Origin: an uncultured Bacteroidia bacterium
GTDB taxonomy: Bacteria > Bacteroidota > Bacteroidia > Bacteroidales > Prolixibacteraceae
Length of the DNA stretch: 64,000 nt
NCBI GenBank assembly: GCA_903850335.1
Contig: CAINLJ010000271.1
Coordinates: 62,001-126,000 of the forward strand
Direction of reading: 5' to 3'
Shown here: piece by piece, positions 1 through 64,000 of the stretch
Layout: each line of letters starts with the position of its first letter
Position numbering within the stretch: position 1 is the first letter of the stretch
Translations under genes and position numbers: made by a program
The notes under the pieces: model-generated
Databases searched by the model: none
The model's input: only the letters and a program-made list of their open reading frames with translations
Told to the model about the DNA's origin: nothing

Positions 1-200
1 AATTGTTGGAAGCTTCATCACCGGGCCTGGCAAAGGAAAAACTGTCCGGAGAGGTTAATGCAGCTATTGTTATGGCATTGTATCTCTATGGAAGTGATTT
101 ACACGACCAGGAAGATCCGATAATAACTATGACCAAGGTTTCGAGAACGTATTCACCTTGGAGTTCAAAAATTTATGGATTAAGAAAATCACCAAGATAA
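1..200 (+). CDS. OadG-like gamma subunit of a Na+-pumping decarboxylase, 3' end only
   Basis: The reading frame is open from the left edge, so the true start lies outside the window and the TTG near base 3 is not a start. About 65 C-terminal residues are visible. They end in a YSPWSSKIYGL segment, which I recognise from the C-termini of Bacteroidota OadG-family proteins. In the family, the gamma subunit anchors the carboxyltransferase to the membrane beta subunit of a biotin-dependent, Na+-translocating decarboxylase. The next two genes are the biotin carrier and the beta subunit, which supports the call. The substrate (oxaloacetate, methylmalonyl-CoA or other) cannot be told because the carboxyltransferase gene is not in view. 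Confidence 0.75.
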   Translation, partial: LLEASSPGLAKEKLSGEVNAAIVMALYLYGSDLHDQEDPIITMTKVSRTYSPWSSKIYGLRKSPR

Positions 201-212
201 AGGCATCCGAAA

Positions 213-656
213 ATGAAAAAATTTAAATTTAAAATCAATGGTAATCAATACAATGCAGAAGTGTTAAGTATTGAAGATAATATAGCAGAGATTGAAATAA
301 ATGGTACTAAATATAGTGTTGAAGTCGACAAGGACATGCAACCGGTTAAAACACCTAAATTGGTTCGAAGTATTTCGGTCCCATCCACGGATACTCACCC
401 TGCTGTAGCTAAAACCAGCAGCCCGTCCGCTCCTAAGGGTGGAGGTACAATTAAATCACCACTTCCGGGAGTAATACTTGAAATTTATGTGAAAACCGGA
501 GATGTTGTGAAAATTGGCCAACGGTTACTTGTACTGGAAGCCATGAAGATGGAAAATAATATTGAAGCTGATAAAGCCGGTAAAATAGTTTCTATCTCGA
601 AGAACAAAGGTGATTCCGTAATGGAGGGTGATGTATTAATCGTGATTGGAGAATAA
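213..656 (+). CDS. Biotin carboxyl carrier protein of Na+-pumping decarboxylase
   Basis: A 147-residue protein. The N-terminal part (about 1-65) is a small beta-rich segment, followed by a Pro/Ser/Ala linker (about 55-78) and a C-terminal biotinyl domain (about 78-147). The domain holds the canonical EAMKMEN motif with the biotin-accepting Lys near residue 112. It carries CO2 as carboxybiotin from the carboxyltransferase to the membrane beta subunit. It lies 12 bp after the gamma-subunit gene and 2 bp before the beta-subunit gene, so the three are almost surely co-transcribed. Confidence 0.93.
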   Translation: MKKFKFKINGNQYNAEVLSIEDNIAEIEINGTKYSVEVDKDMQPVKTPKLVRSISVPSTDTHPAVAKTSSPSAPKGGGTIKSPLPGVILEIYVKTGDVVKIGQRLLVLEAMKMENNIEADKAGKIVSISKNKGDSVMEGDVLIVIGE

Positions 657-658
657 CC

Positions 659-1819
659 ATGGAAAATTCAGGTTCTCTAACAAATATTTTTGAACAACTT
701 AGCCAATTTCTTCAGTTTACTGCCTTTGCTAATTTAACAGTGGGCAATATCATAATGATTTTGGCTGGAGTGTTGTTTATTTATCTGGCAATTGTCAGAG
801 AGTATGAACCTATGCTTCTGGTTCCGGTTGGATTCGGGATTTTAATTGGAAATATTGCTTTTCATCCCGGCTTACAGATTGGAATTTTTGAAAGTGGCAG
901 CGTATTTAATACAATCTATATTGGTGTGTTGCAGGGGATCTATCCGTCTCTTATATTTTTGGGTATAGGTGCTATGACTGATTTCTCGGCTTTAATATCT
1001 AATCCAAAGCTAATTTTAATTGGAATTGCAACTCAATTGGGTATTTTTAGCGCGTATGTCATTGCAATTCTCGTTGGATTTACTCCTTCAGAGGCGGGAG
1101 CAATTGGAATTATAGGGGGTGCAGATGCTCCAACTGCAATATTTCTCTCCTCGAAGCTTGCTCCGGGACTGATCGCCGCAATTGCTGTTTCTGCATATGC
1201 TTATATGGCCCTTATGCCAATTATTCAACCTGTTTTCATGAAATTACTGACTACAGGCAAGGAACGGGTAATTAGAATGCAACCCTTAAGAATGGTTTCT
1301 CAAAGAGAAAAGATACTCTTTCCAATCGCAGGATTATTGTTAACCTGCCTGTTAGTTCCGGCAGCACTGCCACTTCTTGGGATGCTCTTCTTTGGTAATC
1401 TATTGAAAGAGAGTAGTGTAACAAAACGCCTGGCTGAATCAGCGAAGGGTACAATATTGGATATTGTTACTATATTGATTGGGCTGGCGATTGGTACCTC
1501 AGCTCAGGCCGAAACTTTTCTTACTTTAAAGACGCTATACATTTTTCTATTGGGAATTGCTGCCATTGCAATTGCTACAACTTGCGGGGTCTTATTTGTG
1601 AAAATAATGAATCTGTTTTTGAAGAAGGAAAATAAAATTAATCCGCTTATTGGCAGCGCCGGTGTTGCGGCAATGCCTGGTAGTGCAAGGATCTCACAGG
1701 TTATGGGATTAAGGTATGATAAAACAAATCACCTGCTGATGCATGCAGTCGGACCTAATGCTGCCGGCGTCATAGGTAGTGCTATTGCAGCTGGTATTTT
1801 ACTTAGTTTTCTGTATTAA
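659..1819 (+). CDS. Na+-translocating decarboxylase beta subunit
   Basis: A 386-residue polytopic membrane protein of the OadB/MmdB family. Many hydrophobic segments run the length of the protein. The conserved GGADAPTAIF motif near residues 152-161 matches the Asp-containing GGAD(G/A)PT signature that is essential for carboxybiotin decarboxylation and Na+ transport in this family. A second family signature, AAMPGSARISQ, lies near residue 338. The enzyme decarboxylates carboxybiotin and exports Na+, creating a sodium motive force. The ATG at 659 is 2 bp after the biotin-carrier stop and is followed downstream by a strong terminator, so this is the last gene of its operon. Confidence 0.93.
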   Translation: MENSGSLTNIFEQLSQFLQFTAFANLTVGNIIMILAGVLFIYLAIVREYEPMLLVPVGFGILIGNIAFHPGLQIGIFESGSVFNTIYIGVLQGIYPSLIFLGIGAMTDFSALISNPKLILIGIATQLGIFSAYVIAILVGFTPSEAGAIGIIGGADAPTAIFLSSKLAPGLIAAIAVSAYAYMALMPIIQPVFMKLLTTGKERVIRMQPLRMVSQREKILFPIAGLLLTCLLVPAALPLLGMLFFGNLLKESSVTKRLAESAKGTILDIVTILIGLAIGTSAQAETFLTLKTLYIFLLGIAAIAIATTCGVLFVKIMNLFLKKENKINPLIGSAGVAAMPGSARISQVMGLRYDKTNHLLMHAVGPNAAGVIGSAIAAGILLSFLY

Positions 1820-1834
1820 AATTCAGCTGATGAT

Positions 1835-1871
1835 AAAAAAAAGCGATCCTTTGAAAAGATCGCTTTTTTTT
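1835..1871 (+). terminator. Rho-independent terminator after the decarboxylase operon
   Basis: An 8-bp stem (AAGCGATC at 1841-1848 with GATCGCTT at 1858-1865) closes a 9-nt loop. It is flanked by an A-run (1835-1842) and an eight-T run (1864-1871), so it could also work on the other strand. Confidence 0.9.
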
Positions 1872-1874
1872 ATT

Positions 1875-1882
1875 TACCTTCG
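1875..1882 (+). promoter_or_regulatory. Candidate -7 element for the ThuA/DUF1080 operon
   Basis: TACCTTCG differs from the Bacteroidota -7 consensus TAnnTTTG at one position. It sits about 30 bp before the ATG at 1913, directly behind the terminator of the previous operon. No clear TTTG -33 element is seen because that position falls in the terminator T-run. Confidence 0.4.
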
Positions 1883-1912
1883 ACAGTATCATTAAACTTT
1901 AAATCTCCCGAA

Positions 1913-2683
1913 ATGAAAAATGTACTCAGCTTATTCTTTTTATTGTTTGCAGGATTTGTTCTTACTGCCCAAACAGGTAACAAGATTGCAGAACAAAAAA
2001 AACTGAACGTCCTGATTTTTTCTAAAACTTCTGGTTTTCGGCATAACTCGATACCCTCAGGAATTAAAGCAATAACTACATTAGGTCAGCAGAAAGGCTG
2101 GTCGGTAACTGCAACAGAAGATGCTGAATTATTTAAAAGCGATTTTCTGGGGCGTTTTGATGTTTGTGTCTTCCTAAATCCCACTTTGAATGTTCTGGAT
2201 GAGAGTCAGAAAAAGGCATTTACTACATTTATAAAAAGTGGTAAAGGGTTTGTTGCAATTCATGCAGCAGCAGATTGCGAATATGACTGGGAATGGTATG
2301 GAAACCTTGTAGGTGCATTTTTTAAAACACATCCTCCTTATCAACAGGCGACAATTAATATCGAAAATACGAATCATCCTGCCATGAAACCGTTCGTGGG
2401 GATGAAGACTTTTACTCTTGAAGACGAATTTTATACCTACAAAATCAATCCGCGAGGAAAAGTCACTGTTTTGGCGACTCTTGATGAATCTACTATTAAA
2501 ATTCTGCCAAAAGATGATAGCTGGAAAATGGGAGACCATCCTGTTATTTGGTATCATGAGTTTGAAGGATCACGTGCCTTTTATACAGTTTTTGGCCATG
2601 GTGATGCGTCCTTTGAAAATGAAAAAGTTCAGCAACACCTTTATTATGCAATAGAATGGGCCGGAAAAAGGATAGACCTTTAG
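1913..2683 (+). CDS. ThuA-like domain protein, secreted
   Basis: A 256-residue protein with a cleavable-looking signal peptide (hydrophobic residues 4-18, then AQ). The mature part shows ThuA-domain features: a first strand LNVLIFSKTSGFRH near residues 31-44, a GKGFVAIHAAAD segment near 110-121, and a WYHEF motif near residues 210-214. ThuA-like proteins share a glutamine-amidotransferase-like fold. In Bacteroidota they occur with DUF1080 and Gfo/Idh proteins in sugar catabolism loci; their exact biochemical role is not settled. It is the first gene of a four-gene unit, 31 bp before a DUF1080 gene. Export suggests a periplasmic or surface role on glycosides. Confidence 0.85.
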   Translation: MKNVLSLFFLLFAGFVLTAQTGNKIAEQKKLNVLIFSKTSGFRHNSIPSGIKAITTLGQQKGWSVTATEDAELFKSDFLGRFDVCVFLNPTLNVLDESQKKAFTTFIKSGKGFVAIHAAADCEYDWEWYGNLVGAFFKTHPPYQQATINIENTNHPAMKPFVGMKTFTLEDEFYTYKINPRGKVTVLATLDESTIKILPKDDSWKMGDHPVIWYHEFEGSRAFYTVFGHGDASFENEKVQQHLYYAIEWAGKRIDL

Positions 2684-2714
2684 CGCAATTTTAAACCGAT
2701 AAATATATATTCAG

Positions 2715-3452
2715 ATGAAACGGACAAACTTTAGAAATTTAATTATTTGTTTAAGTATTTTACACTTAATTGCATTCAATCAGGCTTTTGCAATATCATT
2801 TAATCTTTCAGAGAGGCAGGAGTTGATTAATAGGCCGAACCCGGAAGATTCAGATCCCGGTCAATGGAGACAATTGTTCAATGGTAAAGACCTTACTGGC
2901 TGGAAACATGTAGGTCCTGGATCTCAATATGTTGAAGAAGGCTTTATTAAATCACACGGGGGTATGGGATTACTTTGCTGGACAGGTGAGAAATTCGGTA
3001 ATTGTACAATTAGGGTCGTTTTTAGGATGCGGGATACAAACAGTAATTCAGGCGTTTTTATACGCATTCCAATCGAGCCTTATGAAGAGTGGATGCCCGT
3101 ATATTATGGATATGAAGTTCAGATTGACAATAAACCTGAGCTTTCTGATGAAGATGATTACCATTACACAGGGATGTTATACTCCCTGACGAAGCCACTC
3201 GCTAAATCTGGAAAGCCCGGACCTGAGTGGAATACAATGGAAATTACACTGGATGGACTAAGAACAGTAGTTTTTCTAAACGGTGTGAAAGTTACAGACT
3301 TTACAGAGGGTGATCCGGTGCCCGCACGTAAGTTTGACTTTGAGCCTTATCATGGACCACGCCCTGAATACGGATATATTGGATTACAAAATCATGGAGA
3401 TAAGGATGTTGTCTTCTTTAAGGAGGTTTCGGTTAAACCTTTGAAAAAATGA
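2715..3452 (+). CDS. DUF1080 protein, probable 3-keto-glycoside hydrolase/lyase
   Basis: A 245-residue exported protein with a signal peptide (about 1-27). The body is a single DUF1080 concanavalin-A-like beta sandwich, with the family opening LFNGKDLTGWKHV near residues 54-66 and the segment NSNSGVFIRIP near 112-122. Family members characterised in Bacteroidota cleave glycosides oxidised to 3-keto sugars. The downstream gene encodes a Tat-exported oxidoreductase of the type that makes such 3-keto sugars, so the two probably act in sequence in the periplasm. The ATG at 2715 is supported by the signal peptide that begins there. Substrate is unknown. Confidence 0.86.
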   Translation: MKRTNFRNLIICLSILHLIAFNQAFAISFNLSERQELINRPNPEDSDPGQWRQLFNGKDLTGWKHVGPGSQYVEEGFIKSHGGMGLLCWTGEKFGNCTIRVVFRMRDTNSNSGVFIRIPIEPYEEWMPVYYGYEVQIDNKPELSDEDDYHYTGMLYSLTKPLAKSGKPGPEWNTMEITLDGLRTVVFLNGVKVTDFTEGDPVPARKFDFEPYHGPRPEYGYIGLQNHGDKDVVFFKEVSVKPLKK

Positions 3453-3500
3453 ATGGACCGGTGATATAAAATAAGTAATTAATTTTATGGACGTCACAAA

Positions 3501-5027
3501 ATGAAAAATAGTATCACAGAAAATGCCGGATCCGGCAATGTTAGTCGTCGTAATTTCGTTAAAATCTCCTCCTCAGGTGCAGCTGCTTTTTCAATTCTTC
3601 CAAGTTTTACGGTTAGCGGTCTTGGACATGTTCCTCCAAGTGACAAACTTCATATAGCTGCAATTGGTTGTGGTGGTGAAGGTGAAAATGATATCCAGCA
3701 TTATGCGACTGCACCAAAGAAGAACGCTGTCATTTCGTGTCTTTGTGATGTTGATGACAGACAGGCAGCACCACGAATTAAACAATTTCCGAAGGCTTCT
3801 TTTTATCATGACTGGCGTGAAATGTTTGACAAAGAGGCCAGTAATTTTGATGCTGTCTCTGTTGCTATTCCAGACCACAACCATGCCATTGTGGGTTTGA
3901 GTGCAATGCAGATGAAAAAACATCTCTATCTTCAAAAGCCATTGTCGCATGACATTTATGAGGCAAGGATTTTGACACAGGCCGCTGAAAAGTATAAGGT
4001 TGTCACTCAAATGGGAGACCAGGGAGCCTCGTGCGATGGTATGCGTACACTTCGTGAATGGCTCGAAGCTGATTTATTGGGTGAAATTGAGAAAGTATAT
4101 TGCTGGACCGACAGGCCGGTTTGGCCGCAGGGTATTCAATGGCCTGATACACGACCTGCTGTTCCAAAAGAACTTAATTGGGATCTTTGGTTAGGTACAG
4201 CCCAGCAAACCAATTATATAGACAATATGGTTCCCTTTAACTGGAGGGGTTGGTGGCAGTTTGGTACAGGGGCTCTGGGAGATATGGGTTGCCATATAAT
4301 GGGACCACCTTTCAAACTTCTTAATCTTGGATACCCTACAGAGGTTTCGTGTAGTGCAAGCACTGTCTACAACGGAATATTTAAGGAAGGAATATTCCCC
4401 GAAAGTGGACCAGTTTCCAGTTCAGTACGATTTAAGTATGAACAAAAAAATGGAAAGGATTTAAATCTTTACTGGATGGATGGCGGAATAACACCTGAAC
4501 GTCCATTTGAACTGGACATGGATGGTAACATGAATGATATTTTAGGTGACTGGCCGGGATTAAATGATTTTGAAGGGGGAACCTTATTTTATGGTACTAA
4601 AGGCAAGGCGGCGTGCGGCTGGGGTGGACGTAATCCGGTGCTGCTGCCAATAAGCAGAAATAAAGATATCAATATCCCGGCAAAATATCCCAGGGTCAGC
4701 GGAGATATGGATGGCCATTGGTGGCAATGGATTGATGCTTGTATCGCCGGATATGGAAATGCGGAGGTGGATTCTCCATTTTCAGAATATGCAGGACCTC
4801 TGACAGAAACAGTGTTAATGGGAAATCTTTTGCTCAGAAGCTTCAATATAAGTCAAAAAGTTGTTAAAAAGGATCCAGTCTATGGTGATATGGAGTCATA
4901 CATTTATCCTGGAAGATATATTAAATATAAATGGGATGGACCCAACATGCGGATTACAAATTTTGAACCTGCCAATCAGTTTGTGAAGCGGGAATATCGA
5001 AAAGGCTGGGGTGAACTTAAATTATAA
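3501..5027 (+). CDS. Tat-exported Gfo/Idh/MocA family oxidoreductase
   Basis: A 508-residue protein. A twin-arginine signal (SRRNFVKISS, residues about 15-24) precedes a hydrophobic stretch, so it should be folded with its cofactor and exported by Tat. The Rossmann core begins with AAIGCGGEG near residue 53. The usual EKP cofactor/catalytic motif appears as QKPLSHD near residue 144, keeping the Lys. The C-terminal alpha/beta domain carries the GDMGCH segment near 258. Such exported enzymes oxidise sugar C3-OH or related groups with a tightly bound NAD(P). It lies 48 bp after the DUF1080 gene and 5 bp before the NagB-like gene. The precise sugar is not deducible. Confidence 0.88.
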   Translation: MKNSITENAGSGNVSRRNFVKISSSGAAAFSILPSFTVSGLGHVPPSDKLHIAAIGCGGEGENDIQHYATAPKKNAVISCLCDVDDRQAAPRIKQFPKASFYHDWREMFDKEASNFDAVSVAIPDHNHAIVGLSAMQMKKHLYLQKPLSHDIYEARILTQAAEKYKVVTQMGDQGASCDGMRTLREWLEADLLGEIEKVYCWTDRPVWPQGIQWPDTRPAVPKELNWDLWLGTAQQTNYIDNMVPFNWRGWWQFGTGALGDMGCHIMGPPFKLLNLGYPTEVSCSASTVYNGIFKEGIFPESGPVSSSVRFKYEQKNGKDLNLYWMDGGITPERPFELDMDGNMNDILGDWPGLNDFEGGTLFYGTKGKAACGWGGRNPVLLPISRNKDINIPAKYPRVSGDMDGHWWQWIDACIAGYGNAEVDSPFSEYAGPLTETVLMGNLLLRSFNISQKVVKKDPVYGDMESYIYPGRYIKYKWDGPNMRITNFEPANQFVKREYRKGWGELKL

Positions 5028-5032
5028 GTATT

Positions 5033-5779
5033 TTGGAAACAATAATTTTTGATGACTACAATGATTTGTCGGTAGGAACCGCAGAAATGATAGCCGAACT
5101 TCTTGTGAAGAAACCAGATGCTTTACTCTGCTTTCCTGCCGGTGAAACTTCGATCGGAACTTTTATTCATTTGATTAATCTATACAAAGCCGGGAAAATT
5201 AGTTTTAGTCAATGTAAGATTGTGGGTTTAGATGAATGGTTGCATCTTGGAGAAAGGAGGAGCGAAAATTGTTACTCCTTTCTCCGGAAACACTTTTTCG
5301 ACAATATTGATATCAATGAGACTAATTTGTGCTTTTTTAATGGTGAATCAGATGATCCGGAACAGGAGTGCCTTAAAACTGATGAGTTTATCCAAAAAAA
5401 TAGCCCAATTGATATGATCTTGCTTGGAGTTGGCATGAATGGTCACCTAGGGTTGAATGAACCAGGCAGTTTATTCAGTTCCTACTCTCATGTGGTTAAA
5501 CTTGATGAAGTAACAAGAGAGGTTGGACAAAAATATTTCCAAAATGAGGTCACACTAATTAACGGTATCACTCTTGGTCTTAAATCTATCATGGAGGCTA
5601 AATGGGTACTTTTGCAAATGAGCGGGTTTAGAAAGGCCGAAATTTATCAGCGATTCCTCAATTCTGAGATTACCCCCGATTTTCCGATATCCATATTGAA
5701 GTTACATCCAAACGCGAGGTTTTTAATGGATCATAAGGCTGCCGGAAAAAACAAGCGTGAAAAGGGTTCATGCCGGTAA
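5033..5779 (+). CDS. NagB-like amino-sugar-6-phosphate isomerase/deaminase family protein
   Basis: A 248-residue protein of the glucosamine-6-phosphate isomerase/6-phosphogluconolactonase superfamily. The start is TTG at 5033, 5 bp after the previous stop; it is needed to include the first strand. Against E. coli NagB, Asp72 corresponds to D67 in GLDEW, His143 to H138 and Glu148 to E143 in the segment [11 protein letters not shown]. The ring-opening Asp141 is replaced by Asn (N136). This could mean a GalN6P-isomerase-like or other sugar-phosphate specificity. The 3' end overlaps the convergent selD by 12 bp. It ends the operon and suggests the liberated sugar enters metabolism as a phosphate or amino-sugar phosphate. 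Confidence 0.78.
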
Positions 5780-6850
5780 GTGCAATTTACTGTTGGCAAC
5801 TATATTAACCGCAAATTCACTTTTATTTTGAAGTATTCCAAAGGCTTCAGGCTTTAATCCATATTGGGAAGCAATTTCCAGGAATGCCTCTTTACCCTCA
5901 GGTGAAACAGCAACTAACAGACCTCCACTGGTTTGTGGATCACAAAATATATATTTATGTTCATCACTTAACGGCCCAACCTTATGCCCATAGCTGTCGA
6001 AATTTCTGAAAGTACCCCCCGGAAATGTCTTATGGTCCAGATAATAGGCGATATTTTCAATTACTGGTACACTTTCAGCATAAATTTCGGCACTTAAGTT
6101 ACTCCCTTCACACATTTCGATCAGATGTCCAAGAAGGCCAAAGCCGGTAACATCAGTCATCGCTTTTACCGAATCAAGTTTTCCAAGATCTTGTCCTATA
6201 GAATTTATTGTAAGCATTAAATTCCGTGCGACCAACCGGTCTTCCTCCTTTAGAACACCTTGCTTTTGAGCGGTGGATAAGATTCCTATTCCTAATGGTT
6301 TCGTTAAATAGAGTTCGCAACCTGCAGTCGCAGAGCAGTTAAGACGGATATGCTCCTTTTGCGCAATTCCTGTAACCGCCAATCCGAAGATGGGTTCCGG
6401 ACCATCGATACTATGGCCACCGGCAATCGCTATGCCAGCTCTCGCACAGGCTCTCTTTGCCCCTTCAATCACTTGACCAGCAATTTCCGCAGAAAGCAAA
6501 TTCACAGGCCAGCAGAGTATTGCGACCGCCATCAGTGGCGTTCCCCCCATTGCAAAAATATCACTGATTGCATTGACAGAAGCAATACCTCCAAAATCGT
6601 AGGGATCGTCTACAATTGGCATAAAAAAATCGGTAGTCGAAATGATTACCTGATTATTACCAATATCGTAGACTGCTGCATCGTCCAGAGTAGAATTCCC
6701 AACCAGGAGTAATGGATCCGGATATTCTGTCTTACATTGTGCCAGAATAGAGTTTAGGATCTTAGGAGAAATTTTACACCCGCATCCTGCACCATGCGAG
6801 TACTGTGTAAGTTTTACATTTTTTCCGGTTTCAATATGATTGCTTTCCAT
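5768..6850 (-). CDS. selD: Selenide, water dikinase (SelD), Cys form
   Basis: A 360-residue SelD. It makes selenophosphate from selenide and ATP in the cytoplasm. The catalytic N-terminal motif is [11 protein letters not shown] at residues 17-27; C23 and K26 align with E. coli Cys17 and Lys20, so the enzyme uses Cys and not selenocysteine. A Gly-rich AIR-synthase-like ATP-binding body follows, including the [17 protein letters not shown] segment. It lies 32 bp downstream of mnmH on the same strand, so selenophosphate is likely made here for tRNA selenouridine. The last 12 bp overlap the convergent NagB-like gene. Confidence 0.96.
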
Positions 6851-6882
6851 CTGTTTATTTTTCTGATTATTAAATTTTGAGA

Positions 6883-7905
6883 TTAAATTCCCTCAGATAT
6901 TTTATTCAATATTAATGCTGCATTTGTAATTGCATCATCATCAGGGAGTATAACCTCAATAAGTACCTTTTTATATTTTTTTCGGCTAAAGATATAGGTT
7001 TGGTCATAGTATTCCAGAAGTAAACCGGCAACAACATCTAAATTATTTTTATTGTAATGACCAAGAATTTCGTTCATTCTTTGTCCCCCTAACCTTTGTT
7101 CTATTGATTGTATGGCACCTTGCATTAACTCCTTAGGTAAGTGTCCATATTCTGTTACTAATCTGTCAATTCTGAATTTACGAGGAACAAAAATCTCCAG
7201 ATTCACGGTGGAATTCATATTTGCCCAAAGCGGGTCCGGTAAAAAAACTCGTCCTACAGACTGGCTTTCGCCTTCAATCCAGATTCTTTTTGACAGGTCA
7301 AATTTTAATACCTCATCCAGAATTTTATTTTGAAATTGTTGTGTTGTCGGCTGGGGTTGTTGTCCAATTCCCCCAAAAACAGATCCTCTGTGGTTTGCAA
7401 GCGTCTCCAGATCAATAATTTGCTCGTTCAGGATCCTCAATTGCTGAAGAATTTCAGTTTTACCGCTACCAGTATATCCCTCAATAACGATAAGTTTAGG
7501 AATATTTCCAACGTGCTCAAGCAGAAAGTTTCTGTATGCCTTATATCCACCCAGCAATAAATTACACTTGATATCGACTCTTTCAAATAACCAGGCCATA
7601 CTCTCTGAGCGCATTCCTCCGCGCCAGCAATAGATGCATAGTTGGCCATCCTTTGCAATTTCACTTGCCTGTTTGGCAAATTGGTGCATCTTTGGTCCAA
7701 CGATTTCCAAACCTTTTTCTATAGCCGGGACCCTTCCAAGTTTTTTGTAGATTGTTCCAACAATGGCTCGCTCTCCATCATCAAAAATGGGAATATTTAT
7801 GGCATTTGGAATATGACCTTCAGCAAATTCGCCTGGAGATCTTACATCTACCGTTGGAAATAATCTATTTAATTTCGTAAATTCTTCGATACTAAGAATT
7901 TGCAT
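6883..7905 (-). CDS. mnmH: tRNA 2-selenouridine synthase
   Basis: A 340-residue MnmH (SelU/YbbB). It replaces sulfur with selenium in 2-thiouridine at the tRNA wobble position through a geranylated intermediate. The N-terminal rhodanese domain holds the active-site CWRGGMRS with Cys93. The C-terminal P-loop NTPase-like domain holds GYTGSGKT at residues 143-150. It is the first gene of a two-gene unit with selD. A TAnnTTTG element 39 bp upstream supports the ATG at 7905. No selA or selB is visible, so tRNA modification is the only selenium use seen here. Confidence 0.95.
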
Positions 7906-7943
7906 ACTTTAAGAATTGATACTATTCTAAAATTCAAATTATC

Positions 7944-7951
7944 CAAAGATA
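7944..7951 (-). promoter_or_regulatory. -7 promoter element for mnmH-selD
   Basis: Read on the minus strand this is TATCTTTG, a full match to TAnnTTTG. A TTTG lies 16 bp further upstream (7968-7971), slightly closer than the usual 19-21 bp. Confidence 0.5.
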
Positions 7952-8017
7952 ACCAACAAAGTTAAATCAAAGCATTTTTTGGCTTTTGTTCCCGAATTGA
8001 ACCTATAAACATTGGTA

Positions 8018-8049
8018 TTTAGCTTAGTAATAAACTTCTTGTAATTTTG
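8018..8049 (+). promoter_or_regulatory. Promoter of the REC-histidine kinase gene
   Basis: TAATTTTG at 8042-8049 fully matches TAnnTTTG. TTTA at 8018-8021, 20 bp upstream, is one base off the TTTG -33 element. Transcription would start near 8055, which argues against the upstream in-frame TTG at 8055 and for the ATG at 8094. Confidence 0.55.
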
Positions 8050-8093
8050 TACATTTGAATTTTAATGATTCGTATCTCTCAAGATACTTAAAT

Positions 8094-9269
8094 ATGAAAA
8101 AATTTGTCGTCTTAGTTATTGATGATCAAATAGATAGTAGGAATTCTCTTGCAGAGATTCTCGTTTCAAATGATTTTATAGTTACAACTGCCAATACTGA
8201 TGAAAAGGTATATGAATGCTTAAATAACGAAGTAATTGACCTGATATTTATTTGTTCAGGATATTCAGTTCATCACAATACATCTTTTTGTCGTACCATA
8301 AAGGGAAAATCCGCCTGGACCACTATTCCTGTAATTTTTATACTGGATCACTACGAACAGGCAATTGTCAGGGAAATATATGAATCCGGTTGTGATGATT
8401 ATATCCTGAAACCAATTGTCTGGAATGAATTGATGATGAAATCAAGAATTCACCTGGAACTGAAATACAGCCGTCAGATGGCTAGAAGTGTGAATCAAAT
8501 TCTTGAATCTAAAGTGGAGCAAAGAACACATGAACTTGAAGCTTCCTTAACCAAACTGGTGCAGGCAAATAAGGATCTTGAAATTCTGGAGATAGCTAAG
8601 TCTGAATTTTTCAATATGATTAGTCATGAAATCAGGACCCCGCTTAATGGTATATTAGGGAGCCTGGCTTTGATTGATCGTTTTACCCTTTCCGAAAAGG
8701 TAAAACGATATTTTTCAATTTTAGACTTATCTGTAAAACGTCTGGAGAAGTTTTCCAATACAATCCTTGAAGCTTCTACATTACGTATAAAAGGTGAAAA
8801 AGCATTGAGATTCGAAGATGCTGATATTCTTGTGATGTTTAATTATATTGTAAACCAGCACTTTGAACAGATTTCTGCAAAAAGTATTACTATTGATTTA
8901 AAGAATAATTTAACAAATTCGGTCCTAAGATGCGACAAAAAATATCTTTCAAAGTGTTTGGAGGTAGTCTTGGATAATGCTGTCAAATTCTCACCAACAG
9001 ACAGCATAATAGATGTCGAATTATTCAATGACACAGAGCATAATGTAAAAATAACAATTGCAGATAGTGGAAGTGGATTCTCCGAAAGTTCACTTAGTAC
9101 AATTTTTAATGCAATGGGTAATCTTAAAGCTCATTTTGATAAAAATATTGGCATGGGCCTTCACATGGCAAAATTAATTACAGATGCCCATTCAGGATCT
9201 ATTAAAGCTGGGAATCGAAGTCCTAATGGAGCAATCATCGAGATTTGCTTTCCAAAAAGTCGCAGCTGA
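8094..9269 (+). CDS. Hybrid histidine kinase with N-terminal pseudo-receiver
   Basis: A 391-residue soluble protein. I choose ATG 8094 (MKKFVVLVIDDQ) over the TTG at 8055 because the receiver begins at once and a promoter -7 box ends at 8049. Residues 1-122 form a response-regulator receiver with the acidic pair D10-D11 and the conserved Lys in YILKP near 106. The phospho-acceptor position is Cys54 (in DLIFICSGY) instead of Asp, so it probably cannot be phosphorylated in the usual way. A coiled linker follows, then HisKA with His178 in SHEIRTPLNG, and HATPase_c with NAVKFSP, ADSGSGF and GMGLHMAK motifs. There is no membrane segment and no partner regulator next to it. Confidence 0.9.
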   Translation: MKKFVVLVIDDQIDSRNSLAEILVSNDFIVTTANTDEKVYECLNNEVIDLIFICSGYSVHHNTSFCRTIKGKSAWTTIPVIFILDHYEQAIVREIYESGCDDYILKPIVWNELMMKSRIHLELKYSRQMARSVNQILESKVEQRTHELEASLTKLVQANKDLEILEIAKSEFFNMISHEIRTPLNGILGSLALIDRFTLSEKVKRYFSILDLSVKRLEKFSNTILEASTLRIKGEKALRFEDADILVMFNYIVNQHFEQISAKSITIDLKNNLTNSVLRCDKKYLSKCLEVVLDNAVKFSPTDSIIDVELFNDTEHNVKITIADSGSGFSESSLSTIFNAMGNLKAHFDKNIGMGLHMAKLITDAHSGSIKAGNRSPNGAIIEICFPKSRS

Positions 9270-9320
9270 CAAAGAAAACACATTTTAGATAAGCTGAAAA
9301 TTCTGATGTTTATATAAAAT

Positions 9321-9367
9321 AAGACTGGAATCGAAAAAGGATTATCACTTTCTTCAATTCCAGTCTT
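9321..9367. terminator. Bidirectional terminator-like hairpin between convergent genes
   Basis: AAGACTGGAAT (9321-9331) pairs perfectly with ATTCCAGTCTT (9357-9367), and the stem extends inward with mismatches. It lies between the 3' ends of the kinase and the M16 protease. T-runs are poor on both sides, so efficiency is uncertain. Confidence 0.6.
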
Positions 9368-9392
9368 GAATTATTTATTTCAACAAACAGAT

Positions 9393-12209
9393 TTATTTTT
9401 CTTTCATGGTTTCTTCAGGGACTAATGTTACGCTGAAATAGTTTTTAAAATCAAATATTCGCATTGCCTCTGTTTGTAACGATTTTTGGTTAAGATTGGT
9501 TGTAACCGGATCAAAATCCAGAAAACTTTTAAAATCTCCGTTCATATTCTGATAATATGATTTTAAAGTTGATTGCCAAAAATTATTTTCACGTAAATTA
9601 GTTTCACGTTCACGTTTTAGTTTTTCACGTGCCTTGTCAACCTCTTCCTTTTTGGGTCCATTTGTTATCAAATCCTGGATTATGGCAAATATTTCAGATT
9701 TTAACTCTTTGACTTTCTCAGGGGCACATCCGTAATAGATAGTCATATCGTATTCAGGCACAGGTAAATTTACCGTACCTGGTTGAGCTCCAATATAATA
9801 AACACTAGATTTATCTTCACGAATACTTTCAACAAGTCGTGTGGATAATATTTTGCTTAAGGCATCTATTTCAAGTAGTTCCTTTGGTTCATAGTTCAGA
9901 CTTCCGTGAAATTGAATATATTGGATGGATTTAGGTTCTTTTCCCTTATGTACAATTTTTTCAATAACTCCCGCTGGTTTACGAACTTTAAGGTCAACCC
10001 ATTTTTCATTCTTCTTTGATGATGGTAAGGATCCAAGATATTTCTCGACAAGGGGTTTGAATTTAGCAGGATCAATTTTACCTACGAAGAAAAATGTGAA
10101 CGCTCCCGGATTTGCAAATCTCTCTGCACCAATCTGCTCTATTCTGCTAAATTTAGCTTCATCAAGCATCTCCTTAGTCAGAGGTTTCATTCTGGGATGA
10201 TAATTGGAATTTACCAGTTTAAATGTATCCGAGAACGCACTTTCAGGTGAAACATCCTTATTCTCCAACTGACTTCTCATTCTTGTGATATAGGACGAAA
10301 AGGCTGATTCATCGAATCGGGGATGAGTAAAATAGAGGTTAATAAGCTGAAAAAGTGTTTCAATATCAGACAGATTGGAGGATCCTTCCAGACCTTGGGT
10401 TAGCATCTTGAGCGTTGGATTAACTGAGACTTCTTTGCCAGCAAGCATTTTTTTTAAGGTTGTCAGTTTAAAATCAGCGATTCCACTCATGCTCATAATC
10501 GTTGAAGTAAAGGATGCAGAAACATTATCAGATTGGGAATAAAGTGACCAGCCACCCAGTGAATAACCGCTAAATAAAATTTCATCTTCCTTAAAATCAG
10601 TTTTTTTATAAACAACTTTAATTCCATTTGAGAGTGTCCATTCAGTTGCATCGACTTCCTTAATTTCCTTTTCTCCTGAGATTTTACCTGGTGCAGGGAT
10701 TATTTTCATTAAAGGTTCACTTGAGGTTACATCGGCATACTTCTCTATTACTTGTGATTGAACGTCATCAAGAACTTTACGAATATCTGCTTCTGATGGT
10801 GCCGGACTTGAAATTGATTCCGGTGCAGTAACAATAACAACCCTATTTTCATTTGTTATCCACTTTTTAGCCAGATCATTAACTTCTGCGAGTGTAATTG
10901 TTGGCATGAAGGTTTTATAGTATTCAAATTCCTTTTCTAGTCCTGGAACAGGTTCCTGACGTAATAAAAAATTGCGGCTAAATTCCTGGGCAATACTCAT
11001 GGATTCTCTTTTAGTGCGCTCGTTAAATGCAGTTTCCATCGATTTAACCATTGCGCTTTTATTTCTTTCAAGCTCACTTTCAGTGAAACCAAATTTCTTA
11101 ACTCTCTCATTTTCCAGCAGGACTGCCTTAAGTCCTTCCGGAATCTTCCCGGGATGAGTTATTGCTAATGAATTATAAACATCGCAGGGACCTACCAAAC
11201 CACCATATCCTGCCTGTCCCATTACAAAAGGAGGATTCTCTTTTTGAGTCAATTCGGATAGTCTGAGATTAATCATTTGATTATAAAGACTATATAAAAT
11301 AGAGGTGCGATATCCATTTAAAGTAAGGTCAATTTCCATTGGATGTTTAATATACACTGAAGCCGAAGAGTAGGTTGCTTCTTTATCTGTAACAATTTTG
11401 ATCAAAGTTTCTTTGTGACCAGGAACGGGAAAGAGTTCTTTCTTTCGTGGATTAAGTTTAGGGGCAATTCCTGCGAATTTTTCCTGAATCATTTGAACCA
11501 TTTTAGGTTGGTCAAAATCACCTACAACAATAATAGCCTGAAGATCTGGTCTATACCAATCATTTCTGAATCGTCTTAAAACTTCTGGCTTACAATTATC
11601 AATAATTTCCATCTCGCCAATAGGTAAGCGTTGTGCATATTTCGAGTCATGGAGAAAAACCGGTAACCATTGATTCAACATCCTTTTTTGCGCACCTTGT
11701 CCGTCTCGCCACTCTTCGTGTACCACGTGACGTTCTTTATTTATCTGAGCATCAGAATCACAGACTTGTGCTGCCCAATCATAAATTACCTGAAGACCTT
11801 TTTGAATATATTCATCTTTATCAAGAGGAACTTTTAACATATAAACTGTTTCATCAAAATTCGTATAGGCATTAATTTCAGGACCTGATTCCATTCCTAT
11901 AGATTCGAAATATTTTATGAGCTCATTTTTAGGAAAATTCTTTGTTCCATCAAAGCTCATATGTTCGCAGAAATGAGCAAGTCCAAGCTGATCAGCATCT
12001 TCGAGTATGGAACCTGCCGAAACAACAAGCAACATTTCAGCACGGTTTTTTGGAGTCGAATTTGATTGGACATAATAAGTCAGTCCATTCTTAAGAACCC
12101 CTTTACTGGCAGTTGAACTGAATGGTATTGGATCAGACAGTTTGATTGGCTGTGCAATAAGCTCTAATGTTGCAAATAAAAGCAACGAAATCATTGAAAG
12201 TTTTTTCAT
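9393..12209 (-). CDS. Secreted M16 family zinc peptidase (tandem M16 units)
   Basis: A 938-residue exported protein. A signal peptide (about 1-19) is followed by the catalytic M16 unit with the inverted zinc motif HFCEH at residues 79-83 and the third-ligand region ERHVVHEEW near 162. The second half (from about 520) is a non-catalytic M16 unit, as in the pitrilysin/PqqL-type clamshell. Such peptidases degrade small peptides in the periplasm. The length fits the single-chain M16B/PqqL group. It lies 96 bp downstream of the HAD phosphatase gene; co-transcription is possible but not shown. The substrate is unknown. Confidence 0.92.
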   Translation of the reverse strand: MKKLSMISLLLFATLELIAQPIKLSDPIPFSSTASKGVLKNGLTYYVQSNSTPKNRAEMLLVVSAGSILEDADQLGLAHFCEHMSFDGTKNFPKNELIKYFESIGMESGPEINAYTNFDETVYMLKVPLDKDEYIQKGLQVIYDWAAQVCDSDAQINKERHVVHEEWRDGQGAQKRMLNQWLPVFLHDSKYAQRLPIGEMEIIDNCKPEVLRRFRNDWYRPDLQAIIVVGDFDQPKMVQMIQEKFAGIAPKLNPRKKELFPVPGHKETLIKIVTDKEATYSSASVYIKHPMEIDLTLNGYRTSILYSLYNQMINLRLSELTQKENPPFVMGQAGYGGLVGPCDVYNSLAITHPGKIPEGLKAVLLENERVKKFGFTESELERNKSAMVKSMETAFNERTKRESMSIAQEFSRNFLLRQEPVPGLEKEFEYYKTFMPTITLAEVNDLAKKWITNENRVVIVTAPESISSPAPSEADIRKVLDDVQSQVIEKYADVTSSEPLMKIIPAPGKISGEKEIKEVDATEWTLSNGIKVVYKKTDFKEDEILFSGYSLGGWSLYSQSDNVSASFTSTIMSMSGIADFKLTTLKKMLAGKEVSVNPTLKMLTQGLEGSSNLSDIETLFQLINLYFTHPRFDESAFSSYITRMRSQLENKDVSPESAFSDTFKLVNSNYHPRMKPLTKEMLDEAKFSRIEQIGAERFANPGAFTFFFVGKIDPAKFKPLVEKYLGSLPSSKKNEKWVDLKVRKPAGVIEKIVHKGKEPKSIQYIQFHGSLNYEPKELLEIDALSKILSTRLVESIREDKSSVYYIGAQPGTVNLPVPEYDMTIYYGCAPEKVKELKSEIFAIIQDLITNGPKKEEVDKAREKLKRERETNLRENNFWQSTLKSYYQNMNGDFKSFLDFDPVTTNLNQKSLQTEAMRIFDFKNYFSVTLVPEETMKEK

Positions 12210-12305
12210 CTTAAATTTTTAGTATGCTTTAATTTAGTTGAATATGGATTACTTTACCTGTATATGACGTTGCAGCTCATGTTAAGGTTTCAAAAGTAAA
12301 TGTAT

Positions 12306-13133
12306 TTAGAGATGTTTATTTACAGCATGGCTAAATCCGTCATCATAATGAGCCAGGCTATTAATATATTTCATTTTTAACTCTTCCGGAGCATTTTCTA
12401 CAACGTAGGAATGTTGAGTGAATTCAAGCATTTCAAGATCATTGAAATCATTTCCAATCCCCAATGTATTTTCCCGTGCTATTCCTGTTATCCTGCAGAT
12501 TTCCTGAATACCATGTGCCTTTGAGACTCCATTAGGAAATATCTCCATCCAAATATAATCAGAACTTAGGGGAGAGGTGGTTTTTATCAGGCTCAATTCT
12601 GGGAAGACGGCTTGAATCTTTGCTTTAACTATATTAAATTGATTACTTTCGATAGGGAAATACATGAGAAACTGGGATGCAATAAAAGGATGCTCAGGAT
12701 TGATCCTTACTGCCTCACCAAATTTTTTGTGGTGTTCAACATACCTCGTTAATTCCGGGCATTCATAACTTTCAAACCACCCAAAATTATGATTATCCGG
12801 TAATTCGCGTGAAATTTTGAAATTGTATTTTTCTCCTATTAGAAACTTTGTAATATCTGTTGTTTTATCAAGCCCAATAGATATTGCTTGAATCATCTTT
12901 TGTTTTTTCCAGTCCATGATTCCGGCTCCTGAAGAAAAAATCACATAATCAAAAGGAGATTGTTCATTTAAGACCAACCTTACTTTATAAAGATTACGAC
13001 CTGTTGCAGCAACTCTGCAGACACCGAGAGATTCCAATTTTTCGAGAGTCTGCCAATCTGCCTGACTAATAGTCTGATCGGATTGTAAGAGCGTACCATC
13101 CAGATCGGTAACAACCATTTTTACTTCAAACAT
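12306..13133 (-). CDS. HAD-superfamily Cof-type phosphatase
   Basis: A 275-residue cytoplasmic hydrolase. Motif I is DLDGTLL near residues 9-15, with the nucleophile Asp and the acid/base Asp two residues on. Motif IV is GIGNDFNDLEML near 222-233. A cap of the C2B (Cof) type lies between. These enzymes dephosphorylate sugar phosphates or flavin-type phosphates with broad specificity; the substrate is not predictable. It is the first gene of a possible two-gene unit with the M16 peptidase and is divergent from hppA across a 470-bp gap. Confidence 0.9.
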   Translation of the reverse strand: MFEVKMVVTDLDGTLLQSDQTISQADWQTLEKLESLGVCRVAATGRNLYKVRLVLNEQSPFDYVIFSSGAGIMDWKKQKMIQAISIGLDKTTDITKFLIGEKYNFKISRELPDNHNFGWFESYECPELTRYVEHHKKFGEAVRINPEHPFIASQFLMYFPIESNQFNIVKAKIQAVFPELSLIKTTSPLSSDYIWMEIFPNGVSKAHGIQEICRITGIARENTLGIGNDFNDLEMLEFTQHSYVVENAPEELKMKYINSLAHYDDGFSHAVNKHL

Positions 13134-13603
13134 AGATATTTAATCTCTAAATTTTTAATCTTTTTACTATACGTATAATTGACAGCAAGATACTAAAATG
13201 CAATGGTTTTGAGCAGATATTTTTTAATTTATCAAACAAATAAGAATACTTTTAGTCGTTATTTCTCTTTTATTTTAAAGCATTACAAATTGTAATTATA
13301 TTAAAATAAGCAGTGATTTTTTCGAAAAATCGAATTAAATTCGCTCACTTAAATGTCGATTTTATAAAATACCAAACAATATGATTTACCGGCTTATCAG
13401 GCAAGCCTTTAAACAGGGGAATGCAGAATCGCCTTAGCCAGATTTTAAGTCAGGATCCGATTAATAAATATTCAGTACTAACCTGCTGTTTTCCTCTTTT
13501 CATTTTGGATCCATTTATTCTCTTGATTATCATTTCTTCAATTTGAAATTTCATTCTTTTTATTTTTGATTTCTATACAGATTCATTTTCTAATTTTAAA
13601 CGT
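13134..13603. other. 470-bp gap upstream of the membrane pyrophosphatase gene
   Basis: I find no gene, tRNA or recognised riboswitch here. Visible structure: a dyad ATTACA-AAT-TGTAAT (13282-13296), a near-palindrome around TTTTTTCGAAAAA (13315-13331), and a small hairpin GGCTT/AAGCC (13391-13395 with 13403-13407) in a locally GC-richer patch (13388-13450). Both flanking genes point outward, so at least two promoters should be here. An untypical leader or small RNA for hppA cannot be excluded. Confidence 0.4.
13561..13568 (+). promoter_or_regulatory. Possible -7 element for hppA
   Basis: TATTTTTG matches TAnnTTTG 35 bp before the ATG at 13604. A TTTG lies only 15 bp upstream (13542-13545), which is short for this promoter class. 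Confidence 0.35.
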
Positions 13604-16009
13604 ATGAAACGATTATTTTCTCTTTTCATGATTTCTATTTTGCCGGCTTTGGCCTTTGGGAGCGAGGCTGACCTCAAAATCCCAAACCTTGAACCAGGAC
13701 AATACAACATGCTGGTGTTTGGTTTTTTGATTTGTATTCTTGGATTGTTGTTCGGTTTGTATCAGTTTATCCGTGTTAAGAAACTGGGAGCACACAAGAA
13801 TATGTTGGACGTTGCTAATATTATTTTTGAGACCTGTAAGACCTATCTTATTCAGCAGGGGAAATTTTTATTGATTCTTTTCGCTTTCATTGCCGCTTGT
13901 ATTGCTTTCTATTTTGGATTTTTGCAGCATATGAGCTTTGGTGGAGTCATGCTGATCCTGATGTGGTCGGTTGTCGGAATCCTTGGATCTTATGGGGTTG
14001 CATGGTTTGGAATTCGAATGAACACTTTGGCTAATAGTCGTATGGCATTTGCCTCTCTCGAACGTAAACCATTAAAATTACTGAATATCCCTTTGGATGC
14101 AGGTATGAGCATTGGGGTATTGTTGGTTAGTGTAGAACTTATAATGATGCTTATTATTTTGCTTTTCATTCCCCGCGAATTTGCGGGAGCCAGTTTTATT
14201 GGCTTTGCAATTGGAGAATCTTTAGGAGCTTCGGCATTACGTATCGCAGGTGGTATTTTTACAAAAATTGCTGACATTGGCAGTGACCTGATGAAAGTCG
14301 TTTTCAAAATCAAAGAGGATGACCCAAGAAATCCAGGTGTAATTGCCGATTGTACAGGCGATAATGCAGGTGACAGTGTTGGTCCGACTGCTGACGGATT
14401 TGAGACATACGGCGTTACCGGGGTTGCTCTGATTAGCTTTATTGTTCTTGCAGTATCTAATGTTGCAGATCAGACTCTCTTACTGACATGGATCTTTCTG
14501 ATGCGCGTTTTAATGGTTGTAACTTCAATTGCTTCTTTTTACATCAATAAAATTTATACCAACGCAAAGTATCATAATGTATTAGATCTTGATTTTGAAA
14601 AACCATTAACAACATTGGTTTGGATTACATCAATTCTGTCGATTCTGGTAACATTCGGAGTAAGTTATTTTATGCTTGGTGGTTTGGCCAATAATCTGTG
14701 GCTTACACTTTCGATCATCATCAGCTGTGGAACCCTTGGTGCCGCCTTAATTCCGGAATTTACAAAGATTTTTACAAGCCCAAAATCGGGTCATGTGAAT
14801 GAAATCGTTACAGCATCACGTGAAGGCGGCGCATCACTTAATATTCTTTCAGGTTTGGTCGCTGGTAATTTTAGCGCCTTCTGGCAGGGCATGGTATTCC
14901 TGGTTTTAATGTTTATTGCCTATTTTTCATCTACTCATGGCCTTGATGCCTTGATGATTTATCCTTCGATCTTTGCATTCGGTCTCGTGGCATTCGGTTT
15001 TCTTGGAATGGGTCCTGTTACAATTGCAGTTGATAGCTATGGTCCGGTAACAGATAACGCACAGAGTATTTATGAACTATCTCTGATTGAAGAGAATCCG
15101 GACGCAGCAACTGAAATTCAGAGGGATTTTGGTTTTAAACCTGATTTTGAAAACGCGAAACACTATCTCGAGGCCAATGACGGAGCCGGAAATACTTTTA
15201 AGGCAACAGCAAAACCTGTCCTTATCGGAACTGCTGTTGTAGGAGCTACTACGATGATTTTCTCTCTGATTCTTGTCATCAAACAGAAATTTGGTATTGA
15301 ACCTGAGACGATTCTTAATATTCTTAATCCTTATACAATTTTGGGTTTCCTTGCAGGTGGCACTGTTATTTATTGGTTTACAGGTGCATCTATTCAGGCT
15401 GTAACTACCGGAGCTTATCGTGCTGTCGAATATATTAAGAAAAACATTCAACTTGATGAGGGTGCAGATAGTAGTGCTTCGATCGAAACTTCAAAAGAAG
15501 TTGTTAAGATTTGCACACAATACGCTCAAACTGGTATGTTTAATATATTTATAGCTATCTTCTCATTTGCTCTCGCATTTGCTTTCTTTGCCGGATATCG
15601 TGATATAGCAGCAAAAACAGCTACACATATGTATGCAGCAACCTCTTTCTTTGTAAGTTATCTGATCTCGATTGCTGTATTTGGACTTTTTCAGGCACTC
15701 TTCATGGCAAATGCCGGAGGTGCATGGGATAATGCCAAGAAGGTTGTTGAAGTTGATTTGCGCGAGAAGGGAACTCCTCTTCATGAAGCATCCATTGTAG
15801 GTGATACAGTGGGTGATCCATTCAAGGACACCTCATCCGTTGCTCTAAACCCAATTATCAAGTTTACAACACTATTTGGATTACTTGCAATGGAAATAGC
15901 GATTTCTGACAGTTTCTTTAGTGTAGCTCCTTATGTAGGAGGAGTATTTTTTGCAATCGCACTATATTTTGTTTACCGTTCATTTTATAAAATGCGGATT
16001 GTTAAATAA
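13604..16009 (+). CDS. hppA: Membrane-bound ion-pumping pyrophosphatase, divergent type
   Basis: An 801-residue polytopic membrane protein that couples pyrophosphate hydrolysis to H+ and/or Na+ transport. A signal-like N-terminus (about 1-19) is followed by some 16 hydrophobic segments. The family motifs are present but altered: canonical DVGADLVGKVE reads DIGSDLMKVVFK (near 226-237), and canonical DNVGDNVGDCAG reads DCTGDNAGDSVG (near 249-260). EDDPRNP is intact. The GNTxKA motif near residue 530 has Lys at the position that in classical enzymes distinguishes K+-independent from K+-dependent forms. A third acidic motif, DTVGDPFKDTSS, lies near the C-terminus. The ion specificity of this divergent group should not be assumed. 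Confidence 0.9.
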   Translation: MKRLFSLFMISILPALAFGSEADLKIPNLEPGQYNMLVFGFLICILGLLFGLYQFIRVKKLGAHKNMLDVANIIFETCKTYLIQQGKFLLILFAFIAACIAFYFGFLQHMSFGGVMLILMWSVVGILGSYGVAWFGIRMNTLANSRMAFASLERKPLKLLNIPLDAGMSIGVLLVSVELIMMLIILLFIPREFAGASFIGFAIGESLGASALRIAGGIFTKIADIGSDLMKVVFKIKEDDPRNPGVIADCTGDNAGDSVGPTADGFETYGVTGVALISFIVLAVSNVADQTLLLTWIFLMRVLMVVTSIASFYINKIYTNAKYHNVLDLDFEKPLTTLVWITSILSILVTFGVSYFMLGGLANNLWLTLSIIISCGTLGAALIPEFTKIFTSPKSGHVNEIVTASREGGASLNILSGLVAGNFSAFWQGMVFLVLMFIAYFSSTHGLDALMIYPSIFAFGLVAFGFLGMGPVTIAVDSYGPVTDNAQSIYELSLIEENPDAATEIQRDFGFKPDFENAKHYLEANDGAGNTFKATAKPVLIGTAVVGATTMIFSLILVIKQKFGIEPETILNILNPYTILGFLAGGTVIYWFTGASIQAVTTGAYRAVEYIKKNIQLDEGADSSASIETSKEVVKICTQYAQTGMFNIFIAIFSFALAFAFFAGYRDIAAKTATHMYAATSFFVSYLISIAVFGLFQALFMANAGGAWDNAKKVVEVDLREKGTPLHEASIVGDTVGDPFKDTSSVALNPIIKFTTLFGLLAMEIAISDSFFSVAPYVGGVFFAIALYFVYRSFYKMRIVK

Positions 16010-16141
16010 TCGGCAATCAATATCTACCTTATTTATTTAACAATCTTTAAGGTCTATTGAATTATCTTAACCAAATTCTAACGCATATTTGTGATGTAAG
16101 AGTAAAGCACTTTTTTTCATAGATTTTGGTTAGGTTAACAT

Positions 16142-16172
16142 AGGGCACCCTCAAAAGGGGTGCCTTTTGTTT
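16142..16172 (+). terminator. Rho-independent terminator of hppA
   Basis: GGCACCC (16144-16150) pairs with GGGTGCC (16158-16164) around a 7-nt loop, followed by TTTTGTTTT. It lies about 130 bp after the hppA stop. Confidence 0.88.
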
Positions 16173-16230
16173 TAATTTTGAATAAAATCCTGATAGAAAT
16201 AATAAATTTGTAAATTTTGGTATCTCTACT

Positions 16231-16272
16231 AAAAAAAATGAGTTTATTGAATTATTCCAATAAACTCATTTT
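16231..16272 (-). terminator. Terminator of sucA-sucB (minus strand)
   Basis: A perfect 13-bp stem (AATGAGTTTATTG at 16237-16249 with CAATAAACTCATT at 16258-16270) with an 8-nt loop. Read on the minus strand it is followed by an eight-T run (16231-16238). The 320-bp gap 16010-16329 thus holds two facing terminators and no gene. Confidence 0.88.
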
Positions 16273-16329
16273 AAATTCTTACTGAGATTCAGTTACAGGA
16301 TAGCACTTTTAAGCAAAAGATCAGTAAGA

Positions 16330-17598
16330 TTACAATCCTAATAAAATCTCACCTTCACTCTTACCATTAAAGAGAAGTTTTGAAGGATTCTCAATAAGTT
16401 CCTTTATCTTAACCAGAAAGCCAACCGAATCTTTGCCATCGATTAATCGGTGGTCATAGGAGAGAGCAACATACATCATAGGTCGGATTTCAACTTTCCC
16501 GTTGACTGCAATTGGCCGGTCTTTAATAGAATGCATACCGAGTATTGCACTTTGAGGAGGATTAATGATTGGTGTTGACATGAGAGATCCGAAGACACCT
16601 CCATTTGTTATTGTAAAAGTACCTCCGGTCATTTCCTGGACTGTCAACTTCTTGTCTCTGGCTTTTTCAGCAAGCTCTTTGATCTCACCTTCCAGAGAAC
16701 TAATACTCTTGGTTTCTACATTTCGGATAACAGGAACCATCAGCCCTTTTGGTGTTTGAACCGCAATTCCAATATCATGAAATTTAGGAGTCAATATTTC
16801 ATCACCCTCAATTAATGAGTTTACTGTAGGGTGACTTGATAAAGCTGAGCTGGCTGCCTTGGTGAAAAATGACATAAATCCAATCTTATATCCGTATTTC
16901 TCCAGGAATGGTTGCTGATATTTTTTTCTGAGTTCCATTAATTCAGTCATATCAATCTCATTGAAGGTCGTGAGCATTGCTGTCTCGTTCTTTACTGCAA
17001 CGAGGCGCTGACTTAGTTTACGACGAAGCGGGGACATTGGAATTTTCTCAATATCACGGCTCGCTGCTAAAGTTTGCCCAACAGAAATTTCATTTTGGAT
17101 TCCAAGAACTGCCTCGACATCCTTGCGGACAATCCTACGTAATCCATTGACAATATCATCAATGCTCAAACCGGAATCTTTCATAACTGCTTTTGCAGCC
17201 GGAGTAATTTTAATTTGACTGTTTTCAGCTTTTAAAACCTCTGGTTCGGGATTTGCAATCTCTGGAATTAATTTAGAATATTTAGAAGGGGCTTCAGCTT
17301 CTGATTTTTCCTGAGGATCTCTATTTAACAGTATAGAAGCGTTACTGGCAGGCTGGATGCTATCATCACTATCGATTGTACATGCAACAGATCCTACTGT
17401 GGCTTTTTCTCCTTCTTTAACTAATATTCGTAAAATTCCGGATGAAGTAGCTGCAATTGAAAGAGTAGCTTTATCAGATTCGATTTCAGCTATTTCCTGA
17501 TTTACATTTACATAGGATCCATCATTGGCAAGCCATTTACCGATTTCAACTTCTGTTATTGATTCTCCCGGAGAGGGAATCTTGATTTCAAAAATCAT
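16330..17598 (-). CDS. sucB: 2-oxoglutarate dehydrogenase E2 (dihydrolipoyl succinyltransferase)
   Basis: A 422-residue E2 subunit of the TCA-cycle 2-oxoglutarate dehydrogenase complex. The N-terminal lipoyl domain has the lipoyl Lys at K43 in [10 protein letters not shown] peripheral-subunit-binding segment lies near residues 131-170 ([15 protein letters not shown]). The C-terminal catalytic acyltransferase domain ends with the active-site [12 protein letters not shown] motif near residue 385. It lies 20 bp downstream of sucA, so the two are an operon. The E3 subunit is not in the window. The lipoyl group needs LipA, which is encoded at 31629-32483. Confidence 0.96.
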
Positions 17599-17618
17599 GA
17601 GAGATATATTAAATTTCT

Positions 17619-20333
17619 TTAATTAAACACAGTATTTAAAATTCGTTCAAGGCTTCTCTTATGTTTTTCAAGAAGCCCTGTTGCCGGGCTGGCACTTTCG
17701 GCTCTGCTAATTAATTCGAGCTGAAGGTCTGGGTACTTTCTGGCGATATACGGCCATACACCCATATTGCCCGGTTCATCCTGCACCCACAGAACCCGTT
17801 TGGCATTTGGGTTATGAAAAATTATCGATCTTATCTCCTCAGCTGGGAAAGGATATAATTGTTCGATGCGTATGATAGCAAAATTTTTACGTTCTAGTTT
17901 CTCCCTGCGTTCCAGAAGCTCATAATATATCTTACCTGAGGTAAAAACAAGTACTTCAGCTTTTCCAGGCAAAACCTTTTCATCACCAATTATCTCCATG
18001 AATTCATGTGAGGTAAGATGACTGACCGGTGAAATTACCAAAGGATGTCTAAGTAAACTTTTTGGTGTAAAAACAATCATTGGAATCCTTATATTACCCA
18101 AGACCTGTCTTCTTAACAAATGAAACATATTTGCCGGAGTGGTAGGCATCATTACCTGCATATTGTAATTTGTACACAAGGATAACATTCTCTCCACTCT
18201 TCCACTTGAATGTTCAGAACCTTGTCCTTCATAGCCATGTGGAAGGAATAAAACAAGTCCGTTCATCAAGCCCCATTTCTCACCTGCAGAGCTAATATAC
18301 TGATCAATAATAACTTGTGCAACATTACTAAAGTCACCAAATTGAGCCTCCCAGATTGTTAATCCCTTAGGGTAAAATAGCGAATAACCATATTCAAATC
18401 CCATAACACCATATTCGTTGAGGGGAGAATTGAATACACTAAATTTTGCCTGGTCAGGAGCAATATTCTTAAGCGGATAATATTTCTCATTTCCTTCCTC
18501 CATTACAATTGCTGCGTGGCGATGTGAAAAGGTTCCTCTTTCACAATCCTGACCACTCAGACGAACAGGAATTCCCTCTGAGAGGAGAGTGGCAAAAGCA
18601 AGCTGCTCAGCTAAGGCCCAATCGACTTTATTATCTTCAATAAGCTGACGACGGTCAGAAAGTAGTTTAACAATTTTTCCAAAAAAATTCGTTTCGTCAG
18701 GAAGGGTGTTTATTTGTATTGCTAACTCCTTTAATTTATTTTCAGAGACACCTGTTGGAGTAAAATTTTGTTCTGCCGGTTCAGGAAACCGGTATGATTT
18801 ATACTCCTCTACCAGAAAACTCCTTATTTTTACCTTTTCAATACTCTTACTAATCTCGTATTTTTCCTCTAAATGTTGATTAAAAGCCTCTATATCTTCT
18901 AAAATCTCCTTTTGAGTCATAACTCCAGATGCAATGAGTTTATTTGCATATACATCCCGTGGATTTGGATGTTGTGCAATTGCCTTATATAGAAAAGGTT
19001 GAGTAAATCTTGGCTCATCTCCCTCATTATGTCCGTATTTCCGATACGATAAGATATCGATGAATACATCACAATGAAAATGCTGACGGAATTCCAGAGC
19101 AAGTTTAACTGTAAAAATAATAGCCTCCGCATCATCTCCGTTCACATGGAATACGGGTGACCGGGTAATTTTGGCAACATCTGTGCAATAAGTACTCGAT
19201 CTTGCATCCAGATAATCAGTAGTAAATCCTATTTGATTGTTTACAACTATGTGAATTGTTCCACCAGTTTTGTAACCTGATAATAATGACATTTGAACGA
19301 CTTCGTAGACAACGCCCTGACCCGCTATTGCAGCATCGCCATGAATCACTATGGGTGCAATTTTATCGAAGTTGCTATTATGAATAAAATCGATTTTTGC
19401 TCTCACCATCCCTTCTGCCAATGGTGCTACGGTTTCCAGGTGAGAAGGATTAGGAAGCAAACTGAGTTTAACCTTTGAACCATTTTTCGTAGTAACCACT
19501 TTATCGAAACCCAGATGATATTTCACATCTCCAAGCACTATACCATCTTCATATTCAGTAGCATAGAATTCTTTGAAAATATTTTCATAGGGTTTCTCCA
19601 TGATATTTGCCAGAACATTCAAACGTCCTCTGTGTGAAATACCAATTACATACTCTTCAAGTCCCAGGGTAACTCCATGCTCAATAATGGCATTTAAAGC
19701 TGGAATAAGGCCTTCGGTACCTTCCAGAGAAAACCGCTTGGCTCCGACAAATTTCTTATGGATGAAATTTTCAAAACCTGCGGCTTCTTTCAGATGTTTG
19801 AAAATCTCCCTTTGATCTTCATTACGCAGTTTTTCGCTGTTTCTGGAGCTTTCCATTCTTAGCTTTAGCCAGTCAATCACTTCAGGCTGACGCATATACA
19901 AATATTCAACACCAATTGATTCGCAATAGGTTTGCTCAAGGTGAGCTATTATATCACTTAGTGAGGCAGGTCCGATACCGATCTCTTTTCCGGCTTCAAA
20001 TACACCCTTCAAGTCGTTTTCTTCCAGTCCAAAATTTCGGTAATCCAGCGTCGGGGTATATTGTCTCCGTCTTCTTACAGGGTTGGTTCGCGTAAACAGG
20101 TGCCCACGTTGACGGTATCCATTTATCAGATTTAGTATACAAAACTCTTTTTCCAATTGACTTTTGTCAACTAACTCCTTGGATTTTGAATCATAAGATT
20201 TACGGGCAAGTTCAAATCCTTCAAAGAAGTTACGCCAGCTTTCGTCTAAATCCTGAGGGTTATTAAGATAATTGGTGTATAATTCTTCTATTGCACCGAT
20301 TTCATGATTTCCTACCTGAGAGAATTTATCCAT
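17619..20333 (-). CDS. sucA: 2-oxoglutarate dehydrogenase E1
   Basis: A 904-residue thiamine-diphosphate E1 of the 2-oxoglutarate dehydrogenase complex, close to the normal family length. The N-terminal segment SYLNN-type E2-binding region ([10 protein letters not shown], residues 17-26) is present. Hallmarks include [13 protein letters not shown] near 231, the TPP/Mg segment [13 protein letters not shown] near 331, and [21 protein letters not shown] near 422. The C-terminal transketolase-like domain carries [16 protein letters not shown] near 600. Start ATG 20333 gives the expected N-terminus. It is the first gene of sucAB and is divergent from the AddB-like gene. Confidence 0.97.
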
Positions 20334-20413
20334 TTTTTAATTTTAATTCCGTTACAATTACAAATAAATTACAGAGATGTTCAACGATTGGTCCTATTTT
20401 AAACACTCTAATA

Positions 20414-20432
20414 TTGTTATTCAAAATAACAA
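20414..20432. promoter_or_regulatory. Palindrome in the sucA/AddB-like divergent promoter region
   Basis: TTGTTATT-CAA-AATAACAA is a perfect inverted repeat with 8-bp arms. Read on the minus strand its centre contains TTATTTTG, one base off the TAnnTTTG -7 box, about 80 bp before the sucA start. It resembles an operator overlapping a promoter. The rest of the 213-bp gap shows nothing clear. Confidence 0.4.
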
Positions 20433-20546
20433 CCAATTTAAAAATATTTCGTCTGAATTTACTATTTCTTTGGCGAATAAGTTAAACTCGACAAAGTAAC
20501 TGAATATTTACTTATTTTTACTCTTTATTGTTAAATTAGATGGGTT

Positions 20547-23465
20547 ATGAAAGGATTTTTAAATCAAGTGGCGTCTCATTTGTTTAAAATACATGATAAC
20601 AATATTAATAAATTAACACTTGTTTTTCCGAACAGGCGCGGAGGTGTGTTTTTTAAAAATTATCTGAATAATCTGGTTGAAGTACCCATAATTTCACCCG
20701 GGACGATCACAATAAACGAATTGTTTTCAGAACTCTCAGATTTACATGTTCCTGATCGTTTAAGTCTTATATTTAGATTGTATAAAGTCTATTGCGAATT
20801 TTCAGAATCAAAAGAGCCTTTCGATGATTTCTATTATTGGGGAGAGATGCTGCTCGCTGATTTTGATCAGGTTGATAAATATCTTGCAGATGCAAATGTG
20901 TTATTTACAAATGTCACTGATCTAAAGGAGATTGATGAACATTTTAATGGCATGAACAGTGACCAAAAAGAACTTTTTGGCAATTTCTGGCGAACTCTTT
21001 CTGATACAAATAAAACACCAAACCAGCAGGAATTTATTAGATTATGGAAAGATTTGACTGAAGTTTATACGAAATTTAAATATTCCCTGCATCAGGAAGG
21101 ACTTGCTTATGAGGGGATGTTATACAGAGAAGTGGTTGAAAGTAAAATTTCCGGTGGTCACAGTGCATTCGAAGGAAAATACTTCATATTTATTGGTTTT
21201 AATGCACTAAACAGTTGTGAAGAAGTGCTGTTTGATAATCTTCTGGAGAATAAAAGAGCCGAATTTTATTGGGATTTTGACAAGTATTATCTGGAGGATG
21301 TCACACAGGAAGCGGGATATTTCATGCGTCGGAATATTGTGAGATTTCCACAAGCTGCCTTTATCCATGAGAATGATTCTTTAAAATCTTTATCAAAATC
21401 GATGAAAATTGTGAATATTTCTTCACAAGTCGGCCAGGCACAGGTTGCAGCAAATGAACTTAGTCAAAAACCTGAGCGGGATCAGGATTTTGATGAAACT
21501 GCGGTGATACTTTGTGACGAAGAATTATTACTTCCTGTGATAGGCTCCTTGTCTGAAAAGATTGGCAAAGTAAACGTTACTATGGGTTATCCGCTCAAAA
21601 TGACACCAGTTTTCAGTCTGATTGCTCAATTAATCATCCTGCAGAAGAATGTCAGATCTGAAGGAGAGAGGCTCTTTTTTTATAATAATGATGTCATTCA
21701 GGTTCTTAATCATCAGCTCGTGATCGATTTTGATCCACCTTTAATTAAAAGTCTAATTGATAAGATCTTAAAGGATAATATTATCTATATTGAGGATACG
21801 ATTTTAAATAAAAACTCTTTCCTCCAACGATTTTTTTATATTCCTAAAGATATTGCAGGGCTGTCAGACTATTTTCAGGAAATCATAAAAGTGATCTTTT
21901 CTCATTGGCAATCAGTTGAAAATGAAAACTTAAATGATGAATTAAACCTTAACTCAAATCCCCGGCAACCTAAAAATTCAATTATCTATAGCGAATACCT
22001 CTACCGGTCGTATCTTGCTGTAAAGAGGCTCAAATATATACTTGTAAATGATGGAGCAAAGGTCTTTAAGTCAGACAATTTCATTTCAAAAGAATCTTTT
22101 TTCCGTTTTTTGAGCCAGTATTTGAGCAATGTTACAATTCCATTCGAAGGTGAACCCCTTGAAGGATTGCAGATTATGGGTATACTTGAAACAAGGGCCC
22201 TTGATTTCAAGAATCTTATTTTTCTTTCGATGAATGAAGGTATTATGCCTAAAATATCATCTTCCGGGTCATTCATACCTTATAATCTGCGAAGGGTATT
22301 TGGCTTACCAACAATCGAGGAACAAAATGCGATGTATGCATATTACTTTTACAGGCTTCTTCAACGTGCAGAAAACATAACCTTTGTATATGATTCCGGG
22401 GTTAACGGCTTATTTTCAGGTGAAAAAAGCAGGTATCTCTATCAATTGCAATTGGAATCGAACTTTAAAATTGAAGAATTAAATATTGTTTTTGATCTGG
22501 AAAATAGTGCAATTCAGGCAATAACAATTGAAAAAGATGCAAAGGTGATGACGCGTCTAAACGATTATTTGAATACGAAGAAAACTTTAACTCCCAGTGC
22601 AATAGATAAATACTTAACCTGTCAGTTGCAATTTTATTTTCGGTATTCAGCAGGAATTTTCGAACCGGATGAGATTTCAGAAGAGGTGGATTCTAAGATA
22701 TTTGGACTCTTGTTTCATGATGCTATGGAACAAATATATAAACCATTCATAGGCAGGAAAGTTATTAGTACGGATATTAATAAAATTTTGAACGACCAGG
22801 AAAGCATAAGCGAGATTATAAAGAATTCATTTAACAAGGTATACTTTAAAGGAAACCAACAAATTGAAGAATTTTCGCTAACCGGACGTAACTGGCTAAT
22901 TTATGAGGTTGTAAAAAAGTACATTAATCAATTGTTAATTGTTGACTTAAAACGGACCCCATTTGAAATTAATGCGCTTGAAGAAAAGGTAAATACATCG
23001 TTTACAATAAATAATTCCGAACAGACTGTTACTATAGGTGGGACAATTGATCGTCTGGATCTTTCCGGCAATATTGCATATATCTTTGATTATAAGACGG
23101 GTAAAACAGATTTAAATTTTTCGGAGTTACAGTCTCTTTTCGATAGAAACAATAAAACCCGGAATAAGGGAGCATTTCAAACGCTTGTATATTCTTATGT
23201 ATTATATAAAAGCCGGCCCGGGCTGACCCAGATTTATCCTGGCATTTATTCGTTACGTGGAATTTTTGAAGAAAATTTTTACCCCTTGTTACGCTCAAAA
23301 GAATCAGGCAATAATGTGGTTGAATTTATTTCTGTATCAGAATCATTTGAAACTTTGTTCAGACAGCTTCTGGAAGAGATTTTTAACCCATTATTACCCT
23401 TTGTGCAAACTACAAATGAAGAGAACTGTAAATATTGCTCATACCGGCAGATATGTCGCAGATAG
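20547..23465 (+). CDS. AddB-like PD-(D/E)XK nuclease with Fe-S cluster motif
   Basis: A 972-residue protein resembling AddB/RexB. The N-terminus has a degenerate helicase-like PNRRGGVFFKNYL segment near 27-39. The C-terminal nuclease (from about 690) has GLLFHDAMEQIY, then GTIDRLDL and FDYKTGK, giving the Asp...Asp-x-Lys core. One Cys in YLTCQLQFYF (near 690) and three in CKYCSYRQIC at the extreme C-terminus match the four-Cys Fe-S staple of AddB-type nucleases. The expected role is double-strand-break end resection with a UvrD/AddA-like helicase, but no such gene is adjacent here. It converges on trmD with a 19-bp gap. Confidence 0.85.
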   Translation: MKGFLNQVASHLFKIHDNNINKLTLVFPNRRGGVFFKNYLNNLVEVPIISPGTITINELFSELSDLHVPDRLSLIFRLYKVYCEFSESKEPFDDFYYWGEMLLADFDQVDKYLADANVLFTNVTDLKEIDEHFNGMNSDQKELFGNFWRTLSDTNKTPNQQEFIRLWKDLTEVYTKFKYSLHQEGLAYEGMLYREVVESKISGGHSAFEGKYFIFIGFNALNSCEEVLFDNLLENKRAEFYWDFDKYYLEDVTQEAGYFMRRNIVRFPQAAFIHENDSLKSLSKSMKIVNISSQVGQAQVAANELSQKPERDQDFDETAVILCDEELLLPVIGSLSEKIGKVNVTMGYPLKMTPVFSLIAQLIILQKNVRSEGERLFFYNNDVIQVLNHQLVIDFDPPLIKSLIDKILKDNIIYIEDTILNKNSFLQRFFYIPKDIAGLSDYFQEIIKVIFSHWQSVENENLNDELNLNSNPRQPKNSIIYSEYLYRSYLAVKRLKYILVNDGAKVFKSDNFISKESFFRFLSQYLSNVTIPFEGEPLEGLQIMGILETRALDFKNLIFLSMNEGIMPKISSSGSFIPYNLRRVFGLPTIEEQNAMYAYYFYRLLQRAENITFVYDSGVNGLFSGEKSRYLYQLQLESNFKIEELNIVFDLENSAIQAITIEKDAKVMTRLNDYLNTKKTLTPSAIDKYLTCQLQFYFRYSAGIFEPDEISEEVDSKIFGLLFHDAMEQIYKPFIGRKVISTDINKILNDQESISEIIKNSFNKVYFKGNQQIEEFSLTGRNWLIYEVVKKYINQLLIVDLKRTPFEINALEEKVNTSFTINNSEQTVTIGGTIDRLDLSGNIAYIFDYKTGKTDLNFSELQSLFDRNNKTRNKGAFQTLVYSYVLYKSRPGLTQIYPGIYSLRGIFEENFYPLLRSKESGNNVVEFISVSESFETLFRQLLEEIFNPLLPFVQTTNEENCKYCSYRQICRR

Positions 23466-23484
23466 CAATTTTATTTATCAGGAA

Positions 23485-24162
23485 TTAAATATTCAACATA
23501 TCAGGACGAATCTTTTTTGTTCTTTCGTAGGCCTGATCATGTTTCCATTCATCAATGAGCTGGTCGTTTCCCGACAGCAGTATGTCCGGGACACGCCATC
23601 CTTTATATTCTGCCGGTCTTGTATACACAGGTGGCGTTAATAATCCATCCTGAAAAGAATCCGTAAGGGCCGAGGTTTCATCAGAAAGTACACCAGGAAT
23701 TAACCGTACAATTGCATCTGAAACAATGGCTGCGGCTAATTCACCACCTGTAAGAACGTAATCCCCGATCGATAGCTCCATAGTAATCAGATTATCACGA
23801 ACTCTCTGATCGACACCTTTATAGTGTCCGCACAGTAAAATCAGGTTTTTCTTTAAAGACAACCTGTTTGCATCCTGTTGTACAAACTGGCGCGCATCCG
23901 GAGTAAGAAAAATCACTTCATCATAATCCCTTTGGCTTTTTAATTCACTTATCGCCTTATCAATAGGTTCAATACACATCACCATTCCAGCACCTTTACT
24001 AAAGGCATAGTCGTCAACACGCTTGTGCTTGTCTGTTGACCAGTCTCTGATATTGTGGATATAAATTTCGGCTAATGCTTTATCTCTTGCCCTTTTAAGA
24101 ATAGAGTGATTAAAAGGGCTTTCCAGTAATTCAGGTACAACGGTAAGAATATCTATTCGCAT
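23485..24162 (-). CDS. trmD: tRNA (guanine-37-N1)-methyltransferase
   Basis: A 225-residue SPOUT-family enzyme that methylates G37 next to the anticodon and prevents frameshifting. Signatures seen are [15 protein letters not shown] near residues 48-62, the AdoMet-knot segment [15 protein letters not shown] near 109-123, and [14 protein letters not shown] near 132-145. Length is normal. In many genomes trmD sits with rpsP-rimM-rplS; here it stands alone, with its own well-formed promoter upstream, and converges on the AddB-like gene. Confidence 0.97.
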
Positions 24163-24175
24163 AGTTAAATTTTTA

Positions 24176-24207
24176 CAAAAGTATCATTCCAAAATGATCT
24201 TAGCAAT
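24176..24207 (-). promoter_or_regulatory. Promoter of trmD
   Basis: On the minus strand TACTTTTG (24183-24176) fully matches TAnnTTTG. ATTG (24207-24204) lies 20 bp upstream, three of four bases of the -33 TTTG box. The -7 box ends 13 bp before the start codon. Confidence 0.6.
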
Positions 24208-24247
24208 CGGCTGCGGTTAATTAGTCACAACTTGATTTGATAATAAA

Positions 24248-24291
24248 ATGACATTATGTCTGATGAATTATGACAAAAATGACAATATGTC
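24248..24291. promoter_or_regulatory. Two matching palindromes upstream of hsp20
   Basis: TGACATTATGTC (24249-24260) and TGACAATATGTC (24280-24291) differ at one base and are 31 bp apart, close to three DNA turns, so both face the same side of the helix. They lie some 40-75 bp upstream of a sigma-54-like promoter. They look like paired binding sites for a dimeric regulator. Confidence 0.5.
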
Positions 24292-24325
24292 TTGTTTTTT
24301 AATCATATAAATCTTTAATTGAGGT

Positions 24326-24341
24326 TTGGCACATCAATTGA
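24326..24341 (+). promoter_or_regulatory. Sigma-54-like (-24/-12) promoter of hsp20
   Basis: TTGGCAC-N5-TTGA fits TTGGCAC-N5-TTGC with correct spacing and one mismatch at the -12 C. The predicted start is near 24353, about 47 nt before the ATG at 24400. No TAnnTTTG box is seen upstream of this gene. Confidence 0.5.
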
Positions 24342-24399
24342 AAGGGTAGAGTCAGAATAAATATAGATTTTAGTGTTAAACAATTTAAACAAAAAAGTT

Positions 24400-24825
24400 A
24401 TGAATTTACTGAGATTTTCAAGACCTGCGGGTTACAATTATTTTTTAGACAATGGATTTAATAGTCTTTTCAGAGATTTAGAGAATGAAAACTGTTTTGT
24501 AACTCCTTCGGCCAATGTAATTGAAACAAAGGAGGATTTTAAGATTGAACTTTCTGTCGCCGGTTTTACGAAGGAGCAAATTACAATTCAATTTCAGGAT
24601 AACCTTCTGATTGTGAAAGGAAAAAGTGAAGATCAGCCAAATGAAAACGAAAAATTCCTTACCCGGGAATTCGGATTTAAAAGGATTGTGAGGCGCTTTT
24701 CGTTACCTAAAACAGTTGATCCCGAATTAATCAGCGCAAGCTCGTCCAACGGCGTTTTAACGATCGTTATTCCCAAAAAAACGGAGGATAAGGAAAAGGA
24801 ACTAAAAGAAATTGTTATCAATTAA
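24400..24825 (+). CDS. Hsp20/alpha-crystallin small heat shock protein
   Basis: A 141-residue small heat shock protein that holds unfolding proteins in an ATP-independent way. I use ATG 24400 (MNLLRFSRP); an in-frame GTG at 24373 would add nine unconserved residues. The alpha-crystallin domain spans about residues 35-128, with VIETKEDFKIELSVAGF, the NGVLTIVIPKK signature near the end, and a charged C-terminal tail. The C-terminal tail has no clear I-x-I motif. The gene stands alone between trmD and the DUF349 gene with its own terminator. Upstream it carries a sigma-54-like promoter and two palindromes. Confidence 0.94.
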   Translation: MNLLRFSRPAGYNYFLDNGFNSLFRDLENENCFVTPSANVIETKEDFKIELSVAGFTKEQITIQFQDNLLIVKGKSEDQPNENEKFLTREFGFKRIVRRFSLPKTVDPELISASSSNGVLTIVIPKKTEDKEKELKEIVIN

Positions 24826-24854
24826 TTTTATAAAGTATTAATATTAAATTGTTT

Positions 24855-24893
24855 AAAGGGCTTGCGGTAATATTCTGCAGCCCTTTGCTTTTT
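24855..24893 (+). terminator. Rho-independent terminator of hsp20
   Basis: AAAGGGCT (24855-24862) pairs with AGCCCTTT (24879-24886); inner GC pairs extend the stem. It is followed by GCTTTTT. Confidence 0.85.
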
Positions 24894-24919
24894 GGGGCTT
24901 AAAATATGTTTTCGAATTA

Positions 24920-24951
24920 GTTGAGGATTAGCCGGTAAATATCTATTTTCG
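24920..24951 (+). promoter_or_regulatory. Promoter of DUF349-pyrG-yidC
   Basis: TATTTTCG (24944-24951) is one base off TAnnTTTG, with GTTG (24920-24923) 20 bp upstream as a near -33 box. Its last base is the G of an in-frame GTG codon, so that GTG should not be in the mRNA and translation should begin downstream. Confidence 0.5.
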
Positions 24952-24992
24952 TGGAAAATAATTATTGTATACATCCTGGCTTAATCGCCGTA

Positions 24993-27089
24993 ATGAAATT
25001 GCAGATGGAATCTAAGGAATTAAAACAAAGCACAGCATCCGATGAAAATGAGTTACCCGATAATGGTGCAGAAACACCTAATATTGAGGGATTTGTTAAT
25101 ATTGAAAACGATAAGAAAATAGTGGATGAAGTGGAAGTAGCTTCAGCTGTGGAATTATCAGAGTCGATTGCCGATCCTGTAATTGAAGAGGTAGAGACAC
25201 CTGTTATTGATTTAAAGAGTATTCCAATGCCGGTTTCAGAGGTTGCAGGAACAAGTGAAAATACATTAATAGACCAGATCGTGCAGATTCCTCAGGATAT
25301 TGAGGAGGACGATGATCTTTTCAGTGACGGAGAGCCGGACACACACCTAATTCCTGTACATGATTATTCATCATACAGTAAAGTTCAGTTAGTTAATACT
25401 TTACGGAAAATTTTATCGGAAAGTACAACCGAAGAAATCAGACCTCATGCTGAAGCGATTAAGGGATGCTTTTATAAAATCCGAAACATTGAAATACAGG
25501 AACAAAAACTGGCATTCACAGCCGAAGGAAATGATGAAGAATTGTTTGAACCAAAAGAAGATGTTCAGGAGGCGGAATTAAAAGATTTACTTAAAGAATA
25601 TAAGAATCTTCGTGCTGAATTGAATAAAAAGCAGGAAGCCGTCAAAGAAGAAAATTACCATAAGAAACTTGCTATAATTGAGGAGATTAAATCATTGATA
25701 AACAGTGAGGAATCCATAAACATGACATTTCAGGAGTTTAATAATCTTCAGGATAAATGGAAGAATATTGGACAGGTACCTCAAACCAGGGTTAAGGATT
25801 TATGGGAGAATTATCACTATAATGTTGAATTGTTCTATGACTTTGTGAAGATTAACCGTGAGCTTCGTGATTTAGATCTTCGCAGGAATATGGATGAGAA
25901 AAATAAGCTTTGCCTTAAAGCAGAGCAGCTGGCAGCTTCAGCCGATTCGGAGGCCTTGTCGACTTTCCGCGAGCTGCAGAAATTACATGAATCCTGGCGT
26001 GAAATTGGTCCTGTACCCAGAGAGAGTAAACAAGAGTTGTGGGAGCGGTTTAAATCTGCAACGACATTAATAAATAAACGATATCAGCAATTTTTTGAGC
26101 TCGAACGATCTTCACAAAAGGAACAGCTACTTAAGAAGATTGAGCTTTGCGAAATGGCTGAACAATATTGCAAATTTACTTCGGACAATCCACGGGAGTG
26201 GAATGATATTACTGAGAAAGTTATTGCATTACAGGAAGCTTGGAAGAATTCCGGATTTGGTCCCCGAAAAGAGAATGCAAAAGTCTGGGAACGTTTCAGA
26301 GCGGCAAATGACACTTTTTTCCAAAACAAACGTGATTTCTGGAATAAAAGTAAAGATCAGCTGAATAAGAATTTAGCTCTTAAAACAGAAATTTGCGAGC
26401 AGGCTGAAAAATTAAAGGAATCTGACGACTGGAAGGCCACAACAGATAAGCTCATTGCTCTTCAAAAGAAATGGAAAGAAGTTGGACCCGTGCCCAGAAA
26501 GCAATCTGAGCTGATATGGAAAAGATTCAGAAGTGCATGCGATGAGTTCTTTAACCATAAAACCACTCATTTTTCCGGAGTAACAGACGATCAGGATGAG
26601 AATTACAAAGCCAAAAAAGCTTTACTGGTTGAAATTGAAAATTTTAAACCTGGTGGAAACTCTAAGACAGATTTGGAAGTTTTGAAGAAGTTTCAGGAGA
26701 GGTGGTCTGAAATAGGTTTTGTACCATTTCGTAAAAAGGAGGAGTTACAAACACGCTATCATACCCTCATTGACAGTCATTTTGATCAGTTAAAGTTGGA
26801 TGACCAGGATATGGGTCTCTATAAATTCAAAAGTAAGATTGAACATTTAGCCTCTCAGCCCCGGGGCTGGTCCAAGATTAACCTTGATCGGGATCGTTTG
26901 GCACAACAGTTAAAACAGCTTGAAATTGACATAAATACACTTAGTAATAATGTAGGATTCTTCGGATCCAGTAAAGGAGCTCAATCCCTTATTCAAGGTG
27001 TGAATCTCCAAATGGAAAAGATCAGAGTTCAGATTGATTATATTAAGGAAAAATTAAAAATTATTGATTCCCAGGAAGAAATTAATTAG
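24993..27089 (+). CDS. DUF349 repeat protein
   Basis: A protein of 698 residues from ATG 24993 (a second ATG at 25005 is equally possible; an upstream GTG at 24951 overlaps the promoter). The first 130 residues are acidic and low complexity. Five helical DUF349 repeats follow, each with a W-x-x-x-G-x-(V/G)-P core, for example WKNIGQVP, WREIGPVP, WKNSGFGP, WKEVGPVP and WSEIGFVP. The rest is highly charged and likely coiled coil. DUF349 proteins are common in Bacteroidota; their function is not established. It lies 43 bp before pyrG, so it probably heads a three-gene operon. Confidence 0.88.
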   Translation: MKLQMESKELKQSTASDENELPDNGAETPNIEGFVNIENDKKIVDEVEVASAVELSESIADPVIEEVETPVIDLKSIPMPVSEVAGTSENTLIDQIVQIPQDIEEDDDLFSDGEPDTHLIPVHDYSSYSKVQLVNTLRKILSESTTEEIRPHAEAIKGCFYKIRNIEIQEQKLAFTAEGNDEELFEPKEDVQEAELKDLLKEYKNLRAELNKKQEAVKEENYHKKLAIIEEIKSLINSEESINMTFQEFNNLQDKWKNIGQVPQTRVKDLWENYHYNVELFYDFVKINRELRDLDLRRNMDEKNKLCLKAEQLAASADSEALSTFRELQKLHESWREIGPVPRESKQELWERFKSATTLINKRYQQFFELERSSQKEQLLKKIELCEMAEQYCKFTSDNPREWNDITEKVIALQEAWKNSGFGPRKENAKVWERFRAANDTFFQNKRDFWNKSKDQLNKNLALKTEICEQAEKLKESDDWKATTDKLIALQKKWKEVGPVPRKQSELIWKRFRSACDEFFNHKTTHFSGVTDDQDENYKAKKALLVEIENFKPGGNSKTDLEVLKKFQERWSEIGFVPFRKKEELQTRYHTLIDSHFDQLKLDDQDMGLYKFKSKIEHLASQPRGWSKINLDRDRLAQQLKQLEIDINTLSNNVGFFGSSKGAQSLIQGVNLQMEKIRVQIDYIKEKLKIIDSQEEIN

Positions 27090-27132
27090 TGAATCAATTC
27101 CAAACTTTTAGAATGGATAAAAAATTATAAAT

Positions 27133-28740
27133 GTGGCCACAACCAAGTATATATTCGTAACAGGCGGTGTGACCTCTTCGCTCGGTAAAGGGATTATTGC
27201 ATCTTCATTGGCGAAACTTCTTCAGGCAAGAGGATATAGAGTTACAATTCAGAAATTAGACCCCTACATTAACGTTGATCCGGGAACATTAAATCCCTAT
27301 GAACATGGTGAATGCTTTGTAACAGAGGATGGTGCAGAAACAGATCTCGATTTGGGCCACTACGAAAGATTTCTTAATTCGCCTACCTCGCAAGCCAATA
27401 ATGTTACCACCGGGAGAATATATCAGTCTGTAATCAATAAGGAGCGACATGGTGTTTATTTAGGAAAGACTGTTCAGATTATTCCCCATATTACGGATGA
27501 GATAAAAAAATATATTAAATATCTTGGCTCAAAGAAAAAGTTTGATGTCGTTATATCTGAAATAGGAGGGACCGTTGGTGATATTGAATCCTTGCCTTTC
27601 ATTGAAGCTGTAAGACAGTTGAAGTGGGAACTTGGAAGTGACGCACTGTTTATTCACCTTACACTTGTTCCTTACCTTTCGGCTACAGGCGAATTGAAAA
27701 CAAAACCTACTCAGCATTCGGTTAAGGCATTGCTCGAAAACGGTGTTCAACCGGATGTCCTGATATTAAGAACCGAACATCCTCTTTCACCGGGGTTGAA
27801 AGAAAAAGTGGCTCTTTTCTGTAATGTTAATAAGGAAGCTGTGATTGAATCGATCGATGTATCAACGATTTACGAAGTTCCTATTAAGATGAAGGAAGAA
27901 AAACTTGATGAGACAGTTCTTAAAAAGTTAGGTTTACCTCTCGGAATACCTCCGGTCCTGGAAAATTGGAATAATTTTCTTCTGCGATACAAGAACCCTA
28001 AAAAGGAGATTAAAATAGCCCTTGTTGGTAAGTACGTGGAACTTCATGACGCTTATAAATCCATTTCTGAAGCGCTTATACATTCAGGTGCGGCCAATGA
28101 GTGTCGTGTAATTATTGAATGGATTCATTCAGAGCGTATTAATGAAGATAATGTTGACAGAAAATTAAAAGGTTGTGCAGGCATTATTATTGCTCCCGGG
28201 TTTGGCCATCGCGGAATTGAAGGTAAAATTGTTGCGGCAAAATATGCAAGACTAAAAAAAGTACCATTCTTTGGAATTTGCCTCGGAATGCAGATTGCTG
28301 TAATTGAATTTGCACGTAATGTATTAAAGTTGTGTGATGCCGATTCCACAGAAATGAATGAGGGTACGAAATATCCTGTAATCGACCTGATGGAAGAGCA
28401 AAAAGAAATTACAGATAAAGGAGGAACCATGCGTTTAGGAGCCTATGCGTGTCAGTTAAAACGGGATTCCAAGGCTTACATTGCTTATGGTAAATCAAAA
28501 ATCACCGAAAGACACAGGCATCGGTATGAGTTTAATGACGCTTTTTTGAAAAAATTTGAAGATGCTGGTTTGAAAGCAGTTGGAATCAATCCGGAGACCA
28601 GGCTGGTTGAGGTGATTGAAATTCCTGATCATCCCTGGTTTGTTGGTGTTCAGTTCCATCCCGAATATAGCAGCACTGTATTGCAACCCCACCCTCTGTT
28701 CGTTGCATTTATAAAATCAGTACTTGATAATTCTAAATAA
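27133..28740 (+). CDS. pyrG: CTP synthase
   Basis: A 535-residue glutamine-dependent CTP synthase, making CTP from UTP. The start is GTG at 27133 (MATTKYIFVTGGV); the overlapping ATG at 27131 is out of frame. The synthetase domain has SSLGKGI near 15-21 and DPYINVDPGTLNPYEHGE near 42. The C-terminal glutaminase domain has the nucleophile in GICLGMQ near 380 and the His-Glu pair in FHPEY near 510. Length and motif order are typical. It is flanked by DUF349 and yidC on the same strand with short gaps. Confidence 0.98.
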   Translation: MATTKYIFVTGGVTSSLGKGIIASSLAKLLQARGYRVTIQKLDPYINVDPGTLNPYEHGECFVTEDGAETDLDLGHYERFLNSPTSQANNVTTGRIYQSVINKERHGVYLGKTVQIIPHITDEIKKYIKYLGSKKKFDVVISEIGGTVGDIESLPFIEAVRQLKWELGSDALFIHLTLVPYLSATGELKTKPTQHSVKALLENGVQPDVLILRTEHPLSPGLKEKVALFCNVNKEAVIESIDVSTIYEVPIKMKEEKLDETVLKKLGLPLGIPPVLENWNNFLLRYKNPKKEIKIALVGKYVELHDAYKSISEALIHSGAANECRVIIEWIHSERINEDNVDRKLKGCAGIIIAPGFGHRGIEGKIVAAKYARLKKVPFFGICLGMQIAVIEFARNVLKLCDADSTEMNEGTKYPVIDLMEEQKEITDKGGTMRLGAYACQLKRDSKAYIAYGKSKITERHRHRYEFNDAFLKKFEDAGLKAVGINPETRLVEVIEIPDHPWFVGVQFHPEYSSTVLQPHPLFVAFIKSVLDNSK

Positions 28741-28760
28741 AAAATACCATTTCATAATTT

Positions 28761-30698
28761 ATGGATAAAAATACGATTACAGGCCTTGCCCTGATATTTT
28801 TGATTCTTATAACTTTTAGTTATTTTAATAAACCCTCCGAAAGCCAGATTGAAGCAGAGAAGAGACAGCGTGATTCAATTGTTCAGGTAGCAGCTGAAAA
28901 TACCAGACAGGAAGAAATCAAGGCAAAGGAGGCGGCTCAGCTGTCATTACAGGCAAAAACGGCCGTTACAGACAGCGTGGGGAAAGCTCAGGTTAACAAT
29001 GAACTTAAAAATCTTTACGGAGTATTTTCCGAATCGGTAAAGGGAACTGAGCATTTTATTACTCTGGAAAATAATCTGATGAAAATCAGGCTCTCCAACA
29101 AGGGTGGAAAGATATATTCCGTTGAATTGAAGGGATATAAAAGATTTAATGAGAAACCTTTGGTTTTATTTGAAGGGGATAAAAATCGGTTTGGATTGAA
29201 TTTCTTCTCTCAAAATAAAAGTATTCAGACTGATCAGTTCTTCTTTGTTCCTTCAATAAGTGATACAATACTCACAGTTTCAGGAAACCCGGTCGCAAAA
29301 GGTAAGGAAGGACGCGAAAAGTTCAATACAAAGGGTCAGGAGGCTTCAAAATCGGTTACTATGCGTCTTGATGCAGGTAACGGAGTATCTGTAGAGTACA
29401 CGTATACACTTAATTATAACTCTTTTATGGTCGGTTTTGATATTCATACAACTGGTCTTAAAAATGTTATGGGAGCCAATTCAAACTATATCAACTTTGC
29501 ATGGAGTATGGAGCTTCCACGTCAGGAAAAGGTTTCAAAGTTTGGAGAAGATAATTATGCAACCACATACTTTAAATATTTCAAGGATGAGGTTGACAAA
29601 ATCGCTCCAACGAAATCTGAAACAAAGGCATTAACAACAAAAGTTGAATGGGTGAGTTTTAAAACGCTCTTCTTCTCATCGGCTTTAATTGCAAATAAAC
29701 CTTTCCTGAATGGGCAGGTAAGTACGAAAAAAAGAGATAAAGATCCCTCTTATGTATCTGACATGACGGCAGATCTTACTATTCCCCTTGATAATTCTGG
29801 TAGTGAAACATTCCCTGCCCGCTTTTATTTTGGCCCGAATCAGTATAATACACTAAAACAATATAATGTTAGTCTCGAAGAGGAATTATCCCTTGGCTGG
29901 ACGGTAATTGGTTGGGTTAATAAAGTTATAATTATTCCTGCTTTTGATTTTTTAAGGAGATACATCACCAATTTTGGATTAATCATCTTGTTACTTACAA
30001 TTTATGTTAAGTTGATAGTTGCTCCGTTTACTTACAAATCCTATATTTCTCAGGCTAAAATGAGATTACTAAAGCCTGAAATCGAGGAGATTCAAAAGAA
30101 ATTCGGCGAAGATAAAAAAATGGAATCGCAACAGGCAGTAATGGCACTTTATAAGAAAGCGGGTGTAAATCCGATGGGTGGTTGTCTTCCGATGCTCTTC
30201 CAGATGCCAATTCTTGTGGCTATGTTCTATTTCTTTCCAATCTCAATAGAATTAAGACAACAGAGTTTTCTTTGGGCGCATGACCTGTCATCTTTTGATT
30301 CCATTATGACGCTACCCTTTGAAATTCCCTGGTATGGAAGTCATGTAAGTCTTTTCTGCTTACTTATGACAGTAACTAACATCCTGTATGTAAAGTATAA
30401 TAATGAAATGAGTTCTGCAGGAACCCAGCAGATGCCAGGTATGAAAACTATGATGTATTTGATGCCGGTGATGTTCCTGTTTATTTTTAACAGTTATGCG
30501 TCAGGACTTAGTTTATACTATTTCTTATCCCTTGTCTTTACATTTGTTCAAATGTTCATCTTTAAAAAGCTTATTAACGAGGATGAGATCCATGCACAGT
30601 TAAAGGCAAAGCAAAAAATGCCTGTAACAAAGTCAAAATTTCAGACTAGACTCGAGGAGATGTCAAAACAACGAAATGTTCCTCAGAAGAAAAAATAA
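28761..30698 (+). CDS. yidC: Membrane protein insertase YidC
   Basis: A 645-residue YidC of the long Gram-negative type. Residues 4-22 are the first membrane helix. A Ser/Ala/Glu-rich linker and a large periplasmic beta-sandwich domain (about 85-370) follow. The conserved 60-kDa insertase domain (about 390-605) holds several membrane helices, including the MGGCLPMLFQMPI segment near 472. The C-terminus is basic, as expected for ribosome contact. It inserts proteins into the inner membrane with or without SecYEG. It ends the DUF349-pyrG-yidC unit, directly before a perfect terminator. Confidence 0.97.
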   Translation: MDKNTITGLALIFLILITFSYFNKPSESQIEAEKRQRDSIVQVAAENTRQEEIKAKEAAQLSLQAKTAVTDSVGKAQVNNELKNLYGVFSESVKGTEHFITLENNLMKIRLSNKGGKIYSVELKGYKRFNEKPLVLFEGDKNRFGLNFFSQNKSIQTDQFFFVPSISDTILTVSGNPVAKGKEGREKFNTKGQEASKSVTMRLDAGNGVSVEYTYTLNYNSFMVGFDIHTTGLKNVMGANSNYINFAWSMELPRQEKVSKFGEDNYATTYFKYFKDEVDKIAPTKSETKALTTKVEWVSFKTLFFSSALIANKPFLNGQVSTKKRDKDPSYVSDMTADLTIPLDNSGSETFPARFYFGPNQYNTLKQYNVSLEEELSLGWTVIGWVNKVIIIPAFDFLRRYITNFGLIILLLTIYVKLIVAPFTYKSYISQAKMRLLKPEIEEIQKKFGEDKKMESQQAVMALYKKAGVNPMGGCLPMLFQMPILVAMFYFFPISIELRQQSFLWAHDLSSFDSIMTLPFEIPWYGSHVSLFCLLMTVTNILYVKYNNEMSSAGTQQMPGMKTMMYLMPVMFLFIFNSYASGLSLYYFLSLVFTFVQMFIFKKLINEDEIHAQLKAKQKMPVTKSKFQTRLEEMSKQRNVPQKKK

Positions 30699-30700
30699 TA

Positions 30701-30732
30701 AAAAAACCGCTCCTCAAATGAGCGGTTTTTTT
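30701..30732. terminator. Bidirectional terminator between yidC and the long minus-strand run
   Basis: A perfect 12-bp stem (AAAAAACCGCTC at 30701-30712 with GAGCGGTTTTTT at 30720-30731) and a 7-nt loop. T-runs on both strands fit termination of yidC from the left and of the 45879-30751 gene run from the right. Confidence 0.92.
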
Positions 30733-30750
30733 ATTCCCTTTCGAATCATT

Positions 30751-30936
30751 TTATTTTGAACTCAATATCAAATCTTTTAAGCATTCATTGCAAAGACATT
30801 CATCATAATGTGAGGCGATATATTCAATCGTTTCTTCGGGAACAGGCAAATCAAAACATGGGCAGTGAGGTGTTCCCGTACAAATATGCATATCTCCGCA
30901 TTTGGCGCAGGATACGGGATCAAACTTTGAATTCAT
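30751..30936 (-). CDS. Small Cys-rich CWC-family protein
   Basis: A 61-residue protein with eight Cys residues. The pattern C-x-x-C-G (residues 10-14), C (19), C-P-C (25-27) and C-L-C-x-x-C (48-53) fits the cysteine-rich CWC family, with Pro in place of the central Trp. The arrangement suggests a zinc or other metal site. The family's role is unknown. It is the last gene before the terminator, 21 bp after the reductase gene, so it belongs to the same transcript. Confidence 0.75.
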   Translation of the reverse strand: MNSKFDPVSCAKCGDMHICTGTPHCPCFDLPVPEETIEYIASHYDECLCNECLKDLILSSK

Positions 30937-30957
30937 TATTTTAAGTAAAAATTTAAA

Positions 30958-31617
30958 TTAAAAGAACACCTCTGTCCGAATATCTGACGGAAGAATTCCA
31001 CTTTCTTCAAGGAGTTCAGTAACCTCATTTACCATAGCTGAATTCCCGCAGATGTAGTATACTGAATCTTTTCTAATCCCGTGTTTCTTTAGATAACCGG
31101 TTACACGTCCATGATAATTTTCCCCATGCTCGCGCGATGTGCACAGATGATAGCAATCATTTTTAAAAGATCCGGATTCATAGCCCTCCTTGAGATACTT
31201 CACACCATGAATAATATCATAATCGAGCTCAGGATTGGATAAAATTATACTATGAAATGGTGATATCCCTGTGCCGGTTGCCACAAAAGTATAATGTTTC
31301 AACTGCTCATTCAGACTATCTCTAAGAACAAAGAAACCAAAGGGTCCTGTAATCTCAACTTTGGTTCCCACTTTGAGGTATTTAAGCTCCCTGGATACTT
31401 CACCAGTTTCAATTTCCTTGATTAACAGGTCAATAGTAGGGGATTCTTCAGGACTGTAAATGGAATATTCACGTGCCTTATATTCGCCAGGAACATTTAA
31501 AACAAGGTATTGCCCAGCTTTAAACTCAAAATCGGCTTTTTCTAATCGCAGGATATAAGTTGATTCAGTTATATTCTTTATTTCAAGTATTTTACTATAT
31601 GTTATCTTTTTCTTCAC
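30958..31617 (-). CDS. Ferredoxin/flavodoxin-NADP+ reductase-like flavoprotein
   Basis: A 219-residue protein with an FAD-binding beta barrel (about 1-100; REYSIYSP is the FAD motif near 49-56) and an NAD(P)-binding domain (GTGISPFHSI near 115-124, YICGNSAMV near 188-196). The C-terminal VFF aromatic end fits the flavin-stacking Phe of bacterial FNRs. It moves electrons between NADPH and ferredoxin or flavodoxin. It follows lipA by 11 bp. LipA is a radical SAM Fe-S enzyme that needs reduced ferredoxin or flavodoxin, so supplying its electrons is a reasonable but unproven role. Confidence 0.82.
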   Translation of the reverse strand: MKKKITYSKILEIKNITESTYILRLEKADFEFKAGQYLVLNVPGEYKAREYSIYSPEESPTIDLLIKEIETGEVSRELKYLKVGTKVEITGPFGFFVLRDSLNEQLKHYTFVATGTGISPFHSIILSNPELDYDIIHGVKYLKEGYESGSFKNDCYHLCTSREHGENYHGRVTGYLKKHGIRKDSVYYICGNSAMVNEVTELLEESGILPSDIRTEVFF

Positions 31618-31628
31618 TTTAAAATTAC

Positions 31629-32483
31629 TTAAGCATTTATATGTTTCTCAGCGTGGTACGAGGAGCGGACTAAAGGACTACTCTCAACCATACTAAATCC
31701 TTTTTGAATTGCCGCCTCCCGGTATTTGATGAATACTTCCGGTTTTACGAATTCTTCAATCTTAAGGTGATGTGAAGTTGGCTGAAGATATTGACCAATT
31801 GTCAACACCCTGCATCCTGCTTTGAGTAAATCATCCATTGTCTCAAATACCTCGTCTTCAGTTTCACCCAGACCAACCATAATTCCGGATTTAGAAACAA
31901 TCCCGGAATTTGATATAATCCCAATGACTTTAAGGCTTCTTTCATAACGCGCTATATCCCTGACTTTTGGCGTAAGTCTTCTAACAGTTTCAAGGTTATG
32001 TGATATAACCTCTGGTTTGGCATCAATAATTTGCTGAATCAACCCAGGATTAGCATAAAAATCGGGAATTAAAGTTTCGATAGTAATTCCAGGATTTATC
32101 TCCTTGATAGTCTTTATTGTAAGTGCCCAGAAAGCAGCACCTCCATCGTCCAGGTCATCCCGCGTTACAGAAGTTATTACACAATGTTTTATTTTAAGTG
32201 CCTTAATTGTTTCTGATAGCCTTTGTGGTTCTTCATAATCAACTGCATCCGGAATCATGTTTTTGACATCACAAAATCTGCAATTTCGGGTACATTTATC
32301 ACCTAATATCATGAAGCTTGCAGTAGATGCACCCCAGCATTCCGACTTATTCGGGCAGTTTCCACTTACACAGATCGTATTCAATTGCAGATTGGCTGCT
32401 AAATTTTTCAACTCAATATATTTCTTACCTGAGGGTAATGGGGTTTTCATCCAATCAGGTAGTCTGCGGGTTGTGGTACTCAT
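31629..32483 (-). CDS. lipA: Lipoyl synthase
   Basis: A 284-residue radical SAM enzyme that inserts two sulfurs into octanoyl groups on E2 and GcvH proteins. The auxiliary-cluster motif is CVSGNCPNKSEC (near 38-49) and the radical SAM motif is CTRNCRFC (near 64-71). The C-terminal auxiliary-cluster Ser is in SSPLVRSSYHA. Length is normal. It lies 53 bp after the mevalonate kinase gene and 11 bp before the reductase gene. Its presence at the end of a run that begins with a lipoate-dependent 2-oxoacid dehydrogenase E1 makes functional sense. Confidence 0.97.
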   Translation of the reverse strand: MSTTTRRLPDWMKTPLPSGKKYIELKNLAANLQLNTICVSGNCPNKSECWGASTASFMILGDKCTRNCRFCDVKNMIPDAVDYEEPQRLSETIKALKIKHCVITSVTRDDLDDGGAAFWALTIKTIKEINPGITIETLIPDFYANPGLIQQIIDAKPEVISHNLETVRRLTPKVRDIARYERSLKVIGIISNSGIVSKSGIMVGLGETEDEVFETMDDLLKAGCRVLTIGQYLQPTSHHLKIEEFVKPEVFIKYREAAIQKGFSMVESSPLVRSSYHAEKHINA

Positions 32484-32536
32484 AATTATTTTATATACTG
32501 TAAAATGACTATAAAATTTGATTTGTTTCTTTCAGA

Positions 32537-33460
32537 TTAAACAACAGAATATTCAAGTTGGTTTAAATTAAAGTATGATTCAGCCTTTCCCTTGTCAGAT
32601 GCAATGCCCAGAATATAACCTCCACCTCCTGATCCGCAAATCTTTAAGTAAAAATCACCGGTATTAATTCCATAAATAAAATGATTAATCATATGATCTG
32701 GAATAAGGTAAGAAAAGGTTGAAAGCTGAAATTTTGAATATTTCTCCAAATAGAATTCAAATTCAGGCAGATCATTTGATAACAGAGCATCGATTGTTTT
32801 ATTTATCAGTGGAATGTACTCGTTGTCAATCATCCTCTTAAAATTGCTCTCTTTATACCGTTCCAGAAAAAAACTGACAAGATTTCCGGTATTTCCTGGC
32901 AATTTCGAGTTTATTATAAATATGCAATAGGTTCTCCGAAATTGAGATAGATCAGTATCAGGTGCAGCCGGATATCGGTTATCAAACAGGATTGGCCTTT
33001 TTAACCACGACGTAAGTGGATCAATTCCCGAACTCATTCCATGAAAACAAGACTCAATTTTAGCCAGATTATCCTTATTTAACTGAATATCAGATTTATC
33101 TGTGCCATCGGAATACTTGTCATAAATTGCTGCGGTTAATGCTCCGGAACTTCCTAATCCTGAACCCGATGGAATTGAAGATTTAAAATAAATACCTTTC
33201 AGAATGTCCTTCTCAAGTTCAATAAGGTTTAGAAATTGAAACTCATCTGAGTGAACCTGGAGATAATCGTTTAATACCCGAAGTGAATTGCCTGACGCGA
33301 TCTCCAATGCCCTGTTTTGATTATCCCCTTCCTCAGGAAAAGTTAAATAACCTGAATAACGATAATAGGGAATAGACAAAGCCTTTGAGCCAAGAATAAT
33401 TCCATACTCGCCAAACAATATTATTTTTGAAGGGAAATCCATTTTAGTCAAACGATTCAT
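32537..33460 (-). CDS. Mevalonate kinase (GHMP family)
   Basis: A 307-residue GHMP kinase. Motif 1 is PSKIILFGEYG (near 10-20), motif 2 (the P-loop) is GSGLGSSGALTAA (near 98-110), and motif 3 is GSGGGGYILG (near 275-284). Motif 1 and context point to mevalonate kinase, ATP plus mevalonate to 5-phosphomevalonate. Start ATG 33460 overlaps the mvaD gene by 17 bp; an in-frame ATG at 33442 would remove the overlap and keep all motifs. The assignment between this and the other GHMP kinase in the run (34517-35446) rests on motifs, not on experiment. Confidence 0.78.
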   Translation of the reverse strand: MNRLTKMDFPSKIILFGEYGIILGSKALSIPYYRYSGYLTFPEEGDNQNRALEIASGNSLRVLNDYLQVHSDEFQFLNLIELEKDILKGIYFKSSIPSGSGLGSSGALTAAIYDKYSDGTDKSDIQLNKDNLAKIESCFHGMSSGIDPLTSWLKRPILFDNRYPAAPDTDLSQFRRTYCIFIINSKLPGNTGNLVSFFLERYKESNFKRMIDNEYIPLINKTIDALLSNDLPEFEFYLEKYSKFQLSTFSYLIPDHMINHFIYGINTGDFYLKICGSGGGGYILGIASDKGKAESYFNLNQLEYSVV

Positions 33461-34511
33461 TTGAAATTCTTTCAGGACCCTTACCTAAACAATCATCAAT
33501 CCATTGTCCATCCTCACAAAAACGGACCAGGTTATTTTGAACAAAAGACAGTACTTCTTCTCGCTGATCCTCAAAGTAGATAAGATGGACATTTGGACCT
33601 GCATCTATCGTGAAAAACAAATCCGTACCTGTCGATCTCCGATACTTTCTTACCTCCTCGATGATGCTCAATGTGCCAGGCTTTAATAATAACCCGTCAG
33701 GCTCCGAAGTCATTAAAAGTGCATGCAATGCCAGTGCTTCATTTTCAGCAGTATCGGCTAATGTTTTATAATCATCCTTGCGAATAGCTTCAATAATTTT
33801 TAGCATATTATCGTTCGCCTGAATTTTACGGCCGTCCCGGTAGGGGTGATAGTTCATCAAGGCATGCCCTTTACTGCTCGATACATTTTTTTCATTGGAG
33901 CTAACGATTAAGATGATATCTCTAATCGTGTTGAGCCTGCTTCCCGGATCAACAGGGTATGGAGTGGCATATTCGTCTGATGAATTTTCTAGTGAGGGAA
34001 TTTTGCCCCAGGTAACAAATCCTCCGTAGATTGATCTGGAAGCACTTCCTGATCCCAATCTAGATATAATTGAGGCTCTACGGAAAAAATCTTCGGTCTT
34101 TAACTTGTTAGCGCTAATATTTTCCTCCATTGTTACAAGGCAAAGTGCCAAAGCACACATAGATGAGGCAGACGAGGCAATACCGGCAGAGTGGGGGAAT
34201 GTGTTACTACTATGGAATATCAGGTCATAATCGGGTAAAAAAGGCATTTGTGATTTCAATGAATTGAGAAGTCTCTCGGTTTTACTCTCAAATGCAAGCT
34301 GCCTTTCCCCATGAAAATAATATTCAATACTAATTGTATTTTCTAAAGTTTGTTTCTTTTTATAGGTCAGAAATGTGGATGTTGTTGATTTGTTTAAGGT
34401 TAGGCTTAATGAACCATTTTCAGGAAGCTGATTGTCCCTCTTTCCCCAGTATTTTATCAGTGCTATATTCGAAGGGGCATTCCAACCAATTATTTTCGTG
34501 TCTTCGCTCAT
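33444..34511 (-). CDS. mvaD: Diphosphomevalonate decarboxylase
   Basis: A 355-residue GHMP-fold decarboxylase turning 5-diphosphomevalonate into isopentenyl diphosphate. The N-terminus has APSNIALIKYWGKRD near 12-26, the family hallmark. The phosphate loop is GIASSASSMCALAL near 110-123, with SRLGSGSASRSIYGG near 151. The catalytic Asp is in TIDAGPNVH near 300. It is 5 bp after the GYDIA kinase gene and overlaps the mevalonate kinase gene. Confidence 0.93.
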   Translation of the reverse strand: MSEDTKIIGWNAPSNIALIKYWGKRDNQLPENGSLSLTLNKSTTSTFLTYKKKQTLENTISIEYYFHGERQLAFESKTERLLNSLKSQMPFLPDYDLIFHSSNTFPHSAGIASSASSMCALALCLVTMEENISANKLKTEDFFRRASIISRLGSGSASRSIYGGFVTWGKIPSLENSSDEYATPYPVDPGSRLNTIRDIILIVSSNEKNVSSSKGHALMNYHPYRDGRKIQANDNMLKIIEAIRKDDYKTLADTAENEALALHALLMTSEPDGLLLKPGTLSIIEEVRKYRRSTGTDLFFTIDAGPNVHLIYFEDQREEVLSFVQNNLVRFCEDGQWIDDCLGKGPERISNESFD

Positions 34512-34516
34512 TGTAT

Positions 34517-35446
34517 TTATTGTTTTACAATCTCTTCAAATCTGAAAATTGTATTTAATTCTCTTTTCATAAAATAGTCCCGAACATATTCTTCCGTGGC
34601 GTTTGAAGCTACCAATATAAAATCGCCACCCCAGGCACCGAGTGATTTTATTGATCCCTTAAAATCATTGAATAATAATGATTTAACTGGTTTTATTTGA
34701 ATAATATCAGCAATAATTTCTTCATGTTTCTCCATAAGAAATTGAAATTCTTCCAATTCATTTGAAGCTTCAAAATCAAGAGTCAATTCTGAAAGCGCTA
34801 ATATTTGGTTCTGTTTTATACCCGAAATATCTGATTTAAGAACGCTCTCTTTAGAATTTTGCTTGCGATTAAGGTACACGAAGTAAAGTTTATCCTTAAA
34901 TACAGGATTAAACTTTGAAACCCGGAAGGAAGGCTTATTATCCTCGATCTGGTAGACTATTGGAGATGAAGACCTTGCGCAGGCTATATCATACCCGGAA
35001 CCATTGAATATCATATCATTAAGCTCAAACGGATCGCAATTTGCCCAAAAAGCAATATTGGAAATTAACGAACTGCTTGAACCAATTCCCCATAAAGGAT
35101 TAAAATCCATAATTGAGGTAACCTCAAATTCATCATGTCCAGTCAGGAAATCTGGATTTAGATTTTTTGCGTTGGCAAGTATTTGACTCAGTGTAACGGT
35201 AAGTTCCGGATTATTTGTTTCAATTACCTGAAAGTCGGGGAGGAGAAGTATATTTTTAAACCATAAATCATTACCAATTAATGATTTCCATATTAACTTT
35301 TGATCCCCTGGAGAAGTTGAAATTGACAGATTCTGGGTAAACTTTAGAGGCAAGGCAAGCGAGAGGGCCCCTTTAAGTACCGCGTATTCTCCGGTTAGCA
35401 TTAGTTTTGTTTGTGATGAGAATGATTCCATCTTTTCTAATTTCAT
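34517..35446 (-). CDS. GYDIA-type GHMP kinase, likely phosphomevalonate kinase
   Basis: A 309-residue GHMP kinase. Motif 1 reads KLMLTGEYAVLKG (near 14-26), the P-loop region is WGIGSSSSLISN (near 118-129) and a GYDIACARSSSP motif follows near 148-159, the hallmark of the Bacteroidota GYDIA group. GYDxA/GYDVA motifs also occur in ERG8-type phosphomevalonate kinases. In this cluster the other kinase looks like mevalonate kinase, so phosphorylation of 5-phosphomevalonate is the open step and this gene the best candidate. It overlaps the mvaA gene by 4 bp. Confidence in the family is high, in the exact reaction moderate. Confidence 0.75.
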   Translation of the reverse strand: MKLEKMESFSSQTKLMLTGEYAVLKGALSLALPLKFTQNLSISTSPGDQKLIWKSLIGNDLWFKNILLLPDFQVIETNNPELTVTLSQILANAKNLNPDFLTGHDEFEVTSIMDFNPLWGIGSSSSLISNIAFWANCDPFELNDMIFNGSGYDIACARSSSPIVYQIEDNKPSFRVSKFNPVFKDKLYFVYLNRKQNSKESVLKSDISGIKQNQILALSELTLDFEASNELEEFQFLMEKHEEIIADIIQIKPVKSLLFNDFKGSIKSLGAWGGDFILVASNATEEYVRDYFMKRELNTIFRFEEIVKQ

Positions 35447-36750
35447 ATTTTCCTTCTCACTGATTCAATGAAGTCATTAACTGCCGAATGACTGACAGTT
35501 TTACCGTTAAAATACTCGTTCGCAAGATTTCGCTCATTTGTGTCGGTGTGAAGCAGGTTCAGGATATTTGATAAATGCATTTTCATATGGCCGGATTGAA
35601 TTCCTGTTGAAACCAGCGAAGCGATGGCTGCAAAATTATTAGCGAGCCCTGAGGCTGCAGCAATCATCATGAGTTTTTGACTATCGGGATAATTCATTAC
35701 TGCCAGAGCGTTTTTCACCAGGGGATGCAGTCCGGTTATACCACCCACAGTACCTATTGCCAGGGGAAGATCAAGTTCATACCTGAATGTATCATCCGTA
35801 ATGGTGACGTTTGTTAATCCTCTGTATTTTCCGTCTCTTGATGCATAAGCATGAACACAAGCCTCTGTTGCCCTGAAATCATTACCTGCTGCCAAAAGTA
35901 CTGCGTCCACTCCATTACAAATCCCTTTATTATGGGTTACCGCTCTCGAAACATCAAGGTTTGCTATATCAACTGCTACTTTAATTTTATAAGATAAAGA
36001 ATTGTTTGTTAAGTCTTTATTCCATTCATTTAATTTTTCAACCGGACATTCTACCCAACATTTTACTCTGCAATCAGGCGTGTAATTAGACAATATAGAC
36101 ATAATTACTTCTACCTGCATATCGGCATTATTTAGCTCATCGAAGGATTTTAATAAATAAGCGAATTTTTCAAGGCAAGTATTTATAAAATTTGCGCCCA
36201 TTGCATTACCCGTCTCAAAACTTGCATCAAGTTGATAATACTGAGGTATTTCAGAAGTCTTATTTATAATAGATAAGTCAATGATTCCTCCGCCACGATT
36301 CCTCATTTTGTCAGTTAGTTCAGCCGTGCCCTCCAATAATTTTATTTTTATTCGGGGGAAAATCTGATTAAGGTAGTCAGGGTCGCCATTCCATGTAAAA
36401 TGTACTTGTCCTTTTTTTAAAGTGGAAATAATTTCAGCGTGGAATCCACCATGCCGGGCCCAGAATTTTGCAGCTTTTGAGGCCGCAGCCACAACAGAAC
36501 TTTCTTCAGTAACAAATGGTACAATGTATGACTCATTATTAATTACCATATTTGTGACGATTCCTATCGGAATGGGAAAATTACCAATATAGTTTTCAAT
36601 CATTTCGGTGTAAAGCCGCTGCTGATTTTCATCTGGCGCATTGTATTCCTTAAATTTAAGGGCATCTGAATCATTCAAATCAGAATGATTAACGATATAG
36701 TCGAGCCGTTGGCTAAGGCTAAATTTCGAGAATCCCGAGATTACACTCAT
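35443..36750 (-). CDS. mvaA: Hydroxymethylglutaryl-CoA reductase, class II
   Basis: A 435-residue class II HMG-CoA reductase with no membrane anchor. The catalytic Glu lies in ENYIGNFPIPIG/EESSVVAAAS (near 47-90), the Lys in THNKGICNGVDAV (near 272-284), and the Asp in AAGNDFRATEA (near 287-297). A GTVGGITGLHPLVKNAL segment near 342 is typical of the class. The enzyme links HMG-CoA and mevalonate; class II enzymes can work in either direction depending on the organism. Gene spacing: 9 bp after fni and 4-bp overlap with the GYDIA kinase. Confidence 0.94.
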   Translation of the reverse strand: MSVISGFSKFSLSQRLDYIVNHSDLNDSDALKFKEYNAPDENQQRLYTEMIENYIGNFPIPIGIVTNMVINNESYIVPFVTEESSVVAAASKAAKFWARHGGFHAEIISTLKKGQVHFTWNGDPDYLNQIFPRIKIKLLEGTAELTDKMRNRGGGIIDLSIINKTSEIPQYYQLDASFETGNAMGANFINTCLEKFAYLLKSFDELNNADMQVEVIMSILSNYTPDCRVKCWVECPVEKLNEWNKDLTNNSLSYKIKVAVDIANLDVSRAVTHNKGICNGVDAVLLAAGNDFRATEACVHAYASRDGKYRGLTNVTITDDTFRYELDLPLAIGTVGGITGLHPLVKNALAVMNYPDSQKLMMIAAASGLANNFAAIASLVSTGIQSGHMKMHLSNILNLLHTDTNERNLANEYFNGKTVSHSAVNDFIESVRRKI

Positions 36751-36759
36751 AACAGAAAT

Positions 36760-37821
36760 TTAAAGGGCTGGTTTTGGATTTCTAAGTGTCAGGTAATTTT
36801 GGGCCATTTTAAATCCCTCAATTTGTGTAGACACGAATTTTTGCAAAACAGAATATTCTCCCTGACTGTATTTAAGAAATGCCGATGCCTGCGCATATAT
36901 TGAAGGCAGAAGAGATTTTTGAGTCAGATAATAACCGTCGAGATAGTTATGTATGCCCCCTGAAATAATAAGTTGATTACAAGCAAATTTATTACCATTC
37001 AGCACCATATCATTGATTAAATCAATCATCTCTTCAGCTGATACTCCAATATTAACAAAGGGCCGGTGTAATTCTTGCTTTATGTCAGAACTACGTTGTA
37101 TTTCAACTTTTGCGAAGTTGGTTCCCCCGAAAGCACCAAATTCAATTGCTGTGAGTGGTAATTTTAAAAGTTTTTGGATGCTTTTGGGACCAAATCCCTG
37201 ACCGACTTCCTTTACAATTAGCTTAAAGTCTATTTTTTCAAGAAGTTTCTCAATTGTTTCTGATGGTGGATAATGAACGGTATTTCCTTCGGGCTGCACC
37301 CACTCCTGCAATGGATTTACATGAACGATTAATCCGTCTGCTTTTAGACTTGCAACAAGGCGCCTAAGCTTGTCTGTTTCATTTCGTTCCACCATTTGTT
37401 CGATCTGGGCAATACCTAAATTTGCAAAAAGTGGATTTTCGTCCCCTAATATCGAACGGACGTCAAAATCAGCAAAGTAGGTCTCTTCGCTAAGGAGCAT
37501 TCTGCAGGATCCCAACCCCATTCCCATCCCGAACTCTTTACAGGCCATGGCAAGGTTCCGGTTGATTTTACCAGACATCAGATGACCACCGGTCATACTG
37601 GATACCCAAATTGGAACTTTGATTTGTTTCCCTGCGAAGGGGATGCTATTCAAAGGTTCCGAAGGAAACCCGGCAACCATCGGTTCGTAATAAAACCTGC
37701 GATCTAATTCATTTACTAATGTTTGAGAATGAAGTGCAAGATTTATGTGGTCTGATTTTCTTTGTGAATCATCAGAAGCCTGTTCGCCTTGCAGATTATC
37801 ATTCTTGCTAATTTTAGTCAT
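36760..37821 (-). CDS. fni: Type 2 isopentenyl-diphosphate isomerase (FMN-dependent)
   Basis: A 353-residue type 2 IPP:DMAPP isomerase. Signatures: WVSSMTGGH (near 73-81), GMGLGSCR (near 98-105), HVNPLQEWVQPEG (near 157-169), KEVGQGFG (near 204-211) and FGAFGGTNFA (near 230-239). It needs reduced FMN. The first residues are polar and unconserved. It is the first mevalonate-side gene, 18 bp after the acyl-CoA dehydrogenase gene and 9 bp before mvaA, so it links the two halves of the run. Confidence 0.95.
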   Translation of the reverse strand: MTKISKNDNLQGEQASDDSQRKSDHINLALHSQTLVNELDRRFYYEPMVAGFPSEPLNSIPFAGKQIKVPIWVSSMTGGHLMSGKINRNLAMACKEFGMGMGLGSCRMLLSEETYFADFDVRSILGDENPLFANLGIAQIEQMVERNETDKLRRLVASLKADGLIVHVNPLQEWVQPEGNTVHYPPSETIEKLLEKIDFKLIVKEVGQGFGPKSIQKLLKLPLTAIEFGAFGGTNFAKVEIQRSSDIKQELHRPFVNIGVSAEEMIDLINDMVLNGNKFACNQLIISGGIHNYLDGYYLTQKSLLPSIYAQASAFLKYSQGEYSVLQKFVSTQIEGFKMAQNYLTLRNPKPAL

Positions 37822-37839
37822 TTGTCAAATGATGTAAGA

Positions 37840-38982
37840 TTATAAAACATGGCGTGAAATAACCATTTTTAATATTTCAGAGGTACCTTCACCAATAGAA
37901 AGCAGCCTCTGATCTCTGTAAAACCGTTCAATATGATTCGACTTCAGAAATCCGAATCCGCCATGGATCTGGAGTGATTCTCCAGCTATTTCCCTGGCAA
38001 TATCTGAACAATAGAGTTTAGATATAGCGGCTTGTTTACTGAAAGGCAGGCCTGCTTCTTTTAATCTGCAGGTGTGATAAAGTGTATTCCTTGCCAATTC
38101 GATTTTCATCGCCATTTCCGCGAGTTTAAAGGAAACAGATTGAAAATCTGACAATTGTTTGCCAAATTGTTTACGCTTTTGCGAATAATCCAACGCCATC
38201 TCAAAAGCACCCTGTGCCAGACCAAGACCGATCGCAGCTATTGACAACCGACCTCCGTCGAGTGTTGAGAGCATGATTTTCATACCTTCACCACGTTTGC
38301 CAAGGATATTGGAATCCGGAACCCGGCAATTCGTAAAAGTAAGCCTTCCGTTATCAACTGCACGCCACATCAATTTTCCTTTAACAGGCTCCGTTTCGTA
38401 TCCTTCAGTAGACCTGTCAAGCAGGATAGCCGACAGCTCCTTACGCCCATCTGTATGGCCTGTTATAGCCTGCACAGTTATGCCAGTTGCAATGGAGGAG
38501 CAACTGTTTGTTATAAACATTTTACTTCCATTGATAATCCAATGGTTATCTTCAAGATTTGCAACTGTTTCAACCCCCTTGGCATCAGATCCGGCATTAT
38601 CTTCTGTCAGTCCAAAAGCCCATAATTTTTCACCGGTGCATAATCCAGGAAGGTATTTCTTGCGTTGCTCTTCTGTGCCAAATGTATATATTGGATTTAT
38701 TCCCAATGAGTTATGTGCAGCGATTGTAGCTGCCGGTGAACTATCTACTCTGGCAAGTTCTTCAACAGCAATAATGTAAGAGACATAATCCAATCCCTGG
38801 CCGCCATATTCTTTTGGCAGTGTTATTCCAAATAATCCTTCATTACCCATTTTCAATGCTAAATCAATGGGAAATTCTTCATTTTCATCTTGCTCAACTG
38901 CTATCGGTTTTACGATGGTTTCAGCAAATGCCCTTACCTTATTCCGGTATTCAACATACCGTTTATCCAACAATTCATTCAT
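37840..38982 (-). CDS. Acyl-CoA dehydrogenase, probable branched-chain substrate
   Basis: A 380-residue FAD enzyme with the full acyl-CoA dehydrogenase fold: GLTEDNAGSDAKG near 126-138, KRKQFGKQ near 270, and IHGGFGF near 343. The catalytic base is Glu365 in SIGEGTSEI. That is the short/branched-chain (SCAD/SBCAD) position; classical isovaleryl-CoA dehydrogenases carry Gly or Ala there and a Glu in the LDxER helix, which here reads LDGGR. By context, just after the methylcrotonyl-CoA carboxylase gene (4-bp overlap), it would be expected to oxidise isovaleryl-CoA. Other candidates are 2-methylbutyryl-, isobutyryl- or butyryl-CoA. Confidence 0.88.
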   Translation of the reverse strand: MNELLDKRYVEYRNKVRAFAETIVKPIAVEQDENEEFPIDLALKMGNEGLFGITLPKEYGGQGLDYVSYIIAVEELARVDSSPAATIAAHNSLGINPIYTFGTEEQRKKYLPGLCTGEKLWAFGLTEDNAGSDAKGVETVANLEDNHWIINGSKMFITNSCSSIATGITVQAITGHTDGRKELSAILLDRSTEGYETEPVKGKLMWRAVDNGRLTFTNCRVPDSNILGKRGEGMKIMLSTLDGGRLSIAAIGLGLAQGAFEMALDYSQKRKQFGKQLSDFQSVSFKLAEMAMKIELARNTLYHTCRLKEAGLPFSKQAAISKLYCSDIAREIAGESLQIHGGFGFLKSNHIERFYRDQRLLSIGEGTSEILKMVISRHVL

Positions 38983-40982
38983 TTGTATTCCTCCAAAAAG
39001 ATTAGGGGCATTCGGTCAGTTACCTGAGCTCCTAAATTAACAGCAATTTTTTTTATCCTGGCATCTGTCGGTGAAATTATGCGATTCTCAGATTTCATCG
39101 CTTCAATTACAAACAGAAGGTCGCCTTTTTTTATTATTTGATTCTCTACAACATTAATTTCCAATATTTTACCATGTAAGGGTGATTTGATTTCACCATT
39201 CCCCAGTGCAAAATCGATTTCCATTTCATTTTTGACATCCGGATAGGTTTTTAGTTTCCCAGGGAAGGATAATTCGTATTGTATATTCTCCAAACATAAG
39301 CGCAGGAGATATTGATTATCAAAAATGGCAGAAATTCTTTTTGTTTCGTTATCTATTACTATATCCGCATAATTATGTGACTCAAAATCAATTTTAAAAT
39401 CAGTAGTTATTCCATTATATACAAAACCGAGACGGGATTTGTTCTTAATATCAGGTAAAATATGGTATTGCTCACCATCAATTGTTAAATAAATATTTTG
39501 TGGAATTGATCGCCAGTAACCTACATAACTCCATACATTGTGGGTATCAGTATAGCGATCAGGTAAATAAGCTTTGTAAATTGCAAATGCAATAAGATAT
39601 TTTAATTCAGGGAACCCGGGTTTTAATGTATAGTCTTTAACAAGTAAACTATGGTTGTTTTTACAGAAGTCTACCGATAGAATATTCTTTTGAAAGTCAG
39701 GATGTACCAATATTGACTCCAGATATTTGGTATTAGTCTGAGGACCAATTATATTCAGATTTTTAATATTTTCTTTGAGTAAATTGATTGCATTTTCCCG
39801 GTCATTTTCTGTCGCTATAATTTTGATAAGTAACGGATCAAAATTATTTTTAACCGATTGATTACTGGATATATCCGTTTCAATTCGCAGATTTATGAGT
39901 TCTGGTAGATTAACCGATAAGACAGGAACCGGCGAAGGAGTAAAGTCTTGCAAAGGATTTTCAGAATATATTCTCAACTCGATTGAATGGCCTGAAATGG
40001 TAACCTCACTCTGAGAGACGGATAAAGGAAAACCTGAGGCAATTCTAAGTTGCTCATTAACAATATCAATTCCTGTAATCTGCTCAGTAATTGCATGCTC
40101 AACCTGAATTCGGGGATTCATTTCCATAAAGTAAAAGTTTCCCGAATCATCTGCAAGAAATTCAACGGTTCCGGCTCCTGAATAATTTACAGCTTTTGCA
40201 ATTTTAATTGCGGCAGTATGAATTCGGGTCCGAAGTTCCTGGGTAAGAAATATTGCCGGTGCCTCTTCAATAATTTTCTGATGGTTACGTTGAATAGAAC
40301 ATTCCCTTTCGTATAAATGAATGATATTATTGTGATTATCACCAATTATTTGAACTTCAACATGACGTGCATTTTTAATGTATTGTTCAATAAATAGCTC
40401 ACCATTGCCAAAATAGTTCTTAGCCATTCTGGTTGCTTTCCCTATCTTTTCCTTTAACTCGTCAGGATTTTGTACTAATTCCATGCCTTTTCCACCACCG
40501 CCATAAGATGCCTTGATAAGAACAGGATATTGAAATAATTTATCATCCTGCAACATAAAATTAGGATCAAGTTTGTAACTTACAGCAATTGGAATATCAA
40601 GGCTAACAGCCAAAGATTTGGATTCAGGTTTGCTGCTCATCAGTTTAAGAACATCCGAAGAAGGACCAATAAAGGTAATATGATTCTCTTCGCAAGCCTT
40701 TGCAAAAAGGTAGCTTTCAGAAAGAAACCCATAACCCGGATGAATAGCCTGTGAACCGGTAGAAATTGCAATAGCGATAATATTATCAATATTCAAGTAA
40801 GTTGAATTAAGATCTTCACCCAGCAGAATTACCGATTCATCTGCATATTTTACAAAATCAGCCTCCTTCTCTGATTCCGTGTAAATAGCAACAGTTCTGA
40901 TTGAAGATTTTTTTGCCGAACGGATAATTCGTAAGGCAATTTCCCCTCTGTTCGCAATCAATATTTTATTCAATAATTTCAT
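38979..40982 (-). CDS. 3-methylcrotonyl-CoA carboxylase alpha (biotin carboxylase + biotin domain)
   Basis: A 667-residue two-domain subunit. Biotin carboxylase comes first: KILIANRGEIALRI (near 6-19), the Gly-rich ATP loop YGGGGKGMELV (near 159-169), and MNPRIQVEHAITE (near 289-301). A middle region precedes the C-terminal biotinyl domain with the acceptor Lys near 630 in EAMKSEN. Most such domains read AMKM; the Ser is unusual. It carboxylates biotin with ATP and bicarbonate and works with the beta subunit encoded at 41877-43445; the hydratase gene lies between them. The assignment to methylcrotonyl-CoA rests on the beta subunit. Confidence 0.9.
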   Translation of the reverse strand: MKLLNKILIANRGEIALRIIRSAKKSSIRTVAIYTESEKEADFVKYADESVILLGEDLNSTYLNIDNIIAIAISTGSQAIHPGYGFLSESYLFAKACEENHITFIGPSSDVLKLMSSKPESKSLAVSLDIPIAVSYKLDPNFMLQDDKLFQYPVLIKASYGGGGKGMELVQNPDELKEKIGKATRMAKNYFGNGELFIEQYIKNARHVEVQIIGDNHNNIIHLYERECSIQRNHQKIIEEAPAIFLTQELRTRIHTAAIKIAKAVNYSGAGTVEFLADDSGNFYFMEMNPRIQVEHAITEQITGIDIVNEQLRIASGFPLSVSQSEVTISGHSIELRIYSENPLQDFTPSPVPVLSVNLPELINLRIETDISSNQSVKNNFDPLLIKIIATENDRENAINLLKENIKNLNIIGPQTNTKYLESILVHPDFQKNILSVDFCKNNHSLLVKDYTLKPGFPELKYLIAFAIYKAYLPDRYTDTHNVWSYVGYWRSIPQNIYLTIDGEQYHILPDIKNKSRLGFVYNGITTDFKIDFESHNYADIVIDNETKRISAIFDNQYLLRLCLENIQYELSFPGKLKTYPDVKNEMEIDFALGNGEIKSPLHGKILEINVVENQIIKKGDLLFVIEAMKSENRIISPTDARIKKIAVNLGAQVTDRMPLIFLEEYK

Positions 40983-41030
40983 TATATTATTGATTAATAA
41001 TATTTTAAACTAATAAAAAGTTACTTGTTC

Positions 41031-41819
41031 TCAATTTTGCCATCTTGGTATTCTTTTTTCAAGAAATGCTGTAAATCCTTCCTGTGCCTCTTCAGAAACT
41101 CTGATATCTGCGAGAATTTTAGGGATATCCAGTTCCTTTTCGGATACACCTATTTCTGTAAGTCTATTAATTAGCTTTTTGGACTCTACTATCGCCTGAG
41201 TTCCATTTAATAATATCGAATGTAATTGCATTTCAATATAGGCATCCATTTCTTCAACAGAATTGAACGCCTGATTAACCAAAAGTAATTTTACTGCTTC
41301 ATCCCCATTAAAAATACGTGCGGTGAAGATGAGCTCCTTTAAAGATGAAGCATTAATTTTTTGGAGCAAATAAGGAGTTATTGATGCCGCTGCCATTCCA
41401 ATCCGTGTCTCGCTCAATGAAAATCTCGAATTGGAAACGCAATATGCAAGATCGCTGGCAGCAATAATCCCGTTTCCACCGCCAAAAACATTTCCATGGA
41501 TTGCCGAGATAATAACTTTGGGACAATTAAAAATATGACCAAACATATCGGATAATTCTTTACTTTCCCTTAGATTCTCATTTTTATCAAGAGTGAATGA
41601 TTTTTTCATCCAGGCAAGATCAGCTCCGGAACAGAAAGAATTACCCAGACCTCTTATAACCACAATCCTTATTTCTTTAATATGTTCAATTTCAAGGAAG
41701 AAAGAGGTAATTTCACGTATCATTACCTCGTTTAATGCATTATGAACCTCTGGCCGTGCAAGCCACAATGTTGCAATTTGCCCCTTGAAATCAGTTTTTA
41801 GTGTGAGGTAGTTTTCCAT
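41031..41819 (-). CDS. Methylglutaconyl-CoA hydratase-like enoyl-CoA hydratase
   Basis: A 262-residue crotonase-fold enzyme. The oxyanion-hole segments are CSGADLAWMKK (near 64-74) and GNVFGGGNGI (near 111-120); SETRIGM follows near 141. The SGADLxWM sequence and the short spacing fit LiuC-type methylglutaconyl-CoA hydratases, which turn 3-methylglutaconyl-CoA into (S)-HMG-CoA. It sits between the two carboxylase subunit genes, as in liu-type leucine catabolism clusters. Other enoyl-CoA hydratase activities cannot be excluded from sequence alone. Confidence 0.85.
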   Translation of the reverse strand: MENYLTLKTDFKGQIATLWLARPEVHNALNEVMIREITSFFLEIEHIKEIRIVVIRGLGNSFCSGADLAWMKKSFTLDKNENLRESKELSDMFGHIFNCPKVIISAIHGNVFGGGNGIIAASDLAYCVSNSRFSLSETRIGMAAASITPYLLQKINASSLKELIFTARIFNGDEAVKLLLVNQAFNSVEEMDAYIEMQLHSILLNGTQAIVESKKLINRLTEIGVSEKELDIPKILADIRVSEEAQEGFTAFLEKRIPRWQN

Positions 41820-41876
41820 TAGCTTAGGGAAAATAGTATTGAGGTTTTTGTTTTTGAATTGAGGATCTTTTATTAT

Positions 41877-43445
41877 TTACATCCTATATATACCACTTTT
41901 AGGTGAGGCAGATCTTGTGTTTGATGCTATTGAAATAGCCAGACCAACAACTATCCTTGTATTTGCCGGATCAATAATTCCGTCATCCCAGATTCTGGAA
42001 GTACTGAAATAAGCAGATCCTTCTTCTTCGAATCTTTGTTCCAGGTTTAGGCTTGATTCAGAAGTCGTTGATTTAATTGAATTTAACACATCCTGTGCCT
42101 GTTGACCACCCATTACAGCAATTCTAGAGTTGGGCCACATAAATAGAAAATCGGGATTATAGGCCCTTCCAGCCATTGCATAATTACCTGCTCCAAAGGA
42201 GCCGCCAATTATCACAGTTATTTTTGGAACTACAGCAGTGGCAACCGCATGAATTAATTTGGCTCCGTTACGTGCTATTCCTTCATGCTCATATTTTTTA
42301 CCTACAATAAAGCCAGAGATATTTTGCAGAAATAGAAGTGGAATTTTACGAAAATTGCAGATTTCAATAAAATGTGCTCCTTTTAATGCTGCCTCGGATG
42401 TAAGAAACCCATTATTTGCCAGAATGCCAACAGGAAAGCCTAAAATTCTGGAGTATCCCGTTATTAAGGTTGTTCCGTAATCCCGTTTAAATTCCTCAAA
42501 CTTACTACCATCAACTATTCGTGCGATTATTTCGTAAATGTCAACAGATTTCTTGAGATCAATAGGAGCAATACCATACAAATCGGAGGAATTATAAATT
42601 GGTTCTTCAATATTTTGCATATTCAAAACCTGTGAATCAACAGGTGGTATTAACTCGAATATATTCCTGCAAATCCGGATAGCATCGATTTCATTTTCAG
42701 CGAGGTGATCGGCGACACCTGAAATTCCAGTATGTACTAAAGCACCGCCAAGCTCCTCTGCTGTAACCTCTTCACCAGTGGCTGCCTTAACTAATGGAGG
42801 TCCGCCGATAAAAATTGTCCCTTGATTTTTGACAATTATTGTTTCATCACTCATTGCTGGCACGTATGCTCCTCCTGCAGTACACGAACCCATTACAATT
42901 GAGATTTGCGGAATTGCGGATGCAGACATTTGAGACTGGTTATAGAAAATTCGTCCAAATCCATCCCGGTCAGGAAATATTCTGGCTTGTTCTGGCAGAA
43001 AAATACCACCCGAATCTACAATATAAACACAGGGAAGGTGATTTTTAAGTGCAATTTCCTGACCCCTCAAATGTTTTTTTACAGTTTCAGAAATGTATGT
43101 ACCACCTTTAACAGTGGCATCATTAGCAATGATCATGCAAGATTTACCGTGTATTCTTCCGATCCCTGTGATAATCCCTGCAGATGGGAATTGATTATCA
43201 TATTGATCATAAGCGGCTAAAGGTGAAAGCTCCAAAAAAGGGGTATTTTCATCTGTCAGAAGCTCAATCCTTCTTCTTACGTCTAATTTTCCGCGCTTAA
43301 GATGCCTGATTACAGTTGGTTCCTGATCTCGATGGGTAACACTATTCATTGCAGAATAATACTTGTTAATCAGGTCAGAATACGAATCAATCCTGGCTTT
43401 AAACTGATCGTCAGTTACATCGATATTTGAATGGAGCTGTTTCAA
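41877..43445 (-). CDS. 3-methylcrotonyl-CoA carboxylase beta (carboxyltransferase)
   Basis: A 522-residue carboxyltransferase. It shares with known methylcrotonyl-CoA carboxylase beta subunits the segments GIITGIGR and IIANDATVKGGTY (near 92-124), YIVDSGG (near 145), FPDRDGFGRIFYNQ (near 157), GSCTAGGAYVPAM (near 188) and GGPPLVKAATGEEV (near 215). It transfers CO2 from biotin to 3-methylcrotonyl-CoA, giving 3-methylglutaconyl-CoA. It lies 13 bp after the E1 gene and 57 bp before the hydratase gene. The fit is better than to propionyl-CoA carboxylase beta. Confidence 0.92.
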   Translation of the reverse strand: MKQLHSNIDVTDDQFKARIDSYSDLINKYYSAMNSVTHRDQEPTVIRHLKRGKLDVRRRIELLTDENTPFLELSPLAAYDQYDNQFPSAGIITGIGRIHGKSCMIIANDATVKGGTYISETVKKHLRGQEIALKNHLPCVYIVDSGGIFLPEQARIFPDRDGFGRIFYNQSQMSASAIPQISIVMGSCTAGGAYVPAMSDETIIVKNQGTIFIGGPPLVKAATGEEVTAEELGGALVHTGISGVADHLAENEIDAIRICRNIFELIPPVDSQVLNMQNIEEPIYNSSDLYGIAPIDLKKSVDIYEIIARIVDGSKFEEFKRDYGTTLITGYSRILGFPVGILANNGFLTSEAALKGAHFIEICNFRKIPLLFLQNISGFIVGKKYEHEGIARNGAKLIHAVATAVVPKITVIIGGSFGAGNYAMAGRAYNPDFLFMWPNSRIAVMGGQQAQDVLNSIKSTTSESSLNLEQRFEEEGSAYFSTSRIWDDGIIDPANTRIVVGLAISIASNTRSASPKSGIYRM

Positions 43446-43458
43446 ATTTTGTGTTTTA

Positions 43459-45879
43459 TCAATCGTAAAGACCTGGATATTTTGTCGGGTTCACCTGGTG
43501 CATAATGTCATAAACTGCCTCAATCACGCTCTCTGTATTGGGTTTTGAAAAATATTCACCATCAGTTCCATATGCCCCCCTGTGAACTTTCGCCGAGAGT
43601 GTTTTTGGTGATGCCTCAAGATATTGAAATGCTTTTTGCTCTTCAATTACTTTTTGAAGCATATAGGCGGTGGCACCTCCAGGAACATCCTCATCGACGA
43701 AAAGTACTTTTCTGGTTTTCTGAACGGAACGACAAATTATTCTGTGAATATCAAAAGGAATAAGTGTTTGTACATCAATTAATTCAGCTGAAATGTTGAT
43801 TGCCCTTAATCTGTTTGCAGCACTATGTGCAATAGTAACATTCCATCCGTAAGTCACGATAGTAATATCCGTTCCTTCTTCGATAATTTCAGGTACCCCC
43901 AGTGGTACAGAAAATTCTCCAAGATTCTCAGGCAGTAGTTCCCGGATATAGTATCCTTTTAAAGGTTCAATCACAAGAGAAGGATTGTGTGCTTTTAATA
44001 ATGTATTGTAAAACCCGGCTGCCTGGGTCATGTTTCGTGGAACGCAAATATTTATACCTGTCATTGACCCCAGCAGCATTCCCATAGGTGACCCCGAATG
44101 CCACATTCCCTGTAGTTGGTGGCCTCTGGTTCTGATAATTAGTGGTGCAATTTGCTGACCGCTTGTTCGATAATATAAAGTTGAAAGATCATCCGAAATT
44201 GTAGGAAGTGCATACAAAAGATAATCAAGGTACTGAATCTCGGCAATTGGCCTAAATCCTCTGAGCGAAAGACCAATACCCTGACCAATTATAGTAGTTT
44301 CCCGGATTCCGGTATCCGAAACCCGGTGGACGCCATATTTTTCCTGCATTCCTTTCATTCCCTGGTTAACATCTCCCAATTGACCAGTATCTTCTCCGAA
44401 AGTGATTAACAATGGATATTTGGCAAAAAGGATATCAAAATTCAGGTTTAATACCTCATGAGCAGGAACTGAAACCGGGTCTGAAGCATAGACAGGTTTT
44501 ATTTCATAATTTGAATTAAAATGGTCTAAATCATTAAATATATGAGTATTATAATTCTCAAAACCATTTCTTTCAATTTTTGAAATCCAATTCAATAAAC
44601 CTCGTTTATTCTTTTGAAGAGCAGGAATACCATGCATAGACCGAAGTTGAGCCTTCGCGAGTGCCAACAGTTTTTTTCTAGTCGGGAAAGGTGCAGTAAG
44701 AACGGATTCTAATTCTTGAGTAATCTTCTCCTGGGCCGGACTATCCTCAATTCCAATTGTTTCGATTAGCTCTTTTAATTGTTGTTTCTCCTCATCAAAA
44801 TCTTGTATAAACGACTGCCATGCCAATTCTCTGGCCAGTCGTGCTCTTTCTGTAGCTTTGTTTTCAAGGGAAACCAGGGTCTCCTTATCAGTTATTTTTT
44901 CCTTGAGAATCCATTCCCGAAATTTATGAATCGGATCATGTGCTTTTTCCCATGCAATACGTTTATCGCTTTTATAGCGTTCGTGTGAACCGGAAGTCGA
45001 ATGGCCTAAAGGCTGCGTCAGATCTGTAATATGAAAAATGACAGGAATGTGATTCTTACGGCAAATTTCAATCCCTTTTTCAAAAGTCTTAATAAGGGCT
45101 GGATAATCATATCCGGCACAAACAAAAATTCTGCATCCTGCGTCTTTTCCATCTGCCTCAAATCCTTTTAATACCTTTGAAATAGAGCCTTTAGCCGTTT
45201 GAAGCTCTACTGGAACACTTATACCATATCCGTCGTCCCAAACGGCTAATGCCATAGGAACCTGAAGAACGCAGGCCGCATTAATTGTCTCAAAAAACAT
45301 CCCCTCGGATGTACTTGATTCTCCAATTGTGCCAAATGCAACTTCATTTCCAGTGATTCTGTTTTCAAGAAATTGTTTAAGTTCAGGATTTTCCCTTACG
45401 ATCTTTGATGCTTGAGCAAGCCCGAGCAGACGTGGCATTTGCCCTGCTGTTGAAGAGACATCAGACGAAGAGTTTTTTTGTGTCAATAAATTATCAAGTC
45501 CAATACCTTTACCATAAGTTTTGGTTGCGTGATGGTTATTAAAATTTCTACCGCCTGTTGATGGATTATTTTCAAGATCAGTATCCCCATAGATTTGAGC
45601 GAAAAACTCTTCAGGACTAAGTAATCCGGCAGCCATCATAAAAGTCTGATCCCGGTAATATCCTGATCTCCAATCACCTTGTTCAAAATATTTCGCATAA
45701 GCGACTTGTGCAAGCTCTTTACCATCCCCGAATATTCCAAAATGGGCACGTCCTGCATGAACTTCTTTTCTGCCTAAAATACTAAGTTGACGGCTTAAAA
45801 ACGCTGTGTAATAATCGTCAATAACACTCTCTTTTGTAATTGGTAACGATGATGATAGCTTGTCTTCTTCCAAATGCAT
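43459..45879 (-). CDS. Branched-chain 2-oxoacid dehydrogenase E1, alpha-beta fusion
   Basis: An 806-residue fusion of E1 alpha (about 1-400) and E1 beta (about 470-806), the Bacteroidota form. The alpha part has the TPP/Mg segment GESSTSEGMFFETIN near 206 and the phosphorylation-loop-like GHSTSGSHERY near 294. The beta part has TFGEDTG near 497 and a transketolase C-terminal domain with DVQTLIPFD near 716. It oxidatively decarboxylates branched 2-oxoacids such as 2-oxoisocaproate from leucine, using a lipoyl E2 and an E3 that are not in this window as dedicated genes. It is the first gene of the 45879-30751 run, 145 bp after ribH. Confidence 0.85.
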   Translation of the reverse strand: MHLEEDKLSSSLPITKESVIDDYYTAFLSRQLSILGRKEVHAGRAHFGIFGDGKELAQVAYAKYFEQGDWRSGYYRDQTFMMAAGLLSPEEFFAQIYGDTDLENNPSTGGRNFNNHHATKTYGKGIGLDNLLTQKNSSSDVSSTAGQMPRLLGLAQASKIVRENPELKQFLENRITGNEVAFGTIGESSTSEGMFFETINAACVLQVPMALAVWDDGYGISVPVELQTAKGSISKVLKGFEADGKDAGCRIFVCAGYDYPALIKTFEKGIEICRKNHIPVIFHITDLTQPLGHSTSGSHERYKSDKRIAWEKAHDPIHKFREWILKEKITDKETLVSLENKATERARLARELAWQSFIQDFDEEKQQLKELIETIGIEDSPAQEKITQELESVLTAPFPTRKKLLALAKAQLRSMHGIPALQKNKRGLLNWISKIERNGFENYNTHIFNDLDHFNSNYEIKPVYASDPVSVPAHEVLNLNFDILFAKYPLLITFGEDTGQLGDVNQGMKGMQEKYGVHRVSDTGIRETTIIGQGIGLSLRGFRPIAEIQYLDYLLYALPTISDDLSTLYYRTSGQQIAPLIIRTRGHQLQGMWHSGSPMGMLLGSMTGINICVPRNMTQAAGFYNTLLKAHNPSLVIEPLKGYYIRELLPENLGEFSVPLGVPEIIEEGTDITIVTYGWNVTIAHSAANRLRAINISAELIDVQTLIPFDIHRIICRSVQKTRKVLFVDEDVPGGATAYMLQKVIEEQKAFQYLEASPKTLSAKVHRGAYGTDGEYFSKPNTESVIEAVYDIMHQVNPTKYPGLYD

Positions 45880-46024
45880 ATAAAATTTTACAAATTAAAT
45901 TCCAATCTTATATTATTCTTCTAATTAACGATTATTTATGCTTTAAGTTTTAAATTCAGAGAAATATTTTGCCCTCAATTCAAAATGATTCAATAAAAAG
46001 TATAATTAGGGTAATATTACAGAC

Positions 46025-46531
46025 TTAAATACCCTTTTTAAGCCCATTTTTAAAATTAAGCTGAAGTGATACCATCTTGAGCGCTGTAACTGCTGCTTCA
46101 TCTCCCTTATTACCAAGCCTTCCTCCAGCTCTATCAAGAGCTTGTTGTTGATTTTCAGTCGTTAACACCCCAAATATAACCGGTTTATTAAACTTAATAT
46201 TTAACTCTGTTGCTCCCTGAGCTACACCCTGACATATAAAATCAAAATGACGTGTCTCACCCTGAATTACACAACCTAAAAGAATAATTGCATCAACGTC
46301 ACTATATTCGGCTAAGAATTGTCCTCCAAGGGTTAATTCAAAACTACCAGGAACATGATTTACAAGAATATCATTTTCGTTGACTCCATGTTTTTTAAGT
46401 GTGTCGAGTGCGCCCTGAGCTAATGCGCCTGTTATTTCGTAATTCCATTCTGAAACTACAATGCCAATTTTCATTCCTTTACCGTCCGGAACAGTAGTTA
46501 AATCGTAATCTGAAAGATTTCTGGTTGCCAT
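46025..46531 (-). CDS. ribH: 6,7-dimethyl-8-ribityllumazine synthase
   Basis: A 168-residue lumazine synthase, the penultimate step of riboflavin synthesis. Start is ATG 46531 ([10 protein letters not shown]); the frame stays open to 46630 but a TAnnTTTG box lies between. Signatures: [14 protein letters not shown] near 23-36, [15 protein letters not shown] near 61-75, [15 protein letters not shown] near 87-101, and [17 protein letters not shown] near 121-137, including the catalytic His. It stands alone, upstream of the 2-oxoacid dehydrogenase gene and divergent from the PAP2 gene. Confidence 0.97.
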
Positions 46532-46546
46532 CCTTTTATTTTTCCA

Positions 46547-46554
46547 CAAAATTA
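46547..46554 (-). promoter_or_regulatory. -7 promoter element of ribH
   Basis: On the minus strand TAATTTTG fully matches TAnnTTTG, 15 bp before the ATG at 46531. No clear -33 TTTG. It supports the shorter ribH start. Confidence 0.45.
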
Positions 46555-46670
46555 GCAAGAAAAATATGACATTGAGCAGGTATCCCAAATTTGATAAAAT
46601 AGAGAAATTAAAAATCCTGGAAAATACCAAAATAAAAAGATTACTTTGTTATCAAAATATTCCTGATAAG

Positions 46671-47453
46671 ATGATTTACAATAAGATTACGCTATTAATG
46701 TTAATTCTGCTGGTTCCATGTCTTCTTTTCTCACAAAAATCCTTTTCCGGACTCTATTCTGATTCGGTAAAGGTAAGTTCAATTTTTACTCAAAGATCAA
46801 AAAATCAAGTTGTTAAGTCATACTGGGTTAATGCAGCTATTGTTCCTTCAACCCTAGTCCTAATCGGGGGAGTAACGCTAATTGCCAGGCCAAATACATT
46901 AATAAGTAAATATTCTATTCATAATGAAATACTTAAAGAGTTTTCAACGTATAAATCTTCCATGGATAATTATTTACAATTTGTTCCTCTTGCCACATCA
47001 TTTGGTCTGAATCTTTCCGGAATAAAAGGAAGAAGTGATTTGATTAACCTTTCTGTCATATCGGTAAAGGCTGAAATATTAATGACTTTAGTTGTTAGGG
47101 GAATAAAGGCTATTGTCCCAACATCACGTCCTTATGGAGGTAAAGACTCAATGCCATCCGGCCATACTGCTCAGGCATTTGTTTCAGCTACAATTCTTGA
47201 TATGGAATACAGAGATAAATCTCCATGGATAAGTGTTGCAGGATATGCAGCAGCTACAACAACCGGAATGTACCGGATGATTAACAATATGCATTGGATC
47301 TCAGACGTTTTGGTTGGTGCAGGAATAGGTATTTTTTCGGCAAAAGCTGTTTACTACACACATCGGTATAAATGGGGCAGAAAAGACAATATGGTTTTAG
47401 TTCCATTTATATTGAAAAATGGGGGTGGTGTTTCTATTGGTGTGGTGATCTGA
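46671..47453 (+). CDS. PAP2-family phosphatase, exported
   Basis: A 260-residue protein from ATG 46671, where a signal peptide begins (MIYNKITLLMLILLVPCLLFSQ); the frame is open further upstream to 46566 but that part overlaps the ribH promoter region. The three phosphatase motifs are KAIVPTSRP (near 147-155), PSGHTAQ (near 162-168) and YRMINNMHWISDV (near 200-212), the last with Tyr where Ser-Arg is usual. Related proteins dephosphorylate lipid phosphates such as undecaprenyl pyrophosphate or phosphatidylglycerophosphate in the periplasm. It converges on the B12 lipoprotein gene with a 17-bp gap. Confidence 0.87.
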   Translation: MIYNKITLLMLILLVPCLLFSQKSFSGLYSDSVKVSSIFTQRSKNQVVKSYWVNAAIVPSTLVLIGGVTLIARPNTLISKYSIHNEILKEFSTYKSSMDNYLQFVPLATSFGLNLSGIKGRSDLINLSVISVKAEILMTLVVRGIKAIVPTSRPYGGKDSMPSGHTAQAFVSATILDMEYRDKSPWISVAGYAAATTTGMYRMINNMHWISDVLVGAGIGIFSAKAVYYTHRYKWGRKDNMVLVPFILKNGGGVSIGVVI

Positions 47454-47470
47454 ATTATTATTTCTGACAT

Positions 47471-48532
47471 TCATTTGAAACAAAAAGAACCTGGAATAAT
47501 TCCTGTTTTAAAACTATCAATAACTGCACCTTGAGAAGAGTAACGGTATATTACCCCTCTTTGCTGATAATCAATTGCATCTCCCAGATAAATATCTGTA
47601 GATAAGGGATCGGCACCCAGACTGTACCACAGATGATTTCCAGTTTTTAAAAAAGGTTGATTTACCGGTTTAGGTTCTGTGACTCCAAATTTCCAGACGC
47701 CATTATTTATGAAGAGTAACGTATCACTGGTTCTGTTTATCGCAAGTCTTGAAGGAGCTGCATCTGAAGTAAGCGAAAAACTCTTTTCTATGGTTCTGTT
47801 TAAAGGATTTACGCACTGAAGTACAGGTGTTCTAATCGAGGCTCCAGCCTTTGACCATCCGCCATCGCAGAGAGTCCAGATTTTGTTAAATTTGTCAAGG
47901 ACAAGTCCACCAGGTTGTTTGCCGGTCTTTATTGAATCAATAATTGCATCTGTATTTGTATCAATAACCAGTATGGTGTTATCGAATGACCAGCACGTTA
48001 CAAATAATAAATTATTTGACTGCACCATTTGTTCGGTTGACGCATGCCCTGAAGTACGGATAAATCCCTTTATTTGATAGGTTAATGGATTTACGATCGT
48101 TATTTTTCCAGCGTAGAGATCTGAAATATATGCCTTTTCATTATTAATAATATGAATATACCTTGGTGAGGTCAATCCGGTAATCTTCCCAACATATTTT
48201 CCATTTGAAGAATCAACAACATAGATCTTTCCTGAATTGTTAATCACTATATAACCAAGGTTTTGGTAGATGATCATAGATTGGGCAACGTCACCCAACG
48301 GTAAATTATTAACAGCATAAAAAAGATCATTTTGCACTTTTTTTGTTGCAGTATTATAAAATGACAAAGAGGAATTACCATACATAAAATTCCCCTCATT
48401 TATAATAAACACTCCTTTATTTAAAGATGGCTTGTTTTGTTGATTTAAAACCCATGTATTATCCTTCATACATCCTTCAAATAAAAGGAGTATCAGAACA
48501 ACCAGGTATGTTTTATGTAAATTAATTTGCAT
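47471..48532 (-). CDS. BtuG-like beta-propeller surface lipoprotein
   Basis: A 353-residue protein from ATG 48532, one base after the BtuB stop; a longer in-frame start at 48610 would lie inside btuB. A signal peptide ends in a lipobox-like LLFEGC (near 15-20). The rest is a YncE/DUF5074-type propeller, with YVTN-like units such as GKIYVVDSSNGKYVGKI and NTILVIDTNTDAIIDSI. In Bacteroides the BtuG lipoprotein of this type captures cobalamin tightly at the surface and hands it to BtuB. Riboswitch control and position in the B12 operon support that role here. Confidence 0.82.
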   Translation of the reverse strand: MQINLHKTYLVVLILLLFEGCMKDNTWVLNQQNKPSLNKGVFIINEGNFMYGNSSLSFYNTATKKVQNDLFYAVNNLPLGDVAQSMIIYQNLGYIVINNSGKIYVVDSSNGKYVGKITGLTSPRYIHIINNEKAYISDLYAGKITIVNPLTYQIKGFIRTSGHASTEQMVQSNNLLFVTCWSFDNTILVIDTNTDAIIDSIKTGKQPGGLVLDKFNKIWTLCDGGWSKAGASIRTPVLQCVNPLNRTIEKSFSLTSDAAPSRLAINRTSDTLLFINNGVWKFGVTEPKPVNQPFLKTGNHLWYSLGADPLSTDIYLGDAIDYQQRGVIYRYSSQGAVIDSFKTGIIPGSFCFK

Positions 48533-48533
48533 A

Positions 48534-50588
48534 TCAGAAATCGTACCTGAATAAGAGTGAGTAATTTCTTCCTGGCATAGGATTTTGGAGAACTGTCCGA
48601 TATGATTCATTAAAAAGATTCAGAATTTTCAATTCAATATCGAACGTGCCTTTGAAAAGACGAAACTCCCTGCCAATATATAAATTATTCATAATGTAGG
48701 GATATAAAACGTCAAACCTTGATGTTTTATCATTGCTTGATGTAGTATAACGTTCACTGTAATAATTCCATAACCAGGTTAGATGAAAGTCGGAGCGTGA
48801 TAGGTTAACGACCAGATTTGCAGAATTTTTAGGTATGAATGGGAGCTGTTTCCCAACAGATTCATCTGCCCAGTTTCGTGGATCATCGCGATTTACAGAA
48901 CTTGTATAAGCATAATTCCCATTGACATTTAAGGATGTTATACCTAATTTGCCTTTAATACCGGCATTAATCTCTACACCGCCAGTATTAACTCTTTTCA
49001 TATTATAGGGCTCCCAATAGCCTTGCGGAGTTGGCAGCCAAATGATCCAGTTATTTATTTCAGAAATATAAGCACTTAGAGATGTATGAAAACTAAGATT
49101 TCCTGTAAATCCTGAGTAACCTGTTCCCAGATCGGCCATAATCCCTTCCTCTGCTTTAAGCTTGGGGTTACCGCCCGGTATATAATATAAATCATTTAAA
49201 GTGGGTTGATGGTAATTTCGTGCTATTGAACCTTTATAATAGATGTTCGCAGTCTTAAAAGGGCGATATTCAACACCTAATGAAGGAATAAGAGGGACTG
49301 ATTTCCCACCAATTATTTCTTCTCTTGCCATTAAATTGGCGGACAGCCTATCATTAAAGGATTTGCTGAGTTGTAACGATATTGAGTGATCAAGACGATT
49401 TACATCGTAGCCGGTTGACGAGCTGTTCGAAGGCGAATTAACAGAGTTTACCGTGTTGGCAATCGAATTCGCACTTGTTGAAAGGGATAAATTTTTATTA
49501 AATTGAAAAACATAATTAGCTTTAAACAAATATGTTGCAGAATTTGAATGCGAATTTGTTACGATCTGATCGGCATTACCGGACACCTTATTCCTGAGAA
49601 GGTAAGTCGACAGCTGTATATTTGACCCAACATGAAGGTCAAAAGTTCCTTTGTTACCATAATATTTATACTCACCCACGACCCGGTGTGCGTTTTCGGA
49701 CTGGATGTTGATATTTGCATTTATATCAGTCTCATTTGATAACAGTCTTGGCAAACTTCTGTTATTATGTTGATACCAGTAACGGACTGTAACGATAGTT
49801 TTATTTGTCGGATGAACATAGAACTCCTGCAACAACCCGTAGTTACAATATTGTGAATTCAGGTTTCGTTGGGTAGGGTATAGGTATTTTCCAGTGATTG
49901 GATCAAGATTTGCAATAAGTTTATTTACAAATGGATAATCATTATTTGAATAATTGTAAAATGCTCTTGTCTGTGATTGAATTTTAGAATTCCCGGTTGT
50001 AAGTTTTATAAATTCATCGTAAGTGCCGTAACTTCCGGTTCCCGATAGCAACCGGATTGAAAATTTCTTCTGCCAATCAGCTGTATTTTCAAGTTTGACA
50101 ATACCTCCCAAGGCTCCGCTAAGTTCTGAAAGTGAACCTGAGCCGTGCAAAAGATTTACATTATCCGTAAAATAAACCGGTATAGTTGAGAAATCTACCA
50201 TTCCCAGCATTGGCGAACTCAGTGGTATTCCATTCCATGTAACCTGCGTGTGAGAAGGAGCCGTTCCACGAAAAGAGGCCGTAGCCATGGCGCCCCGACC
50301 ATAATCCTTCATAAATATGGGAGTATTTTGTGAAATCAGATCAGAAAGGCTGGACGTTAATGATTTAATCATTGAAACAGAGTCAATCTTTGTTGAAGTT
50401 CTTCCGGCTTCCTCCTTTACCATGGATTGTGTATAAATCAGGATAGGTTTTATTCTGAGTGTGTCTGTGATATGTTGTGCAAACGAGAATTGGGAAAAAC
50501 TGATAACCAGATAGATAATGATTATGAACTTAAAACAGTGCCATTTTTTAAGATCAGCAGGTATATTTATGAAATGTTTATTTAACAT
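48534..50588 (-). CDS. BtuB-like TonB-dependent cobalamin receptor
   Basis: A 684-residue outer-membrane receptor. A signal peptide (about 19-37) precedes the plug domain (about 45-150), with FRGTAPSHTQVTWNGIPL near 109 and LHGSGSLSELSGALGG near 145. The remainder is a 22-strand-type barrel ending in the terminal aromatic FRYDF. It transports a large ligand across the outer membrane with TonB energy. Cobalamin is inferred from the B12 riboswitch upstream and the BtuG-like neighbour. There is no N-terminal carboxypeptidase-like extension, unlike SusC-type receptors. Confidence 0.9.
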   Translation of the reverse strand: MLNKHFINIPADLKKWHCFKFIIIIYLVISFSQFSFAQHITDTLRIKPILIYTQSMVKEEAGRTSTKIDSVSMIKSLTSSLSDLISQNTPIFMKDYGRGAMATASFRGTAPSHTQVTWNGIPLSSPMLGMVDFSTIPVYFTDNVNLLHGSGSLSELSGALGGIVKLENTADWQKKFSIRLLSGTGSYGTYDEFIKLTTGNSKIQSQTRAFYNYSNNDYPFVNKLIANLDPITGKYLYPTQRNLNSQYCNYGLLQEFYVHPTNKTIVTVRYWYQHNNRSLPRLLSNETDINANINIQSENAHRVVGEYKYYGNKGTFDLHVGSNIQLSTYLLRNKVSGNADQIVTNSHSNSATYLFKANYVFQFNKNLSLSTSANSIANTVNSVNSPSNSSSTGYDVNRLDHSISLQLSKSFNDRLSANLMAREEIIGGKSVPLIPSLGVEYRPFKTANIYYKGSIARNYHQPTLNDLYYIPGGNPKLKAEEGIMADLGTGYSGFTGNLSFHTSLSAYISEINNWIIWLPTPQGYWEPYNMKRVNTGGVEINAGIKGKLGITSLNVNGNYAYTSSVNRDDPRNWADESVGKQLPFIPKNSANLVVNLSRSDFHLTWLWNYYSERYTTSSNDKTSRFDVLYPYIMNNLYIGREFRLFKGTFDIELKILNLFNESYRTVLQNPMPGRNYSLLFRYDF

Positions 50589-50601
50589 TTATGATTTTGG
50601 G

Positions 50602-51762
50602 TCAGTTTGCCGTATATTCTATTAAAGAAAGGTCAGCAGCTCCGCTAATTTCAGTTGAGATCTCGTTTAACCATCCGGCAACCTGAAATACTCCACTCTG
50701 TACTTTAATAAAGGTTATCGCAGACAGATTAACCTTTTTACCTGATCGATCAACTGCATTTGAAATATCCAGAAGATTGGCCTTTAATGAATTATTATAA
50801 TCCAAATTAAAGTAACATTCAGCGTACCCATAAGAAAATAACCCCGGACGAACGGTCCAGTTTTCAATACCGGCCTGGATCGAAGTATTAATATAAGCAT
50901 TTGGCAGTTTTTCTCCTGAAAACTCAAACTCTGTTTTATTCCCATAACCGCTCCACCACCATGAACCGGAACTATATCCCGGAACTAGTTCACCATGATT
51001 ACCCTGATTATCTTTCCAGGTAATATTTCCATTATCAGTTGGTTTATAATATGTTACCTGATAATCATGAATAGTTTCAGGATTACTGTACTCACTGCCT
51101 TTAATTTCTGCCCATTCACCGTCATTAGGAATTCCATCATTGTTGGAATCATACATCACATAAATTACTCCAGGTTCTGAGCCGGCACCCGGCTGAGTGA
51201 ATACAGCGAAATCGACGCCATCACCATTAGGTATATTATGATCAAAACCTGCAATTATGTAACCTCCCCATCCGCCTAGTGAGGTATAGATCTTTGTTCC
51301 TGTCCATGGTTGTCCAATAAAATCATTTCCTTTCCAGTCACCAGGTATCAAAGCTGCGTTCTGACCAGGGCCATATTGGTAGTCAAATACTCTGGTTATA
51401 TAAGGTGAAAATGTGGAGAACGCGGCGATCTGAATGGATTTTTCATCACTTCCTGCATCATTTGTAACTTTAAGCTGAAGTTGATAACTACCTATTTTTA
51501 AAGGCTTAAACGAGAATTTTTTTTCTGAAGATACTACGGATCCATTTATCAACCACGTATAGGTTGAATTTGATTCGTTAACAACTTTAGGAACGATTGG
51601 CAGTGATTGTCCAATTTCAACCTTAAATCCGTTCACAGGTATTTCGAAAGTAATAATCGGGCCGGAAAGTTTATTTCCCTGTTTGCATGAAAATAATAGT
51701 ATTAAACAAATACTAAGAGCTGGAAAAATCCTTGTTACAAAATTCAACATACTTAAAATCAA
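50602..51762 (-). CDS. PKD-domain surface lipoprotein of the B12 operon
   Basis: A 386-residue protein; ATG 51762 or 51750 may be used. A signal peptide ends in LILLFSC near residue 26, a lipobox. A PKD/Ig-like domain (about 45-113) is followed by a domain (about 115-386) rich in Trp, Gly and Asn, with GGWGGYIIAGFDH near 162, a Ca-site-like DSNNDGIPNDGEW near 203 and GYSSGSWWWSGYG near 253. Similar cell-surface proteins occur in other Bacteroidota B12 loci. It is the gene next to the riboswitch, 13 bp before btuB. A surface cobalamin-binding or handover role is inferred. Confidence 0.75.
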   Translation of the reverse strand: MILSMLNFVTRIFPALSICLILLFSCKQGNKLSGPIITFEIPVNGFKVEIGQSLPIVPKVVNESNSTYTWLINGSVVSSEKKFSFKPLKIGSYQLQLKVTNDAGSDEKSIQIAAFSTFSPYITRVFDYQYGPGQNAALIPGDWKGNDFIGQPWTGTKIYTSLGGWGGYIIAGFDHNIPNGDGVDFAVFTQPGAGSEPGVIYVMYDSNNDGIPNDGEWAEIKGSEYSNPETIHDYQVTYYKPTDNGNITWKDNQGNHGELVPGYSSGSWWWSGYGNKTEFEFSGEKLPNAYINTSIQAGIENWTVRPGLFSYGYAECYFNLDYNNSLKANLLDISNAVDRSGKKVNLSAITFIKVQSGVFQVAGWLNEISTEISGAADLSLIEYTAN

Positions 51763-51849
51763 TTTAATAGTCAGACATTAATTGATTTTAAGCTAAAGGG
51801 AAGTATTGCAGAATGGAAACCGGCCATCTGTACGCTTTTATCCCGAAAG

Positions 51850-52040
51850 CTTAAACCGTGAATGGCTGGTCTTCTGACTTATCCCGATTCCCGGTTACCT
51901 TCCCATTCATTTTTTTGAAAGAATAGTGGTTATTAACCAGAAACATACTATTTCGCAAATGCGAAATCGGGTTTTACAGCAGCGGGTACTGTCCCGGATT
52001 TACACCGGATTCCCAAATTAAGCCGCATGGGCACCAATTC
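51850..52040 (-). ncRNA. Cobalamin (B12) riboswitch
   Basis: On the minus strand the core (52014-51974) contains GGTGTAAATCC and CCCGCTGCTGTAA, the conserved B12 aptamer core, and the B12 box AGTCAGAAGACCAGCC sits at 51879-51864. A stem-forming segment and GCCAT/ATGGC pairing lie between the box and the first gene and may form the expression platform. It should repress the three-gene operon 51762-47471 when cobalamin is plentiful. The gap 51763-52167 contains this element, its promoter and the pepD leader only. Confidence 0.95.
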
Positions 52041-52044
52041 TTTA

Positions 52045-52075
52045 CAAAAGTAAGTAATTACTTTTCCACTTCAAA
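52045..52075 (-). promoter_or_regulatory. Promoter of the B12 riboswitch operon
   Basis: On the minus strand TTTG (52075-52072), exactly 19 bp, then TACTTTTG (52052-52045): a textbook Bacteroidota promoter. Transcription would begin at about 52040, just before the aptamer. Confidence 0.82.
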
Positions 52076-52167
52076 CTAAAATTCTGACAAAAAATTATAT
52101 ACTTTTAGTGATTATCCCAGTTCATTCATTTAAATTCTAATCTATTGCATTTCAATTATATATTAAG

Positions 52168-53622
52168 ATGAGTAAATTATATAACCTAAGTCCTGCTTCG
52201 GTTTGGAACTATTTTGAATCAGTTTGTCAGATTCCACGGCCTTCAAAACATGAAGAAAAGATCGTTGCATTTTTAATTGGTTTTGCTAACACAAATCATC
52301 TCAGCTACAAGATCGATTCTTTTGGTAATTTGCTGATATGTAAGCCTGCAACTTCCGGAATGGAAGATCGCCCTGCGGTGGTCTTACAATCTCATCTGGA
52401 TATGGTCTGTGAGAAAAATAGCGGAACAACCCATGATTTCATGACTGATTCAATAAGACCATATATTGATGGTGAATGGGTTACAGCCGAAGGAACGACA
52501 CTTGGAGCTGACTGTGGTATAGGTATTGCTGCACAAATGGCAATTTTAACTGCAAATAATATAAAACATGGACCCATTGAATGTTTATTTACCTTAGATG
52601 AGGAGACAGGACTTTCCGGGGCAAAAGCTCTTGATTCTGGTTTTTTTTCGGGCAAAACGTTAGTAAATCTTGATTCTGAGGATGAAGGCGAACTGTTTAT
52701 AGGTTGTGCCGGTGGTATTGATACAGTTGCTTCTATTCCCTTTGAGGTAGTTGATGCACCCTCCGGGTATTTTCCGGTAAGAATATCAGTTAGCGGTTTT
52801 CAGGGTGGGCACTCAGGTGATGATATAAATAAAAACCGCGGTAATGCAATTAAGGTTTTGAACCGGTTCTTATGGCAGACATTACGTAAATATGAAATAC
52901 ATATAGCTGGTTTTCAAGGGGGCAATTTGCGAAATGCAATTGCAAGGGAAGCATTTGCTGAGATTCTTGTCCCTATGTCAAGGAAAGAGCAGATAACAAT
53001 TGATTTTAATATTTACAGGTCTGTTATTGAATCAGAAATGCTTCTTAATGAACCACAAATGAGTCTTTCCCTTGAATCTTGTGATTTTCCTGCTCAGGTT
53101 ATGGATACAATTAGCCAGACAAGGCTCATAAATGCCATTTATGCTTGTCCACATGGAGTTTTGACAATGAGTACCCGTATGCCGGGCCTCGTCGAAACAT
53201 CTACAAATTTAGCCTCAGTAAAAATCCTGTCTGGAAATATTATAGAAATTACAACAAGTCAGCGCAGTGATCTTGAAAGTGGGAAGATGGATGCTGCGTA
53301 TATGGTAGAAGCCGTGTTTACTATGATTGGCGCTCAGGTAACACGCGGAGATGGGTATCCTGGATGGACACCTAATCCTGAGTCGGTGCTATTGAAAATT
53401 ACAAAAGAATCGTATGTTAGACTTTTTAATGTTGAGCCGGTTGTCCGTTCGATTCACGCAGGATTGGAATGCGGTCTTTTCTTAGAAAAATTCCCTGACC
53501 TGGATATGATTTCGTTTGGGCCTACGTTAAGAGGTGTTCATTCACCGGATGAAAGAATCAACATTCAGACTGTAGATAAATTTTGGCGACTGCTGATCGA
53601 TCTGCTTGAAAATTATAAATAG
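52168..53622 (+). CDS. pepD: Aminoacyl-histidine dipeptidase (M20 family)
   Basis: A 484-residue metallopeptidase of the PepD (carnosinase-like) type, cleaving X-His and other dipeptides in the cytoplasm. Metal-site motifs are LQSHLDMVCEKN near 72-83, TTLGADCGIGIA near 109-120, LDEETGLSGA near 146-155 and the His in SIHAGLECGLF near 427-437. A dimerisation lid domain lies between. Length is typical for the 480-residue PepD group. The gene stands alone, divergent from the B12 operon. Confidence 0.95.
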   Translation: MSKLYNLSPASVWNYFESVCQIPRPSKHEEKIVAFLIGFANTNHLSYKIDSFGNLLICKPATSGMEDRPAVVLQSHLDMVCEKNSGTTHDFMTDSIRPYIDGEWVTAEGTTLGADCGIGIAAQMAILTANNIKHGPIECLFTLDEETGLSGAKALDSGFFSGKTLVNLDSEDEGELFIGCAGGIDTVASIPFEVVDAPSGYFPVRISVSGFQGGHSGDDINKNRGNAIKVLNRFLWQTLRKYEIHIAGFQGGNLRNAIAREAFAEILVPMSRKEQITIDFNIYRSVIESEMLLNEPQMSLSLESCDFPAQVMDTISQTRLINAIYACPHGVLTMSTRMPGLVETSTNLASVKILSGNIIEITTSQRSDLESGKMDAAYMVEAVFTMIGAQVTRGDGYPGWTPNPESVLLKITKESYVRLFNVEPVVRSIHAGLECGLFLEKFPDLDMISFGPTLRGVHSPDERINIQTVDKFWRLLIDLLENYK

Positions 53623-53762
53623 TGTAACTTCTCAATCATGGTTTAGGTAATTATTAGTTTTTATTTTTGCTTGATAAGCTTTTTTAGAACTAATGTAAAT
53701 TGTTCATATCCCACTAAAAATTAGTTAATTTGTATTGTAATTTATAGTAGAGAATTGTTTTT

Positions 53763-54848
53763 ATGTCAAATCACCGGACTGAAATTTATTGTTTGTTTGG
53801 CAAGATAGGATCTATTTGTAATAAAGGATTGCTATTCATTAGTTTATGCTTATTATTTTTCTCCTGTATTTCAATCCGTAATCTCGAAATTGAGGTAGCC
53901 GTTTTACCTGAATTTCCACTCTCGGATGACGTTCAGAGTATTGTTTTGATTAACAGAAGCATGAACATGCTATTTCAAAATACTCCTTCAGATTCACTTG
54001 AAAAAATACTTGTCAAAAACGAGATGCATTTGGATAGCATTTTTCGTGATAGTATTGCATGTGATACTGTTATGCATGTTGCCGCAAGGGAACTTTTTAA
54101 TTCGGGGAGGTTTGATGTTGTCATACCTAAAAATGAGAATATTTATCGCAATGATTCTGATGATATCCGTAATCCATTGGATATTAAAACAATAGATAGA
54201 TTATGTCAGGAATATAATGCCGATGCGGTTCTGGTTCTTGAAACTTTCTCTGAACGTTTCGTTACTAAATATAATTATCAGATTTTTAATTATAATTATC
54301 CGGAATCCTTTGGTGCAAGGACGGATATTAAATACAAATCTGAGTGGCGACTATACCGTCCGGATAATATGAAGCCTGCCTTGAGGTTCCAGATCGGTGA
54401 TTCTATTTTTTGGGAGGGCAACAGCTCAACTTTAAGAGATGTTTATGATCAAATGCCACATGTAAAAGAATCACTATTAGGAGGTGCTATGGCTGCCGGA
54501 TCTAATCTTGCCAGTCATATCAGTCCTAAATGGGTCAGCCGGACCCGTAACTTTTTTTCGACAGGAATTAAGGAAATAGATTTAGCTATCCCTTTGATTT
54601 ATAATAATAAATGGGACGAGGCAACATCAATCTGGTCAAAATATGCAAATATTGATTCGAAACGAATCAGGGCTAAGGTTGAGTTTAACCTTGCTTTGGC
54701 CTCAGAAATGAATGGAAATTTGGATCTTGCGATAGATTGGGGACTTAAATCCTATAAAACACATTATAATTATGCAATTGAAGGTTACCTCAATATTCTT
54801 GAAGCTAACCGAAAGGTTAAAATGAGGGAGTCCAAAAAACGCTACTAA
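53763..54848 (+). CDS. DUF6340-like lipoprotein 1
   Basis: A 361-residue lipoprotein; signal peptide with lipobox LLFFSC near residue 35, after an unusually long N-terminal stretch. The mature part begins with strands and IVLINRS (near 61-67), and has a conserved YNADAVLVLE segment near 152-161 and a TPR-like helical end (from about 270, with NKWDEATSIW). It is a clear paralog of the next gene: both share the order lipobox, RS/RN strand, DAVLVLE/DAIVSLE, and WxEAxxIW. The function of the family is unknown; cell-envelope location is inferred. A weak hairpin and T-run precede it at 53669-53685. Confidence 0.8.
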   Translation: MSNHRTEIYCLFGKIGSICNKGLLFISLCLLFFSCISIRNLEIEVAVLPEFPLSDDVQSIVLINRSMNMLFQNTPSDSLEKILVKNEMHLDSIFRDSIACDTVMHVAARELFNSGRFDVVIPKNENIYRNDSDDIRNPLDIKTIDRLCQEYNADAVLVLETFSERFVTKYNYQIFNYNYPESFGARTDIKYKSEWRLYRPDNMKPALRFQIGDSIFWEGNSSTLRDVYDQMPHVKESLLGGAMAAGSNLASHISPKWVSRTRNFFSTGIKEIDLAIPLIYNNKWDEATSIWSKYANIDSKRIRAKVEFNLALASEMNGNLDLAIDWGLKSYKTHYNYAIEGYLNILEANRKVKMRESKKRY

Positions 54849-54857
54849 CCTGGACAA

Positions 54858-54874
54858 TTGGCACTGTTTTTGCT
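54858..54874 (+). promoter_or_regulatory. Near-perfect sigma-54 promoter before DUF6340 gene 2
   Basis: TTGGCAC-N5-TTGCT (54858-54874) matches the -24/-12 consensus with exact spacing. The predicted start is near 54885, about 46 nt before the ATG at 54931, the same geometry as the hsp20 promoter. It lies in the 82-bp gap between the two paralogs. Confidence 0.68.
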
Positions 54875-54930
54875 ATTATTGAATTCAAAGCAATTGTAAA
54901 TATTAAGTTTTTAACAGGCTAATTTTCACC

Positions 54931-55977
54931 ATGAATATCATGAAACGATTTACAGCACTGGTTTTTGCGCTAATTGCATTAACATCCTGCATCACAACAC
55001 ACAGTATACAGATCGATCAAATGGAGCCAGGTCAGATCCCCTTGCCTCCCAAGGTTCGGAAAGTTGCCCTGATTTCGAGAAACTTCAAGTTTTCAATCGA
55101 TACACTTAGAGGGTATTATAAACATAATCTTAGACTTTTCAGGGGTTTAAGAATCGATAATCAGCAGATTGATAGCCTTGCAGTTACAAAAACACTGGAT
55201 GAACTTCAAAAAATTTTATTAGGTTCCGGTCGTTTTGACGAAGTATTCGTCTACCCTTATAACGCAATTCTTCCCAATACCGCAGATAAAGAAATACCTT
55301 TGTCTTCTGGTTTTATTCAATCAATATGCAATGAGAGCCAAACAGATGCAATCGTTTCACTCGAAATGTTAAGTTATTTTTACAGTACTCATAATCAACA
55401 CTCCGGACACGATACCGGGAATGAGGCAAACACGAAAGTATCCTCGATCTGGTCTGTTTATACTCCCCAAATTAGCGGACCCCTTGAACGCTATAGCCAT
55501 TCTGAAATTATAAAATGGAACGAAAGAGACCTTGAGATAAAGGGAAAAAAAATCAATCCTCCGGATCGGAAAACGGCAATTCCTGTGGCTTGTGGTATTG
55601 CAGCAAAAAATTATAGTAAAAGGTTAGTACCGTATTGGGCCGAATCGTCCCGTGTTGTTGTCAGTCTAGATCGTCCGGATTTTGACAAAGCTCTTTCTCT
55701 TGCCTTAAAGAATAAGTGGAAGGAAGCTTCAATCATTTGGGAGAAGTATTCTACGAATGCACATCCTAAAATTTCTGGTATTGCTTCCTTAAATAATGCC
55801 GTCGCCCAGGAGATGATTGGTGACTATCGAAAAGCCTCATTTTATTCTGATAAATCCGTTAAACTTCTTCAATCAGGTGAATCTGGAAAAATCGCAAGAG
55901 CTTATGCTGCAATTTTATACAATAGAAAACAAAAAGTTTCAAATCTCGATTCACTTTTAACTCCTGGTCATAATTAA
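54931..55977 (+). CDS. DUF6340-like lipoprotein 2
   Basis: A 348-residue lipoprotein; start ATG 54931 or 54940 (MKRFTALVFALIAL), lipobox ALTSC near residue 20. Same architecture as the upstream paralog: ALISRNFKF strand near 47, TDAIVSLEML near 134, an AIPVACGIAAKNYSKRLVPYW segment near 216-236, and helical TPR-like repeats from about 250 with NKWKEASIIWEKY. The two have diverged strongly. Unlike its neighbour it is preceded by a sigma-54-type promoter, so it may be induced independently with the M48 protease gene 36 bp downstream. Confidence 0.8.
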   Translation: MNIMKRFTALVFALIALTSCITTHSIQIDQMEPGQIPLPPKVRKVALISRNFKFSIDTLRGYYKHNLRLFRGLRIDNQQIDSLAVTKTLDELQKILLGSGRFDEVFVYPYNAILPNTADKEIPLSSGFIQSICNESQTDAIVSLEMLSYFYSTHNQHSGHDTGNEANTKVSSIWSVYTPQISGPLERYSHSEIIKWNERDLEIKGKKINPPDRKTAIPVACGIAAKNYSKRLVPYWAESSRVVVSLDRPDFDKALSLALKNKWKEASIIWEKYSTNAHPKISGIASLNNAVAQEMIGDYRKASFYSDKSVKLLQSGESGKIARAYAAILYNRKQKVSNLDSLLTPGHN

Positions 55978-56013
55978 TTTTTGTATTCATGTTTTAAATC
56001 TATTATTCATTTG

Positions 56014-57249
56014 ATGACCCAAATTCTTTTTTATTCAATTACATGTATTCTAATTTTAAATTTTCTGTTAGATCGCTGGCTCGATTATTTAAATACAACG
56101 AAATTTTCTTCTGAATTGCCTGAGGAATTAAAAGGCATTTATGAAGATAAAAAATATAAAGAATCATTAAGATATGAAAAAGTTAGGTTGAGTTTCTCTT
56201 TGTTTACTGAAACTTTCGGCTTTATTACAATCTTAGCTCTATTTATTTCGGGAGCTTTTGGGTGGCTTGATATGGAGATAAGGAGCTGGGGGATAAATAA
56301 TCCAATTTTCATTTCATTAATCTATTTTGCGATTTTAGGTCTTTTAGCAGAAGTCTTTTCGCTGCCTGTGAAATATTATAATTGTTTTGTTATTGAACAG
56401 AAATTTGGATTTAATCAGTCTACACCTCGAATTTTTTTCCTGGATCAGCTTAAAGGTCTTTGTGTAGGGGGGATATTTGGAGGAGTCATTCTTTATCTGA
56501 TTGTTTGGATCTATCTGGTTGCCGGCAATTTATTCTGGCTTTATTCCTTAGGAGTCATCTCATTTTTCTCCCTGTTCATGCTATTTTTTTATTCGAGTCT
56601 CATTGTTCCTTTATTTAATAAACAAACATTGTTACAGGATGGTGAGTTAAAGGAAGCAATAACGGCTTTCATCGCAAAAACTGGTTTTCCGCTTGATGAT
56701 ATTTATGTTATTGATGGTTCGAAACGCTCTACTAAGGCAAATGCTTATTTTACCGGCTTAGGGAGCAAAAAGCGAATTGTATTGTACGATACGTTGATTA
56801 GCGAACTGGAAACAGAAGAGATTGTAGCAGTTTTGGCTCATGAAATTGGTCATTACAAGAACCATCATGTTTATTCAGGTATGTTTCTGTCCCTGGTCTC
56901 TACTGCATTTATGCTTTATGTTTTTGCCATAGTCAGTGCTAAACCGGTCTTTGCTGAAGTTCTGGGATCCGGATTTTCGGGATTTCACCTTTCAATTATT
57001 TCATTTGGGATGCTTTATACACCACTATCACAAATTATTGACCTTGGAATGAATTATCTGTCGAGGAAAAATGAATATCAGGCAGATCGGTTTGCTGGTT
57101 TAAATTATGAAAGTAAACATCTTTCATCTGCACTTAAAAAATTGTCTGTTAGCAATTTAAATAATCTGACTCCCCATTCTGTCTATGTATTTTTTCATTA
57201 TTCACATCCAACATTGCTTCAACGACTTAAAAAACTTTCAGAAATATAA
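56014..57249 (+). CDS. M48 family membrane metallopeptidase (Ste24-like)
   Basis: A 411-residue polytopic membrane protease. I use ATG 56014; a TTG at 55981 would add 11 residues. The zinc motif is HEIGH at residues 276-280, with the third ligand Glu in NEYQADRF near 353-360. It has the Ste24/CAAX-protease-1 arrangement, with a long membrane N-terminus and the segment SLPVKYYNCFVIEQKFGFN. In eukaryotes this family trims prenylated peptides; in bacteria it is linked to membrane protein quality control. Position after two lipoprotein genes and a sigma-54 promoter suggests envelope stress, which is inference. Confidence 0.92.
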   Translation: MTQILFYSITCILILNFLLDRWLDYLNTTKFSSELPEELKGIYEDKKYKESLRYEKVRLSFSLFTETFGFITILALFISGAFGWLDMEIRSWGINNPIFISLIYFAILGLLAEVFSLPVKYYNCFVIEQKFGFNQSTPRIFFLDQLKGLCVGGIFGGVILYLIVWIYLVAGNLFWLYSLGVISFFSLFMLFFYSSLIVPLFNKQTLLQDGELKEAITAFIAKTGFPLDDIYVIDGSKRSTKANAYFTGLGSKKRIVLYDTLISELETEEIVAVLAHEIGHYKNHHVYSGMFLSLVSTAFMLYVFAIVSAKPVFAEVLGSGFSGFHLSIISFGMLYTPLSQIIDLGMNYLSRKNEYQADRFAGLNYESKHLSSALKKLSVSNLNNLTPHSVYVFFHYSHPTLLQRLKKLSEI

Positions 57250-57321
57250 ATGTTAATGAGTTGATTAATCCCAAAAAACTTCAAGTAATTAGTTGCAACT
57301 GGCATTTTCAAGAAAGATTTG

Positions 57322-57329
57322 TATTTTTG
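57322..57329 (+). promoter_or_regulatory. -7 element before fabG
   Basis: TATTTTTG fully matches TAnnTTTG, 23 bp before the ATG at 57353. No clear -33 box at the right distance. Confidence 0.35.
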
Positions 57330-57352
57330 CCCACTAATAAAATTATGGAAAA

Positions 57353-58099
57353 ATGAGACTTTTAGAGGGAAAAACAGCAATAATTACCGGAGCTTCTCGC
57401 GGTATTGGCAAAGCAATTGCAATTAAATTTGCTGAAGAAGGGTGTAATATAGCTTTTACAGATCTGTTTTATGATGATGTTGCAAAGGCAACCGAATCAG
57501 AACTTTTGGCACTTGGAGTAAAGGCAAAAGGTTATGCATCTGATGCTTCAAAATTTGATGATACCCAAAGTGTTGTCAATCAGATTAATTCAGATTTCGG
57601 ATCTGTTGATATTTTGGTAAATAACGCAGGTATCACAAAGGATACACTATTGATGCGTATGACAGAGGAACAATGGGACGCTGTTATTACTGTAAATCTT
57701 AAATCCGTTTTTAATTTTACAAAGGCAGTTCAGGCAGGTATGCTGAAGCAGAAAAGTGGTTCAATCGTAAACATGAGTTCTGTTGTAGGAGTTAGTGGCA
57801 ATGGGGGTCAATCAAATTATTCTGCATCTAAAGCAGGAATCATTGGATTTACAAAATCAATTGCTAAAGAACTTGGCTCCAGAGGTATCCGCTCAAATGC
57901 TATTGCACCTGGATTTATCATTACAGAAATGACTGCAAAAATTCCTGAGGACGCTCGTAAACAATGGGAGGCAAACATTCCTATGAAACGTGGTGGGCTG
58001 CCGGATGAGGTTGCTAAAGTAGCGTTATTTCTTGCGTCAGACCTTGCATCATACGTTTCGGGTCAGGTTATCAATGTTTGTGGTGCAATGAACACCTAA
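57353..58099 (+). CDS. fabG: 3-oxoacyl-[acyl-carrier-protein] reductase
   Basis: A 248-residue short-chain dehydrogenase of the FabG type, reducing 3-oxoacyl-ACP with NADPH in fatty acid synthesis. Seen are the cofactor loop TGASRGIGKAIA near 13-24, NNAG near 90, the catalytic Ser in NMSSVVG near 138, and YSASKAG near 155-161. The C-terminal region NAIAPGFIITEM fits FabG. Length is exactly as expected. It is a single-gene unit with its own terminator. Other SDR activities cannot be excluded, but nothing suggests them. Confidence 0.92.
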   Translation: MRLLEGKTAIITGASRGIGKAIAIKFAEEGCNIAFTDLFYDDVAKATESELLALGVKAKGYASDASKFDDTQSVVNQINSDFGSVDILVNNAGITKDTLLMRMTEEQWDAVITVNLKSVFNFTKAVQAGMLKQKSGSIVNMSSVVGVSGNGGQSNYSASKAGIIGFTKSIAKELGSRGIRSNAIAPGFIITEMTAKIPEDARKQWEANIPMKRGGLPDEVAKVALFLASDLASYVSGQVINVCGAMNT

Positions 58100-58121
58100 A
58101 ATTAACCATTTAAAATTTTGC

Positions 58122-58150
58122 AAAAAGAGCTGAGGTATCAGCTCTTTTTT
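58122..58150 (+). terminator. Rho-independent terminator of fabG
   Basis: A perfect 12-bp stem AAAAAGAGCTGA/TCAGCTCTTTTT around a GGTA loop, followed by T. It lies 22 bp after the fabG stop. Confidence 0.93.
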
Positions 58151-58256
58151 GTTTTAGTAAATTGCACAAATTTTATCAGAATTTTCGTATATTGCAATAA
58201 TTGGTTGGCAGGCAGAAATACCTCAATTCGATACACTTTATCTGATAATCCTTCAA

Positions 58257-60209
58257 GTGAAAGCCAAAAACCTTTCTTATCTGTTAAGTATCTATTTTTT
58301 GATTACAGCAATTATTCTATCGGGTCTAATAATGCTGGCAGGTTTTTATTATGTCAGAAATTTAATATTTGAGAGCACCCGTTACCGACTCCAGTTTGAA
58401 GTGCGTGAAGTACTTGACGAGGTTGAAAACTCGATGTCAAACACAACATCCTTCGTAAAACAAGTTGCCCTGGATTTTAATAAAGCCGAATTGAGGCAAA
58501 ATCCTTCAAAATTTATGTCAATGATTTTTGAAGGACAGACACATGCTTATGCGCTGGTTGTATTAGAATCAAATCTCCGGGAGCGACCTGGTTATACTAC
58601 CATTATCAGTATTTGCAGTGTTGGTGAAACGGTTAAAATAGCAAAAAATGGGATCAGCATTGAGAATAAAGATATCAATGACTGGATAAAGTTAATGATG
58701 ATCAGGTCAGTACCTGAATGGAGTTCGCCCTTTTATGACAATCAAATAAAAGCAAGAGTAACAATTTTGGCCTATCCGTTTGATTATTTTGCCAATAACC
58801 TAAAAATCCACTCAACCATATTTTGTTTTGTAAATCTTGACGAACACTTAAAGGAACTGATTCGGCAACCTAATGTAAAATCCGGATTTGCCATGCTTGT
58901 TAATGAAAAGTATCAAATTGTTTATCATCCTGACAGTTCCCAAACCGGTAATAATCCTGAATTATTCACAGGTGTATTTGGTACAAGTAAATTAGATTTG
59001 AACCGAATATTATTTGATCATCGTTCAGGATACAGGTTTGGGTATGCGGATTCTGGAAATAATAGAAGAAAGGTTGTAATTTACTGGCCAGTTCTGTCCA
59101 ATAAATGGTTTATGATTATGGCTATTCCTGAAAATTTTTTTATATCAGATTTTGGACGCATCCTTCTTCTGTTAATACCGTTGTTATTTTTTGGAGGAGG
59201 TGTCGCTGCTTCTATAACTATATACAAATCATACAAATATATTGCACCTATCTCATCATTGGCTAAAGATTCCCATAAAATTGTCGAGGAGGACTTAGCG
59301 GTTCAAGATAAATTAACCTACCCAAATTACACTCAATCACTTCGGCATAAAAGACATTCAGGTTTTCAGATTGAGGATATCAAATTGCTCGCCAGTAACA
59401 TCGAGAAAATAAGAGACAGACTTGCAACCTATCGCGAAAGTTCAATAAAAAGCTCTTTAGACAAAAAAGAAATTGATAATGAATTGAATTTGGCCCGGGA
59501 TATAGAAATGGGAATGATTCCAACAAATTTTCCTTTGGAAGCGGGTCGAACCGATTTTGATGCATATGGAAAATTAATTCCGGCCAGGATTGTTGGAGGA
59601 GATTTATTTGATTTATTCCTTTTGGATAAGAAACAATTATTTATGTCCGTAACGGATACGGTAGGGAAAGGTATTCCAGCTGCCATGTATTCAGTAATGA
59701 CTCGCACTATAATCCGCACAATTGCCAGCCCTGGCATAGGTCCGGGTAAGATGATGGAATCATTAAATGGTGCTTTGAGTTTGCTCCATGATTCAGATAT
59801 GTTTGCTACTGTAATTTTGGGTAAGCTTGATCTTGAAACAGGCGAGTTTATTTATTGTAATGCAGGTCATCCCCATCCCTTTGTCCTAAGAAATAAAAAT
59901 GATGATGTGACAATTTTAGAATCTCATGGAATTCCAATTGGTATAAAACGAAATGTCACCTATCCGGAGAACCGGATTTTACTGGCTGCAGGGGAATCAA
60001 TAATTACTTACACTGATGGAATTACGGAACAATATGATGAAGACGGCACGATATATGGCATCGACCGGCTTATTAATACCTCAAAACAATTACGGGAAAT
60101 GCCGGCCTGTACTATTACAAATCAACTTATTGATTCGTTAAAATCTTTTCAGGGCAATGCAGAAGTGCATGACGACAAAACTGTCCTGGTTGTAAAGTTT
60201 CTGGGATAA
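58257..60209 (+). CDS. Membrane sensor PP2C (SpoIIE-type) phosphatase
   Basis: A 650-residue protein with GTG start at 58257. Membrane helix 1 spans about 10-32, an extracellular Cache-like sensor domain about 33-298, and membrane helix 2 about 300-325. A linker follows, then a SpoIIE/RsbU-type PP2C domain from about 405 to 650, with VGGDLFDLF near 447 and DTVGKGIPAAMYS near 468, the Asp/Gly metal-site motifs, then YCNAGHPHPF near 540 and TDGITEQYDEDG near 586. Such proteins usually dephosphorylate anti-anti-sigma factors in partner-switching pathways. No STAS or anti-sigma gene is next to it. Confidence 0.88.
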   Translation: MKAKNLSYLLSIYFLITAIILSGLIMLAGFYYVRNLIFESTRYRLQFEVREVLDEVENSMSNTTSFVKQVALDFNKAELRQNPSKFMSMIFEGQTHAYALVVLESNLRERPGYTTIISICSVGETVKIAKNGISIENKDINDWIKLMMIRSVPEWSSPFYDNQIKARVTILAYPFDYFANNLKIHSTIFCFVNLDEHLKELIRQPNVKSGFAMLVNEKYQIVYHPDSSQTGNNPELFTGVFGTSKLDLNRILFDHRSGYRFGYADSGNNRRKVVIYWPVLSNKWFMIMAIPENFFISDFGRILLLLIPLLFFGGGVAASITIYKSYKYIAPISSLAKDSHKIVEEDLAVQDKLTYPNYTQSLRHKRHSGFQIEDIKLLASNIEKIRDRLATYRESSIKSSLDKKEIDNELNLARDIEMGMIPTNFPLEAGRTDFDAYGKLIPARIVGGDLFDLFLLDKKQLFMSVTDTVGKGIPAAMYSVMTRTIIRTIASPGIGPGKMMESLNGALSLLHDSDMFATVILGKLDLETGEFIYCNAGHPHPFVLRNKNDDVTILESHGIPIGIKRNVTYPENRILLAAGESIITYTDGITEQYDEDGTIYGIDRLINTSKQLREMPACTITNQLIDSLKSFQGNAEVHDDKTVLVVKFLG

Positions 60210-60254
60210 GTAGTAAGTACCTGAAATTTTGATCGTTGCAGCAATAGGAAGGTA

Positions 60255-60992
60255 TTAGTTTAATCCACGCTCTTTGCAAATTAATTGATAGGCCTCATTT
60301 AATTTCTGAAATTTCTCATTTGCTGCTTTTTGAACATCCTCTCCAAGGTAGCTTACTTTGTCGGGATGGTATTTCAATGCCATTTTGCGATATGCTTTCT
60401 TTACCTCTTCATTTGATGCCTGTTTCTGAATTTCCAGAATATCATACGCCCAATCTGTTTTTGGGACAAACATGGCTTCAATCGAGTTATAATCTGGTTG
60501 AGAAATTCCAAGTGTTGAAGCAATATGCTGAATCAGAGATAATTCATCGGGATGGATAATCCCATCTGCATTTGCTATACCAAATAGAAAATGAATAAGT
60601 TGCAAACGAGAGGAGTAATCAATAAATTTTTTAATCTGATTGCAGACATCAGTAACCGGGATATTCTGCTGGGTGAGGTCTTTAAGAATGACAAGAGCCT
60701 GCTTTGCCCCGTCGGTTCCAAAACTACGAACCAGAAATTCTTTAACATAGTCAAGTTCGGAACGTAATATTTTGCCGTCCGCTTTTAGTACAGCAGTTAC
60801 AAGCACCAACAAGCTAAACATATAGTCACCTTGTGTAATCTGCATTTTTGGGCCGGTGCTTGTACTGGTGTTCGAACTTATTATCTCGGCTTCGTCAAAA
60901 AAGGACCCTAAAAAGAATCCTGCCAATGCCCCGAGAGGTCCTCCAAGTGTAAATCCTAATCCACCACCGATCCATTTACCTAACTTTGCCAT
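60255..60992 (-). CDS. TerB-like domain plus J-domain protein (DjlA-like)
   Basis: A 245-residue protein. Residues 8-32 form a Gly-rich hydrophobic segment (GGGLGFTLGGPLGALAG) that may insert in the membrane. A TerB-like helical domain spans about 50-165, with DGKILRSELDYV near 73 and DGIIHPDE near 143. A C-terminal J-domain spans about 178-245, with the HPD triplet in KYHPDK near 212. It is expected to recruit DnaK. It overlaps coaE by 17 bp, so translational coupling is likely. The C-terminal end converges with the PP2C gene. Confidence 0.9.
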   Translation of the reverse strand: MAKLGKWIGGGLGFTLGGPLGALAGFFLGSFFDEAEIISSNTSTSTGPKMQITQGDYMFSLLVLVTAVLKADGKILRSELDYVKEFLVRSFGTDGAKQALVILKDLTQQNIPVTDVCNQIKKFIDYSSRLQLIHFLFGIANADGIIHPDELSLIQHIASTLGISQPDYNSIEAMFVPKTDWAYDILEIQKQASNEEVKKAYRKMALKYHPDKVSYLGEDVQKAANEKFQKLNEAYQLICKERGLN

Positions 60993-61575
60993 ATTCTCTT
61001 ATTAATTTGTCAATATTCAAAACCTGAGGTATTAATAAATAATTATCGTTATTATCGATATGATAATCTGCTAAAATAGATTTATCCCGATCTGACATTT
61101 GATTTAAAATTCGCTTTTTTACAATTTCTTCTGTCACATGATCTCTTTCAATAACACGGGCAATCCGCAGATTTTCTTGAGACAAAACTACGATATTTCG
61201 TTCAAAATCTTTTGCGTAACCACTCTCAAAAAGAATAGCAGCCTCATAGAGTGTATAGGGTGCTGAACGAAATTTCTGGCACCACTCTAAGAATTTCTTC
61301 CTTACTGCAGGATGTATGATCCCATTTATAGCTGCCAACGCTTGTTTGTTATTAAAAATGATCTCTGCCAGGCGTTTTCTGTCAAGTATTCCGTCTGAAT
61401 TATAAATACTTGGTCCAAACGCTCTACCTATCTGATATTTAATTTCAGGATCACTATTTTGGAGGCTTCTAGCTTCAAAATCCGCATTAAAAACAGGAAT
61501 TCCTAATAGGCTGAAGATTTCGCAGACTATAGATTTTCCGCTACCTATACCACCAGTTATTCCAATTTTTATCAT
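60976..61575 (-). CDS. coaE: Dephospho-CoA kinase
   Basis: A 199-residue P-loop kinase doing the last step of coenzyme A synthesis. The Walker A is GITGGIGSGKS (near 5-15), followed by NADFEARSLQ (near 30-39), which holds the catalytic Asp, and the lid with RVIERDHVTEE near 140. Length is typical. It overlaps the J-domain gene and lies 8 bp after the YbbR gene. Confidence 0.95.
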   Translation of the reverse strand: MIKIGITGGIGSGKSIVCEIFSLLGIPVFNADFEARSLQNSDPEIKYQIGRAFGPSIYNSDGILDRKRLAEIIFNNKQALAAINGIIHPAVRKKFLEWCQKFRSAPYTLYEAAILFESGYAKDFERNIVVLSQENLRIARVIERDHVTEEIVKKRILNQMSDRDKSILADYHIDNNDNYLLIPQVLNIDKLIREYGKVR

Positions 61576-61583
61576 ATCATGAC

Positions 61584-62573
61584 TTATTTCCGTTCAGTAA
61601 TAAAGTCTACCTCTTTGGGTGAATAATCCACATAAAGCACATTATCCGGTATTTTTTCTAATTTAACCGCCATTTTGGACAAGGTTTGCGAACGGCGCGA
61701 ATAGTCTATTATAGCTTTAAAACTATTGCTATTCAGTCGGTTATATTCACTAATCCCAACCCTGCAGGAAATCCTTACCTTTGAAGGGAACGTTTTTATT
61801 TGCAAACTGTCAGGTTGATTAATTACAAGAACCGGAATATCAAATCTTGCTTCAGTGCATTGTTCAACAACAATTTGAACTGAAACTGACTTTATATCGG
61901 AATTTATTTCGGATGGAATGAAAAGGGGAGTACTGATGAAAACTGATTGGGATAATTTTTCCTGTTTTACAACCAAAGTATTAATATCGGTCAAAGTATC
62001 AAGGATTTCCACAGGCCCTCTTACTAATATTGACTCGGGTTTTGCAACTGGTTGTTTTTGAAGAATGTATTCCTTTGCCAGATTAAGATCAACTATTGGA
62101 TGAATCTTTACAAGCTTCTCAATGATCCGGCTAACTCTGAAGGTTATAGAATCAGGTCTTACACTTATTATTGAAATTTCATTGCTGATTTGTTTTGCAA
62201 ACTCCTCTTTGTGAGCAATTGTAGATACTGAATACTTTGATAAAAACCGATTTTCCAAATAATTGTTTGATAACTCATTTACATCCAGGATTAAAGGCGA
62301 AAATGCCAGCCTAAGCTTGTATCTTAGCAAAGTATAGCCCAGTGCATCAACATTTAAATCTAATTTATCTGGTAATATACCTGTAAGATCCTTATTTTTC
62401 GGAACATTAACATATTTGACGGGAACTGTGATATGGTCTGTATAGTGCTTTTCGAGTGCATTAAGAAACCAGAGGAAAGAAGCCAGTGCGAGGCAAACAA
62501 AAAAAACAAATGCTTTTCCATTCCGGATAGCTTTTATTTCATTCTTAAAATAGGTAAATACCCGTCTTATCAT
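61584..62573 (-). CDS. YbbR-domain membrane-anchored protein
   Basis: A 329-residue protein with one N-terminal membrane helix (about 21-40) and a periplasmic part made of YbbR-like beta units, e.g. VPKNKDLTG near 58, KPESILVRGPVEILDTLTDI near 177 and DIPVLVINQPDSLQIKTFP near 243. In Firmicutes the YbbR protein CdaR regulates the diadenylate cyclase CdaA; no cdaA is adjacent here, so that link is not assumed. It begins the ybbR-coaE-J-protein unit, just after the yajC terminator. Confidence 0.85.
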   Translation of the reverse strand: MIRRVFTYFKNEIKAIRNGKAFVFFVCLALASFLWFLNALEKHYTDHITVPVKYVNVPKNKDLTGILPDKLDLNVDALGYTLLRYKLRLAFSPLILDVNELSNNYLENRFLSKYSVSTIAHKEEFAKQISNEISIISVRPDSITFRVSRIIEKLVKIHPIVDLNLAKEYILQKQPVAKPESILVRGPVEILDTLTDINTLVVKQEKLSQSVFISTPLFIPSEINSDIKSVSVQIVVEQCTEARFDIPVLVINQPDSLQIKTFPSKVRISCRVGISEYNRLNSNSFKAIIDYSRRSQTLSKMAVKLEKIPDNVLYVDYSPKEVDFITERK

Positions 62574-62598
62574 ATTGGATAAATATTTAGGATCAAGT

Positions 62599-62624
62599 AA
62601 AAAGGCCGGTTGCCCAGCCTTTCA
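62599..62624 (-). terminator. Terminator after the nusB-DUF1573-yajC unit
   Basis: On the minus strand AAAGGCTGG (62622-62614) pairs with CCGGCCTTT (62609-62601), with one T-G wobble, around a GCAA loop, followed by T residues. Confidence 0.82.
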
Positions 62625-62650
62625 GAAAAATAAACAAAAAGTTCTATTTA

Positions 62651-62974
62651 CTATTTCTGAACCGGTGCATCAGACATGTCCTTTAGAACAACACTCTTAT
62701 CAACTTTTAGTTTTACATTTAAAGCAACTTCAAGAATAATGATATCATCCTTAATTTCATCAATCTTTCCATAGATCCCGCCAGTTGTAACAATTTTGTC
62801 ACCTTTTTGAAGGGCTGAACGGAATTTTGTCAATTCTTTTTGCCGTTTCATTTGTGGTCTGATCATGAAAAAATAAAAAACTACGATCATTAAACCCATC
62901 ATAAGCACCATACTCATGGAGGAACCTCCTGCCTGAGGTGCTGCCTGGGCTGTGATAAATAAAATTGAACTCAT
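62651..62974 (-). CDS. yajC: Preprotein translocase subunit YajC
   Basis: A 107-residue protein with one N-terminal membrane helix (about 22-40) and a small soluble domain with FRSALQKGDKIVTTGGIYG near 52-70. It associates with SecDF and helps the Sec translocase. It overlaps the DUF1573 gene by 4 bp. A terminator follows. Confidence 0.95.
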   Translation of the reverse strand: MSSILFITAQAAPQAGGSSMSMVLMMGLMIVVFYFFMIRPQMKRQKELTKFRSALQKGDKIVTTGGIYGKIDEIKDDIIILEVALNVKLKVDKSVVLKDMSDAPVQK

Positions 62975-63438
62975 TTTTGTGTGTTTAAATTATTATTAAA
63001 TTGTTTATTTTCAATATAAGCTCCAATATGTAACTCTTTCTTATCTCCATACGAAGTTTCCAACGTTGTTTCAAGCAGGAGATTTCCCCATTCGCCTCCG
63101 CTGTCCAACACCACCTCAATGCTGGAAGTCCCTCCAGGTAAAATATCTGCCTTACTGTATTTTACCTCAATACATCCGCATGATTTTTCAACCTTTACAA
63201 ACCTAAAAGGAGAGCCACCGGTATTTTTGAAGATAAACGAATAAGAAACGATTTCACCCGCATAAAGCGTACCAAAATTATGAATTTCCTTATCAAAAGC
63301 AATCTTCCCCGGGCTCTTTTTTTCTCCTGGTTTTAATGACTGAGTGTTACCTTTCTTTGTTTTACTGTTGCAATCAAGAAGAACGAACGGTAAACACAGA
63401 GTAAAAATCAATGTGATAAGGTGTATTCCAAGTCTCAT
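62971..63438 (-). CDS. DUF1573 lipoprotein
   Basis: A 155-residue exported protein, likely a lipoprotein: the lipobox-like FVLLDC ends near residue 23. The DUF1573 domain (about 48-145) is an immunoglobulin-like fold with HNFGTLYAGEIVSYSF near 53-68 and VEKSCGCIEVKYSK near 83-96, whose CGC is the hallmark. The family is abundant in Bacteroidota; its function is unknown. It overlaps nusB by 4 bp and yajC by 4 bp. Confidence 0.9.
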   Translation of the reverse strand: MRLGIHLITLIFTLCLPFVLLDCNSKTKKGNTQSLKPGEKKSPGKIAFDKEIHNFGTLYAGEIVSYSFIFKNTGGSPFRFVKVEKSCGCIEVKYSKADILPGGTSSIEVVLDSGGEWGNLLLETTLETSYGDKKELHIGAYIENKQFNNNLNTQK

Positions 63439-64000
63439 GATTCCAATAACCCCCGACCTGCTTTTACAATTTTTCCCTGTTCCCGAAAATCCTTGGTGAT
63501 CCGGTCAAGCACACCATTAATAAACGTACTACTCTTGTGCGTACTGTAATATTTTGCAAGTTCAATATACTCATTCAATGTAACTTTTATTGGAATTGAG
63601 GGAAATTCAATCAATTCGGTAAGAGCTAATTGCATTATAAGTATGTCCATAATGGCTACCCGGTCAACGTCCCAGTTTTTTGTATAATTTTCGATTATCT
63701 TCCTGTTTTCAGTGTTGTTTAAAATTGCCTTCCGAAATAATTTCGTTGTAAACTCCTGATCTTCAGTATCTTTATAGAGAGACATCAGGTATTCGTTATT
63801 ATCATCCTGACTTTTGAATTTTTTGATCGTTTTAATAACCATGGAAATTGTAAAATCAAGATCGTCATTCCAGTAAATACTCTGCTCTTCGAGTTCGGTT
63901 AGCATTATATCACTATTAACCAATATATTACTAAATAAATCTTCGCAAAATTGGCGATCGTTCTGGAAATTATCTGTTTGGGACGTTATGTAATTTTTAT
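63435..64000 (-). CDS. nusB: NusB transcription antitermination factor, 5' end cut by the window edge
   Basis: The frame remains open from the TTG at 63923 to base 64000 with no stop, encoding a further 25 residues, so the gene continues past the right edge and no start can be chosen. About 187 C-terminal residues are visible. They carry the NusB core: VDRVAIMDILIMQLALTELIEFP and VTLNEYIELAKYYSTHKSSTFINGVLD. Bacteroidota NusB proteins are about 300 residues, longer than the usual 140, which fits the missing N-terminus. NusB works with S10/NusE in rRNA antitermination. It leads the nusB-DUF1573-yajC unit. Confidence 0.9.
   Translation of the reverse strand, partial: KNYITSQTDNFQNDRQFCEDLFSNILVNSDIMLTELEEQSIYWNDDLDFTISMVIKTIKKFKSQDDNNEYLMSLYKDTEDQEFTTKLFRKAILNNTENRKIIENYTKNWDVDRVAIMDILIMQLALTELIEFPSIPIKVTLNEYIELAKYYSTHKSSTFINGVLDRITKDFREQGKIVKAGRGLLES

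Follow-up and report, generated by a model that had tools for sequence, protein, structure and literature searches.

A conserved gene run joining leucine breakdown to the mevalonate pathway in Bacteroidales: a possible leucine-to-isoprenoid operon

The window analysed here is a stretch of 64,000 nucleotides from an uncultured member of the Prolixibacteraceae; the genome assembly consists of 284 contigs and has a completeness of 95.6%. An ORF check of the window found thirteen ORFs running from 45879 down to 30751 on the minus strand, each in the place given by a preliminary description, which had proposed a possible leucine-to-isoprenoid operon and left its direction open. In run order, followed by the stem-loop at the 3' end, the features are:

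43459..45879, minus strand: 2-oxoacid dehydrogenase E1, alpha and beta fused, 806 aa (E1_dh, Transket_pyr, Transketolase_C)
41877..43445, minus strand: methylcrotonyl-CoA carboxylase (MCC) beta, MCCb (PDB chain scores)
41031..41819, minus strand: LiuC-like crotonase, putative methylglutaconyl-CoA hydratase (best NCBIfam matches PRK07468 and gamma-carboxygeranoyl-CoA hydratase)
38979..40982, minus strand: methylcrotonyl-CoA carboxylase alpha, MCCa, biotin carboxylase plus biotinyl domain (Pfam)
37840..38982, minus strand: acyl-CoA dehydrogenase (ACD), putative isovaleryl-CoA dehydrogenase (Pfam)
36760..37821, minus strand: type 2 isopentenyl-diphosphate isomerase (IDI2), divergent (TIGR02151, 187 bits)
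35443..36750, minus strand: HMG-CoA reductase (HMGR), class II type (TIGR00532, 260.5 bits, cut-off 259.95)
34517..35446, minus strand: GYDIA family GHMP kinase, candidate phosphomevalonate kinase (NF040656, 343.7 bits, cut-off 225)
33444..34511, minus strand: diphosphomevalonate decarboxylase MvaD (TIGR01240, 165 bits)
32537..33460, minus strand: mevalonate kinase (MVK) (TIGR00549, 81 bits)
31629..32483, minus strand: lipoyl synthase LipA (TIGR00510, 337.8 bits, cut-off 310)
30958..31617, minus strand: ferredoxin reductase-like flavoprotein (NCBIfam matches, all under cut-off)
30751..30936, minus strand: cysteine-rich CWC protein, 61 aa (PF14375)
30697..30735, no strand assigned: stem-loop with 16-pair stem and T run, where the genes meet the convergent yidC

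Successive genes are separated by gaps (positive) or overlaps (negative) of 13, 57, 48, -4, 18, 9, -4, 5, -17, 53, 11 and 21 bases, the leucine half lying 18 bases from the mevalonate half, and the spacing of at most 57 bp described earlier was thus confirmed, 57 bp being the largest gap. The strong terminator-like site on the minus strand is at the 3' end (30735-30697), and those within the run are two weak ones, one inside the E1 gene and one inside the GYDIA gene; terminator-like sites over the region were at chance level (11 found vs 12.3 expected). Promoter scans were uninformative, with 71 sigma-70-like sites between 30000 and 47500 (60.4 expected, sd 8.5) and 8 window matches to TTTG-TANNTTTG, which we take to be the Bacteroidota-type promoter motif (5.1 expected; 16 of 100 shuffles as high). 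Co-transcription of the thirteen genes and a flow of carbon from leucine to IPP are predictions.

The gene names proposed earlier agreed at family level with Pfam and NCBIfam, with caveats for E1, ACD, the hydratase, MvaD, mevalonate kinase and the isomerase. The E1 subunit (an E1 is the first gene in 9 of the 45 fused loci) matched pyruvate and branched-chain E1 chains in the PDB alike, a score that cannot separate it from pyruvate dehydrogenase E1, and its probable use of branched-chain 2-oxoacids is assigned by genomic context. MCCb scored 564-620 bits against PDB chains named methylcrotonyl-CoA carboxylase beta, compared with 419 bits against geranyl-CoA carboxylase and at most 262 bits against typical propionyl-CoA carboxylases, although its top three chains (623-653 bits) bear other names (carboxyl transferase, AccD1 and the propionyl-CoA carboxylase 9tps). 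For the LiuC-like protein, the PRK07468 and gamma-carboxygeranoyl-CoA hydratase models of NCBIfam were both under cut-off, the nearest PDB entry was an unspecified enoyl-CoA hydratase (142 bits vs 69 bits for human methylglutaconyl-CoA hydratase), and identity drops to 30-36% in many fused loci. ACD scored 359 bits against short-chain/butyryl entries and no more than 239 bits against entries named isovaleryl-CoA dehydrogenase. Key residues were counted by alignment columns, which replaced a regular-expression motif count that had proved too strict. With this method, Glu 137 of LiuC was conserved in 38/40 relatives, the biotin lysine of MCCa (position 630) in 43/43, and the Glu of the ACD motif IGEGTSE in 45/45.

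The same counts for the mevalonate half gave HMGR E83, K275 and D291 in 54/54 relatives and H388 in 53/54 (this Glu, Lys, Asp and His presumably being the catalytic residues), Ser 105 and Asp 147 of mevalonate kinase in 46/46, Asp 303 of MvaD in 49/50 and the QE motif of the isomerase in 42/44. The last three proteins fell below the cut-offs of their models (TIGR00549, 163 bits; TIGR01240, 171 bits; TIGR02151, 281 bits). An AlphaFold model of the GYDIA kinase (pLDDT 93.5) matched mevalonate and phosphomevalonate kinases, phosphomevalonate kinase being its candidate role. LipA trails the run in four genera, the window's own together with g5, g8 and g13, and is present in 16 of 45 fused loci; a homologue of the ferredoxin reductase-like protein is likewise close by in 16 of the 45.

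The synteny comparison suggested in the preliminary description showed the run order to be conserved. Relatives whose HMGR identity is as low as 43% repeat, on a single strand, the order MCCb-LiuC-MCCa-ACD-(IDI2)-HMGR-GYDIA-MvaD-MVK, which is therefore not a product of chance. The reductase has leucine genes immediately upstream of it in the window and in 45 of the 54 relatives with this reductase, 38 of the 45 having all four (MCCb, LiuC, MCCa and ACD), and the linkage is present across five families of the order. Among 72 genomes of the family, 43 contained both carboxylase and reductase, 28 neither and one the carboxylase alone; the two were thus concordant in 71, and the sole exception is cut by a contig end. 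Both states are found side by side in five genera. The distances of HMGR and of MCCb were correlated (r 0.94, 38 loci), and a midpoint-rooted FastTree phylogeny of 110 tips required three changes of fused state, five of the nine order tips labelled unfused being contig-cut and hence of uncertain label (L064, L088, L096, L097 and L098). As the Fisher tests ignore relatedness, the within-genus contrasts and the tree are the better evidence.

Searches for the enzymes on either side of HMG-CoA, also suggested earlier, returned no HMG-CoA synthase passing any model and no HMG-CoA lyase above cut-off in the window's genome. The search employed bacterial/eukaryotic and archaeal synthase models plus a profile for Bacteroidota, each alongside positive controls, the class sample being searched without the archaeal model. 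Across 119 genomes, PF08540 matched none, and PF01154 matched only in G083 and G118, the same two in which alone TIGR00748 was above cut-off; both are without the reductase. The Bacteroidota profile recovered 13/13 positive genomes (408-815 bits), 7 of which had not been used in building it, G219 and G410 among those coming from profile genera; the 13 synthases were themselves picked by model, and three scanned against NCBIfam fell under cut-off. In the order sample it matched no genome among the 59 with a reductase, that of the window being one of them. No lyase was above cut-off in any of the 119 genomes (window's best 43 bits, cut-off 246), and divergent matches of 100-203 bits were seen in seven. 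Lyase-like genes were found in 0/46 fused genomes vs 6/17 other carboxylase-bearing genomes; in G076 and G110 such a gene follows ACD and MCCa, respectively, in the position taken by isomerase and reductase in fused runs. The window's genome has the reductase of a classical bacterial mevalonate pathway, with its presumed catalytic residues, and no detected synthase; it has the methylcrotonyl-CoA carboxylase of a leucine catabolic (Liu) operon, in the run itself, and no detected lyase.

These results support the proposed operon, and the comparative tests favour the direction from leucine to IPP. It is probable that the run serves as a shunt of leucine through HMG-CoA into IPP and DMAPP. A branched-chain 2-oxoacid dehydrogenase, with E1 from the run, E2 and E3 presumably encoded elsewhere and LipA aiding lipoylation, would convert the keto acid of leucine to isovaleryl-CoA, which ACD would oxidise to 3-methylcrotonyl-CoA. 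MCC would add CO2 to yield 3-methylglutaconyl-CoA, the LiuC-like hydratase would form HMG-CoA, and the reductase would release mevalonate for conversion to IPP and DMAPP by mevalonate kinase, GYDIA (as phosphomevalonate kinase), MvaD and the type 2 isomerase. At family level the set from isovaleryl-CoA to IPP is complete in the run, with the substrates of ACD, LiuC and GYDIA being the probable ones. As the CO2 added by MCC is the carboxyl removed by MvaD, the five carbons of isovaleryl-CoA should arrive intact in IPP. Since no synthase was detectable, HMG-CoA is likely to come from leucine (or isovalerate), and since no lyase was detectable either, it is likely to pass on to the reductase. This reading draws on observed gene content, linkage, conservation and absences at the sensitivity of the models, and supposes the substrates of E1, ACD and LiuC, the function of GYDIA, co-transcription and flux. 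That ACD and LiuC, by sequence comparison, are not closest to proven isovaleryl-CoA dehydrogenases and methylglutaconyl-CoA hydratases counts against it, as do the drop in LiuC identity across fused loci, the model-based choice of the positive synthases and the incompleteness of the window's genome assembly.

It could be argued that a divergent, undetected synthase makes HMG-CoA from acetyl-CoA, the leucine genes being merely co-regulated neighbours. This would account at once for the many unfused reductase clusters of the class in which no synthase was seen, and the window's genome does contain weak ketoacyl-synthase-like matches (TIGR00748, 45 bits). However, the best of these is a ketoacyl synthase III by Pfam, synthase models of all three kinds were run with positive controls, and neither the joint gain and loss of carboxylase and reductase nor the missing lyase-like gene in fused genomes would be explained, making a hidden synthase improbable. 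A plain catabolic role, in which leucine is broken down for energy and for primers of branched fatty acids and the mevalonate linkage is incidental, is less probable still: the genes for MCC, hydratase and ACD belong to the standard set for leucine catabolism and occur together with lyase-like genes in G076, G097 and G110, but catabolism would halt at HMG-CoA in all 46 fused genomes, since none has a lyase-like gene, and the linkage persists in five families.

The myxobacterial alternative isovaleryl-CoA pathway begins with synthase-made HMG-CoA and has AibAB as its methylglutaconyl-CoA decarboxylase. A run operating in this reverse sense, from HMG-CoA to isovaleryl-CoA for branched fatty acids, would need a synthase, which was not found in the window's genome, and would oppose the direction in which ATP drives MCC, the kinases and MvaD. 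Although such a pathway is ascribed to Myxococcus in the portion of the literature consulted (PMC7321100, citing Li et al. 2012), this explanation is the most improbable of all and can hardly be entertained.

The preferred reading, a leucine shunt, has parallels in other organisms. Halobacterium salinarum and Leishmania mexicana presumably retain an HMG-CoA synthase. Labelling established in both the same course from leucine through HMG-CoA to mevalonate, bypassing acetyl-CoA (PMC8791446, PMC6832408), the parts of these sources consulted mentioning no operon, whereas here a gene run is seen, no synthase was found and the evidence is genomic. In the eukaryote Trypanosoma brucei, deletion of isovaleryl-CoA dehydrogenase abolishes leucine incorporation into sterols, which, according to the excerpts consulted, are also fed by acetate, glucose and threonine (PMC5993337). 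A bacterial case comes from the unrelated myxobacteria, in which labelled dimethylacrylic acid enters the sesquiterpene sorangiadenosines and acetate gives no significant shift; the consulted part of that report mentions leucine degradation and the alternative isovaleryl-CoA pathway and no joint mevalonate operon (PMC7321100). Closer in phylogeny, the Bacteroidota Elizabethkingia anophelis and Flavobacterium branchiophilum are described, in the extract consulted, as having all known mevalonate enzymes except phosphomevalonate kinase and no MEP enzymes (PMC4026382); unlike the present run, none of the reductase clusters examined outside the order is fused with leucine genes. Leucine-derived isoprenoids are already known elsewhere, and the operon-encoded, synthase-less version appears new within the literature searched.

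One group of Bacteroidota thus probably builds isoprenoids directly from leucine. The leucine shunt was previously an entrance to isoprenoids known from feeding experiments; as no synthase was found upstream and no lyase as a competing exit, and the run is kept or lost as a unit, the genomic evidence suggests that the mevalonate pathway is entered mainly or solely by this route. A clean prediction is that [U-13C6]leucine will give M+5 isoprene units. If true, this would account for mevalonate users that may be overlooked when surveys insist on a synthase, and would provide an operon from nature with which terpenoids could be made from amino acids with the carbon skeleton retained.

A complete MEP pathway had been named in the preliminary description as evidence against such a role, and this was partly encountered: IspH, by which alone the MEP pathway was assessed, is present in the window's genome and in 42/43 module-bearing family genomes. 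The run is therefore probably not the organism's only source of IPP, which does not change the presumed product of the module. In the fused G103 and the unlinked G102, no IspH, synthase or lyase was found, which speaks in favour of the shunt. Counting against it, G056, G081, G087 and G106 of the order have another reductase type only, with no synthase found. Outside the order, no synthase was detected in 66/79 reductase-bearing genomes (archaeal model left out) and 0/51 loci with this reductase type were fused to leucine genes, so either the lack of a synthase is independent of fusion or there is an unknown synthase. Among the 51 unfused loci, six matched ACD or MCC-alpha by itself and never together with MCCb or LiuC; the four named records L111-L114 were unfused as well. 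A further point against the shunt is G111, in which a reductase cluster is present with no synthase, true MCC or lyase match. A general Bacteroidia design, in which a synthase-less mevalonate pathway is fed by amino acids, one order has made of it a C5-conserving operon and some members apparently lacking the MEP pathway (G102 and G103) make every isoprenoid from leucine only, is conceivable, with the chances slightly against it. Ten annotated neighbour families of the unfused reductase clusters were considered as a hidden synthase; they comprised a POT transporter, UbiA, a DPPIV peptidase, thiamine pyrophosphokinase, a thioredoxin-like protein, proline dehydrogenase, phosphofructokinase, a secretion-tail protein, RlmN and one matchless family. 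In the fused loci, a UbiA-family gene adjoins the mevalonate genes in 7 of 45, which speaks for the shunt.

The family scans matched the gene names of the preliminary description, and the thirteen minus-strand genes that it had placed in one run were found from 45879 to 30751 with spacings of -17 to +57 bases. A strong stem-loop carrying a T run closes it, beside a convergent yidC gene. The run comprises the following parts:

run 45879-30751 as a whole, minus strand; its first five genes (family scans): leucine half, encoding E1, methylcrotonyl-CoA carboxylase beta (MCCb), a LiuC-like hydratase (LiuC), carboxylase alpha (MCCa), and an acyl-CoA dehydrogenase (ACD)
same run, minus strand, next five genes (family scans): mevalonate half, encoding isomerase, HMG-CoA reductase, GYDIA kinase, diphosphomevalonate decarboxylase (MvaD), and mevalonate kinase
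same run, minus strand, last three genes: lipoyl synthase, a flavoprotein, and a CWC protein

The genome assembly (5.5 Mb, 284 contigs, 95.6% complete) has as its nearest named records by isomerase (74-80% identity) metagenome assemblies titled Bacteroidia, Bacteroidales, Prolixibacteraceae, and Mariniphaga sp. The window carboxylase scored 564-620 bits against solved methylcrotonyl-CoA carboxylases, compared with 262 bits or less against typical propionyl-CoA carboxylases; three chains with other names scored slightly above the methylcrotonyl-CoA carboxylases. The dehydrogenase matched short-chain enzymes better than it matched isovaleryl-CoA dehydrogenase, the hydratase resembled unspecified crotonases more closely than the human methylglutaconyl-CoA hydratase, and the E1 score fits a pyruvate or a branched-chain enzyme alike. 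As these scores do not single out the substrates of the three enzymes, they were assigned from context. The usual biotin-site motif is AMKM; in MCCa (window 40982-38979 and 43 relatives) the forms are mostly EAMKS, ESMKS, or ESMKT-like, with Met directly after the biotin lysine in just five of the 43. Reading of translations alone also placed biotin carrier and sodium-pump decarboxylase beta-like genes at window 213-1816 and a 2-oxoglutarate dehydrogenase-like E2/E1 pair at 16333-20333.

Among the 119 genomes of the order sample, a reductase was present in 59 (the window's included), 55 with the window type and four (G056, G081, G087, and G106) with another type only. In 45 of 54 relatives the window-type reductase is preceded, on the same strand and within 10 kb, by at least one leucine gene, and in 38 by all four. 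The nine relatives without one comprise five with a short upstream contig (G032, G084, G114, G116, and G117, the last with its leucine genes elsewhere in the genome) and the unfused G076, G102, G109, and G111. True MCCb (at least 57% identity) occurs in 54/55 genomes with the window-type reductase vs 9/64 others (Fisher 4e-23, relatedness ignored). Within the window's family (72 genomes), carboxylase and window-type reductase are both present in 43 and both absent in 28 (G056, with the other reductase type only, being entered here); none has the reductase alone, and one, G017, has the carboxylase alone, on a contig that stops 106 bases past the MCCa match. Both states occur inside five of the family's 23 genera, which suggests more than one event of joint gain or loss of the two halves. 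At fused loci, those with a leucine gene closely upstream of the reductase, reductase distances correlated with those of MCCb (r 0.94, n=38) and ACD (r 0.86, n=44), with 0/999 permutations as high in either case. Active-site residues are conserved in relatives: reductase Glu, Lys, and Asp in 54/54 and His in 53/54, MvaD Asp in 49/50, biotin Lys in 43/43, and LiuC Glu in 38/40. A second, dissimilar reductase type was seen in G002, G014, G056, G081, G087, G103, G106, and G109 (L001-L008, L099-L104); the six of these loci with longer flanks (L099-L104) have none of the window's other genes close by.

HMG-CoA synthase and lyase were sought in the same 119 genomes. PF08540 detected HMG-CoA synthase in none, while PF01154 and, above cut-off, the archaeal model TIGR00748 each matched only G083 and G118. 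TIGR00748 scored below cut-off in 104 further genomes (71 bits or less); Pfam assigns the best match in the window's genome (45 bits) to ketoacyl synthase III. A Bacteroidota synthase profile was built from six sequences, three of which were checked and had the prokaryotic HMG-CoA synthase as best NCBIfam match, below its cut-off. This profile recovered all 13 positive-control genomes chosen by PF08540 in the class sample, at scores of 408 to 815 bits; seven of these genomes were outside the profile, two of the seven sharing a genus with profile members. It found no synthase in the order sample's 59 reductase-bearing genomes, the window's included. HMG-CoA lyase was above cut-off in 0/119 genomes, the window genome's best match reaching 43 bits. 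The leucine half is therefore the single visible source of HMG-CoA in the window's genome, and the reductase its single visible sink. The archaeal-type synthases of G083 (L233, next to a crotonase and a biotin protein with a PYC/OADA domain) and G118 (L234, where the neighbours are a thiolase and an OB-fold protein) occur in genomes that gave no match to HMG-CoA reductase or to IspH, and the isoprenoid source of these two is a puzzle.

Divergent lyase matches of at least 100 bits were found in seven genomes (G076, G088, G097, G104, G110, G116, and G117). A lyase-like gene follows ACD in G076 and MCCa in G110, the position held by isomerase and reductase in the fused run, and two lie 1.7 kb past ACD in G097. 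Such genes occur in 0/46 fused genomes vs 6/17 others with true MCCb (n=63; Fisher 2e-4, relatedness ignored; the 17 include the contig-cut G017 and G032). Within the order, cleavage and reduction of HMG-CoA thus look like alternatives.

In the known chemistry of these steps, methylcrotonyl-CoA carboxylase adds the carboxyl that ends up free in HMG-CoA; as C1 of mevalonate, this carboxyl then leaves at the MvaD step. All five isovaleryl-CoA carbons should therefore pass unbroken to IPP, which predicts M+5 isoprene units from fully labelled leucine. For phosphomevalonate kinase, a known gap in Bacteroidota (PMC4026382, PMC4148732), the obvious candidate is the GYDIA kinase, present in 52/54 reductase clusters of the order sample and 42/51 outside it. 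Its AlphaFold model (pLDDT 93.5) resembles mevalonate kinases and also, at match ranks 4 and 6, the S. pneumoniae phosphomevalonate kinase, although its sequence profiles lead to mevalonate kinases. A Flavobacterium psychrophilum reductase has been assayed, with NADPH preferred (PMC13370337, preprint).

IspH was found in the window's genome, and in 42/43 module-bearing genomes of its family, so the module is probably a second IPP source there. It was not found in four reductase-bearing genomes: G003 (68% complete), G102, G103, and G117. The fused G103 and G102, in which the halves lie apart, both gave no synthase or lyase match and are the best candidates for supply from leucine only, the MEP pathway being judged by IspH alone. 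A UbiA-family gene lies among the mevalonate genes of 7/45 fused loci (L049, L052, L055, L060, L083, L089, and L090), in L052 (13484-14422) between mevalonate kinase and lipoyl synthase; the two proteins scanned (L052 and L090) are MenA-like, below NCBIfam cut-offs. Prenylated quinones are therefore one possible use of the module.

Isoprenoids from leucine are already known in Halobacterium and Leishmania as a 'leucine shunt' (PMC8791446), in trypanosomatids (PMC6832408, PMC5993337), and in myxobacteria (PMC7321100). A review of bacterial isoprenoid pathways reports most analysed Legionella species to lack the synthase, and its main text does not contain the word 'leucine' (PMC13001223). No description of a leucine-mevalonate run in Bacteroidota was found in titles and abstract openings among the matches listed, which barely cover subscription journals; within this literature, the Bacteroidota gene-run form appears new.

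The reductase cluster of G111 (L094: reductase, GYDIA, MvaD, and mevalonate kinase, behind a gene whose translation reads as groEL-like) is unexplained, no synthase, true methylcrotonyl-CoA carboxylase, or lyase being matched in that genome. Outside the order, in the class sample, a synthase was found in 13 of 79 reductase-bearing genomes and in none of the other 66, single-contig G252 and G312 among them, apart from one 22-bit scrap in G230; fusion was seen at 0/51 loci with a window-type reductase. Either leucine feeds the pathway more widely, via unlinked genes, or an unknown synthase exists. At ten loci from two families outside the order (L161-L165, L167, L168, and L174-L176), POT-family transporter genes lie near reductase and GYDIA, joined in nine of the ten by a DPPIV-type peptidase gene.
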